A stretch of DNA of 64,000 bases from Gordius sp. MW1 (Eukaryota > Nematomorpha > Gordioida > Gordea > Gordiidae). The notes under the pieces were generated by a model. That model worked only from the letters and a program-made list of their open reading frames with translations. It did not search any database and was not told the DNA's origin. Both the position numbers and the translations under genes were made by a program. Shown here in pieces: positions 1 to 64,000 of this stretch. The stretch is taken from contig OZ038531.1 in the NCBI GenBank assembly GCA_964036665.1, positions 17,112,168 through 17,176,167 of the forward strand, read 5' to 3'. Positions within the stretch are counted from its first letter, which is position 1. Every line of letters begins with the position of its first letter.

Positions 1-1110
1 TCCTCAAAAATATCAAATGGTTAATATGATATTTTATGTTAGAATATATTTTTGAAGCCCCCCCCCTAAAAAAAATCGTTTATCTTTTATAAAATTTTCA
101 TTTAAATTCATTCCAAACAACATTTTTTTACCTGTACATATAGCAGAAGCAAATATGGTTAAAATTTATTTATATTTTAAAATAATTGCATATATACAAA
201 TGACCCCGATCTTTAACTAGTCCCGATATCCCCTATATCGTTACAATTTCACCCCAAAAAATTGGTCGTAGCTGACAATTTGGGTGTTACATTATATTAT
301 AACTTTTTCAAATGGTGCTCAAGAGGTAATAACAGGGTTCAAATTTTATAAAATTTGTTTTAAAAAATAAAAACTTGAAATATATTAACGATCATTAAAT
401 TTGATAAAAAAATTTATTGTTTGGGGTTTATTAATAATAGTAGCTTGATCAAAAAATAAGTCCAAGAGGAATTTCGCTGTGACTTAATTCACTAACTAAA
501 CAATAAACATATAATATTACTAGCACAAGCTTAAGCCTCATCATCTCGAAAAATTGAAACGGTAATTAATTTTGTAATAAAACCCCCTGTTTTTAGCTGC
601 AAATGGTGAGAGAACTTTGATTGGTAAAATAAAGTTCGATTGTTTGATTATTGATATTAATATGATTTTTTAAATAGTTATAGCTTTCATTATGATACTA
701 TTTATCTTCGTGTTTTGAGATTCATTAATCCTACTTATCGAATTTCCGTATTTTTTGACTATCATCCTAATGCTTTTAACCTAAACTACCTCCAACTTAC
801 TATTTGTAATAACCACAATTCCACAATTTCTGATAACAGCTGATGGGTTTCCAGCACCATGCTAGCTATAATAACTGAAATTTTTTTTAATAATATTATT
901 AAACAGACTTATGGACGACAAATTAATAATAATGATGATATTATGCTCAATTGAATTTTTAATAACAAGTATAATTCTTCCGAAAACATATTAGAAGAAA
1001 CTTTTCTGTAATTTGAATTTTATTAAAACAATACAGCGCCAAAGGATTTTAAAGCCTTTTATAAAGTTTATTACAGTTTATACTAGTTTTTTTAAGTTAG
1101 TGAGAAAGTT
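1..1110. other. AT-rich sequence, nothing recognised
   Basis: No coding exon, RNA gene or repeat that recurs in the window was recognised here. The sequence is strongly AT-rich with homopolymer runs. Confidence 0.5.
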
Positions 1111-1118
1111 TTACTTTG

Positions 1119-1328
1119 TTATACGATTAAAAGTTTAACATTTATTAATGAGTCGCCTTTAGCCGTATGTCCATAAGCCATCATTTCCAGAACTGTCATT
1201 TCCCCTGACATTGTCTTTGGGTTATTTGCTTTAGTTCCAGCGGAGTGATAAAAGCAATCCCTAAATTTATGCAATTTTAGATTTTGTATGCCACAATGTG
1301 ATTCCCCAAATATCTCAAGAAACAACAC
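1119..1328 (-). other. Unidentified 69-codon ORF, possible exon or TE fragment
   Basis: This minus-strand ORF is less AT-biased than its flanks and its protein does not look like low-complexity noise. It contains H-K-F-R and, about 30 residues later, Y-G-H-T. That loosely recalls the H-x-x-R and G-H boxes of tyrosine recombinases as found in Crypton or DIRS elements. The spacing is longer than usual and no catalytic tyrosine follows. A T-rich stretch ending in AG lies just upstream on the minus strand, so it could be an internal exon. I do not recognise the family. Confidence 0.15.
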
Positions 1329-2285
1329 AAATAATAAATTAACCTATACAAGCAATATTTAGTTAGGCATTAAAAAATGGGAACATTCTATTTAACATAA
1401 GGTTAAGCTGTGAGCTTGGATGGTTTAAGAAATGAGACAGATTCTATAATTAATTGTAGGATTACAGATTAGATGTAACCACAGCGATTCATCTTTGATT
1501 AAATATAAGCAATTTACAAAAAAATAATAACACGGGGGAGTGTTTTAAAGTTATAATATGGTAATATACTTTAGATATAATGAACCATTTGTGTGGGCAG
1601 ACCAAATTAAATTTTAGTTGATGTAGGCAGACGATAACGCTCGTCAACAAAAAAAACATCTCGCAATGGGAACTACAGTTCTAATATAAAATTTTGCGCT
1701 GAACTATAAAATATTTTTAGTTTTTTCCAAAAAACTGTGTGTTTGGCTAGATATGAGAACAGGAGTGAAAGAGAATGAGAAAGGGAGATAGAGATGTGTT
1801 AGAAAACATTACGTATGTAGTATGTACAAATGCAAACCGTTTTCCACAAATAGTGGGACGGATTTTGATTAGGGGAAGGGGATCATTTAAACGTGAATAA
1901 ATTTAAATTTAGAGGTAAAAAAATAAAATAAAGGACTTATTGATAAAACTTTAATTTACAGGTAAATTATTATTTTTCATTATAAATTTAAAATGCCGTG
2001 GGAATATAGCCACAAAAAGTCAAAATGGAAATTTTTTGCATCTTTAACCTCGTTTATCTAATAAAGTGGAGGATTTAAAATATACTAAGACATAATATTA
2101 ATCAACGCAAAATTCTCTATCACAATTATTGGTCTAAGTGCGGGATAGAATTATAAATTTGTAGAATCCTCCTTACTTTGGTTTTTAAATCCCACCCCAA
2201 TGATAGCCTTTTTGATTGAATTATATATCCTCTTGATAGATATTAAATTTTGCCTGTCTTTGAAGTGTTTTCGGATACTATTAAC
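1329..2285. other. AT-rich sequence with one dispersed-repeat segment
   Basis: No gene was seen. Positions 2102-2165 closely match 61597-61665, sharing for example the run GCAAAATTCTCTATCA. This is therefore a fragment of a dispersed repeat of unknown class that also underlies the ORF at 61424-61729. Confidence 0.45.
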
Positions 2286-2405
2286 CATGGTCGTGGCCAG
2301 GGGGTGGCAGGGAGATTCTTTAAAATGTAATTTCAAAAAAAATATATTTTGACATTCCCTAAATTATTATTGTCCCCTCTAAATTCAATGCTGCCTACGC
2401 CCATG
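2286..2405. mobile_element. MITE of the CATGGGCGTAGCC family (degenerate)
   Basis: The left end reads CATGGTCGTGGCCAGG and the right end reads CTGCCTACGCCCATG, so the terminal inverted repeats are diverged. The interior carries the family's landmark of a C-rich block beside an ATTATTGTCCCC motif. The element is non-coding. It sits 230 bp upstream of the TMEM184 start codon. Confidence 0.7.
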
Positions 2406-2635
2406 TTATTATATTAATCAATATACTTATTTAGGTCTTTTTTATAATTTTTAGGCAAATTATTGCTAACTTCATACTAAAAAAACACAAATATTAAATT
2501 AAACAAAATTTAATCCGTATAAAATAAGGTTTAAGCATCTTAAACGTGTTTTTTTAACTGCGAAAACCAATTATTAAGGCTTATTCTTTACTAGCTGTTT
2601 TTTCGTTGTTATAAAATTTGTCTTTAATGTAAAAT

Positions 2636-10011
<7,376 letters not shown>

Positions 10012-10955
10012 GGTTTTAGATTGATTATGGAAAACTATCATTTTTCACTCCCATTTTTATAACGCGTGAGTGAGCTTAAAGTTTTATTATAGAAAATTTT
10101 GACAAATCGTAAATTGTGAATAACTTTTTTTACTCAATTTTAATTATTATTTTAAATCGATTTTTGTAAAAGTTTTTAGGTAGTTCTATACTTTTGAAAA
10201 TACCTCTGCATAAGTGAGTCATAAATGAAGATTTACAGTATTTTTATCCAGAATTTTCTAACTCATATCTTTTTAAATTAATATTTAGCTTGAAAATTGT
10301 CTTTCATGAATACCGGTGAAATATATAGATGAAAAATGGGATCAATTTCATTTACCCAACCAGCAAATCTCATGTAGAAGATTTATACGCTTTCAGGGTC
10401 CCCCAAATCTGACACACTCTAACATTATATCAGCACACCCATTGACTTACACCTTATACTCGTTAAAAACTAGAATATTTATTTAATGTCTCTCATTTAT
10501 TTTATTAACGATTACAATATCATTTTTATCGTTATATGTATATACATTTGCGCACGTATGTTGAAGTTTATGAATGCGACGCCCACAGTATTATTTTGGT
10601 TTTTATAACTTTAATTGAAGGACCGCTTAACTAATAGCCTCGTCTAAATGTAACGTGCTCATTTCGGGTGTTGTTAATGTTTACCTCCACTCTTCACACT
10701 AAAAAGTGGCATTAATTCCGACTCTAACCTTTGTGAAATCGCACCATGTATTGTAACGATGTTGTATAGTATTGTCTAATATATGCCATTCAATAATGAT
10801 GTCAAAACTATTTTAATTTATGGGATAAAATAGAGGGTTGAATATCTTTAAATGTAAAAATATTAATATAAATATTAGGGGGTTTACACAATATCTTAAA
10901 ATCTGACTTTGCAAATGGACTCTGTTCATTGGTTAATCCTGAGAATTGGAGTGCT
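10012..10955. other. TMEM184 3' flank, nothing recognised
   Basis: AT-rich sequence after the TMEM184 stop codon. I see no other gene or recurring repeat. No clear AATAAA lies close to the stop, so the transcript end is not defined. Confidence 0.4.
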
Positions 10956-10960
10956 CTATC

Positions 10961-11215
10961 GATGGGCGTAGCCAAGTTTCGAATAAGGGGGGTTGGCGAA
11001 AAAAATTTGAGCAAAAGTTAAACATTTTACGGTATTTGTTTTTCTTTGCAATTCAGAAATTTGCCCTCAGCCCTTAAAAACCTAAATTAATTTATAAGGG
11101 CATGGACATACCCAGGATTTGGATTGGGGGGGAGGCGAAAAAAATTTGGGCAAATAAAAAAGATTGTTTATAAAATAATTTTTCCGCTTCAATTAATGCT
11201 CTGGTCTCAGCGCAT
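10961..11215. repeat. Two one-ended MITE-related fragments
   Basis: GATGGGCGTAGCCAAGTTTCG (near 10961) and GGCATGGACATACCCAGGAT (near 11100) each begin a similar segment with AAAAAAATTTG and a G-rich block. They resemble the left end of the CATGGGCGTAGCC family but lack the matching right ends. They are either truncated copies or a one-ended subfamily. Confidence 0.5.
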
Positions 11216-11391
11216 ATAAAAGCTCTTCATTAATTTATATAGACAAATATAGAATATTTAAACGATTTTTGATTTTAAAATTATAAAAATAAAATTATAA
11301 ATTTGTTTTCATTGTCGTATATATTGGCGATGCTGTAATAAAAATATACTGTATATACTCGACATTGGTACAAAAGTTTTTAACAAGAAAT

Positions 11392-11860
11392 TGGTAGAAG
11401 AGCGAATTCCTAATCAATGGAGAACGAGCACGATCATATTAATTTTCAAAGGAAAAGGAGACCCTGAGGAGTGAACTTGACACTCCTTAAAGCTTATGGA
11501 AAATCTTAGAAACATGGTTAAAAACGAGCTGGATATGGCCTAATCAATTCGGAATTATGGTCGGCAAATCTACAATCGACCCAAAATTCGAGCTAAGACA
11601 ATAGATTGATAAATATGGGGGGAAAGGAAGGGACCTACATATGATCTCTATCGACTTGGAGAAAGCTTATGGCACGGTCCCTCGCGATTTAATATGGTGG
11701 TGCTTGAGAAAACAAAAAATCCTCTGACGCATATATCCAGCTTATGAAAAATATATATGAAGCCTCAAATTAGTGCGTTAGGATAGGACTATAGTTGGAG
11801 ACTCTAAACCTTTTCGAGTCAAAATTGGATTACATCAAGGTTCTGCTCTAAGTTCCTTTT
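11392..11860 (+). pseudogene. RTE-like LINE reverse-transcriptase fragment (decayed)
   Basis: Broken frames still read LINE RT landmarks in order: a segment ending W-R-T-S-T-I-I-L-I-F-K-G-K-G (about 11400-11470), I-D-L-E-K-A-Y (about 11645-11670) and a G-L-H-Q-G-S-A-L motif (about 11825-11850). Several stops and frameshifts interrupt it. The RT domain is cut off just after this last motif by the HINE-like element starting at 11861, so the LINE is older than that insertion. Confidence 0.85.
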
Positions 11861-14150
11861 TAATTGCTATGCAATTTATGGGCTCGTTTTTTGGTTGTCC
11901 GTCCGTCCGTCCGTCCAGTGTCCGTCCATCCCTATCTATTTGCATTGGGTATATTAGGTTATCGACTTTTTAAATTAATGCATGAGAAAGAGGTGCCCCA
12001 CCCCTCATCTCTATCTCCCTCGCTTTCGGGCGGGTCGGGTTTTAATTGCTACGTTAAATTAATGCATAAGTATATCTATTCGTTTTTGAATTGGGTAACA
12101 TTGATATTAATTGCTATAATTACCCTATGCCCTCCACTACAAGGGTTTGGGTTAAAATCTCGGAGTTTTTTTAGACTCTTATGATTGTTCTTGTTACTAC
12201 CATTGATAATAAGACTTTTTGGCCGTCTGCTGGCTGCTGACCAATGAAAATAATGACCATTGGCCAAAATGTGAATCCAAGTTTATTTTTTCTTTTTGAC
12301 TATTATGATTGTTCCTGTTACTACCATTGCTAAGACGACTTTTCGGCCGTCCACTGGCTGCTGACCAAAGAAAAAATGACCATTGGCCAAAATGTGAATC
12401 CAAGTTTATTTTTTCGTTTTTTTGACTATTATGACTGTTCCTGTTACTACCATTGCTATTATGACTTTTTGGCCGTCTGCTGGCTGCTGACCAATGAAAA
12501 AAATGACCATTGGCCAAAATGTGAATCCAAGTTCATTTTTTCGTTTTTTTTGATTATTACGATTGTTCCTGTTACTACCATTGCTATTATGACTTTTTGG
12601 CCGTCTGCTGGCTGCTGACCAATGAAAATAATGACCATTGGCCAAAATGTGAATCCAAGTTTATTTTTTCTTTTTCTTTTTGACTATTATGATTGTTCCT
12701 GTTACTACCATTGCTAATACGACTTTTCGGCCGTCCACTGGCTGCTGACCAAAGAAAAAATGACCATTGGCCAAAATGTGAATCCAAGTTTATTTTTTCG
12801 TTTTTTTTGACTATTATGATTGTTCCTGTTACTACCATTGCTATTATGACTTTTTGGCCGTCTGCTGACCAATGAAAAAAATGACCATTGGCCAAAATGT
12901 GAATCCAAGTTTATTTTTTCGTTTTTTTTTATTATTATGATTGTTCCTGTTACTACCATTGCTATTATGACTTTTTGGCCGTCCGCTGGCTGCTGACCGA
13001 TGGAAAAAATGACCATTGGCCAAAATGTGATTCCAAGTTTTTTTTTCGTTTTAGTTTTGACTATTACGATTGTTCTTGTTACTATCATTGATAATAAGAC
13101 TTTTTAGCCGTCCGCTGGCTGCTGACCAATGAAAAAAATGACCATTGGCCAAAATGTGAATCCGAGTTTATTTTTTCGTTTATTTTTGACTATTATGATT
13201 ATTCCTGTTACTACCATTGCTATTATGACTTTTTGGCCGTCCGCTGGCTCCTGACCGATGGAAAAAATGACCATTGGCCAAAATGTGAATCCGAGTTTTT
13301 TTTTCGTTTTTTTTTTTGACTATTATGATTGTTTCTGTTACTACCATTGCTATTATGACTTTTTGGCCGTCCGCTGGCTCCTGACCAATGGAATAAAATG
13401 ACCATTGGCCAAAATGTGATTCGAAAATTTTTTTTTCCTTTTTTTTTACTATTATGAATTTATATCCACTTTTACCGTGTCCTGGCTGCTGACCAATGGA
13501 ATAAAATGACCATTGGCCAAAATGTGATTCGAAAATTTTTTTTTCGTTTTTTTTACTCTTAAGAATTTATATCCATTTTTACCGTGTGCTGGCTGCTGAC
13601 CGATGGAAAAAAATGACCATTGGCCAAAGTGAGCATCAAATTTTTTTTCCGTTTTTTTGGCTATCATTGACTTATAGAGTATCTGTTGGTACTGAACAAT
13701 GGAGAAAAAATGACCATTCGCCAAATTTTTGATTTTTTTAATTAAAAATTGTTCAAATTCAACAAAAATTTCTCCCAACAATTCTGCAAATTCTTAACAT
13801 TGTGATGTTTTATAATATAATGTTTGTTAGACCCATAATCACTAAAGGCCGTAAAAACTAATGTAATACGCAACTAGATGCAAACACTAAATCTAACCCT
13901 AACCCTTGCCTATATTACATTTTGCCTATATTACATTTTGCCTATAAATGGAAAATTTGTATAAATAATTAATTAATCATTAGGCATTTAATACCCCCCT
14001 ATAGGCATTCTCGCCCCTTCCCACCTTTCTCGCCCATAAATTGCATAGCAAATATGATACATTTATACGAAGTAAAGATGAGTCGTCCCCCCTTCCCTTC
14101 TCCCCTCCCCTTCTCTTCTCCCCCTTCCAACGAGGGCCGAAGGCCCGAGT
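11861..14150 (+). mobile_element. HINE (Helentron-associated)-like element, copy A
   Basis: The 5' end carries the subterminal repeat TTGCTATGCAATTTATGGGC followed by a (GTCC)n tract. The centre (about 12180-13720) is a tandem array. The 3' part carries the exact inverse of the subterminal repeat at 14032-14051. The element ends in a hairpin GGGCC-GAA-GGCCC plus GAGT at about 14134-14150, and is flanked by T-runs. These are the features known for Helentron-associated elements such as DINE-1: subterminal inverted repeat, internal tandem repeats, 3' stem-loop and insertion between T residues. No Rep/helicase is encoded. The assignment is by structure only. Confidence 0.65.
12180..13720 (+). repeat. 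~125-bp minisatellite array, main block
   Basis: About a dozen monomers spaced roughly 119 to 131 bp apart, judged from the recurring GACCATTGGCC. Each has TTGGCCGTCCGCTGGCTGC, GACCAATGG-A/T-rich-CCATTGGCC and a T-rich spacer. CCAATGG and CCATTGG can pair as a 7-bp stem. The last monomers (13440-13720) diverge to a TTTATATCCA-type variant. Long stop-free frames across the array are by-products of the repeat. Confidence 0.92.
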
Positions 14151-14155
14151 TTTAT

Positions 14156-14881
14156 TAATTGCTATGCAATTTATGGGCTCGTTTTTAGTTGTCCGTCCGT
14201 CGTCCGTCCGTCGTCCGTCCACCAAGTTATTGGCGCCAGCCTTTTTTAAATTAAATTAATATATTGTTCTTGTTAATACCATTGATAATATGATTTTTTG
14301 ACCGTCCGCAGGCTACTGACCATTGAAAAAAATTACCATTGGCCAAAATGTGAATCCAAGTTTATTTTTTCGTTTTTTTTTATTATTATGATTGTTCCTG
14401 TTACTACAATTGCTATTATGACTTTTTGGCCGTCCGCTGGCTGATGACCATTGGCCAAAATGTGATTCCAAGTTTTTTTTTCGTTTTAGTTTTGACTATT
14501 ACTATTGTTCTTGTTACTATCATTGATAATAAGACTTTTTGGCCGTCCGCTGGCTGCTGACCAATGAAAAAAATGACCATTGGCCAAAATGTGAATCCGA
14601 GTTTATTTTTTCGTTTATTTTTGACTATTATGATTATTCCTGTTACTACCATTGCTATTATTACTTTTTGGCCGTCCGCTGGCTCCTGACCGATGGAAAA
14701 ATTGACCATTGGCGAAAATATGAATCGAAATTGTTTTTTTCGTTTTTTTTGACTATTATGATTGTTCCTGTTCCTACCATTGCTATTATGACTTTTTGGC
14801 CGTCCGCTGGCTCCCTTCTCCTTTCCCCTTCTCCCCTCCCCTTCTCTTCTCCCCCTTCCCACGAGGGCCGAAGGCCCGAGT
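14156..14881 (+). mobile_element. HINE-like element, copy B (short)
   Basis: It begins with the subterminal repeat and a GTCC-rich tract directly after copy A. It contains about four minisatellite monomers (14260-14815) and ends with the same GGGCC-GAA-GGCCC-GAG hairpin at 14864-14881. The internal 3' subterminal repeat is missing, so it is a deletion derivative. Head-to-tail packing with copy A suggests tandem insertion or rolling-circle concatemers. Confidence 0.6.
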
Positions 14882-14885
14882 TTTA

Positions 14886-17340
14886 TTAATTGCTATGCAA
14901 TTTATGGGCTCGTTTTTGGTTGTCCGTCCGTCGTCCGTCCGTCGTCCGTCCACCAAGTTATTGGCGCCAGCCTTTTTAAATTAAATTAATATATTGTTCT
15001 TGTTAATACCATTGATAATATGACTTTTTGACCGTCCGCAGGCTATTGACCATTGAAAAAAATTACCATTGGTCAAATAAATCGAAATTTTTTGTTCGTT
15101 TTTGAATAGGTTCACATTGATAATTACCCTATGCCCTCCACTACAAGGGCCTATGCCTCTACTGATATGGGTCCCTGTTAATTAAATTAATATTTTGTTC
15201 TTGTTAATACCATTGATAATATGACTTTTTGACCGTCCGCAGGCTACTGACCATTGAAAAAAATTACCATTGTCCAAATAAATCGAAATTTTTTGTTCGT
15301 TTTCGAATAGGTTAACATTGATAATTACCCTATGCCCTCCACTACAAGGGCCTATGCCTCTACTGATGTGGGTCCCTGTGCTCCTACAAAAGTTTTAATT
15401 GCTATGCAATTTATGGGCTCACTTTCCATTTTCCGAATGTCTTGTCACGCGCCGAATGTCTTGCACTGAATGTCTTGTCACGCTTTTTTTAACAGTATAG
15501 ATATCTATTATTAATTTAACTAGTTTTTAGGTTCAAATCCCGGTTAATAAACCAGTTTTTGGGTTCGAAACCCGGGTTTTTTTTAACTATTATGATTGTT
15601 CCTGTTATTACCAATGCTATTATAACTTTCTAGCCTTCCGCTGGCTACTGACCGATGAAAAAATGACCATTGGCCAAAATGGGAATCGGAATTATTTTTT
15701 TCGTTTTTTTTGACTAATATGATTGTTCCTGTTACTACCAATGCTATTATAACTTTTTGGCCGTCCGCTGGCTCCTGACCGATGGAAAAAATGACCATTG
15801 GCCAAAATGTGAATCGAAATTATTTTTTTCGTTTTTTTTTGACTATGCCATCAGTGGCCGAGCGTTGCGCGCGATAAGCGCGTTTCTTGGCAGCTTCGCC
15901 GGTGTCACCGGCAGCCGAGAGGCGTGCCCGATAAGCGCGTTGTTTGGCAGCGCCGGCGTTCTCGCCATCCACCAAGTTATTGGCGCCAGCTTTGTGACCT
16001 GGATATCCCGGGTTCAAGCCAGGGTTTAAATTAAATTAATATTTTGTTCTTGTTAATACCATTGATAATATGAATTTTTGACCATCCGCTGGCTACTGAC
16101 CAATGAAAAAAATGACCATTGGCCAAATAAAGCGAAATTTTTAATTGCTATATGCAATTTATGGTATTTTTTCGTCTTTGAATAGGTTAACATTAATAAT
16201 TACCCTATGCCCTTTCCTACAAGGGCCTACGCCTCTACTGATATGGGTCCCTGTGCCCCTTACCAAAGCCTATGCCTTTACTGATATGGGTCCCTGTGCC
16301 CCTTACCAAACCCTATGCCTTTACTAATGTGGGTTCGAATCCCGGAGAGGGCAAAATTTTTATTTATTTTTTAAATTAAATTAATATATTGTTCTTGTTA
16401 ATACCATTGATAATGTGACCTTTTGGCCGTCCGCTGGCTACTGACCAATGAAAAAAATGACCATTGGCCAAAGTATAAATCGAAATTTTATTTTCGTTTT
16501 TGAATTGGTTAACATTGATAATTACCCTATGCCCTCCCCTACAAGGGTCTATGTTTCATTATGGGCTCACTTTCCATTTTCCGATGTCTTGTCACGCTAC
16601 CGAATGTCTTGCACCGAATCTATATATTGTCACGCTCTTCGGTGTCTTGCACCGAATGTCTTGTCACGCACCGAATGTCTTCTCACGCTGTTTACTTTTA
16701 ATTAATTTAACTAGTTTGTGGGTTCGAATCCCGGAGTTTTTTTTGACTCTTATGATTGTTCTTGTTACTACCATTGATAATAAGACTTTTTGGCCGTCCG
16801 CTGGCTGCTGACCAATGGAAAAAATGACCAATGGCCAAAATGTGTATCGAAATTATTTTTTTCGTTTTTTTTTGACTATTATGATTGTTCCTGTTACTAC
16901 CATTGCTATTGTGACTTTTTGGCCGTCTGTTGGCTGCTGACCAATGGAAAAAAATGACCATTGGCCAAAATGTGATTCGAAAATTTATTTTTTATTTTTT
17001 TTGACTATCTGAATTTATATCCACTTTTACTGTGTCCTGGCTGCTGACCAATGGAAAAAAATGATTATTGGCCAAAATGTGATTCGAAAATTTTTTTTTC
17101 GTTTTTTTTACTCTTATGAATTTATATCCATTTTTACCGTGTGCTGGCTGCTGACCGATGGAAAAAAATGACCATTGGCCAAAGTGAGCATCAAATTTTT
17201 TTTCCGTTTTTTTTGACTCTTATGATTGTTCCTGTTAATTTAATACCATTGATAATATGACTTTTTGGCCGTCCGCTGGCTGCTGACCAATGGAAAAAAA
17301 TGACCATTGGCCAAAGTGAGCATCAAAAATTTTTATTTAT
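14886..17340 (+). mobile_element. Mosaic of HINE-like fragments
   Basis: 5'-end motifs (GCTATGCAATTTATGG) recur at 14893 and 15399 and a shorter one at 16144. Minisatellite blocks lie at 14990-15090, 15190-15290, 15580-15840, 16040-16130, 16385-16500 and 16730-17330. Between them are ~50-bp tandem segments around CTACTGATATGGGTCCCTGT (15150-15380 and 16195-16340) and several GGTTCGAATCCCGG-like motifs. No terminal 3' hairpin was seen. This looks like repeated insertion and recombination within one family. Confidence 0.6.
15820..16017 (-). other. GC-rich insert with a 65-codon basic repeat ORF
   Basis: About 180 bp of GC-rich DNA (15843-16020) interrupts the AT-rich minisatellite. On the minus strand it is open and encodes two near-copies of A-A-K-K/Q-R-A-Y-R-A separated by S-A-A-G-D-T-G-E. 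That is a basic, helix-prone repeat. The base composition is unlike every neighbour, suggesting a captured fragment of another TE gene. The protein family is not recognised. Confidence 0.4.
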
Positions 17341-18221
17341 AGGATTAAACTAATATGAAAAATAAATTTTATATATTGAAATGGAGCACGAATTTTATCA
17401 CTATCAAGTGGTTAAATAAATAAATGGGCCTGAATAAAAATTCGCGATTATTTGTCTGGAGATGATATAAAAATATTAAGAGATAAAATTTTATCAAGTG
17501 GTCACAAATAAATAAACATTAAATATTGGTTTAAGTAGTTTAGAGTTTATGTTTAACTAGCTGACCCGGCAAACTTTTCTAAATTTTTTTTTAAATGTTA
17601 AAATGCTTTTATTAGGTAAAATGGATACATGAAATATGTATCATTTATTTTATAAATAATAAATTAATAGTATTTATTGTAAATAATATGATTGCTACAA
17701 ATTGGTCCCATTAAATATTTTATGATTGTGTAAGAAATTTAATTAATTGCCTTTACTTTTCTCTAAATTTCTTAATCTTTTTATTTGAATATTTAACTTT
17801 TATGTTTATTTTTCCTCATGATTTTTAAAAGTTCTCATTTACGGAAATTTTCCTGTGCATTTTGATATCTTTTAACTTTTAAATTTAGATTTCAACATGT
17901 TTATTTTTCCTCATGATGAGAAAAAATTTTAACGGAAATATTTGTTTAAAAATAGATATAAATGATTGTACTTCCATTTGATATTCTTTTATATGTATCA
18001 TTTTTTTTATAACAACCCAATAATAGGTTATGTTGTCGTAACCTTGATAAAAACAACTAATCATAAAGCTTAACAATCCACTCCCTCTCTCCCCCTTTAA
18101 GATAAAATTAATCGATATTTTGCATATAACTGAGGTGTATGTATGTATCGCTCATTATTTCGGGTCGAATTATATGGTAAGCAAGGGAAGGGTTGGCATC
18201 AATTCTCTTAATCGCTATCTC
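17341..18221. other. AT-rich spacer with a known interspersed-repeat start
   Basis: AACTAGCTGACCCGGCAA at 17557-17574 recurs at 63179-63196 and is, to my knowledge, the conserved start of an interspersed repeat found in many invertebrate genomes. The segment TTTATTTTTCCTCATGAT occurs at about 17804 and again at about 17900. No gene was seen. Confidence 0.5.
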
Positions 18222-18370
18222 GCATTTACCCCGCGTTCGTGATGACGCGCGAATTGTGAATTAATTCGCACGGAAATAACAAATGTATTAATTAAATAGA
18301 AGGCGTTCATAGTGAAATCGCTGACGATAATTTTCGCACGCGGCAAAAAGCGAACAAAATAAGATTTTGG
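18222..18370 (-). repeat. Dispersed repeat, copy 2
   Basis: Reverse-complement partner of 8920-9060, sharing TGATGACGCGCGAATT, GAATTAATTCGCAC and GGCGTTCATAGTGAAA. The identity looks moderate, with small indels. It is non-coding. Confidence 0.7.
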
Positions 18371-18429
18371 TCTCAAGTAGTAATATAACTTTAAACTGCT
18401 TATTAGTATAGGTAAAGTTATAAAAGTTA

Positions 18430-19197
18430 GATGGAAGAATCTCAGAGACACATATGAAAGAGTTAAATAAGTCAAAAAATCTCAAAAGTGGAAGTGGTTT
18501 GACCACATCTTATTGGCCGTATTTTACTGTGATGGACTTTTTAAGACCTACCTTACAACCTAGGAGTCAATGGTCTAGTCTGAATCACTCAATAATGTTT
18601 GGAGAAGATTTATCAATTAACCCTGATAGCTTGTATTCAGATGCTTGTACTAGTAATAAGGAAAATGGTAAATTGATAAAGCTTATATTAATTAATTCAT
18701 ATAGAACCTCCAACTCCAAATATTGAAAAGAAAAGTTCAGAAAACAGTTTTTTGGAGAAGATTTATGACCTTGAATTCAAAAATGAGGACAAACACATTG
18801 TAGATGTTTTACTTGCTATGCAATTTTATTTTATTTGTGATATACTTACAATGAATCTAATAAATATGATAGGAATAAGTGTTATAAATGTAAAGATTCA
18901 CATATAGAAAATTAAATTTATAGCAATTAATAAAAATCCAAGGCAGTTGTGCAAAACTATTGAAAAGTAGTGCTTGTAGTTATAAAATGCACTTCCAGAA
19001 TTTGAGGGCTTTTTTATTTCACTTCACAGTGCTTACCATCAAGAGCACCTATGCAATTAGGAAAGTATCATTTACAGAAATTTTGAAGTATTTTTTCAAA
19101 ATTTTCCAAAGATGGAGATTTCAAATGTATAGGTTGAACATTACATGTTTCAATATATAATGTATAGTTGATATTCCTATCTTATGTGAATGACCTT
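18430..19197. mobile_element. PIF/Harbinger-derived fragment, tandem unit 1
   Basis: On the + strand (18430-18726) lies a MADF-type DNA-binding segment: W-K-N-L-R-D-T-Y-E-R-V-K, a stop, then S-G-S-G-L-T-T with Y-W-P-Y-F and D-F-L-R-P. MADF/Myb-like accessory proteins accompany Harbinger transposases. On the minus strand (18960-19150) is a transposase remnant with F-P-N-C-I-G-A-L-D-G-K-H, which includes a catalytic Asp region of the DDE domain, followed by S-G-S-A-F-Y-N-Y-K after a frame break. Both parts are pseudogenic. The unit recurs twice downstream at 677- and 661-bp spacing. Confidence 0.75.
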
Positions 19198-19858
19198 ATT
19201 TTACTGTGATGGACTTTTTAAGACCTACCTTACAACCTAGGAGTCAATAATCTAGTCTAGATGACTCAATAATGTTTGGAGAAGATCTATCAATTAACCC
19301 TGATAGCATGTATTCAGATGCTTGTACTAGTAATAAGGAAAATGGTAAATTGATAAAGCTTATATTAATTAATATTCATATAGAACCTCCAACTCCAAAT
19401 ATTGAAAAGAAAAGTTCAGAAAACAGTTTTTTGGAGAAAATTTATGACCTTGAATTCAAAAATCAGGACAAACACATTGTAGATGTTTTACTTGCTATGC
19501 AATTTTATTTTATTTGTGATATACTTACAATGAATCTAATAAATATGATAGGAATAAGTGTTGTAAATGTAAAAGATTCACATATAGAAAATTTAATTTA
19601 TAGCAATTAATAAAAATCCGAAAAATAGTGCTTGTAGTTATAAAATGCACTTCCAGAATATAAGGGCTTTTTTATTTCACTTCATAGTGCTTACCATCAA
19701 GAGCACCTATGCAATTAGGAAAGTTCCATAATTTACAGAAATTTTGAAGTGTTTTTTCAAAATCTTCCAAAGATGGAGATTTCAAATGTATAGGTTGAAC
19801 ATTACATGTTTCAATATATAATGTATAGTTGATATTCCTATCTTATGTGAATGGCCTT
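19198..19858. mobile_element. PIF/Harbinger-derived fragment, tandem unit 2
   Basis: About 661 bp, near-identical to unit 1 from TTTTACTGTGATGGACTTTT onward. The + strand frame from 19272 reads through 112 codons covering the linker after the MADF domain. The minus strand at 19640-19800 repeats the G-A-L-D-G-K-H transposase remnant. The MADF N-terminal half is absent. Confidence 0.75.
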
Positions 19859-20129
19859 ATTTTACTGTGATGGACTTTTTAAGACCTACCTTACAACCTA
19901 GGAGTCAATGGGCTAGTCTAGATGACTCAATAATGTTTGGAGAAGATCTATCAATTAACCCTGATAGCATGTATTCTGCTTGTACTAGTAATAAGGAAAA
20001 TGGTAAATTGATAAAGCTTATATTAATTAAAGAACCTCCAACTCCAAATATTGAAAATAAAAGTTTAGAAAACAGTTTTTTGGAGAAGATTTATGACCTT
20101 AAATTCAAATATCAGGACAAACACATTGT
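19859..20129. mobile_element. PIF/Harbinger-derived fragment, unit 3, left part
   Basis: Continues the tandem series and is interrupted exactly at TTGT (20126-20129) by the LTR retrotransposon. The sequence resumes at 24943 with the same TTGT. Joined across the insertion, unit 3 follows the same order as units 1 and 2. Confidence 0.8.
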
Positions 20130-20511
20130 TATGGTAGTTTGTATACCAATAAGAATATTTTACTATAACACAAAGTATTAGTTGTTTATTATTATTATAA
20201 CTCACAAAAGAAGATACAGATCACACAAGAATATTAAGTAAGTAATGATATGAAGATATAGATCACACAAGAATATTAGGTAAGTAATGATATGAAGATA
20301 TAGATCACACAAGAATATTAGGTAAGTAATGATATGAATAGAGTATGCTGGAATAATGCGATTGTAGTAGCGATTTTGGGAAGGAATTGGGATGATGAAT
20401 TTATGTGATTGTGGTAGCGATTTTGGGAGAAAGAAGTAATTCAAAAACTGTAATTGTTAATTGGTTACCTGCTCCTGGTTGCTTCATCTCGCCAATGTTT
20501 AAAACGCCACA
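20130..20511 (-). repeat. 3' LTR of the CsRn1-like element
   Basis: 382 bp, near-identical to 24557-24942. In element orientation it runs from TGTGGCGTTTTAAAC to CTACCATA. It contains three tandem copies of a ~42-bp unit with GATCACACAAGAATATTA (about 20215-20337). These copies generate the repetitive 14-residue frame seen on the minus strand, which is not a gene. Confidence 0.93.
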
Positions 20512-20525
20512 ATACTCCCTTTCCA
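20512..20525 (-). other. Polypurine tract of the CsRn1-like element
   Basis: In element orientation the 14 nt before the 3' LTR read GGAAAGGGAGTAT plus T, a purine-rich plus-strand primer in the expected place. Confidence 0.7.
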
Positions 20526-20569
20526 GATATATTTACGGTTTTAAATATATCGATAAAATTGGCTGAGAA

Positions 20570-21595
20570 TTATGTGCTGTATTCACGAAGGTTTTTCGGC
20601 CAATGGACCTTTCTGCCTTTTCTAGTTATTTTGGTTGGTTTTTCCACTTCTTGTGTCGGTGCCTCAGCTTGAGTTTCGTCGGCGGTCTGAAAGGATGGTT
20701 CCTCTCTGCTTAGATGGCAGGGTTTTAATCTGTCTATCGAGACAGAATCTCTTTTCCCATTTTTATCAAGAACGAAGTACTTTGGTTCACGCTTCAACAC
20801 TTTGAAGGGACCGTCGTACGTTGGAGAGAGTGGCTTCCGCACCGCGTCGTTTCTGATAAAGACGTGGGTTGTTTCGAACAGATCGCTGCTAACTTGCTCT
20901 TTTGATGTCGCATGGTGTTTTGGTATGGGATAAGGGATTTTAGCCATGGCTCTCTTCAGCTTGTCAACGAATTGATGTTGTAATGGATCGTGTTCGGTTT
21001 TCAGGAAAAAGTCTCCTGGTAGTCGTAAACTCGTACCGTAAACCAATTCCGCTGTTGATGCTCCTATGTCTTCTTTCATAGTTGTACGTAAACCTAATAA
21101 TACCAATGGTAAAATTTCGTTCCACTTCGTCTCGCCGGCGGCTTTTAACGACTCTTTAAGTTGTCTGTGGAATCGTTCGACGAGTCCGTTTGCGGCGGGA
21201 TGGTAGGCGGTTGTTTTGATATGTGTGCATCCTAAAAGATTGGAAAGTTCTCGGAAAAGAGATGATTGAAACTGTGGTCCTCTGTCGGTGGTGATCGTAT
21301 GCGGCACGCCAAAATTTGCAATCCAGTGCTCTATCAACTTTTTCGCGATCATCTCCGTGGATGTATCATTCAAAGGAATAGCCATGGGCCATCTCGTGAA
21401 ACGGTCCACTGCCGTTAATAAATGCGTATATCCGTTTGACGGTGGTAGTGGTCCTACCAAGTCGATGTGTATGTGTGCGAAACGGGCGTCGGGTTGAGCA
21501 AAGGTTCCAGGTACCGTAACTGTGTGTCGGTAAACCTTGCTTTGTTGACATCTTATGCAAGTTCTTGCCCATCTAACAACGTCTTTGTTTATTGA
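20570..21595 (-). CDS. pol: Pol, integrase part (separated by a frameshift)
   Basis: The 3' part of pol, in a different frame from the RT part. It encodes the second half of the integrase zinc finger (C-I-R-C), then the catalytic core with Asp in T-A-V-D-R-F, Asp in T-T-D-R-G and Glu in G-L-V-E-R-F. This is the D,D,35E triad that inserts the cDNA. A C-terminal chromodomain-free tail reaches the polypurine tract. An internal ATG at 21460 lies inside the domain, so the real start is upstream. The frame joins the RT ORF through a one-base deletion (or two-base insertion) at about 21596-21597. Everything after that point is otherwise uninterrupted. Confidence 0.9.
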
Positions 21596-23658
21596 AGCCA
21601 GACTACTCGATTTGTAATTAGTTTTAGAGTTGCGCGTATACCTGGGTGTGATATCGCGTGGAAATGATCAAATACATTTCTCCTAAGTGGTTCTGGTATC
21701 ACCGGTCGAGGCTTTGTGGTTGAGAGGTCACACAGGACTTTGCTATCCGATCCGGGAATGGGTATTAGTTGCAACTTTAGGGATGATGAGTTTTTTAGAC
21801 CTTCTAAGGATTCATCAGCCTTCTGATATTTGCTAATTTCCTCCAAATCCGGAATTCCTGGTAATTTAATAGAATCTATTTCCATCCGGGATAGAGCGTC
21901 CGCTACTGTGTTGCTTTCGCCTTTAATGAATCGTATGTCAGTAGTATACTGCGAGATGAGGTCTAACTGTCTTGTTTCTCTTGGAGAATACTGGTCGGGT
22001 TTTGCGTTGAATGCGTGGCTGAGTGGTTTATGGTCGGTATAAATGGTGAAATCACGACCTTCTAAGATATGGCGGAAATGCTTTATGGCCAAATAAATTG
22101 CGAGGAGTTCGCGACCAAAAGTACTGTACCGGGTCTGGGTGGGTTGTAATCTCGATGAGAAAAATGCTAGTGGGTATACCTTGTCCGAAATGGTTTGCTC
22201 CAAAACTGCTCCGACCGCCGTGTCTGATGCATCGGTGGTCAGTGTGATTTTTGTAAGGGGGTCTGTATTCAAAAAGGTAAGTGTGGTAAAATTCACTAAT
22301 GCTGCTTTTGCTTCTTTGAACGCCTTGACCTGAACGTCGTTGCAGGTTACGGACTTTTTGGACTTCTTCAGCAACTCGGTCAGAGGTTGGAGGGTTCGGG
22401 AAATTCCGGGTAGAAATCTCCGATAGAAATTAATCATACCTAGAAATCTCCGGAGCTTCTTTAGTGAATCAGGTAAGGGAAACTCGTTGATGTCCTTGAC
22501 TTTGTCGAGCAGTGGGGCAATACCGGTGCTTGATACCTGGTGTCCGAGAAATTCGAGTTCACCAACTCCGAATTTGCACTTCGCAGGGTTGATTCTCAGA
22601 TCGTACTCTTGCAATCGTTGAAAAACGATTCTCAAGTGCTGTTCGTGTTCCTGCTCCGACGCGCTGGCTATGAGGATATCATCGATGTACGCGTAAACGC
22701 AATCTAATCCTCTTAGGACTTCATCCATGAATCGTTGGAACGTCTGTGCTGCGTTTTTTAGTCCGAACGGCATTCTTGCGAATTCGTACAGGCCGAAAGG
22801 TGTTGTGACGGCTGTTTTGCATACGTCCTTTGGCGCAACGGGGATGTGATGGTACGCTCTCACGAGGTCCAGCTTGGAGAATATGATTTTGTTGTGAAGA
22901 TTGGCAGTGAAATCGTGTATGTGTGGTATAGGATACCTGTCCGGTATTGTGACTTTATTCAGGCCTCTGTAGTCTCCACAAGGCCTCCAATCGCCTGTCT
23001 TTTTGGCGGCTAAATGCAATGGAGCTGCCCAGTTGCTTTCTGATTTCTGAATGATTCCTAACTCTAACATATATTCGAATTCTTTTTTCGCGACATTCAA
23101 CTTTTCCGCCGTTAGTCTTCTTGGACGTGCGTACTGAGCTGGTCCTTTCGTTAATATGTGGTGGAGTACATCATGTGGTGGAATCTGTCGGTTGAAGTTT
23201 AGGGGGGATATGAGTGATGGAAATTCGTGCAGAATTGCATCGAATTTTGTGCCGTGATTGCTGAGTGTAACACGGATACCGAATGTCTGATGTGGTGAAG
23301 TTGTGCCCTTGGATGATAGCTGGGTAGTACTATCTATGAGTCGTTTGTTGTTGATGTCCACAACCAACTTATAGTGATGTAATAAGTCAGCTCCAATTAT
23401 GGGGGTGTGTACGTCTGCGACTAAAAATACCCATTTGAATTCCCGTCGCAAGACAAGGTCTAAACTTAATACGACTTGTCCGTATGTGTGTATGCCGGTT
23501 TGGTTAGCCGCTTGTAGAGTTGGGCCATGCAGGATCAATGGATGTTTGGGAGGGGGTGGGATGACGCTAACTTCAGCGCCTGTGTCGACGAGATATTTCC
23601 GTTGGGTGGACCGGTCGAATAAATAGAATAGGCGGCTGAAAGTACGGCCGTTTCCCAT
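21589..23658 (-). CDS. pol: Pol: protease, reverse transcriptase, RNase H
   Basis: About 689 codons from the first Met. Aspartic protease at residues ~20-110 with active site D-T-G-A at 25-28. Reverse transcriptase ~190-380 with the catalytic Y-I-D-D at ~324. RNase H ~465-590 with T-T-D-A-S-D at ~473. The frame then enters the integrase zinc finger and hits a stop at 21589 because of an indel. The true start is probably not this Met: the frame is open upstream to the gag stop and is reached by -1 frameshifting (see 23685-23691). The product copies element RNA into DNA in virus-like particles. Confidence 0.92.
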
Positions 23659-23681
23659 TGTCGCCCATATGGGACGGCCCG

Positions 23682-24539
23682 TCAGTTTTTTTGTTGGGAG
23701 TTGGTGTTAAAATTGCATGGCTGCATGCACTTCCTGGCTTCCTTTCCAAATTTATAATGGTACCAACATGTGTCAGTTGGGCGTTGTCTGGATGATGACC
23801 TAGATCTGCTTGACCTTCTCCATGTCGTCCTACTGTCGTTGGGGTTGCCTGTTAATTGATTCACTCTGAGTTCTAATTGTGACACAACTTTAATCAGTTC
23901 CTGCATTTCGTTTGTTTGAGTATTGGGAATAGGAATATTGGGAATCAGAATATTGGGAGTAGGGTTATTTGGAGTGAGGTTATAGGGAGTAGCTACTGAT
24001 GCTAAGCTGCTGACTCTGAACGTTTCGTGAATCCTATCGGCGACTTCTGCTATACGATCCAGTGATTGGTCATCTCCCATAGTAGCCAAGATGCTTACCA
24101 CATGTTGGGGTAGCTTATCCATCCAGAGGCTTTTTAAAATCTTTTCGTCCATCACATTATTACCTAAACGAGATTTTAAGTATCTTACCAATTGGGATGG
24201 GGTGCGGTCTCCTAGGAATATCGAAGAGAATAAATTCCTTATCCTTTTTTCATCACTGTCTCCTAGTCTTTTTACGATTGCTTCCTTCAGTTTGTCGTAA
24301 GGGGTAATTTCAGGAACCGTGAATATGAGGTCTGCCACCTCTTCCGCGACTTCTGGGGGTAGTGATTCAACTAGGTAGGAATATTTAGTCTTCTGCGAGG
24401 ATATGTTGCGTGTGTGAAACACGGCTTCTACCTGTGACAACCATATGCGAATATTTTTAGAATGGAATTCAGGAATTCTCACATGAACTGCGCTTTCTCT
24501 TGGTTCATTAGAGTCTGGAATTGTTGTGTTTAATTCCAT
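23682..24539 (-). CDS. gag: Gag polyprotein of the CsRn1-like element
   Basis: 285 aa. A capsid-like region (about 20-190) resembles retrotransposon Gag domains, with W-L-S-Q-V-E-A-V-F near residue 33. A proline/asparagine-rich linker follows. A zinc finger near the C-terminus has the pattern C-x3-H-x9-C-x3-C, the CHCC type characteristic of CsRn1-clade Gag rather than the usual CCHC. Gag packages element RNA into particles. The start ATG (24539-24537) lies one base after the primer-binding site, so there is almost no leader. The stop lies directly after a slippery heptamer. Confidence 0.9.
23685..23691 (-). promoter_or_regulatory. -1 ribosomal frameshift site between gag and pol
   Basis: In element orientation the bases are A-AAA-AAC in gag frame, immediately followed by the gag stop codon TGA. 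This is a canonical X-XXY-YYZ slippery heptamer. Slipping back one base opens the frame that continues into the protease without interruption. Confidence 0.75.
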
Positions 24540-24540
24540 T

Positions 24541-24555
24541 ACGTCGGGGTCACCA
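24541..24555 (-). other. Primer-binding site matching tRNA-Trp
   Basis: In element orientation TGGTGACCCCGACGT begins two bases after the 5' LTR. It is complementary to the 3' end of animal tRNA-Trp including CCA, from knowledge of that tRNA. This is the primer used by CsRn1-type elements. Confidence 0.88.
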
Positions 24556-24556
24556 A

Positions 24557-24942
24557 TATGGTAGTTTGTATACCAACCAATAAGAATATTTTACTATAAC
24601 ACAAAGTATTAGTTGTTTATTATTATTATAACTCACAAAAGAAGATACAGATCACACAAGAATATTAAGTAAGTAATGATATGAAGATATAGATCACACA
24701 AGAATATTAGGTAAGTAATGATATGAAGATATAGATCACACAAGAATATTAGGTAAGTAATGATATGAATAGAGTATGCTGGAATAATGCGATTGTGGTA
24801 GCGATTTTGGGAAGGAATTGGGATGATGAATTTATGTGATTGTGGTAGCGATTTTGGGAGAAGGAAGTAATTCAAAAACTGTAATTGTCAATTGGTTACC
24901 TGCTCCTGGTTGCTTCATCTCGCCAATGTTTAAAACGCCACA
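24557..24942 (-). repeat. 5' LTR of the CsRn1-like element
   Basis: 386 bp. Differs from the 3' LTR by a 4-bp CCAA duplication and about three substitutions. It holds the same three ~42-bp internal repeats. In element orientation the LTR starts at 24942. Confidence 0.93.
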
Positions 24943-25305
24943 TTGTAGATGTTTTACTTGCTATGCAATTTTATTTTATTTGTGATATACTTACAATGAA
25001 TCTAATAAATATGATGGGAATAAGTCTTATAAATGTAAAAGATTCACATATAGAAAATTTAATTTATAGCAATTAATAAAAATCCAAGGCAGTTTTGCAA
25101 AACTATTGAAAAATAGTGCTTGTAGTTATAAAATGCACTTCCAGAATTTGAGGGCTTTTTTATTTCACTTCACAGTGCTTACCATCAAAAGCACCTATGC
25201 AATTAGGAAAGTTCCATAATTTATAGAAATTATGAAGTATTTTTTCAAAATCTTCCAAAGATGGAGATTTCAAATGTATAGGTTGAACATTACATGTTTT
25301 AATTT
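24943..25305. mobile_element. PIF/Harbinger-derived fragment, unit 3, right part
   Basis: Resumes unit 3 after the LTR element. The minus strand at 25100-25300 again carries the G-A-L-D-G-K-H transposase remnant (slightly altered) and the segment ending at ACATGTTT. Confidence 0.78.
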
Positions 25306-25424
25306 TCTTATAATTTCCTCTTCTTTAGGGTATTTTCGCTTTTCTCATATTAACAACCTTTGACACCCATTAGTTAAAAAAACCAAAGTATGACCTTTTC
25401 CCCTAAAAAAGAATTAGTAATGAA

Positions 25425-25776
25425 TAATTCAATTGGTTAACATCGATAATTACTCTATGCCCTCCCCTACAAAGGCCTATACCTCTACTTATATGGTTCC
25501 CTGTGCCCCTACAAAGGCTACCTCTACTGATGTAGGTCCGGAGAGGGCAATTTTTTTTAATTACATGGAAAATTTGTATAAATAATTAATTAATCATTAG
25601 GCATTTAAAACCCCCTATAGACATTCTCGCCCCTTCCTACCTTTCTCGCCCATAAATTGCATAGCAAATATGATACATTTATACGGAGTATAGATGAGTC
25701 GTCCCCCCTTCCCTTCCCCCCTTCCCTTCATCCGCATCCCCCCTCCCCCTTCCCACGAGGGCCGAAGGCCCGAGTT
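25425..25776 (+). mobile_element. HINE-like 3' end fragment
   Basis: Contains the CTACTGATGTAGGTCC block, the AATTAATTAATCATTAGGC segment, the 3' subterminal repeat GCCCATAAATTGCATAGCAA (about 25648-25667), a C/T-rich stretch and the terminal GGGCC-GAA-GGCCC-GAG hairpin at 25759-25775. The 5' part is absent. Confidence 0.7.
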
Positions 25777-26239
25777 TTTTAATATAATTATGGACACGAT
25801 TACGAGAGACATTTAAAAGCCTGCCTGCCATGGTGTATGCTATATGCATAGACTAGATAGACTGCTCATGCCTTATGTTGCATCTGGTTAATTGTGTGTT
25901 AAATTTTCCTCCATTTTGAAAAGAGCAACTGGTGTATTTTAACCATGTAATTTTGCCCAATAACAGTCAATTTACCTTCCTCACTAGTTTATAAATTAAA
26001 ACGAACGTCAATAAATTAATAATATACAAAATATTGATGGCGCCATATTATTAAACAAATTTTAATCGCAGTTTTTACATTTTTAATTTTTTATGTATTG
26101 TTCAAATGATATTTATTTTATAATGCTGTTTTTGATATCTACCCAATTCAATATTTTTTATTTAAAGAATAATTAATTTGCGAAAATTACTAATTTCTAT
26201 ATGATCACCACTTTACCATGTTAACATCAAAATGGTGGA
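25777..26239. other. AT-rich spacer, nothing recognised
   Basis: No exon or recurring repeat was identified between the HINE 3' end and the LINE fragment. Confidence 0.4.
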
Positions 26240-26815
26240 AAAAAGGGTACACAATTTGTGCGTTGGTGAGCAGTCCATCAAGTCTATGGCTCTATGACGA
26301 TTACCATGCGAAGAGACAAGAGAGAAAGTATTCGAAGAAGCCTAAAAGTGGTCAAAGTGTCTAGCTGAATATGGTTTAAGGGTCAAGGAATGAAAAAGGT
26401 ATATATGAAGATGAACGTTATCACCCCATCGCAGATTACCATCTAGTACCCAAAATTAGACAAGTTTACATACCTCGGCTCGATGTTACATCAAGGCAGG
26501 TTGCGCAACATAAGTCAATGCCCGAATTCAAAAAGGATGACTTAAATGGCGAAGTATATCCAGTTTAATAAGCGACAAGAAAACCAATATGGTTGAAAAG
26601 TATAGCTTACATATCCATCGTAAGACCGGTGCAACTCTAAGGAAGTGAAACATGGATTAAACACCACGGAAGAAAAGAAATCACAAGTCAGGGATATGAG
26701 AATGATACTGTGGAGCTTGAGGTATACCATGCTAGACCATATGACGAATGACTTTCTCATAACAAAAATGTATATTTGACCCATAGCAGACATGATTAAC
26801 GATAATCGGCTAAGC
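26240..26815 (+). pseudogene. RTE-like LINE 3' fragment (decayed)
   Basis: Broken + strand frames give L-A-E-Y-G-L-R-V-K (about 26355-26385) and a segment resembling the region after the RT catalytic core. It lies head-on to the LINE at 26822-29760 and is far more degraded. Many stops interrupt it. Confidence 0.65.
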
Positions 26816-26821
26816 TAGTAT

Positions 26822-29760
26822 CGCTTCTTCTTCTTCTTTCTATGACTGTTTGTCACCTAGGCTGGTGGTCAGTCCTTTCAGCATTCGTTTACATTTGTTT
26901 CTATGTTTACATAGATCTTTCTTTATCTTGTGGACTTTCATATCGTGCCGTATTTTATGAATCCAGGTAAGCTTGGGTCTTCCTCTCCTTCGTTTTCCTG
27001 CGAAATATATTATCTTGATTTTCTTTCCGACGTAGTTTTCGTCCCTTCTTTCAATATGGCCATACCATCTTAGTCTATATGTTAGGAGCTTTTCGTAATA
27101 GGTGTAGTACCTAAAATTCTTCTTATTTCTTCATTTCGCCTATGTTCCTTTTTGCTTACTCCTCGCACCCATCTTAGCGTTCTCATCTCCATGGTCGCAA
27201 GACGCTGCTCTTCTCTTTTACGTATAGCTTATGATTCAGAGCTATACAGGACTGTGTTGTATGATGGATTTATACAGTGCGCCTCTCGGAATGTTTTTGT
27301 CACACAGAACGCCTGTCAAGTCCCTCCACTTAAGCCATCCGGAATTTATCCTTGCTTGGATTTCTTTATCCATTCCACCATCCGATTGAAGTGTTGATCC
27401 TAGATATTTGAAGGAATCCACGCTTATAAGTTGCTAGTCGCCTAAAGTAAGGGATGCACTTGGCTGGTTTTCATCCGATTTAAACTTTGTCTTCATGTAT
27501 TCTGTTTTCTTCCGATTTACCTTGAGACCACTTTCTTCTATTGCATTTACCCATCTATTTACAGTATTAGCCAATTCTTGTTCACTTTAGGCACAGAGGA
27601 TTATATCGTCTGCAAAGATCATTGCCCAAGGAGTTTGCTCGCCCAAATCCTTAATAATATCCATAATCATTATGAATAGGAAGGGACTAAGAGCTGAACC
27701 TTGATGGACTCCAGTGTTAATGGCAAAGCCCTTTATAGTCCCCACCGTTGTTCTAACATACGTTCTATTTCCCTTGTACATATCTTTTATTGCTCTGACG
27801 TATAATTCTGGCACATTGTTTGCTTTAAGACTTTTCCACACTAAAGCACTAGGAACTTTATCGAACGCTTTTTCTAGATCGATGAAACACATGGCAAATC
27901 CTCCTCCCTTTCTTTTAACCGTTCCATTAATCTTCTAATACTGTTTAGAGCGTCTGCTGTGGACCTCTCCGGCATGAATCCGAATTGGTTATCTCGAATT
28001 TGAACTAAACTGCGAAGCCGTTTTTTGATCACTTTTTCCCACACCTTGAAAGTGTGACTCATAAGCTTTATCCCTCTGTAATTGTTGCAATCCTGAATGT
28101 CCCCTTTCATCTTGTATATCGGGATCATGTAGCTATCCCTCCACGTTAGGCATTATACCCGTTTTAAGTTATTGTTGAAAAGGGTCGCGAGGAATTGTGC
28201 ACCAGTATTGCCTAACGTTTTAAAACCCTCTATTGGTATATTGTCTGGTCCAAGAGCTTTTTCCGACTTTAGTTTACCCATAGCAACTTTGACGTTTCCG
28301 TGATCCAGTCCGCTGTGTTTAATTCTCCTATATTTTCCTGGTTAATGTCTTCGACTACAGGCCCCTTTTCAAATGATAAATTGCTATAATAGTCGTACCA
28401 TCTTTGTAGTATATGGCTGTCGTGTGTTAGTATTTCTCCCTTTTGACCCTTGATTACCCGGCATTCTAGGTAATCTTTAGAATTTCTGGCCCTTGACTTT
28501 GCGATTTTGTAGATCAATTTTTCTCCTTCCTTTGAGTTTAGTTTTACATTTATATAGTCGTACACCTTGCTTTTGCTACGAATTTAGCCGATCTTTTAGC
28601 TACTTGTTAAGCTTGCTTATCATTACTATCCTTGCTTTTATACCAAACTTTGTACAATCTTTTCATTTCCTTGATACATTTTTGCACTTCTTCATTTCAC
28701 CCCCACGTCTCCTTGAGAATTCTTTTAGTGAGCTTGTTTTCACCTAGTATTTGTCGTCCCGCTTTTCGCATTGTGGTAGCTATACCATTCCATTGATCCT
28801 CACATGAAGTATTTTACTTAAATTCAGCATGTTTAATTACTTTTGGATATTATCCTTAAGTTTCCTCCATTGTATAGTAGCCGCTACTCTTTGTACCTTT
28901 TGCCCTTTAATATAAAGTCCATCACCAACAGCTTGTGTTGGCAGGTCAATATTTCCCTCGGTATTACCTCAACATTTTGAACATACTTTAAATGCGCTCT
29001 GTTGACTTGAAAGAAATCTATCTGAGTGGTACGGCTGCCGCTTTTGTACGTTATAAGATGTTCCTGTCTCTTTTTGAAAGAATTTTCGTACCTCCTTTAT
29101 TTCTTAGGCCGTAACCCCGACCACCGTGATTTCTTTCAAATCCTTCCCTTGATTTGCCCACGTGTCCATTGAGGTCCGCTCCGATAATTATTAGTCCCTC
29201 TTTACCGAATTGGGATAGAACATCTTCAAGCTCCTTCCAAAAACGCTCTTTTTCCGCCTCAGAGCATCCACTTTAAGGGGCGTATGCTGATATAACGTTA
29301 TCGTAGTAGATTTATAACAAAGCTGTATAGCCATAATTCTTTCTGTCATAGATTCTTTTAACGTCGACGACAGTTTGCTGAAATTCTTCCGTTAGCACAT
29401 TACCGACGCCATTCCGATGAGTTTCTGTAACGTAAAAATATAATTTGTATCCGTCATCTATGTATTTTGCTTTTTGGCCCTTCCATTTGGTCTCTTGTAT
29501 ACAAGCGATATCGATTTTTCTCCTCCTTAGAACGTCTGCCAATTCTCCGCTCTTGCTAGTCATTGTACCAATATTCCACGACCCAAACTTTATCCTACGC
29601 TAACTAATGTCTTTAACCGCTTCCGTTTGTTGAGAGAGCGGTAGCCTTCGTTTATTTCTAACACATTCCAGGCGAAGAATGCGCGCGTCGCTTAAGGGGG
29701 ACGCCCTAAGGTTTTCATGCTGCTTCTTTGTTATAGTATACATTTTGGTTTATATGGAAA
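26822..29760 (-). mobile_element. RTE-like non-LTR retrotransposon, near full length but decayed
   Basis: On the minus strand: an APE-type endonuclease (29570-28900) with I-A-C-I-Q-E-T-K-W, a linker (28565-28270), and the reverse transcriptase (28128-27400) with N-N-Y-R-G-I, I-D-L-E-K-A-F, H-Q-G-S-A-L-S-P-F and the catalytic F-A-D-D at about 27605. A C-terminal region with F-K-Y-L-G-S follows (about 27385). The 3' end has an (AAG)n tail at 26825-26838, typical of RTE elements. Frameshifts and stops split it into at least five frames. Clade assignment is from motif style and is less certain than the LINE call. Confidence 0.85.
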
Positions 29761-30310
29761 GAGGAAGTATTGATATCTCGGCCTTCCAAGCCTGACGGGT
29801 TAGATTTTGGCGCTTAACTACCTACTATTCTTTATGATGCCGTCATTTTGGTGAATTAAACTTCTCTTTAGACCACTCGTATTGATAGGCTTAATCGAGC
29901 ACTTCCATTTCACTAGTACTCCCTCAAAAGCCCAGAAATTTTAGTCTGACCCTTCACCAAGAACCTTGCCAATAGGATGACCCCACCAGTAACAATCACA
30001 AAAGTTGTGTTTGGCTACCAAAGGTATAGCTTCTTGGATCACGAGAGTACACAAGCTCAACCACCACTACAAGGTATTTCTGGCTAGTATCTCTATATAA
30101 TATACTAAAAATGGAGACGAATTATGCAATTCAAAAAGTATTGGACATGGTGGTACGGAAAAGTACGACCTTGTATTTTGTGAAAAGGGCAAGTGGACAA
30201 AGTTATGAAATCTAAAAAGATTAATCAAGACATGACACTTACTCGATCAAGATGGATGAAACTCATCAAAATTAACTCCACAACTGTAAGGCCAAATGGT
30301 TGATACAGAA
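29761..30310 (+). pseudogene. Spacer with a second decayed LINE 3' fragment
   Basis: Positions 30120-30310 read, in broken frames, like the C-terminal part of the same LINE class. The segment also matches 41315-41450 in layout (a V-L-D-type segment, G-Q-V-D-K-V and a R-S-R-W-M-K-type end). 29761-30110 holds nothing I recognise. Confidence 0.45.
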
Positions 30311-31346
30311 GAAGAGAACTTTACCCCTGTTTAATAATAATATTTTTTCTATTTTTTTATAAAGCATATATATTCTAATTAAAATTAAACAAATTGATTA
30401 GGGTTTTATCTACGAAAAATAGTTTAAAAAAACATATCGCGAGGGGGGGGGGAAAGTAGAGCGCTAAACATAAATAAAACAGAAAATAATATTTTTTAAT
30501 TTTAAACAATAATTAAATTCGTGTATACTAAATTAGAAATTTTTTATGTTGCATATATTTTTGTAATATTATTAGTTCATAATATGCATATGAATTGTAT
30601 CTAAGAAATTCTCAACTATAAAATTTAAAAACACATCAAACTTATACAAACAATTATCGAAAAATTTTATCCTTTTCATATTGACCTGCCTTTTTGTTAT
30701 TTTTTCTTTTTTAATTTAACGTCAGTTCCTTTTGGCGATTTTGTTTTAGAAAGATGGTATTATGAATGTCGCTTCATTTTTTGAACTTCTGAATTCACCC
30801 TATATTGAATACCCGTCAAAGTAGCAGAATAATGAAAAAGTAGCAGAAAAATATTTTTTTAGATAATCAAGATATTAGAATTAAATCTCAAATGGGGAGG
30901 GAATTTCTGATGTGTTCCTAACCCTAACCCTATACGGCATAATTATAGGTTAAAACTTAAATTCTATGTTAAGTCCTGACCAATCTTGATGAATTCTGAC
31001 CAATTTGGCTGCTATTTTTCTGCTACTTTGACCGGGTGCCCCTATATTTTATTAAATCATTGGAGGTTATTAAAATAATTCAGGGTAAATTCCAGCTTTG
31101 ATCAAGAAAAATTTAGATAAAAAGTAATAGCGAATAGTTTAATAAGAAAACGAAAAATATTTAGAATGAATGTGTATTTAATACAAGTTCAACAAGCTTA
31201 CGTATCCGCAAATGTTGCTCTTTATGCTCCTTAAATATACATTAAAGCGTTTAACACTTAACAGCTACCCTATCTCAGTCAATAATTTATAAAATTACAT
31301 TAAATTAAGGTGCTATGAAAGCATCCACTAATAACTGTATTAAGGT
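30311..31346. other. AT-rich spacer, nothing recognised
   Basis: No gene. CCTAACCCTAACCC at about 30919 is only about two units and is not a telomere array. A G-run of nine lies at about 30444. Confidence 0.4.
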
Positions 31347-32133
31347 GGTATCGTATCCCTTGATACGTGGATTCCCCATTTCCCCCAGCCCCTCGTAAAA
31401 TAGTGTATCTCATTCGATTAATTACAACATTTATTGTTAGATTTCTTAACATTGTCGGATCTTTTGATTTTATATCTTACACGAGAAGTGCATCTGCCTA
31501 TCAGAGGCATACTCACTGAGTAACCCCTTTTTCTGACTTTAAGTACATAGTGATACTTTTACTTTCTATTTAATTTCAGTACGCGTGTTAATTCCCCCCC
31601 CCCTCCCCAACGCCTATATATGACACGTATATGATAATACGCGAGAATGTAGTCTACGACTACATCTGCTTTCCTGGCCATGCTATTTAATGTGTAGTTG
31701 TAGTACATAGAACTTTATTCCTTTACATTTAATTCCTAGTACGCGTATGTTATTTCTTCCCCCCCCCCGACGCGCGTAAACTTATTTATTTATTTCTCCC
31801 CATATTTGATTGTTTATCAACATGAACACGCATCAGTAATTTTAATATACGCGTGTGATCGTATTAATAATTTTAATTCTTGTGTGATTTCATTTATTAT
31901 TTAATTCTCGGATACAAAATAAATTAGGTAAAATTCTAGGTAGTAAAAAGGAGTTTAATAATTTTACCCCTCTTCCTAAATGGGAAGAGGGTGTCCTTTT
32001 ATTATGCAGTTCGTTCAATATCTCCCCTTATTCCTAATCCTCATAGCTTAAATCCCATCCTGAACAAATACAAAGAGTTCATCATCTTGTTTTAGAATTA
32101 GAAATTAAGTATTGGAATGAACAAAATATAAAG
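31347..32133 (+). repeat. 5' LTR of the TRIM-like element
   Basis: 787 bp, about 2-3% different from 32720-33506 by eye, with substitutions around 31485-31500 and changes in C-run length. It contains many ACGCG words and C-runs. Confidence 0.78.
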
Positions 32134-32136
32134 AGA

Positions 32137-32148
32137 TGGTGTCAGAAG
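32137..32148 (+). other. Primer-binding site matching tRNA-Leu
   Basis: TGGTGTCAGAAG is the complement of the last 12 nt of a typical animal tRNA-Leu plus CCA. The match ends after 12 nt. Confidence 0.65.
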
Positions 32149-32707
32149 ACAAATTCTCCCACTCCTACCCTCGGAACAATCATTTAAAAATAATTTGCAA
32201 CAAATCCCCCCTTCTGCTGAATGAAATAAATCATATTCTAGAGATTAAATTCTTATAACTGGAGAAGAACAACAAACAAATTATCACCTGATGGCTTCAA
32301 AACTAACTGAAAACTAAATCGTACTCAAGCGTCAGCCATGTTAGTGCTAATAAAGCTATAGATAAGGTCGAATCTGTGCCTATGACCAGAATTGTTAAAG
32401 AAGCGGGTGTCTGCTTAATTTTCAGATGAGGGCAAGAGTTCCTCATGTATGGAGGTAAAGGCATATACAAATGCTGAGAATTCCTCATTTATGATGGATC
32501 GTAGGACAAGAGTATCCGATAACGAATGGCAATACGATTAAAGGATTATTCGTATATAATATTACGCGAGGTTAATTTTTATAATTAGTATAATATTGTT
32601 GATATATTATATTATGGCGATGATAATATGGTTTAATATTGTAAGTCAGTCGAATTTAGCAGATAGATTTTTGTCTATAAATATCCCTACCCCTGGCCCT
32701 AATTTAT

Positions 32708-32720
32708 GGAAAAAGGGAAG
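32708..32720 (+). other. Polypurine tract of the TRIM-like element
   Basis: GGAAAAAGGGAAG directly precedes the second 787-bp repeat, in the expected place for plus-strand priming. Confidence 0.6.
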
Positions 32721-33506
32721 GTATCGTATCCCTTGATACGTGGATTCCCCATTTCCCCCAACCCCTCGTAAAACAGTGTATCTCATTCGATTAATTACAA
32801 CATTTATTGTTAGATTTCTTAACATTGTCGGATCTTTTGATCTTATATCTTATACGAGAAGTAAATCGGCCTATCAGAGGCATACTCACTGAGTAACCCC
32901 TTTTCCTGACTTTAAGTACATAGTGATACTTTTACTTTCTATTTAATTTCAGTACGCGTGTTAATTCCCCCCCCTCCCCAACGCGCATATATGACACGTA
33001 TATGATAATACGCGAGAATGTAGTCTACGACTACATCTGCCTTTCCTGGCCATGCTATTTAATGTGTAGTTGTAGTACATAGAACTTTATTCCTCATTTG
33101 ATTCCTAGTACGCGTATGTTATTTCTTCCCCCCCCCCCCCCGACGCGCGTAAACTTATTTATTTATTTCTCCCCATATTTGATTGTTTATCAACATGAAC
33201 ACGCATCAGTAATTTTAATATACGCGTGTGATCGTATTAATAATTTTAATTCTTGTGTGATTTCATTTATTATTTAATTCTCGGATACAAAATAAATTAG
33301 GTAAAATTCTAGGTAGTAAAAAGGAGTTTAATAATTTTACCCCTCTTCCTAAATGGGAAGAGGGTGTCCTTTTATTATGCAGCTCGTTCAGTATCTCCCC
33401 TTATTCCTAATCCTCATAGCTAAAATCCCATCCTGAACAAATACAAAGAGTTCATCATCTTGTTTTAGAATTAGAAATTAAGTATTGGAATGAACAAAAT
33501 ATAAAG
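32720..33506 (+). repeat. 3' LTR of the TRIM-like element
   Basis: Second copy of the 787-bp direct repeat. It shares its whole length with 31347-32133, from GGTATCGTATCCCTTGATAC to the final ACAAAATATAAAG. Confidence 0.78.
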
Positions 33507-33881
33507 TGTTCATCATCGTATTTGAAAAACAGAATAGGTGGATATTCCAATCAATAAGTATTAAATATATTTAGCTCAAATTGAGGCATAAGCAAACAAT
33601 TTAGGTTAGTGGAGAGGGCCTTTTTTAATCATCTTATTTAATAGATATTCAGTTTATTTACCAAAATTATCTAAACATCTATGCAAAAGACTTCTTCTAT
33701 GTAGATAAATTTGTGAATAATTCTAATGGAAAAATAGACAAACAAATATATATATTTAGGCATATTAATAGCGGGGTTATTTGTTAAATTATCATTTTTA
33801 AAAAGATTTATAATTGTATTATTCAAAAAAAATTAAATCATATATGAATCTTATATTTTAGTATATTATAAATACGTCCAA

Positions 33882-34047
33882 AATGGGCGTAGTCAGCATT
33901 GGAATTAGAGGGGGGCAATAATGAGTTATGGAGAGTCAAAATGACCATTTTTTTATAATTTTAAGCCAAAATTTTAATAAATTCCAGCATACTTTTGGAT
34001 AGGGGGGAGCAGCCGTCTCTCCCTGTCTCCCCATGACTACGCCCATG
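33882..34047. mobile_element. MITE of the CATGGGCGTAGCC family upstream of PES1
   Basis: Ends ATGGGCGTAGTCAG and TGACTACGCCCAT are the inverted repeats. The interior shows CATTGGAATTAGAGGGGG, shared with the copies at 6010 and 61276. Its right end is 89 bp before the PES1 start codon, so it lies in the promoter or 5' UTR. 33507-33881 contains nothing recognised. Confidence 0.85.
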
Positions 34048-34136
34048 CCGTCCAATCCAAACCTATGATGTTTTTCTAAATTGAACGTGGGTATCGACTT
34101 AAGCGTCGCTTTTGTAATAAATTGACGTCATTCATT

Positions 34137-37100
34137 ATGGGGAAGGAAAAGAAAAAAGTAATATATAATAATGATCTCCTAAAGCAACCTTGTTTAGGGA
34201 CAAAGTGGTACTGCCGTAACTTATATAAACAGAAATCAGTCTTTAAAAAAGCTTCAATTGAGCCTATCTGATTTCAGGTAATAATATTTTAAAAATATTT
34301 ATATTTGGCTCTATAATTTTTGTCTTAAGTAATTGTGGAATGACAAATTTTTTTAAGTGTAGTGATTTGTTATTAATATATATACTTGTTTATTAGGCAA
34401 TTGTGTATCCTCAAAGGCATATATCCACATGAACCTAAACATCGTAACAAGCTAGATAGAGGGAAAAACATTCAGCAACCACAAACATATTACCTCCTAA
34501 AAGATATACAATATCTATCACATGAACCTTTAATTGAGAAATTTAGAGATATTAAGGTATTTGAGTCAGAGGCTATTTTGTTTTATATTATATCAGTTTG
34601 TAAGTTATTGCAATTTTTTGTTGATGTTAAATATTTTAGTTTCATCAATTAACTCACTAATTTTATTATTTTAATTTTTGAGAGAATGTCTCCTTTATTA
34701 ATGGTTTTGACCTTATTCAATTTTAACCCTCAAGAGTATTCCTAAAAATCCCGAACGCGAGAGTATTCGTGGGGTATAATTGTACCCCATTTTTAAACTT
34801 CTTATAACTTTTAAAATATTCCTTTAAAACCTTTGAAATTTTATACATATGTTTATAAAGGTCTTAAGATTGATGGTATAAATTTTGATATAAATCTAAT
34901 CAACATTACAAAACTTATTAACAATTTTCTGGACCCCCATCTTTATTTTGGTTATAGAGCTTCCCCTTATTTTACCTCTTGACATCATATACCTCAAAAT
35001 AAATCAAAATAAACGTGATTTTTTAAGAATGTTCAAAATGTATTAAAAACACAAATTGTAAAAGATATCTTCATATAAAAAAAAATACATACATTTTTTC
35101 ATATAGAAAAAAACTTACGTGCGAGTATTTGTGGGGTATATATAACAGAACCCCACAAGCTAAAAAGCTCTATATTTTAAAATGTATTAAGCCAAAACCT
35201 ATGAAATTTTCACCTAACCTAGTTCTTGATAAAATATTAAGCTACTGAAAAGGCCAGATTCATTAGATTTAAATTGCGTTTTATATTTAAATTTATAATT
35301 TGCGTGGGGTACCAAAATACCCCACGATACTCTCGAGGGTTAAAAGACTTTTTTATACTTATCTAAACTTTTCAATTAGGCTTCTTAAAACTTTACAATT
35401 TTGGTATTGAATAGGTGAAATTTTTTTATAAGCTTAGTTGTTTAATTTTTTTAATATTATTCTTAAGTTGGTAATTAATTCTAAACCAGCATCATTTTGA
35501 ATTTTGATTGTTAACTTTTCTAATTTTAATGTATTTTATACAGTGATTTTTAATAATTTAAATTATGTTCTTTGAAAAAGGTTTTCATACACAAGCTTAA
35601 AAAAAGTTTGGTCAAAAAAGATTATGCCACCGCTGAAAAATTACGTAACAATCAACCTCAAATCAAACTTGATCACATTGTTAAAGAAAGGTATTTATTG
35701 ACAAAAAATATTTTATTCTTTTATAAATAATAATAGGTATCCAAATTTTATTGATGCTGTAAGAGATATGGATGATTGTTTAACCTTGTGTGCCCTTTTC
35801 TCAAGACTTCCCAAATCTAAAAAACTTAAATCTGACACTATTCTTCTATGTAGAAGATTAATGGGTAAAATGGCATTTTTTATTTTTGTAAAATTTCTTT
35901 AAATTCTTAAAAATAAACATATGTATATTTATTTAATATAGTGGAATTTATGAACTACGTCATAAATACCCAGGCACTTAGAAAAGTAATTATCTTAAAA
36001 ATAAAATTATTAAATACTTTGTCTAAGGATATTTAAAAATTTTGATTTGTTTTATATATGGTTTATAGGTATTCCTTTCCATCAAAGGCATTTATTACCA
36101 GGTTGAAATCATGGGGCAAACAATTACATGGATAACTCCTTATGAGTTTCCTATTACAGTAAAATCAATTATATCAACATACATACTTATAATTTATGTT
36201 ATAATATATATGGCTATCTAATTCACAATTTATTAAACTAAGGTTTATCTATGCAAACTAAAACACGATTAATTAATTGATTTATTAAATTACTTAAATT
36301 TTTTTCTTATATTTTTAATGATTTTGGTATGGTTAAAATGATTATTTAGAATAATGCCGAGGTTGATTTTAAAATTATGAGCACCTTTGTACGCTTCTAC
36401 ACATACATGCTTGGATTCGTTAATTACAAATTGTACGTCGACAACAACTATATTTATCCACCAAAAGTAATGCAGATTGAGTGCTATTTTGTTTAAGCAA
36501 TCATTTAAATAAGAAAATTGTTTTCATTGTTGGTCGTTTCATATCAATGAATAAAGTGAGGGGGGGTAAGGGTTCCTATATTTAGAGTAAGAATTTTATG
36601 AGATCTGAAGTTTTAGGAGTTATTTTTTGTTTGCATTGGCTCATTCCCTCTGACTGAATAATCTAACCCTTCCCCCCCCCCTTTCTTTATCCAAATATTA
36701 ACATACTTAACTTGCGTGCAAAACTAATTTATAAATGAAATAATAACTAAGCCCCATTATAGGAAACACCATTTCTATGCCTTGGCCACGCTCTGAGTTA
36801 ACTGCATTTCTTGAATCATACATAAATATTGATATCAGACAAGTTTTTTAAAGTGAGACTAGGGTTTTCAATAAAGGGTTTTGCATGTGTTTATGCTTCC
36901 CTTAAATGCAACGCATATAAACATCTCTAAATATTTTTAATTTATGTAAAAATATATGTTATGTATCTTTGCCTCAACATATGTATTAAGGGTTATATTG
37001 TATCATGGGTGTAGTCAGCACTTGGATTAGAAGGGGGCAATAATGATTTAGGGAAGGGGGGAAAATGATCATTCTTTGAAATTTTAGCCCTAGTTTTATT

Positions 37101-40100
37101 AAAATTTAATTAATTTTTGGATTTAGAGGGGGGCAACCACCCCTCCCTGCCCCCCTGGCTACGCCCATGGATTTTATTATAATATATTTGTGTATTTTTT
37201 ATTCAACAGCTTACCCGAGCCCACCCTACAAATAGCATTGATGATGAGATCGGCATGTACATCCAGCTAGACAGTGGGGTGGAAAGGTTGGGCAGTTTTA
37301 TTGAGAGCATTCAAACTATAGACAACGAAAAAATTGACATGGATATGGACGTCATCCCCTTGTCAGCAGTATAATTGACATGACTTTAATTTATGTATTA
37401 AGTGTGAAAAAAGAGGTTTTTTCAGTTTGTTTTAGGCGGAACTTCTTATAAATGGATCACAAATCTTTCTTTCTGGCATAGTTTTAATAAACGTTAAAAA
37501 TTTGAAGTCTTTTTTATACATAATTGAAGTGGTTTGTATAAGCATGCTTGTTTTTTATTCTGTGCATTTTCTATTTTAAGCATAACGCTATTAAAGAACA
37601 AAAAAATTTTGTTTATCCACTATTGCTTTTTTTATTTGCTTTGCCTTTAATCACCTCGAATAACTTAATTATGAAATGTATGATAACGAATTAACTATTT
37701 TTCGTAAAAACATGATTAGCATTTTGTGATTTTTTGTCCTCAGGATAATTCAGAGGAGATTGAACGAGAAAAGATGGCTTACATGGAGGAATATAAAAAA
37801 TTACAAGATTTGAAAAATTTGTTCAAAAGCCTCAAGTTTTTCTTGAATCGAGAAGTCCCAAAAGAATCACTCACCTTCGTTATTAGGTTTTTAAAATAAT
37901 TAAAGTTTTTATATTGTATACAAAGATTTTCGATATAAATTTTTGATTGATTTGTTGGAATTTAATTTTGAGAATTTTAACATTTATAAATTAAATTTGG
38001 ACTAGTTCATCAATTAATGTTACTCAATTTAAAATACCACCTGTTTTGCCCATTTCTCAGTGTTATAGAAGCAAAAATTAAGAAATTTTAGAATTTTGAT
38101 TTTTTTGTTTAATAACACTTTATTTTATTTCAATTTATTTTATGCAATTTTACTATCCTAATTTATGGAATAGGTGTTTTAATGGAGAGGTGTCTTGGGA
38201 TCCCAAGGGTGGAATAGGTAGTAAATATCCCGAAACTGAAGAAACAATAACACATCACATAATCGATAGACCGAATCCGGCCATGCCCTATCGTAATAGG
38301 TATAGTCGTTATATTTTTTAACTAATGGCCTTTTAAAACGACCTAACTCATGAAACTGCTCCAGTGTATAATTTTTATTTGTATACACATTTTTGGACCA
38401 ACTTTTTAACTTGTTTGGCTGTTTTATGTATACCGACGAGAAATAAATTTTTAAAATTTTATAAAATTGAATTTCCCAAGCATGTGTGTTTTATATGGGG
38501 AGATTCATAAAACACGTATATGTTGAAGTCAGTCAGAGAATAAATAATTAAATGTGGGAAACTCATTATGGAATAGAATTATTTGTTTATAAGTTTCAGG
38601 GAAAAAATTGACATGTCTAATAAGCCCATGAAAGAAATAACTATATGTTCTTATACATTTTTGCCTTAAATTTGCGATTACTTTCGATATACCAAATCTT
38701 ATTCACTTTAATATTTCTAAAAATTGCGTTTCCCGAGACTAATGATAAATCTTTTAATTGCTATGCAATTTGTGGTAACTTTCAAGTTATACATACATAT
38801 CCTAAGCATATACACTTTTATAAAATTATAGATTAAAGTATGAATTATATTTGTCAATTTTATGTAAATCTCATTGCTTTTTACATATTTAATTTCTTCC
38901 TTTTACATCTTTTAAGATTTTACGTGCAACCGCAATGGGTATACGATTGCGTAAATGCGGGGCAAATATTGCCCGTTCAACCCTATTTTCCCGGGGCAGA
39001 ATTACCCCCACATTTATCTCCTTTCGTGGTTGAAAAGGAAGGGGACTATATACCTCCCGAAAGGTTAGAGGCAGGACAACAAACGTCAGCAATGGAAGAA
39101 AATGTTAAAAATCATTCTAAGGCCTTGGGTATTAACTTATGAGATAGTTTTGGCTTAAATCGAAGCAAACTAATTTTTTATAAGGTTTTATTAGTGGTTT
39201 GCACAGAATCTAATTGCTGAGCCTGTCCAATGTGCACCTTTGATTTGTGAAGCGAGCTAAGTAAACAGGTCATTTAATTTTAGGTTCCCTATTGTATGAT
39301 AAGTAGTGTTGTAAAATTCTGAGCTTTTTTTAAGGAGCAATTAAAAAATAGACTGAAATTAACATTTTTATGTTGTAAAAGAGTTTCGTCAGTCTAGGAC
39401 AAAAAATTGGGGGGCCAAAAATGTTTATTATTATGGGGTTCGTTCCTCTTCACCATTTTAATACCAAATTTATTTGTGCCTGTTGTTTTTTTCATGTATT
39501 TGAAGGCCTGAATAATACTTTAGGTCGGGTGCGAAAGCGTCCAACAATTAACATTAGAGTTTTATTCACATTTTGAAAATTTAAAGATAAGCTGTGTTTG
39601 ATATTCTAATTAGCGATCCATCTTTTTTTAGCAGTGAAAACCAAACAGATTAAAGAACCAGTCAAGAAAAAGGCTAAAACGATTTCCGAGGATTCTGCCA
39701 TAGAATCTGACGGTGACAAAGGTACTTGTTTTAAGTGAATGAAAAGTATTTGTCCATCTATAATTTGACTTCTAGCTTATATTCGATTTTGCAGCAAAGA
39801 ATTTTTTAATTAGTTTGAGGCTGTTGTAAAATTAGATTGGATTAGAAATTAAGGTTTTTTTTATTGTTTGTTTTAAATCTGTGAGTGATAGAATTTGTAG
39901 GCTTATTAATAGGATATAAAGAAGGAGCTTTTTTACTTTTTAAGAATAACTTTTTTGGGTTGTCCTTTTAATAAAAATTAATTATTTGGTCTCCCTCATA
40001 ATGGTGCCTTGAAATATGGAAAGTTTAAAAATGATATTTTGTTCGCATATTCCTTTACTTTTATGAGATAAACTCTCATTAATTTATACTAAATCCGACT

Positions 40101-40659
40101 TACAGGAAAAAGTTTAAGCTAAATATTCTCTTATACTTGGTTAGATGGTTTGGAAAACGAGACTGAAGAGAAGCCCAAACACAAGGTATATCATTTGCCT
40201 TCCCAAATAAATTTGCCATATAGATTGCTTTGACTATCATCACCAATAAATTAATATGTTATAAAAATTTATTTTTTTTTGCCTTTTAAAAAAAGAAAAA
40301 ACGTTCGGTCGAAAAGGGAGTTATGAGGGCAGAAAACGCTTTACTCAAACCGAAATCGGCTACGCAAAGTCAAACGCCGATGGATGAGGGGAAAGAGGAG
40401 AAAAAGCTGAGGGAAATGATGATCACGAAAAAATATAAGAGACTATACGGCAAAATTCGTCGGTCCGAACAGCTCAAGAAAAAAGAGGTATTTTCAATTT
40501 TATTAGTGTTTTTAATTTTGTGCCTTACTACATATATTTCTAAATAATTTTTAATGGTTATAACCCAATTGTAACATTTTTTACATGTTCCTTTTTAAGG
40601 TATCGACGTTGAAGGCTAAACGTGCCAGGTACGAAGCAAAAAAGGGAGAATCGAAATAA
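34137..40659 (+). CDS. PES1: Pescadillo ribosome biogenesis factor (16 exons)
   Basis: Exons: 34137-34157, 34198-34277, 34397-34556, 35581-35690, 35737-35864, 35942-35985, 36069-36158, 36350-36466, 37210-37368, 37744-37886, 38174-38299, 38917-39128, 39632-39721, 40145-40185, 40296-40487, 40600-40659. They total 1773 nt, 590 aa (human 588). All introns are GT-AG and the phases join exactly. Pescadillo works in the nucleolus in the PeBoW complex with BOP1 and WDR12, needed for processing 27S/32S pre-rRNA and making the 60S subunit. N-terminal Pescadillo domain (~5-285) with [12 protein letters not shown] and [13 protein letters not shown] domain ~330-415 with G-E-V-S-W-D and the conserved Trp in Q-P-Q-W-V-Y-D. 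Then H-L-S-P-F-V and a lysine-rich tail with [11 protein letters not shown]. The acidic linker is shorter than in vertebrates. The start gives M-G-K-E-K-K-K, typical of the family. Confidence 0.96.
34723..35343. mobile_element. piggyBac-like MITE in PES1 intron 3
   Basis: Flanked by TTAA on both sides (34723-34726 and 35340-35343), the piggyBac target duplication. Terminal inverted repeats are CCCTCAAGAGTAT and ATACTCTCGAGGG, with one mismatch. Subterminal GTGGGGTA motifs recur several times in both orientations (34773, 35132, 35303, and inverted at 35319). There is no transposase. It lies 166 bp after exon 3. Confidence 0.85.
37004..37169. mobile_element. MITE of the CATGGGCGTAGCC family in PES1 intron 8
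   Basis: Ends CATGGGTGTAGTCAG and CTGGCTACGCCCATG. It shares the GGGGGCAATAATGATTTAGGG block. It ends 40 bp before exon 9. Confidence 0.87.
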
Positions 40660-40717
40660 TTTAGAGAATATACGTTGAAATTTGGAAATTTGAATCAATG
40701 CGATTTACAGTGTTCTC

Positions 40718-40723
40718 AATAAA
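40718..40723 (+). terminator. Polyadenylation signal of PES1
   Basis: AATAAA lies 59 nt after the PES1 stop codon, a normal short 3' UTR position. Confidence 0.65.
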
Positions 40724-40889
40724 AAGATTATTTGCTTGTGTATGCTACTTTTAAAATTTTGTATTTGTAAATGCTTAAAATTGGGAGGGGGAGGGGGTTA
40801 ATTTTACCATTTCTTACATTTTGGCTTTTAAACACCTATACTAAGCATATTCTTGCGCTAAAACAACATTGGGGGGGGGGCATAAACCT

Positions 40890-41465
40890 TCTCGGATATG
40901 CACAAACGAGAGGCAAAAGCCTCTCCTTATATAAACTATGGGAGGAGACAGAAAGAGTATTTGAAGAAACTGTTTGGAAAACGGTATAGTTAGGGAGTAA
41001 TGTCAGACAATTTGGAGTACCCAAAAGTAGAGAGAGTTTTAAATACCTCGCCCCGATGCGGCAATAAGAGGGACGTTGAGCCAAGAAATATTATGCAGGG
41101 CTTCATACTTAAGGTGTAATGTGGGACAAGAATATGCCAATCTAATTGAAATCAACTCTCACGTGTTTTGTACGTGGTGTTGTTAGGCATTAAGTGGTAA
41201 GGAATTTAAGTAATATGTAGAACTTCGCAGCAAAAGTGGATTTTTAAGTGATGGCTGACATGATAAATTAAAATCGTCTGGAACACACCAAGAAGGAGTG
41301 TGAGTTATAAAAATAAAAAGTTTTGGACATCAAGTTGCATAGAAGAGAGGAAGAGGACGGCCGTGTATTACGCGGGAAGGGCAAGTTGACAAAGGAAATA
41401 AAATGATCCAGACTTGAGCGTTACTCGAACAAGAATGAAAAAAGTGATCAAGTAAGACTGCAAAT
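40890..41465 (+). pseudogene. RTE-like LINE 3' fragment (decayed)
   Basis: Broken frames resemble the region after the RT core through to the C-terminus, with a K-Y-L-type segment near 41040 and R-E-E-E-D-G-R-like sequence near 41350. It shares its end with 30120-30310. There are many stops. It ends at the HINE-like copy D. Confidence 0.55.
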
Positions 41466-41879
41466 GCTCCAATCTATAGAGCGAAATGTTTATAAAAACT
41501 CGGGCCTTCGGCCCTCGTGGGAAGGGGGGACGACTCATCTTTACTTCGTATTAATGTATCATATTTGCTATGCAATTTATGGGCGAGAAAGGTGGGAAGG
41601 GGCGAGAATGCCTATAGGGGGGTATTAAATGCCTAATGATTAATTAATTATTTATACAAATTTTCCATTATAGGCAAAATGTAATATAGGCAAGGGTTAG
41701 GGTTAGATTTAGTGTTTGCATCTAGTTGCGTATTACATTAGTTTTTATGGCCTTTAGTGATTATGGGTCTAACAAACATTATATTATAAAACAACACAAT
41801 GTTAAGAATTTGCAGAATTGTTGGGAGAAATTTTTTGTTGAATTTGAACAATTTTTAATTAAAAAAATCAAAAATTTGG

Positions 41880-43850
41880 CCAATGGTCACTTTTTCTCCA
41901 TTGGTCAGTACCAACAGATACTCTATAAGTCAATGATAGCCAAAAAAACGGGAAAAAAAATTTGATGCTCACTTTGGCCAATGGTCATTTTTTTTCCATC
42001 GGTCAGCAGCCAGCACACGGTAAAAATGGATATAAATTCATAAGAGTAAAAAAAACGAAAAAAAAATTTTCGAATCACATTTTGGCCAATAGTCATTTTA
42101 TTCCATTGGTCAGCAGCCAGGACACGGTAAAAGTGGATATAAATTCATAATAGTCAAAAAAAACGGAAAAAAAATTTTCGAATCACATTTTGGCCAATGG
42201 TCATTTTATTCCATTGGTCAGCAGCCAGCGGACGGCCAAAAAGTCATAATAGCAATGGTAGGAACAGGAACAATCAAAATAGTCAAAAAAAAACGAAAAA
42301 AATAATTTCGATTCACATTTTGGCCAATGGTCATTTTTTCCATCGGTCAGGAGCCAGCGGACGGCCAAAAAGTCATAATAGCAATGGTAGTAACAGGAAT
42401 AATCATAATAGTCAAAAATAAACGAAAAAATAAACTCGGATTCACATTTTGGCCAATGGTCATTTTTTTCATTGGTCAGCAGCCAGCGGACGGCCAAAAA
42501 GTCTTATTATCAATGATAGTAACAAGAATCGTAATAGTCAAAACTAGAGATGCACCGATACCAAGTATCGCCATGGTATCGGCGCCGATACCTTGCCAAA
42601 AGAATCGGCCCGATACTTTGCTAGTATCGGCAATTACCAAGCCGATACCTTTTTCAATATGAAACTCAAAAAATAATATTTATAGTATCTCCTACCATTA
42701 AAAAATAGAGGACTTTTTAAATTTTTTGAAAATTGTTTCATTTGATTGGCTATAAATATTTCTATGTGGAGTATAATAAACTCATTGACCATCTGTTCCG
42801 AATAACTGCGCTTTTAAGTAAATATTGTTTTATTTTAAAAATTATTATATATTAAGCCTTAGATGGATTTTTTTTATACACTATGGAGTTATTTTGTTGT
42901 GTCAGCAGATGAAAAATTTGTAATCTGTGAATTGTGCAAAGCTAAAATAAGTCGTGGGGGCAAAAACAAACATTATTTACTTTTTTATAAAATAAATTTA
43001 TGTATTAATAAAATATAAAGTGTACCATAATAAAATTTAAATTTCTTTTTTGATCTATTAATCACAATACTTTTGAATTAATTAGTAACAAAATTTATTA
43101 TTATAAATTAATATTATATTATAAATTATAATTACAATTGTTTTATCGTCAAAATTCTGATCTATCAAAATTTGGATGTGACTTAATTTATAATATTTAA
43201 TTTGCATATATTTTTTAGTATAAAAATTTTTTTTATTATAAGTATCGGCATGGTATCGGTATCGGCAAAAAAATCTTAAGTATCGGCTGGTATCGGTATC
43301 GGCATAAAATAGTGGTATCGGTGCATCTCTAGTCAAAACTAAAACGAAAAAAAAAACTTGGAATCACATTTTGGCCAATGGTCATTTTTTCCATCGGTCA
43401 GCAGCCAGCGGACGGCCAAAAAGTCATAATAGCAATGGTAGTAATAGGAACAATCATAATAATCAAAAAAAAACGAAAAAATAAACTTGGATTCACATTT
43501 TGGCCAATGGTCATTTTTTTCATTGGTCAGCAGCCAGCAGACGGCCAAAAAGTCATAATAGCAATGGTAGTAACAGGAACAATCATAATAGTCAAAAAAA
43601 ACGAAAAAATAAACTTGGATTCACATTTTGGCCAATGGTCATTTTTTCTTTGGTCAGCAGCCAGTGGACGGCCGAAAAGTCGTATTAGCAATGGTAGTAA
43701 CAGGAACAATCATAATAGTCAAAAAAAAAAAAAAAAAAAAACTTGGATTCACATTTTGGCCAATGGTCATTTTTATTGGTCAGCAGACGGCCAAAAAGTC
43801 TTATTATCAATGGTAGTAACAAGAACAATCATAAGAGTCTAAAAAAACTC
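41880..43850 (-). repeat. ~125-bp minisatellite array in HINE copy D
   Basis: Reverse-complement version of the monomers at 12180-13720, including the same terminal TTTATATCCA-type variants (41995-42170). A frame of 154 codons (43378-43842) and others are shadows of the repeat. Confidence 0.9.
42545..43331. mobile_element. hAT MITE nested in the minisatellite
   Basis: Terminal inverted repeats TAGAGATGCACCGATAC and its complement, with 8-bp target duplication GTCAAAAC (42537-42544 and 43332-43339). The subterminal regions are packed with GGTATCGG words. The interior is AT-rich and non-coding. The empty site matches other monomers such as that at 13050. Confidence 0.92.
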
Positions 43851-44284
43851 CGAGATTCTAGCATAGGGTAATTATAGCAATTAGTATCAATGTTACCCAA
43901 TTCAAAAACGAATAGATATACTTATGCATTAATTTAACGTAGCAATTAAAACCCGACCCCGCCCGAAAGCGAGGGAGATAGAGATGAGGGGTGGGGCACC
44001 TCTTAATTTAAAAAATAACACAGCGAGGGAGATAGAGATGAGGGGTGGGGCACCTCTTTCTCATGCATTAATTTAAAAAATCGATAACCTAATATACCCA
44101 ATGCAAATAGATAGGGATGAACGGACGGACGGACGGACGGACAACCAAAAAACGAGCCCATAAATTGCATAGCAATTAAGACTACTCTGTATCAACCATA
44201 ATTATTAACACTTGGTCAAAATCTTTGCGAAGTCAGCTATTGCTTACATCATACATAAAATTTAATAAATATTTAAGCAAAAGA

Positions 44285-46890
44285 AAAATAGAAGTTTTAG
44301 TAATATAGTTATGTTTTGCAAATATTTATAAAACTTAGCTTTTAATTGCTATGCAATTTATGGGCTCGTTTTTTGGTTGTCCGTCCGTTGTCCGTCCGTC
44401 CGTTGTCTGTTATCCGTTACCCTCCCTATCTATTTGCATTGGGTATATTAGGTTATCGATTTTTTAAATTAATGCATGAGAAAGAGGTGCCCCACCCCTC
44501 ATCTCTATCTCCCTCGCTGTGTTATTTTTTAAATTAATGCATAAGAGGTGCCCCACCCCTCATCTCTATCTCCCTCGGTGTGTTATATATAAGATTTGTT
44601 AAATTATCTATTATATAATAAACATAGATAAAAGTTGTTTACTTTTAATGCTATGCAATTTAACTAGTTATATAATAAACATAAATAAAAGTTGTTTACT
44701 TTTTAATTGCTATGCAATTTAACTAGTTTTGGGGTTAGAATCCCGAAGTTTTTTTGACTCTTATGATTGTTCTTGTTACTATCATTGATAATAAGAATTT
44801 TTGGCCGTCCGCTGGCTGCTGACCAATGAAAAAAATGACCATTGGCCAAAATGTGAATCGAAATTATTTTTTCCGTTTTTTTTGACTATTATGATTGTTC
44901 CTGTTTCTACCATTGCTATTATGACTTTTTGGCCGTCCGCTGGCTGCTGACCAATGTTATATAATAAACATAAATAAAAGGTGTTTACTTTTAATTGCTA
45001 TGCAATTTAACTAGTTTTTGGGTTAGAATCCCGGGTTTTTTTGACTCTTATGATTGTTCTTGTTACTATCATTGATAATAAGACTTTTTGGCCGTCCGTT
45101 GGCTGCTGACCACTGAAAAAAATGACCATTGGCCAAAATGTGAATCCGAGTTTATTTTTTCGTCTTTTTTGACTATTATGATTGTTCCTGTTACTACCAT
45201 TGCTATTATGACTTTTTGGCCGTCCGCTGGCTCCTGACCGATGGAAAAAATGACCATTGGCCAAAATGTGAATCGAAAATATTTTTTTCGTTTTTTTTTG
45301 ACTATTATGATTGTTCCTGTTCCTACCATTGCTATTATTACTTTTTGGCCGTCCGCTGGCTGCTGACCAATGGAATAAAATGACCATTGGCCAAAATGTG
45401 ATTCGAAAACTTTTTTTTCGTTTTTTTTGACTATTATGAATTTATATCCACTTTTACCGTGTCCTGGCTGCTGACCAATGGAAAAAAATGACCATTGGCC
45501 AAAATGTGATTCGAAAATTTTTTTTTCGTTTTTTTTACTCTTATGAATTTATATCCATTTTTACCGTGTGCTGGCTGCTGACCGATGGAAAAAAAATGAC
45601 CATTGGCCAAAGTGAGCATCAAATTTTTTTTCCCGTTTTTTTGGCTATCATTGACTTATAGAGTATCTGTTGGTACTGACCAATAGAGAAAAAGTGACCA
45701 TTGGCCAAATTTTTGATTTTTTTAATTAAAAATTGTTCAAATTCAACAAAACATTTCTCCCAACAATTCTGCAAATTCTTAACATTGTGTTGTTTTATAA
45801 TATAATGTTTGTTAGACCCATAATCAATAAAAACTAATGTAATACGCAACTAGATGCAAACACTAAATCTAACCCTAACCCTTGCCTATATTACATTTTG
45901 CCTATATCATTTTGCCTATAATGGAAAATTTGTATAAATAATTAATTAATCATTAGGCATTTAATACCCCCCTATAGGCACTCTCGCCCCTTCCCACCTT
46001 TCTCGCCCATAAATTGCATAGCAAATATGATACATTTATACGAAGTACAGATGAGTCGTCCCCCCTTCCCTTCCCCTCTTCCCTTCCCTTCTCCCCCTTC
46101 CCACGAGGGCCGAAGGCCCGAGTATTTTAATTAATCATTTATCTTCACAAAGTATGTATTTTTACCTTAATACACAAATTAATCGATTAAGAAATCTACA
46201 TCTACCTATTTTCGTAGATTTTTATTATCGAGGAAAATTTACTGTAGAATATTTATATCCCATGATTTTTTTTTAAATTTTGATAACAACCCTTGTAGAT
46301 TAGAAACTTGTCCAAAATCCAATCAACTTGACATAGTGTCCACCATCACCAAATATTATTTCGAATCGATATCAAAAAAACTCAAGCTGTACAATCTTAG
46401 ATCTTCCATGCACGCGGCCACCCTTCTTTTTTAAAATTCTTGAGAATATTCGCATTTTTATAACATGCTACGCATTTGCTTCCATACATGCTTATGTCTA
46501 GGCCCACACTGATCTAACGTTATCCGATAATCAATAACATTCACTTGTTACTACGATAGGTTTAAAACAAATAAATAGTAGGATAATTTCTTGGCTATAA
46601 CATAAACACAGTACAAAATCTTTCCAACTTTAAAGCCTAAACTAGTTGTAAACCTTTTCTAAACATATTACACCTGACTTAATAACGTATTAAGTAAATC
46701 CAAACCTTTACATTTTTATCGTTTAAATAGTGAAAATTATATTTGTTGGAAATTATCAATTAATTTGTGTATTAAGTTAAAAATACATACTTTGTGAAGA
46801 TAAATGATTTAAATTAAAAAAGCTAAGTTTTATAAATATTTGCAAAACATAACCATATTGCTATTATATTTACAAAAATAGGTCTTTTTC
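44285..46890. repeat. Foldback-like inverted repeat split by HINE copy E
   Basis: The left arm (about 44285-44340 continued at 46126-46190) is the reverse complement of the right arm (about 46750-46880). Shared words include ATGTTTTGCAAATATTTATA and ATCTTCACAAAGTATGTATT. The spacer 46200-46745 is unique AT-rich sequence. In the right arm the two halves are contiguous, so it preserves the empty site of HINE copy E. Confidence 0.75.
44343..46123 (+). mobile_element. HINE-like element, copy E
   Basis: Starts with AATTGCTATGCAATTTATGG, a GTCC-type tract and a duplicated GGTGCCCCACCCCTCATC segment. The minisatellite blocks are at 44750-44960 and 45040-45720. The 3' subterminal repeat is at about 46003-46022 and the final hairpin GGGCC-GAA-GGCCC-GAGT ends at 46123. 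Three extra partial 5' ends (GCTATGCAATTTAACTAG at about 44650, 44710 and 44998) lie inside. Confidence 0.68.
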
Positions 46891-47214
46891 ATTGGTACCA
46901 GGGGCGTCCTATGCTCATGTGATAAGCCTAAATCACAAGTAGTCTGTACCCTCAAAGAGGCATAAATAGAGCCCTGCAAAATTGAATTTTATCGGCCCGA
47001 GCCCGACCCGAGCCCGAAACTTTTTTTTATTTTTTGCCCAAGCCCGACCCGAGCCCGATTTGTTTTTTTTTACTCAGGCCCGACCCGAGCCCGAGCCCCG
47101 CCCGACTTTTGTAAAAATGTAAATTTGTACCAATTTTATTTCAAAAGTTTATTTATAAATATATTACGTATCGCGAATATTATGTGATAAAATATGAATA
47201 ATTATGGTAAATAA

Positions 47215-47579
47215 ATAAAGTGGAGTCTAATTTCTCGGGTTTTAACGAAGTCCTTCTCTCTTCGTAAGCTCGCCCAGCTGTAGAAAAGGCTCGCTCACTG
47301 CTCGCTGATAGCAGGTATTGCCAAATACTTTCTAGCCAAATTGCTCAAACAAGGAAATTCACTCTGATGCATCTTCCACCATTCCAAAACTTCCATACCA
47401 TCAATATAATTCGTATTTAAATATTTATCTTCCTCAGCTTCGTTGTTATCTATTCTGGGCTCTTCCCAACTACTAAAATCTAAAAATTCTTCCTCCATTA
47501 TATTATCTAGTAAAATAATCGCTTCTGTCCAAAATAACGACAGTTCATAATACTGACAACCTATCAAATTCATAGACAA
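47215..47579 (-). pseudogene. hAT transposase, C-terminal dimerisation domain (frameshifted)
   Basis: The minus-strand frame reads L-E-W-W-K-M-H-Q-S-E-F-P followed by L-A-R-K-Y-L-A-I-P-A, the core of the hAT dimerisation domain. The expected S-S-E-R-A-F-S-T-A-G continues in another frame from about 47305 to 47225, so a small indel breaks the gene. A T-rich tract ending in TTTTAG precedes the exon (about 47594). Confidence 0.88.
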
Positions 47580-47755
47580 TTTCGCAACTAAAATTTATAG
47601 GATATGTCATATATCTTAAGTAAACAACCAATCATTATAACGTTCATTTTACCGTTTATTTTAAAATTTTACCATATCACAAAGTGCAATATTTTCAATT
47701 ATTATTCATGCCTACAAGTGCAATTTCATTTATTTTCAAATTTATATTATCTAGG

Positions 47756-48250
47756 CCAGAAAAATCTCCCATCTATCTCTGCATCTAATCAACTGCTGCT
47801 TCGAGCCTTAATTGTGCAGGGACAGCCACAAAGTATTGTATTGCTTAATTTTTTTGTAATCTTTTAGACCAGCAAAGTGTGGCCACTCCTAATACACAAA
47901 GAAGCCAGTCAATAGGTGTTTCTACCAACTATATGAGAATACTGCCTACAGTTTTAGTTAGGCAAGAACAGCCACAAAGTATTGTATTGCTTTATTTTTT
48001 TAATCTTTTAGACCAGCAAAATGTGGCCACTCCTAATACACAAAGAAGCCAGTCAATAGGTGTTTCTACCAACTATCCGAGAATACTGTCTAGAGTTTTA
48101 GTTAGGCAAGAACAGCCACAAAGTATTGTATTGTTTTTGTAATATTTTTTTACACCTGCAAAGTGTGGCCACTCCTAATACACAAATAAGCCATTTCATA
48201 CCTACTGATAATCCACAAATTATGGATGTTACCAATCAAATGGGCAGAGG
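47756..48250 (+). repeat. Tandem micro-exon array (unknown protein)
   Basis: Two units of 144 bp (exon-like 47868-47978 and 48012-48122) lie between a related first unit (about 47756-47834) and a third diverged one (about 48155-48250). Each has TTTTAG before and GTATTG after, so each can be read as a 111-nt exon with 33-nt intron. Peptide core: A-T-P-N-T-Q-R-S-Q-S-I-G. Both exon and intron lengths are multiples of three, so the frame also reads through. I do not recognise the protein. Confidence 0.55.
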
Positions 48251-49837
48251 TATTTTTTGATATTTATACTACTTAGTTATTTTTATTTATTTCATTCATC
48301 TTCACAATATATGTATTTTTATCTAAGATTCAACTAATTTATATTTATTAACCTAGTGTCTTGCCTAGAATATCTTAGGCCCCAAAAAGGAGGATTACTC
48401 CCGTATTACTCCTCATACCTATATATGACAAGTCATAAGAGGCCTAGTGCCTCTTGCCCTTCAACAGCTTCAGAGTGTGAATGGCATATCATTACATTAT
48501 TATAAAAAAATTTGCCTAGTGTTTCTAATATTTTACATGAACGAGATACAAGTCAAGTCATTATACTTACAATAGTTATACCAAATAAAAGTCTTCAATG
48601 TATGTTGTTAAGTATGAATATACTAAAGTTTTAAAATAAATTGGAATTTGCAAAAGTACTAAAAATGTGAAACTTTAAATTTAAAATCTCTGGCAAAAGA
48701 TTGCACAAAATACTGAGCTGAGATAAGAGTTTAAAGTTTGAAATGCTATAAAGTCTAAAAATATTGATATTTCTTGAAATTAAGTTTGGTAAAAGATAAA
48801 ATTTTTCACATTCTTAAAAAAGTTATTGATAGTTAACAGATTTTCACAACTTGCTATAACATTTTCTAATTAGATCTTTTTAAAACAAGAACAAGATTTT
48901 AAAGCATTTTTTTAGGCTCTTTTGTAAGCATTAAATGTAAAAATTGGGGTAAGAGTTTCATCAATTATTATCTTACATATCAATATAACAGTACACCAAT
49001 AAGTAAACATTTGTTGAGGTGGATAAAATAGATATAGTTAGTGATTCAGGTATAAATAAATTTGCTTTAAAATAATAGCAAAAACTTAAAATAAAAGCTT
49101 ATCTAATCACATGCACATTGATACTAATAATAATGATCCCTGTACAATCTTTGAGGATCTAATTAAGTTATATAGCATCATAAATTGTATGAATAATTTC
49201 TATTTAATCTAATGGCTAGAGAGATTGTTCTTTTAAAATTTAATATGTTTTCTATTAAAGTACAAAAAAACTTTAGCAAATCTCTTATATGTTTAAGCTG
49301 AGATTATACTCTCAAACTATATCAATTATCATCCTAAATATTCCATTAATCACCTTGTAAACAAGAATCTAAAGGCATGAGATAGCACTCGGATGATATC
49401 CTTTATATAATACCTAAATTTATTATATATTGCTTAATTATACACCACCCTATACCAAACTACGTGTATTAGTTAATTATATAATTTAGTATTTAATATA
49501 TTAAGTAAGTATAAATTGCTTTTAAATTATTACATACATTTTATTATATACACTTAATTATATACCACTCTTTACCAGACTAACTTGTATTTATTAATTA
49601 TATAATCTAGTATTGAATATATTAAGTATGTATGAATTGCTTTTAAATAATTACATATATTTTATTATATACACTTAATTATATACCACCCTATACCAAA
49701 TAATTTGTATTTATTAATTATATAATTTAGTGTATAATATAATATATTAAATATGTAGTAATTGCTTATATAAATTCTATATATAGTATTATATACAATT
49801 ATTTGTTTAAACATATGTTCATATATTTTTTGCTAAT
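48251..49837. other. AT-rich interior of the hAT composite
   Basis: No gene seen. Three loosely repeated segments of ~120-125 bp with AATTATATACCACCCTATACC lie at about 49435-49740. A segment near 48293 resembles the TATCTTCACAAAGTATGTA word of the foldback arms. Confidence 0.4.
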
Positions 49838-49905
49838 TTTAATTTTAGATTTAATGTCTAATTTGTTAGGCTGCCAGTATTATGAACTGTCGTTATTTTG
49901 AACAT
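49838..49905 (+). pseudogene. Inverted duplicate of the hAT exon start
   Basis: Matches the reverse complement of about 47530-47600. Both contain a TTTTAG acceptor followed by sequence with CAGTATTATGAACTGTCG. This fragment is on the opposite strand from the hAT transposase remnant, implying a second, inverted hAT copy or an internal rearrangement. Confidence 0.6.
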
Positions 49906-49929
49906 GATTCAAAATAATCAGTGCAATGC

Positions 49930-50345
49930 AAATTAAAAAATGGATGTTATTTAAGTGCACAGTAAAAAATTAAAATATGCTCAGTAATATATTTAATGCG
50001 CAGTAAATTAATAAAAATTGCACAATTAATTAACAATAAATTGCTCAGTAATTTAATAAAATTGCTCAGTAATTTAGTAAAATTGCTCAGTAATTATATA
50101 GCCTTGCCTAGTAATTTTATAATATTTCTCAGTAATTTTGTAGCAATGAGCATTGCTCAGTAATTTAATAACATAGCTCAGTACCTCAATAATTTAATAA
50201 AATTGCTTAATAATTTGAATTGATAAGTAATTTTTGAGCATTGCTCAGTAATTTAATAACATTGCTCAGTACCTCAGTAATTTAATAAAATTACTTAATA
50301 TAATTTGAATTGATAAGTCGTTTTTGAGCATTGCTCAGTAATCAA
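49930..50345 (+). repeat. Short tandem repeats around TGCTCAGTAATTTA
   Basis: More than ten imperfect units of about 20 nt (ATTGCTCAGTAATTTAATAA type). An inverted, shorter counterpart with ACTGTGCATTTGAATATTTT lies at 51550-51765. Together they flank the Mutator-like remnant and may be its long, repeat-bearing termini. Confidence 0.7.
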
Positions 50346-50849
50346 AACACAACTTAGTTTTCAATAGAATTGATTGGTTTTTTAAAATATATTATTTTAA
50401 ATATTTTAAAAAATGTCTAATAATCTTTACAAATTGCTCAATAATATTTAGATGCTAAATTAAAAAAATACTTAGTTTATAATGCAATAACTAATAATTA
50501 AATTATCATTGATTTTAAGTTTTTTATATAAAAAATTTAATTTGTGAATAAAATTAAGCACTTATTTATTATAGCTAAAATAAATAGTTTGGAGGCTTGA
50601 TAATATACATTGCCCTTCCTCTTAATGTTATGCATATGTCATAAATTTAAATCTAATGAATTTTTGAAATTTTTATTAGAGAAAAAACATAAATAATTTC
50701 AAATACAAATGCATAATGACCATATTTTGCTGACAATATAAACATAAATAGTTTTAAATAGATATACATAGTGAACACCTTTTGCTGGAGCAACCTTTAA
50801 TTCAAGCCTAAAATTTGTTATAGTCAAGGCACATAATTTAAACTTACCT

Positions 50850-51260
50850 TTATTTAACAATGAAGGCTGATTTGGCTTTTGAGGGTCTGCCCCTCATTCT
50901 TTTTTGCCCTAAAGGCCTACACTTAGCTTCTTTGGGTGGTATGTAAAGTTTCAATTTAATTGCCAAATCCACTATATGCTTGCAAATATACTGTTTGAAA
51001 AACACTGGACAATTACATTTTAATAAATGCCTAAAACTAACAGATTATAAATAACTAAATACTTTTTGTTTACATGAAAAATTTGAAATTGGAATCTTTG
51101 TATGACACCATGTAAGATACATTATAGAATTCATCATCATCAAAGGGTATTTGAGAATGTGCAATTAGCCACTGCTCCAACTCTCCTAAACTAATTGTTG
51201 ACACACCATATTTATTTTTCTCAATGCAGTTAATGTTTTTATTAGCTGAGCCAATGAAAT
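50850..51260 (-). pseudogene. Mutator-like (MULE) transposase remnant with SWIM finger
   Basis: The C-terminal frame (about 51040-50850) reads L-K-C-N-C-P-V-F-F-K-Q-Y-I-C-K-H, a SWIM zinc finger (C-x-C...C-x-H), then I-P-P-K-E-A and R-M-R-G-R-P-S-K-A-K to a stop. These are typical of Mutator/Phantom-type transposases. Upstream on the same strand (51200-51075) is E-Q-W-L-I-A-H-S with D-D-D-E-F-Y, like the N-terminal part. The catalytic DDE core between them is missing, so the gene is internally deleted. Confidence 0.75.
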
Positions 51261-51549
51261 ATTATAATTCATTTTGTTGAGATTATGCATAATAGATTTA
51301 GGCTTGAGGCCTAAATCAAACAGTTTTTTTTATCTCATCTTTAATTTCATTATTTATTTTAAGCTTGTCAGTATTTTCGATATGAGTATGAGATTTAGGA
51401 AAAAAAGCTTTTTGCTATTAATATATTAACGAAAAAAATCAACTTTTATGGAGACCACTTGTAATCCACGCCCTACTATGTAGGCTTCTCGAACTTATGT
51501 TGCGAGTTTGAAACTCGCTTATACCCATATATTATTTTGAAAATAATTT

Positions 51550-51765
51550 TAAATAACTGTGCAAAAATCATTTTTAATGAACAGCATCTTAATAAATAAC
51601 TGAACAAATGAATTTAATACTGTACAAAAAATTATTATACTTAATATTATTTTTTTTACTGAGCATTTAATTATTTTACTGTGCATTTGAATATTTTATT
51701 GTGCATTTGATTATTTTTCTGTGCATTTGAATTTTCTACTGGGCGAAAATTTAATTTTTAACTGG
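51550..51765 (-). repeat. Inverted counterpart of the TGCTCAGTAA repeats
   Basis: Four to five units of the ACTGTGCATTTGATTATTTT type. They are complementary in style to 49930-50345 and on the other side of the MULE remnant. Confidence 0.6.
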
Positions 51766-52486
51766 GCACATTCTCGACGGCTATACTAGGCGTAAATGTA
51801 TTAACCGGAGGATTAGCCTTAATCCTTTCCTCCATAATTATTAAATTTCGTCCATACGGCTAACCAAGAAATTAATAGGAGGTGGGGGGGGGGTAGTAAA
51901 ATTCTAAATATTTATTTGTAGGGTAGGTAGGTAGTATTGTAATTATAATTTGGATTAATATTTATTCAAATTTTTTTCGGGCCTCGGGTCGGGCTGGCCC
52001 ATCAGGCCCGACTCAAGCCCGAGGCCCGATCATGTTTTAAAATTTGCCCGACGGACGGCCCGTGCAGGGCTCTAGGCATAAATCAGTTTCTTTGTGCAAT
52101 TTTAAAAAATTAAAACTACGAAAAACTTGATGTAAGTGCGAATGGGGAATATTTAATGGGGTTCGGTCAAAACGTTATTTGGTTTAAGAGTTTACATATT
52201 AAATTTTAGGCCTAGCATCTTATGGTTGCATAGTATGGTTGTATTAAGGAAGTACCTCTATGGTTTAGTAAGTTAAGGCTTTTATTCTCGATGTTTAAAT
52301 CTACCCCACCTAAAATTAAAATTACCCCTCTAGAAGAAAAATATATAGCAGATAAACAAGTTTTTGTAACCTTCGGACAATTTATCGCCACTATGGCCTT
52401 AATACGAACCCGTAATTTTACAATTTTGATTAATATATACTTTTTAGTCCCATATTTTTGGAAGCAGTTTTTATAACATTTTAATA

Positions 52487-52932
52487 ATGAACTCAAACTT
52501 AAATCTGCCAAAAAATAAGCGTTCAGATATTGTTAATTCCAATGAATTTAGAGATTATATGAATAGACTTCACAATCATCAGCCATTATCTGATTTTATT
52601 ACAAAACTTAATGACTACACTCCAACAATCCCTGATGCTGTTACTCAATATTATTTGACCAAGTTTATTAAATTTAAAGTTTTTGAATTTTATTATTTAG
52701 ATCGGGATTAGAATTAGAAGATCCCAGGCTTATTAGGTTGATATCAATATCAGCACAAAAATTTATATCAGATTTGGCAAATGATGCTCTACAACATAAT
52801 AAAATGAGAGCTGCTGCCACAACTGGGACAAAAAATACAGCTCATGGAAAATACACTCTAACTGTTGAGGATCTTGCAGCTGCAGCATCTGAATATGGCA
52901 TACACATTAAAAAACCAGCTTATTATTTTTAG
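52487..52932 (+). CDS. TAF10: TAF10, TFIID/SAGA histone-fold subunit (2 exons)
   Basis: Exons 52487-52662 and 52701-52932 with a 38-nt GT-AG intron; 408 nt, 135 aa. TAF10 is a histone-fold protein of general transcription factor TFIID and of the SAGA co-activator, in the nucleus. Motifs: D-Y-T-P-T-I-P-D-A-V-T and Y-Y-L in helix 1 (~44-57), then after the intron D-P-R-L-I-R-L-I-S and A-Q-K-F-I-S-D-L-A-N-D-A-L-Q-H (the long histone-fold helix, ~66-93), a short linker, Y-T-L-T-V-E-D-L (~110-117) and S-E-Y-G-I-H-I-K-K-P at the C-terminus. The N-terminal low-complexity region is much shorter than in mammals. The exon junction restores a Lys codon (AA|A), fixing the splice sites. It lies 412 bp downstream of the hAT composite. 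Confidence 0.96.
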
Positions 52933-53441
52933 AGATGTTTTGGCTATATTAGACAACAAATATGGTTTAAATAGATCTATATTTAAAACCCTAAACTGTA
53001 TTAAAATTGATTACTTCTAATAAATTTGAATTAATTATATGTACTACACATTATTCAGTAAAATGAAATTTCTGTCATTATCAAAATTATGAATATTTAA
53101 GCCTAATATCAATATACAAACTAACTTAGTTTTTAAATAAGACACCATAGTGTATTTATAATTTGCCTTTTTGTTCAAGCTACTTTTAAAATGATAGTCA
53201 TGGTAATTGTTTGAATAAACTTTATATTATAAATAATCTATTATGCGGAAGAGATTTATAGCCTAAAACATATTTAACATACTAAGGAACCCTAGATGTT
53301 TTGTTGTTAAATTTATTATATAAAATGAAATGCTTATGAAAGTTTAAGCATCTGGATATTTTAACTTAAACATTTAGCTGGTGTAATTCCTTATAAGTCA
53401 TTTATCTGGTATATATTTTAATGTTTATTTTCTATCAAGTG
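52933..53441. other. TAF10 3' flank, nothing else recognised
   Basis: AT-rich sequence between TAF10 and the next hAT element. Only the polyadenylation signal was seen. Confidence 0.4.
53019..53024 (+). terminator. Polyadenylation signal of TAF10
   Basis: AATAAA 87 nt after the TAF10 stop codon. Confidence 0.6.
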
Positions 53442-53449
53442 CTTCAAAT

Positions 53450-54125
53450 CAGAGGTCACATTTGTAATTGCCCAAACCCATGCTGGTCCAATATAATAAC
53501 TAAATTTCCTGCCCAAACACAGTTAAGTCTGCCTAGCCATGCTTAAATCATTTGAGCTGTCCGGCCAAAAATAATAATTTTTTAGTAGTAATTTTGTCAT
53601 ATTTTCTAAAAAAATTTCAATTAATTCTTGATTTTTATTGAACTACAATAAGTATAAAATATCTGTTAATATCACAAAGATAAAAAATAAATTATATAAA
53701 CAATCTCATTAACCCAGTATTGCCTAAATCTTGTTAAAGTGCATGCCTACCCAAAAATTAAAGTTAAAACTGCTGCCCAGGCGGCCTAGGCTATGTATTC
53801 TCGATTTTGAGTGATAAATAACAAAACGTAAAACGCATTTCTTAAACGTTCCATAGCATCTAATCCTGACCCTAACCTAAAACGCTGACCTAAAACCCTA
53901 ACCCCGAACCTTAATCCTGTCCCTTAAAGATAATTTTGACTTGAAAGGATTATTTTTAAACAATAACACACAAATTCGAACGCGATGATTGCGCTCGGGA
54001 ATGGAACGTTTAAGAAATGCGTTTTACGTTTTGTTATTTATCACTCAAAATCGAGAATACATAGCCTGGTTCTGCCCAGGCTGTGATGCAAAGTCAGGCA
54101 GCAGGCTGGGCTTTTCTGGTCTCTG
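53450..54125. mobile_element. Non-autonomous hAT element with nested insertion
   Basis: Ends CAGAGGTC and GGTCTCTG with an 8-bp target duplication CTTCAAAT (53442-53449 and 54126-54133). Related to 6270-6690 by GAGCTGTCCGGCC and a following TAATTTTGTCATATTTTC-type block. It carries the long-TIR element at 53783-54071. It is non-coding. Confidence 0.9.
53783..54071. mobile_element. Long-TIR (Mutator-type) MITE nested in hAT
   Basis: Nearly perfect inverted arms of about 65 bp (53789-53854 and 54002-54065) starting AGGCTATGTATTCTCGATTT. Direct repeat CTGCCCAGGC flanks it (53773-53782 and 54072-54081), fitting the 9-10 bp target duplication of Mutator-like elements. The interior has TAACCC-like words. 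It is non-coding. Confidence 0.88.
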
Positions 54126-54320
54126 CTTCAAATCACCTCTATCATTAAAATTTTCTAATAACATATTTTATATGCTTAGCTTTTATCACAAACCTTTTTA
54201 CTCATATAAACATATATAATAATTATAATGTACACACTCCAACTTTATATATCTCACTAGAAATAACATACATCAATTGTAAAACTACTAAGACAACATT
54301 TAAATGGATAATCACAAATT

Positions 54321-56726
54321 TAGTGATGCGGAAAACGCGAGAAAAATCTCGGTCTCGTCATGAAAAACCGAGACGAGACGAGATTTTGAAAAACTGACCC
54401 GAGATCGAGACGAAAATTTTAATGTCGAGACTAGACAATACGAGATTTTTTCGACGAAATCTCGGCTTAAATTATTTTATTGTTCATGAAATTTTAATAG
54501 ATTTAAATGATTTTTAAGTCGTATGATCCACATTGAAGGTATTAAATGTAAATCAATATGATTGAATTTAGTATTAAAAAAATCCCAGGTATAATAAATA
54601 TTATATATTTTCCAAAAAATTTACATTTTTGGTAATTTTACTTGAGTAGATGTGAATTATTTAATATATATTTATCACATATTTGTATTCATAGCATAAT
54701 AAAATATTACAAAACTTTAGGCTTAATATGACTTCTGATGGAGTAGTAAATATAATTAGAGCCATAGGCGTAGCCAAGGGGGGACGGCACCCTTTAAATT
54801 CAAAAATTTCAAAATGATTATTTTTCCCCTCCCTAAATCATTATTGCCCCCTTCTTATTCCAATTCTTGCTACGCCCATTACTAAACATTTATAATTTTG
54901 CGATTTCTTAACAATTTTTTAAGCACCCTAGGGGTAGGGACATCACTACCTGCCAAACGATTATCTAGAAAAGTATATTTGACTATTGGATGACACCGTA
55001 ATAAAATAAATCATTAATTTACTATAATATTTTATGCCTTAACTCTCAATATACCCCCTAAATTAAAAGACCTTATATTTACATTGTTTTGTATAACATC
55101 CCTTTCCGCATTATAAAGGGGGGTGTTTCTATAATTTATATAAATTTGGCAATTGTTCATTATAAATACACGACCTTATACTGCATTAGAAAATAGCTAT
55201 TTAAAGGCAAAGTTAGTTAGAATGTGAAGATAATTTTTTGGAATATAAAATGGGACCTTAAACTTTATCATACTTGCTTTTTGATTATGTAATATACGAG
55301 TTGTCTTACCTTCCCATTGACCCTCACCCTAAATGCTAAAAATAGCAGACGATCCTATGCTTAATTATTGAACTCTCTCCCGGCCGGAAAAGCAGACGAA
55401 ATTCTTTTAGAATTTATGAAGAAAACCATTTTAAGATTAGTGCTTGTGTGAATGACCTTTCTCCCAATTATACTATCCATGTACAATTTAATTAAAGAAA
55501 GCAGCCGATTTTAAAGCTTAGTATGTAAGTTACCTCCCTTCCTAATTAATGATTAAAGAAGTGGCCAAATTAGACAAGCAGACGATTTATAATAAACAAT
55601 AATTTAAGTAACGGTCATCAATCATAAAGTTTCTCCTAACGAATGGAGCAATGATCGGTTATTAAGAAAAGACGAGTTTTAGCTGGTAGTTCAACAATGC
55701 CTTCGGCGATTTATTGAAGCTGCGATATGTCAAATCTGAACTCTTGCCCTTCCCTCCCTCTACTACAATATAAAAATAAGAAGACGGCGTTCAAAATTAT
55801 AATTTAATTTTCGTCTTAAAAGCATAAAAATTTCTCCCATTTTTCCCCCTTCGTTTTATCCGCGCGTCCAAAACTTTTTCCCATACTTCTTCCCCTTCGC
55901 TTTTTATATTTACGCTCATTAATTCGACATTATATCTTCGCTCGTTACATTTAATAAAATAAATTTAATTCTTTTTGTCTAAATATATTATTATGATTTT
56001 GTTATAAAACAACATTCGTGCAAAACCTGTTCTTATTACAATGATAATGCTACCTTCTACTGTTGATTTTACAACCTTCTAATAGTGCAATTTTATTAAT
56101 TTTATAAATAATATTCTTGTTATTAAAGGTATACATTCACACTTTGTGAGCATTTTAGTAATCATGCAATAAACTCTATGGGCTATAATTTTTAATGAGA
56201 TTATTAATGGGCTATAGTGTTTGCCCTAAATTAGTTAAACAAGGGTCTGCTTTGAGCTTTAGCCAGCGCTAATAAAAAATCTCAATTAGGCCATATTTGT
56301 ACCCAAGTAAAACATAGGTAAATCTAAAGTTTAATTATATTTGACATATACAGAATTTGATACAAATGTTATAATATGGCCAAAATAAAATGTTTAATTA
56401 TCTTTCCTTTAAGTTTATTTATAATTCTTTTTATTTGCACTATCGATAGAAAATGTTATATTCATTGATTGGTTCATATTGTCAATGACATGTCGCATTA
56501 AATCTTTATCAAGTTTGTGTATTAAAATCTTTCAAAAATTAAAATAGTTCGTCATTGTTTATTTTTTATAAATTTATCACTTTTTAATAATTTTAATTAA
56601 TTAGGACTTAGGAGAAATTTTTATTAGTATATCAATTTTTTCGAGAATTCTCGTCGAGACGAGATCATTATAATCGCACCCGAGACGAGATTTTGTTTTC
56701 GAGACCGAGACGAGATCAAAACACTA
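54321..56726. mobile_element. Non-autonomous hAT element, GAGACGAGA family, copy 1
   Basis: Shares both ends and much of the interior with 57413-58996. The left end starts TAGTGATGCGGAAAA, the right end finishes GATCAAAACACTA, and both termini are packed with GAGACGAGAT words. The flanks ACAAATTT and ACAATTTT are a near-match 8-bp duplication. It has no transposase. It contains a MITE (54763-54879) and an extra ~0.7-kb stretch (about 55260-55950) absent from copy 2. Confidence 0.82.
54763..54879. mobile_element. MITE of the CATGGGCGTAGCC family nested in hAT copy 1
   Basis: Ends CATAGGCGTAGCCAAG and CTTGCTACGCCCAT. It has the CCTAAATCATTATTGCCCCC block. It is younger than the hAT element it sits in. 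Confidence 0.82.
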
Positions 56727-57404
56727 ACAATTTTTTTTGGATGTTATCAAGATGCTTCTTACCATTTGCATACTCCATTGAAGAAAGCCCTCATTATTCA
56801 TCTACCTTAATTTCAATCAATATCCCACCCTTAAAATGCCTTCCATTATCTAACCCAACAACCATGTATATCGGGAAGCAAATGATTTTTAACATATTCA
56901 TGTCCTAACATTTTCTTAAAAATTCTAAGTGTAGCTGGAAGTCTAGAAACAATCATTGTTAAACTAATTATCTCAAGAATTAATCAGGGTGAAAAAGTAT
57001 GACCAGTAAAGGAATAAAAAACAGCTTCGTTTTTTGGCCTCCATCATAAGCTAAATCAAATGGTGAAATGTTATGTATTAACAATTTTTGCGATAAAAGC
57101 TAAGCGATAAACATCTTGGCCCAGTCAAGTCACCATTTAATGGGGGTTTATGTTACTTGTGCGAACTCTAAATTTGGTTATTTGATGTATTAAAAATCCG
57201 GCCCCTTTTGGCTAGGCGTTTTGATAGTTTAAATCTTAAGCTATAATAAAAACTATAAAATCTAAGAAAAAAGGTTTAAACATACGATAAACGCAACTTT
57301 ATTAAAGGGCTATAAATGTAAGAGATTTCTGTATACAAATAATAGCGTGATGGTAGGGCACATAGTAGGCGACATATATTTGTTTCGGTATAAGTTTGTG
57401 TGTA
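56727..57404. other. Spacer between hAT copies, no assigned gene
   Basis: The minus strand near 56880-56930 has a short open stretch with M-L-G-H-E-Y-V-K-N-H. It is flanked by stops and not recognised. Otherwise AT-rich. Confidence 0.35.
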
Positions 57405-57412
57405 CTTCAGGT

Positions 57413-58996
57413 TAGTAATGCTGAAAAACCGAGATAAATCTCGGACTCGTCTCGTCTCGCTGACCCGAGATCGAGACGAGAATTTTGATGTCGATACGAG
57501 ATTTTTTCGGCGAGATCTCGACTTTTTATTGATCGTTAAATTTTGGTAAATTATTGTGTATGATTTACATTTAAGGTATTAAGTGTAAATCAATATGTAT
57601 GGAATATATTTGATATTAAAAAAATTCCTAAGTGTAGTAAAAATATTTAAAATTTGGCAATCACTAAGTATGGCTGACCCTTAGGGTATGTGAATAATTT
57701 CATAATATATTTGTCACATATTTGTATCCATAGCATTATTAAATATCACAAAATTTTAGGCTGAATGAGTTCTGATGGAATAGTAAATATTACGAAAGCA
57801 TATTTGAATTTCGAAGTTATTCATCCTTCATGATGCTGTAATTATAAATTGGTAGTCAATCAGTTTGAATAATTACACAAGTTAAGCTAGGTGGCTCAAA
57901 ATTTTTGACCGCCTAACAATTTCAAAAGTACAATAGAGTATATTAATTCTTAAACCATGAGTTTTTAGAAGTTTTTATGCTTCAACTAATAGTACACCTT
58001 TCAAATTTTTGAACCTTAATAAGACATTATGCGAATATAGTTTTGTCAAAAGCATTACACATTATAAGCTGGGTTGGCAAGTGCATTCAAATTTACTATA
58101 ATTTCTAGTATTCGATAAATAACTATTTAATGGCAAAGTTAGTTAGAATTGGAAGGTAATTATTTGGAATATAAATTTGATTATAAGGATTTTTGTCATA
58201 AATTTAAATACGTGCACTTTAATTTAAAGTGTAAAACCTTATGTTCTTAGTCCTATATAATGCTGCTTTTATTGTTGTTTTTACAACATTTTAATATGTG
58301 CAATTAGTTATCAATTCTGTAAATAATAATACTATCATTAAAAGTCACTCGCTTTGTGGTTTATAACGCTATATTAAGCATGCAATAAACACTAAGGGCT
58401 ATAATTGATGATGGTATTATCAATGGATTAAACGTTTGCCTTAAATATGTTAGATCTACTTAGAAGCTTTAGCCAGGGTTAATATAGGGTCTCAATTTGC
58501 TCAATTGTGCCACTAAGTTAACTATAAGTGAACATATAATTTCCTCAGTCTATTTAGAGTTGACAAACCCAGTGAATTTGATACAAATGTTATAATTTGC
58601 TAGAACTATGAATCTAATTTTCTATACTTCAAATTTATTTATAGTTTTTTTAGTCTGCACTTTTCATAGAGAAAATGTTTTCTTTATGAATTAATTCATA
58701 TCTTTATATTGTCAATTAGATGTCGTGTGCCTTTAAATCTTTAAAAAGTTTGTGTATTAAAGTTATTCAAAAAATATAAAAGGTTGCCATTTGGATTTTT
58801 TTACACATATTTAAGATTTTTAATAATACTGGAAAAATTTTATTCCGTATATATTTTTTCTTAAAAGTCGAGACGAGAATTCTCGTCGAGACGAGACCGA
58901 GATTTTTCTAGACCGAAACGAGATCGAGACTTTCATAATCGATCCCGAAACGAGACGAGATTTTGTTTTCGAGACCGAGACGAGATCGAAACACTA
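57413..58996. mobile_element. Non-autonomous hAT element, GAGACGAGA family, copy 2
   Basis: A perfect 8-bp duplication CTTCAGGT (57405-57412 and 58997-59004) bounds 1584 bp starting TAGTAATGCTG and ending CGAAACACTA. Both ends carry many overlapping CGAGA/TCTCG words in direct and inverted orientation. No coding capacity was seen. Confidence 0.92.
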
Positions 58997-59004
58997 CTTC
59001 AGGT

Positions 59005-60247
59005 CGGAACGTTCATCATACATAACATTTATATTTATAGATTTAATAATATACGTGTTTTTAGAAATAATTCTCTTTAAGCGTTGATATGCCAACAATA
59101 AAATTAGGAAGATGCGGACAGTTACCTCACACACACATCTATAGTTACTTTATACAAAAATATATGGGTCTCCGTTTCGACATTTAAAGGCTTTTAAAGG
59201 ACAAGACTTTTGCAATGCATTAGTGAGAAGAGTAGATAGGTAATAGTAAGGGAGGGGGCAATACAGAGTTTAAATGGGTTTAGTCAATGGGGAAAATGTC
59301 GTTTTTTATAGGATTAGTGGTCTAAAAGGTTGTACAATAATATTAATGAAGATAACGGTCACAGTGACTAAACAACTAAGGTTCATTTCGACACGATAAT
59401 AAAACCTTACTGACACAGGCATATATCACATTAGCTTATATGGGTGGGGGAGAAGTTTTCACAATTAAAGCGGCATGGTTATGAAGACTCGTTTTCGTGG
59501 TGGAGATGTTAAAGGAATAAGGATAGAATGTGTCATTTTTTCATGTGGCTAGTCTCGTCCAAGAAATTGTTTATAGTCAACAAAACTATAGGCTCAGCCA
59601 TCTGATCACACAAATATCAGGTTCATTTGGATTAGGGATAAAATAAATACTCGTTTTTCAACCTGTAAAAAAGTGTCAGGAAAAGGAAGACAACAAGCAC
59701 CTTTTTTGCATGGGGTGGGCTCTGTATAAACGTGCGAAGCCTTTGAGTGGCATACACGTTATATCAACACGGAGTGTTTTCATTTGGTGGTCGGGAGGGG
59801 GGGGGGTTGAGGTGAGCTTCACTGTTGGGTCGGCGGGTCAAGAGGTCTCCCATAATAACGTTTAAGACGTCTGAAGCTTGCAGAACACAACCCTCGGAGC
59901 CACCACCTACTACGCTCCCACTCCGGGGCCTGAGGCCGCCGATCGACTACGCTACGGGGCTTGTTTTAAGCCCAAGTGTCGGCGCGTGGCAACAGCGTCA
60001 GCGACTCAAAGTTAGAGCGTCAAAGCCTTTGGAGTTCGGTGCCGATGCCACCGTGTGATGGATTAGGAAGGAGAGAATGTCTGAGAGGAAAAGCATACCG
60101 ACGCAGTGCCATACCGAGTCAACGATAACTAGCCTGTGGACGCCCGCTTTCACTATTCTATGATAGAAGGACATTGATTTTGTATGGAAGATAAGTTTAT
60201 TCGATAAAAAAATATGTGAGTTATATGTAAAAATCTAAATCCTTAAC
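59005..60247. other. Unassigned stretch with a GC-rich island
   Basis: 59780-60130 is clearly GC-richer than anything near it. It includes a 77-codon + strand frame (59825-60058) with a basic/proline-rich product of no known family. It does not match TE copies elsewhere in the window, and I could not align it with rRNA or tRNA from memory. It may be a promoter-type CpG-rich region, a gene exon or TE leader. Confidence 0.3.
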
Positions 60248-60492
60248 CATTGGCGTAGGGAGGGGGTGGTTTTCGGGTTAGAACCCCTCCCATGATTTTC
60301 AATTTATATACTTTTTATAATGTATACTTAATAAAAATAAATATTTGTTGGAATTTTACATTTAGTATTTTATTATTTTTGCCTCACTTTAAACTTTTTG
60401 AAAAGAAACATTTTTATCCAAAGAAATAGTTACAAAAATTTCACCTTGAAAATTTTATAATCCCCTTTGAGGAAATCCTAGTTACGCCTATG
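60248..60492. mobile_element. MITE of the CATGGGCGTAGCC family (diverged)
   Basis: The left end is CATTGGCGTAGGGAG and the right end is TAGTTACGCCTATG. The interior is AT-rich with CCCCTCCC near the left. Confidence 0.6.
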
Positions 60493-60544
60493 TCCTTCAT
60501 ATTGGTTCCTGAATATTGTAAATCTTACAAAATGTGTACAGAGC

Positions 60545-60685
60545 CCAACTATCCATGTTTGATTTAGGGAGGGGCGAATGATAATTTTTTTAAAGTTTTA
60601 GCCGTAATCATATGAAATTTTAAAGAATTTATAGAATGAGAGGGGGGCAGCCGCCCCTCATTGCCTCCCCCTGGCTACGCTCATG
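60545..60685. mobile_element. MITE of the CATGGGCGTAGCC family (left end worn)
   Basis: The right end CTGGCTACGCTCATG is clear, preceded by GAGGGGGGCAGCCGCCCC. The left end is not clearly recognisable. Confidence 0.6.
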
Positions 60686-61275
60686 CAACTATCTAACATT
60701 TATGAAATAGCGTTAAAGATTGAATTTAAAATGACTCTAAATTAACTTAACAACAATAGCTATATGCAAGGAAAAACATAATACATGGAGTTTTCTTGAT
60801 ATTTAATTTTTTAAAGGTTGTAATTGTAAGGATTTTAATTAAATTTCCAATATTTTTAAAGAAAACTTAACTTAACTCACATGCCCCTTAAATTGCGCCA
60901 ATACTCATTCATAACTAAAGAGCTGTTAACAAAGCGGCGAAATATGGTAAAAATTTTATTTTAGCCTAATTTCAAATTAAAATATTTAAGTTTTCAGGCG
61001 TATCCTTTTAATCACAAAACTGTCAAAGGTTAATTACAAAACTATTATTATAAAAAAACGATTGAATATTATATATTAAAAAATTCGTCATTATTTAAAA
61101 AATGCTTATAAAACTCGTAACTTTACAAAAAAAAATAAGAACAAAATAAGATGACGTAGGAGTTTAAATTAAAATTAACTTATATAAAACCTTTTAGGAA
61201 ATCTGGCTAGTATTTAGCCAACTAACTTGAAAACTTTGGGAAATCTGTGATTTACTTAATACTACAGAGCCTAAT
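60686..61275. other. AT-rich spacer, nothing recognised
   Basis: No exon or repeat assigned. Confidence 0.4.
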
Positions 61276-61407
61276 ATGGGCGTAGCCAGCATTGGAATTA
61301 AAAGGGGGGGGGGCAATAATGATTTAGAGTTGGGGAAAATGATAATATTTTGAAATTTTGGTCATTAACAAATTTTTGGATTAAGAGGGGCAGGGGCTAC
61401 GCTCGTG
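61276..61407. mobile_element. MITE of the CATGGGCGTAGCC family
   Basis: The left end TATGGGCGTAGCCAGC is followed by ATTGGAATTAAAAGGGGG. The right end GGGGCTACGCTCGTG is diverged. It shares the AATGATTTAG block. Confidence 0.75.
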
Positions 61408-61423
61408 GAGCCTAAAAGCGCGT

Positions 61424-61729
61424 ATGAAAATTTATTGTTTAGTTGGTCATCTGATTCACAACAAAATAAAATTTCATATCCGTAAAATTGTACCACTGTT
61501 TTTTAATCTACGTTTTTGCGGACATCGTGTGACGAATAAATATTGTCATTGCCTCACTACGATTCCAAAGGCAGGACAACTTTTATTTTTCAGCGCAAAA
61601 TTCTCTATCAGAATTATTGATCGGATTGCGGGATGTGATCACAAAGTCAAAATTTGTAGAGCTGTGGTGAATACACTTTCCTCTCCCCGTACACCTGCTA
61701 ATCAATTATATTCACATTGTGGGTTTTGA
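61424..61729 (+). other. 101-codon ORF over a dispersed repeat
   Basis: Open frame of unknown family, with several Cys and His residues in no recognised finger pattern. Positions 61597-61665 match 2102-2165 near the start of the window, so at least this part is an interspersed repeat. I treat it as a TE fragment rather than a gene. Confidence 0.25.
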
Positions 61730-61764
61730 TATTTAACTAGAACAGAGCAGATTAATTGTTAAGC

Positions 61765-62290
61765 AATGGCTCGCTTTTTGTTGTCCGTCCGTCCGTCCGT
61801 TGTCCGTCCAACATGTATCTTAATTGCTGGTTCGAATCCCAGAGAGGGCAAATTTTTTTTATTCTTATTTTTTAAATTAATAAATTATTTTTGTTAATAC
61901 CATTGATAATATGACTTTTTGAACGTGTCCTGGCTATTAACCAATAAAAAAATGACCATTCACCAAATTGTGAATCGAAATTTTTTTTCGTCCCTTATGT
62001 ATTTATATCTTGACCGTGTCCTAGCTACTGACCAATGAAAAAAATGACCATTGGCCAACGTGTAACAAATTTATTTTTATATATTTTAAATATAGGCTAT
62101 TTGGCCGTTTGCTGGCTACTGACCAATAAAAAAAATGACCACTGGCCAAAGTGAGATAAAATCAATTTTTTTTTTCTAGATTTTAATTATAGGCTAATTA
62201 TTTGGCTGTCTGCTGACCATTAGAAAAAATGACCACTGGCCAAAGTGATGGAAAAAATGACTAATGGCCAAGGTCTGAGTGGAAAATTAT
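61765..62290 (+). mobile_element. HINE-like fragment with diverged minisatellite
   Basis: A (GTCC)n tract at about 61784-61810, GGTTCGAATCCCAGAGAGGGC at about 61832, then about four diverged monomers with GACCATT/CACTGGCC and GCTGACC-type words. The 5' subterminal repeat is largely lost. Confidence 0.6.
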
Positions 62291-62599
62291 TTCGTTTTTT
62301 TAATATCTTGTTTATAAAATGCATATGCGCATAATTTAAATAGAGTCTAAAGTCATAAATCAAATTATGGGTCGCCTACACCAAATTGTTTAAATTTATA
62401 TACAGTATTAAAAAAACTCTAAATTGAAAGTTTTGGAAGGATGACTATTGGTTTTCCAAGGTCATACCCTCTATTTGCGTTCCTTTCGTAATTTTGATTA
62501 ATTTAGAAGTTAATAAATAAGAATGATTGAAAACCTATTCCTCAATAAATAAAGTATTAATAAATGTTTTATAGTAGGTTTCACAAAAATTTAACTTTT

Positions 62600-62745
62600 T
62601 AAATATTTGTATAAATAACTAATCATTTTGCATTTTCGCCCCTTCCCACCTTTCTTGTCCATAAATTGCATAGCAAATAGCTACGTTCATACGGGGTATA
62701 GATGAGTTTCGTTCCCCGTTCCCACCAGGGCCTAAGGCCCTTAAT
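62600..62745 (+). mobile_element. HINE-like 3' end fragment
   Basis: Contains TTTGTATAAATAACTAATCAT, the 3' subterminal repeat CCATAAATTGCATAGCAAAT (about 62660) and a worn terminal hairpin GGGCCTAAGGCCC at about 62727. Confidence 0.65.
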
Positions 62746-62796
62746 ATTAACATATTAATTTTAGATGGCTAAAAACGTTTTTTTTGTTTATTTCAA

Positions 62797-62876
62797 AGAT
62801 CATAATGGAAATCGTTAAATCCAACACGATTTCCATACACGGATCAATGCCATCCGTTGTAGCGCGTTTTTATATT
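62797..62876 (-). repeat. Palindrome-bearing dispersed repeat, copy 2
   Basis: Inverse copy of 9478-9555 with ATGGAAATCG / CGATTTCCAT arms and GATGGCAT-type flank (here as ATGCCATCCGTT). Confidence 0.6.
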
Positions 62877-63838
62877 TTTAGTCGTGTATGTAATTTTTTG
62901 TATACCATTTAATAAAGATTTTATACTCTTGAGATTAAATCAAAACTTTGCTAATAAGTAAAAAAATAAAACATACAACATTTAAGCTTAGGAATAATTT
63001 GCATCTAACAAAATCGCTGTTATGTTATGCGTGTGAAATATAAATCTGCTGTGAATTCGAAGCTGACACGGCGATGTTATAACCCGTAAGATGATTTTTG
63101 CTGCACAGCAAAATCCTATATTAAGACAAGCCCTATAAGTGCAAACCTATATACCATTTAAATAATAATTTATAATATAACTAGCTGACCCGGCAACCGT
63201 TGTTTTGCTATATACATTATTTCTTAAAAATACAAGTGATGTGCGTGCTCATCGTTATGCCTCGATCATATAATGAGCGATTAAAATATAATTGTCCTTG
63301 GGAAATAATTAACGAACTTAATGTAGGAAGAATTAACACGCTAAATACAAAATATAAACACATAAAGCAAAGTACTTAACGTCAACTTTTTTATTGCTTT
63401 GCTTTACACTCTTTTTGCCTATATAAATATATTGTCAAATAAATTAATACATGCCTAAAGAAGTATTTAATTTGTAAATTGCCACAGGTTTGTTTTTTTA
63501 TTAAAGGTGGTAAAAACTTTTTTGGTTGTACCGCAAAATCATGATTCTGGCAAATGGCCGTTTTCGAGCATCAATCAAAACCCCAACCCGCCCTGAAAAT
63601 CTATTTTATTTTTGCGCCTGAACATATTTTAGAGCGTCCAGCTTTTCATTTATTTGGGCAAACTACAATTCTGCTTACGTCAGCTTAGAAATTTAGGTAT
63701 ATCATTGGTCGCCAACCGAGCTTTATTGCATTAGGGTCTCATTGTTATCAAGTTTTGCTGATATATTGTGTAGTTTAAACCAACAGGTACCATTATAGAC
63801 ATAACTAGACCGTCCACCCTCAATTTGCCCTCCGTTAA
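62877..63838. other. AT-rich sequence with one interspersed-repeat start
   Basis: AACTAGCTGACCCGGCAACC at 63179 matches 17557 and is followed by GTTGTTTTGC, the usual continuation of that repeat. No gene was recognised. Confidence 0.45.
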
Positions 63839-63839
63839 T

Positions 63840-64000
63840 TTTTACTATTGCTTAATTTGCATAGCAAATGAATGCCCCCATACGAATTTAGAAGAGCCTA
63901 ATAAGGCCAAACAGCAAGTAGACAGGGGTTTAAGGGGCGGAGCCCCTTGAGTAAGGTTTAGAGGGGCAGCCCCAGCCGGGGTACAGGGGTGAATCCCTTT
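63840..64000 (+). mobile_element. Variant HINE-like 3' end with a second hairpin type
   Basis: TTTGCATAGCAAATGAATGC and CCCCATACGAATTTAGAAGAG parallel the 3' subterminal region of other copies. It is followed by the hairpin AAGGGGC-GGA-GCCCCTT (63934-63950) and a further GGGGCAGCCCC motif. It runs off the window end. Confidence 0.45.

Follow-up and report, generated by a model that had tools for sequence, protein, structure and literature searches.

Helentron-associated elements with an inverted 20-bp subterminal repeat in the genome of the hairworm Gordius sp. MW1, including a stacked-hairpin subtype

Three similar repeat elements lie within a 64,000-nucleotide stretch of contig OZ038531.1 of Gordius sp. 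MW1 (hereafter, the window), and they raise the question of what kind of transposon they belong to and which enzymes could move them. A previous sequence-only reading had assigned them to a HINE/Helentron-like family built on a hairpin minisatellite, with a 20-bp repeat at the 5' end, its exact inverse shortly before the 3' end, and a terminal hairpin. The pairs found in the window fall as that reading described, delimiting 11861-14149 (+), 41499-44178 (-), and 44343-46122 (+), each within 1 nt of the limits in Table 1. Within the window, the 20-mer is matched exactly at 10 places and nearly at 2 (0.01 expected from shuffles), while the hairpin GGGCC-GAA-GGCCC has 5 exact matches (0.19 expected) and 2 near ones, on both strands of one place. 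The subterminal repeat, identical at 20/20 bases among copies 1, 2, and 3, starts 3 nt inside the 5' end (position 11861 in copy 1), and is itself palindromic, with an AATTGC..GCAATT stem. Its 3' counterpart lies 98, 66, and 98 bp from the element end in copies 1, 2, and 3, respectively, and the hairpin, with its GAA loop and 5-bp stem, sits 3 nt before the 3' end in all three. Over the best shared stretch (about 1.0-1.1 kb), pairwise identity of the copies is 95.4-95.7%; copy 2 is longer because it is interrupted by the hAT-like insert. The short unit downstream of copy 1 is bounded by head-to-tail joints, the junction GGCCCGAGTTTTATTAATTGC being present twice. Among the partial units that follow, the 20-mer at 15399 precedes TCACTTTCC, which represents a second leader type; no hairpin end was found in these units when up to 2 mismatches were allowed.

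Table 1. Family members and associated features in the window (position 1 is its first letter).
Feature	Position	Strand	Basis or remark
Copy 1, complete HINE, GTCC-type leader, type-1 hairpin end	11861..14150	+	20-mers and hairpin
Copy 1, 5' subterminal inverted repeat (20-mer)	11864..11883	+	20-mer pattern match
Copy 1, leader, GTCC tetranucleotide tract	11897..11916	+	sequence
Copy 1, central tandem array, units of 129 bp, then ~107 bp, CCAATGG..CCATTGG-like palindromic core	12165..13658	+	
Copy 1, 3' subterminal inverted repeat (20-mer)	14032..14051	-	20-mer pattern match
Copy 1, GGGCC-GAA-GGCCC hairpin near 3' end	14134..14146	+	
Short complete unit, 726 bp	14156..14881	+	joined head to tail to copy 1 and to next unit
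Further partial units	14887..17340	+	include second leader type
3' end fragment	25648..25771	+	inverse 20-mer and hairpin
Copy 2, complete, broken by hAT-like insert	41498..44178	-	20-mers and hairpin
hAT-like insert inside copy 2, 787 bp	42545..43331		
Copy 3, complete; own empty site within window	44343..46123	+	20-mers and hairpin
Paralogous empty site for copy 3	46755..46863	-	joined flanks match without interruption, 103/112 columns identical
Diverged 3' end fragment	62657..62740	+	1 mismatch each in 20-mer and hairpin

The central tandem array, first described as ~125 bp, is present with a period of 129 bp that shifts to ~107-108 bp toward the 3' side. Open reading frames of at least 110 aa inside the copies are, as judged by eye, translations of this array, and the single one searched (14416-14892, in the short unit) has no Pfam family match, in agreement with the proposed lack of a coding region. 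Two details of the initial description need correction. Calling the minisatellite a hairpin was an overstatement, as its DNA fold is only modestly stable (z = -1.98, with 8 of 200 shuffles as good, for one unit). The GTCC tract, taken as family-specific, is general to this kind of element, judging from the GTCY tract of DINE-1 (PMC2374699, available text) and the GTCY/GTCC/GTCK tract of Cg_HINE (PMC7492417, available text).

The ends of the elements are sharp, with divergent flanks beyond them. The 5' end reads TTAATTGC.., with a T at position -4 in 21/21 distinct 5' contexts and a variable position -3. The 3' end reads ..GGCCCGAG and is followed by T in 37/37 distinct contexts; 29 of these come from loci (L039-L068) retrieved by a pattern already containing that T, which is equally present in all 8 remaining contexts, including two tandem junctions of the window. 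Beyond the 5' end, T enrichment is weak (40% vs 33% further out). The flanks were joined into eleven queries, of which two correspond to spurious pairings across neighbouring copies. Copy 3 alone gave a match outside the family; every other match that spanned the joint was either a self match or a tandem junction. The occupied site reads AGCTTT, the element, then TATTTTAATT, and the empty site reads AGCTTTTTTAATTT, which places the insertion within a T-run, with no target duplication beyond the Ts. This is the one empty site resolved at base level; three more near-full-length paralogues, on contig C5, are likewise uninterrupted, and no empty site was obtained for the HINE located beside an RPA gene (L072). 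The T-flanked ends and the copy 3 empty site together bear out the T-T insertion that the Helentron assignment called for.

These data make it extremely unlikely that the copies are MITEs of a DDE cut-and-paste transposon, which would have inverted repeats at their very ends and duplicate their target. The 20-mer and its inverse do resemble inverted repeats, but they are not terminal, the 3' copy lying 66-98 bp inside the element, and nothing beyond the Ts is duplicated at the copy 3 empty site. Terminal inverted repeats accompanied by target duplications were not seen, and the relatives that stand behind the same 5' end encode a Rep-helicase and an endonuclease, as described below. The large tandem arrays of 129-bp and 107-bp units and the head-to-tail blocks could also evoke a dispersed satellite whose arrays spread through recombination or circles, the ends just hitchhiking. 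Nevertheless, the sharp ends with divergent flanks, and the presence of the same ends on family units ranging from 726 to 4344 bp, argue against this scenario, which the copy 3 empty site further disfavours and which we regard as scarcely credible.

The genome also houses abundant canonical Helitrons, which a Pfam search for Rep ranked first; Helitron_like_N was matched at least 150 times, 150 of the 714 candidates having been scored. Among the best 30 Rep loci, 29 contain the canonical RGLPH motif, and one has no motif match. The window copies could be non-autonomous elements of these Helitrons, since a 3' hairpin and the absence of target duplication are compatible with such an origin. However, their ends are TTAATTG..GAG and not TC..CTRR, and they insert at T-T rather than A-T (definition in the available text of PMC4067079). 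In addition, the 20-mer or hairpin, with up to 2 mismatches, occurs in 0/30 of these Rep loci within ~1.5 kb, a distance beyond which Helitron ends can lie. A canonical Helitron origin thus appears very unlikely.

Searching through RPA matches led instead to Helentrons, which together show a Rep with the RGSPHAH motif, a PIF1 helicase, a fused endonuclease, and RPA. The Rep motif YFKRIEFQHRGSPHAH, read in the copy on contig C2 only, carries both Helentron signatures defined in PMC4067079 (available text); RGSPH, as well as F/Y-x-R before motif 2, is present in this Rep. The same copy contains DUF6570, Helitron_like_N, and PIF1, as well as an RPA OB domain. No family 20-mer precedes its array in the fetched piece, where the sole 5' motif is a 19/20 variant behind the array. 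A copy on contig C3 (L076) has one 953-aa open frame combining PIF1 (231-421, E 2.1e-27) and Exo_endo_phos (712-925), the latter with an E value of 6.5e-6, slightly above the cut-off. The copy on contig C8, with a 1767-aa frame devoid of stops, begins with the exact 20-mer followed by the family minisatellite, and its 5' part is collinear with the C3 Helentron (98.1% over 3,600 columns); most of its genes lie within C8:4083101-4091899. Identity between the array of the coding element and those of the window copies is 78-88% in the four best stretches listed per copy. Coding copies that have the exact end use the other leader type (GGGCTCACTTTCC), in contrast to copies 1, 2, and 3 with their GTCC leader.

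As to the autonomous relatives with identical ends that the sequence-only reading suggested looking for, the coding element has the same 5' 20-mer and a related minisatellite. A search for its 3' end found none: the 3.8 kb that follow the RPA of the C8 copy contain neither the inverse 20-mer nor the hairpin. The 3' end seen at the C3 locus may be that of a nested HINE, because a second 5' end follows the RPA there. RPA pieces are found inside the three examined long HINEs bearing the family 3' end, and in the one compared (L070) the piece matches the RPA-bearing locus L072 at 83% identity (268 columns). Host RPA was considered as their source and rejected: it gave no DNA match at E values up to 1e-3, and shares 19/31 identical residues with the piece, vs 24-26/35 for Helentron-type RPAs, a peptide difference that is small when taken alone.

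Overall, the window copies are very probably non-autonomous HINEs of a Helentron family, an assignment to which the sharp ends, the T-T flanks, the empty site without duplication, and the Rep-helicase-endonuclease relatives all contribute. The coding relative sharing the 5' end and the array type would be the mover of the HINEs, and the family may have been active recently. The HINEs would have kept just the parts that the enzymes are thought to need, namely the 5' end TTAATTGCTATGCAAT.. and the palindrome in it, the inverse repeat close to the 3' end, and the 3' hairpin, whereas Rep-helicase-endonuclease and RPA would be supplied by the larger Helentrons of the same genome. Rep would nick at the 5' end, the helicase would peel off one strand, and the 3' hairpin would act as the end signal. 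The strand would then enter between the Ts of a T-run without duplicating the target, and head-to-tail units could arise when termination is bypassed. As the coding Helentron carries the same type of minisatellite, it may be the source from which the non-coding copies inherited their arrays, rather than growing them anew.

The family was compared with the closest described systems, using the available text of each source. HINE families are recognized by identical subterminal inverted repeats of at least 11 bp (PMC4067079), which reach 20 bp here. In HINEs this repeat is also palindromic in itself and stands 2-4 nt from the 5' end, against 3 nt here. The HINE and Helentron families that Thomas et al. 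(2014, PMC4067079) described from a mite (Metaseiulus occidentalis), Culex, and Drosophila share with the present family palindromic subterminal repeats near the 5' end, an inverse copy near the 3' end followed by a 3' palindrome, T-T insertion without target duplication, and tandem repeats in some copies; their coding partner likewise combines an RGSPH Rep, a PIF1 helicase, a fused AP endonuclease, and RPA. They differ by the length of the subterminal repeat (12-15 bp vs 20 bp here), and, in the mite, by the distances from the 3' repeat to the end (~38-60 bp vs 66-98 bp here, a described range and not a classification rule) and from the hairpin to the end (~8-35 nt vs 3 nt here). The mite RPA is an intron-free frame, whereas RPA appears here as pieces in several frames, and, unlike the systems described in that text, the minisatellite is also present in the coding element. 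The DINE-1 elements of Drosophila (INE-1, mini-me; PMC2374699) are similar in their GTCY microsatellite, species-specific central repeats, absence of a significant ORF, T-T insertion, subterminal repeats (13 bp, vs 20 bp here), and 3' stem-loop, the stem of which varies among species in a way that suggests compensatory change. Pacific oyster Cg_HINE (PMC7492417) is comparable in its subterminal repeats (11-12 bp, vs 20 bp here), GTCY/GTCC/GTCK microsatellite, satellite-like central arrays, 3' palindrome, T-rich target, and wide dispersal, but the available text mentions no coding partner that shares these central repeats, such as the one present here.

The family also varies at its 3' end. A second 3' end subtype has the hairpin ACGCCC-GAA-GGGCGT, and one subtype, for which 316 exact ends were counted, has some six G-rich hairpins stacked in tandem ahead of the terminal hairpin. 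In these stacked hairpins, the outer pair is C-G or T-A in 20 of 21 units and broken in one (counted by hand, once per unit). This covariation count, which involves few independent changes, covers units with a perfect inner stem, identical contexts being counted once, and its filter left out at least one imperfect unit (L007). The hairpin stack could conceivably work as a repeated replication terminator, the balance between stop and read-through generating head-to-tail arrays and the minisatellite passed from the coding Helentron to its non-coding offspring, although we consider this idea rather improbable.

The abundance that partial ends in the window had suggested extends to the whole 211.8-Mb genome, which contains 11,677 exact 20-mers and 3,673 hairpin ends (0 for both reversed-pattern controls). 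Estimated from ~11,700 exact 20-mers, at two to each complete element, or from ~4,000 exact 3' ends, with units of ~1.3-2.3 kb, the family may roughly represent some 2-6% of the genome. Outside it, a 21-mer search of IMG/VR returned no match; the two matching GTDB contigs, from one Saprospiraceae genome, have it inside an apparent bacterial gene start and were judged to be chance matches. A literature search on the inner 12-mers yielded four papers, none of them related, judging by titles. The family is among the more abundant repeats seen in this genome. It adds a new member, with a stacked-hairpin subtype, to the already known Helentron-associated elements, and this subtype constitutes a natural series to test how rolling-circle transposons stop.

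The three complete copies of the element in the 64-kb window share one plan: the 20-mer TTGCTATGCAATTTATGGGC, the subterminal inverted repeat of the family, begins 3 nt in from the 5' boundary, an exact inverse copy of it lies 66-98 bp from the 3' boundary, and 3 nt separate the hairpin GGGCC-GAA-GGCCC (the type-1 3' end) from that boundary. By chance, 0.01 matches to the 20-mer and 0.19 to the hairpin would be expected in the window. The central tandem array consists of 129-bp units, followed by 107-108-bp units toward the 3' side. The sequence-only reading, which described three copies with these ends, a central array, and no coding region, is borne out; the copies are non-coding. The insert in copy 2 is presumably hAT-like, a name given from its ends. 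By eye, the sequence directly before copy 1 resembles a reverse transcriptase split by the insertion of this copy.

Elements and other features located in the window
Feature	Position	Strand	Remarks
Copy 1	11861-14150	+	20-mer, its inverse, hairpin
Copy 2	41498-44178	-	20-mer, its inverse, hairpin; hAT-like insert
Copy 3	44343-46123	+	20-mer, its inverse, hairpin
Complete short unit	14156-14881		726 bp, head to tail after copy 1
Further partial units	after 14881 to about 17340		behind the 726-bp unit
Presumed hAT-like element	42545-43331		inside copy 2; matching ends TAGAGATGCACCGATA, 8-bp duplication GTCAAAAC
LTR-type retrotransposon	20210-24769	-	rve, RVT_1, RNase H, DUF7041 protein
Matching 42-bp triple repeats	20210-20338 and 24641-24769		bound the retrotransposon, perhaps lying in its LTRs
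Reverse transcriptase fragment	27587-27934		RVT_1

The high abundance of the family, earlier deduced from partial ends, is confirmed by counts in the genome holding the window (211.8 Mb, 12 contigs). Exact copies of the 20-mer number 5,879 + 5,798 (pattern count, both strands) and those of the 19-base hairpin end 1,801 + 1,872, with 0 occurrences of the backward-read control pattern of either in the 211.8 Mb.

Flanking sequence diverges at once beyond the boundaries TTAATTGC.. (5') and ..GGCCCGAG (3'). Upstream of the 5' end, each of the 21 distinct contexts has T at position -4, and position -3 is variable (A 14, T 4, G 2, C 1). The base directly after the 3' end is T in 37/37 distinct contexts, 29 of which (L039-L068) were retrieved by a pattern including that T; the unbiased subset, including two tandem junctions of the window, gives 8/8. 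T content reaches 68% in the first ten bases past the 3' end, versus 35% further out, and the excess before the 5' end is weak (40% versus 33%). When joined, the flanks of copy 3 match window positions 46863-46755 continuously (103/112 columns identical), and comparison with this empty site puts the insertion point within a T-run, with no duplication beyond the Ts. A genome-wide search with the empty region (40 of 233 candidates scored) returned three paralogues on contig C5, near full length, 89-90% identical, and uninterrupted across the site; among the 40 matches listed (query included), only the occupied copy's right flank failed to cross it. The T-T insertion sites proposed as a check are found at both ends and at the empty site.

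A type-2 3' end, ..GTTACGCCC-GAA-GGGCGTA, occurs 150 + 166 times genome-wide. Its stem differs from that of type 1, its GAA loop is the same, and over the final 60 bp the two types align poorly (28/71 columns). In the three full stacks listed (L078, L080, L082), six tandem hairpins YTGGGGGC-NNN-GCCCCCAR precede this end. Of the 21 hairpin units with perfect inner stems, 20 have C-G or T-A as the outer pair. G-rich stacks before the type-2 terminal hairpin were seen at L080-L082 and at L078 3488-3640. Exact type-1 head-to-tail junctions were found in nine places, two of these in the window. Three type-2 ends were read, in two clusters on contig C1: L082 is a direct head-to-tail junction, and the L080 and L081 ends continue into other sequence. 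The type-2 ends are spaced by 3,408, 3,393, and 3,365 bases in one C1 cluster, and by 3,308, 3,312, and 1,250 in the other.

Coding relatives were sought with the Helitron_like_N profile (150 of 714 candidates scored; 30 loci retrieved). The canonical Helitron motif RGLPH is present in 29 of these loci, one having no motif match; such Helitrons are also plentiful in the genome, and open frames above 1000 aa occur in 2/30 loci (L009-L038). An RPA family search gave 36 matches (40/40 candidates scored), pointing to a lineage distinct from the RGLPH Helitrons. Its C2 locus (L074+L071) carries DUF6570, Helitron_like_N, the motif YFKRIEFQHRGSPHAH, a PIF1 helicase, and an RPA OB domain, with the Rep divided between two frames and the endonuclease part read by alignment only (98.5% to the C3 copy). 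At the C3 locus (L077+L076+L078), one 953-aa open frame contains PIF1 and Exo_endo_phos. The C2 Rep-helicase piece, used as a query, gave at least 67 matches (54 of 220 candidates scored); two of these, on C8 and C6, share 98% identity with the query and lie in stop-free open frames (1767 and 1580 aa, respectively). The downstream half of the C2 copy sits in a 9-kb near-perfect palindrome, either a recent inverted duplication or an assembly effect. This palindrome (about 7813648-7822899; L074+L071 10149-19400; about 99%) includes the Helentron RPA as well as a 220-aa frame that matches no Pfam family. In the C8 Helentron (L083), the 5' coding region shows, by eye, several tandem copies of a short exon-like piece, MSTDTPEDVEARLARRREL...

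The 5' end of the C8 Helentron, at about C8:4097162 (-), is TTTTTAATTGCTATGCAATTTATGGGC, an exact 20/20 match to the 20-mer, behind which come a leader containing GGGCTCACTTTCC and, next, the minisatellite of the family; most of the genes of this copy lie in C8:4083101-4091899. The C8 array is 78-88% identical to the arrays of the window copies (four best stretches listed per copy), and the C8-type leader is also present in the window at 15399. Collinearity of the C8 and C3 loci (98.1% identity over 3,600 columns) extends from inside the array, across the junction, as far as where the coding region starts, and beyond the two 5' ends no match is seen between the loci; array and genes thus appear, from this comparison, to have moved as one unit. 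Long HINEs of 4.0-4.3 kb contain an RPA piece, and 16 of the genome matches listed have the shape of this piece (profile positions 24/25 to 59/60). Two of the three examined have both family ends; in the third, the 3' end and array are accompanied by only a partial 5' motif. In L070, the RPA piece aligns to the RPA locus L072 with 83% identity (268 columns) and has no match to host RPA at the DNA level. Of the predicted Rep-helicase/endonuclease relatives with the same ends, the 5' part holds (C8 20-mer and array), but the family 3' end was not found for the coding element. In the 3.8 kb downstream of the C8 RPA, the inverse 20-mer and hairpin are both absent, and + strand copies of TTGCTATGCAATTTATGCC are present. 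At C3, an inverse 20-mer and a hairpin do occur downstream, but behind a second 5' end, and hence may be part of a nested HINE. The retrieved piece of the C2 copy has no family 20-mer before the array, and only a 19/20 variant behind it. Among the coding loci read, no partner specific to the GTCC-leader copies was identified.

In PMC4067079, HINEs and Helentrons are described by the same features as the Gordius family, and Helitron tandem arrays are thought to arise by bypassed termination. The GTCC tract, earlier held to be family-specific, is general, since PMC2374699 reports a GTCY microsatellite in Drosophila DINE-1 (with species-specific central repeats and suggested compensatory stems), and PMC7492417 describes HINEs of the oyster with GTCC tracts and arrays that are satellite-like. 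The array and hairpin sequences do remain family-specific, as is usual. This is a HINE family whose genome also contains Helentrons; specialists might take an interest in the stacked-hairpin 3' end and in the fact that the coding element contains the minisatellite.
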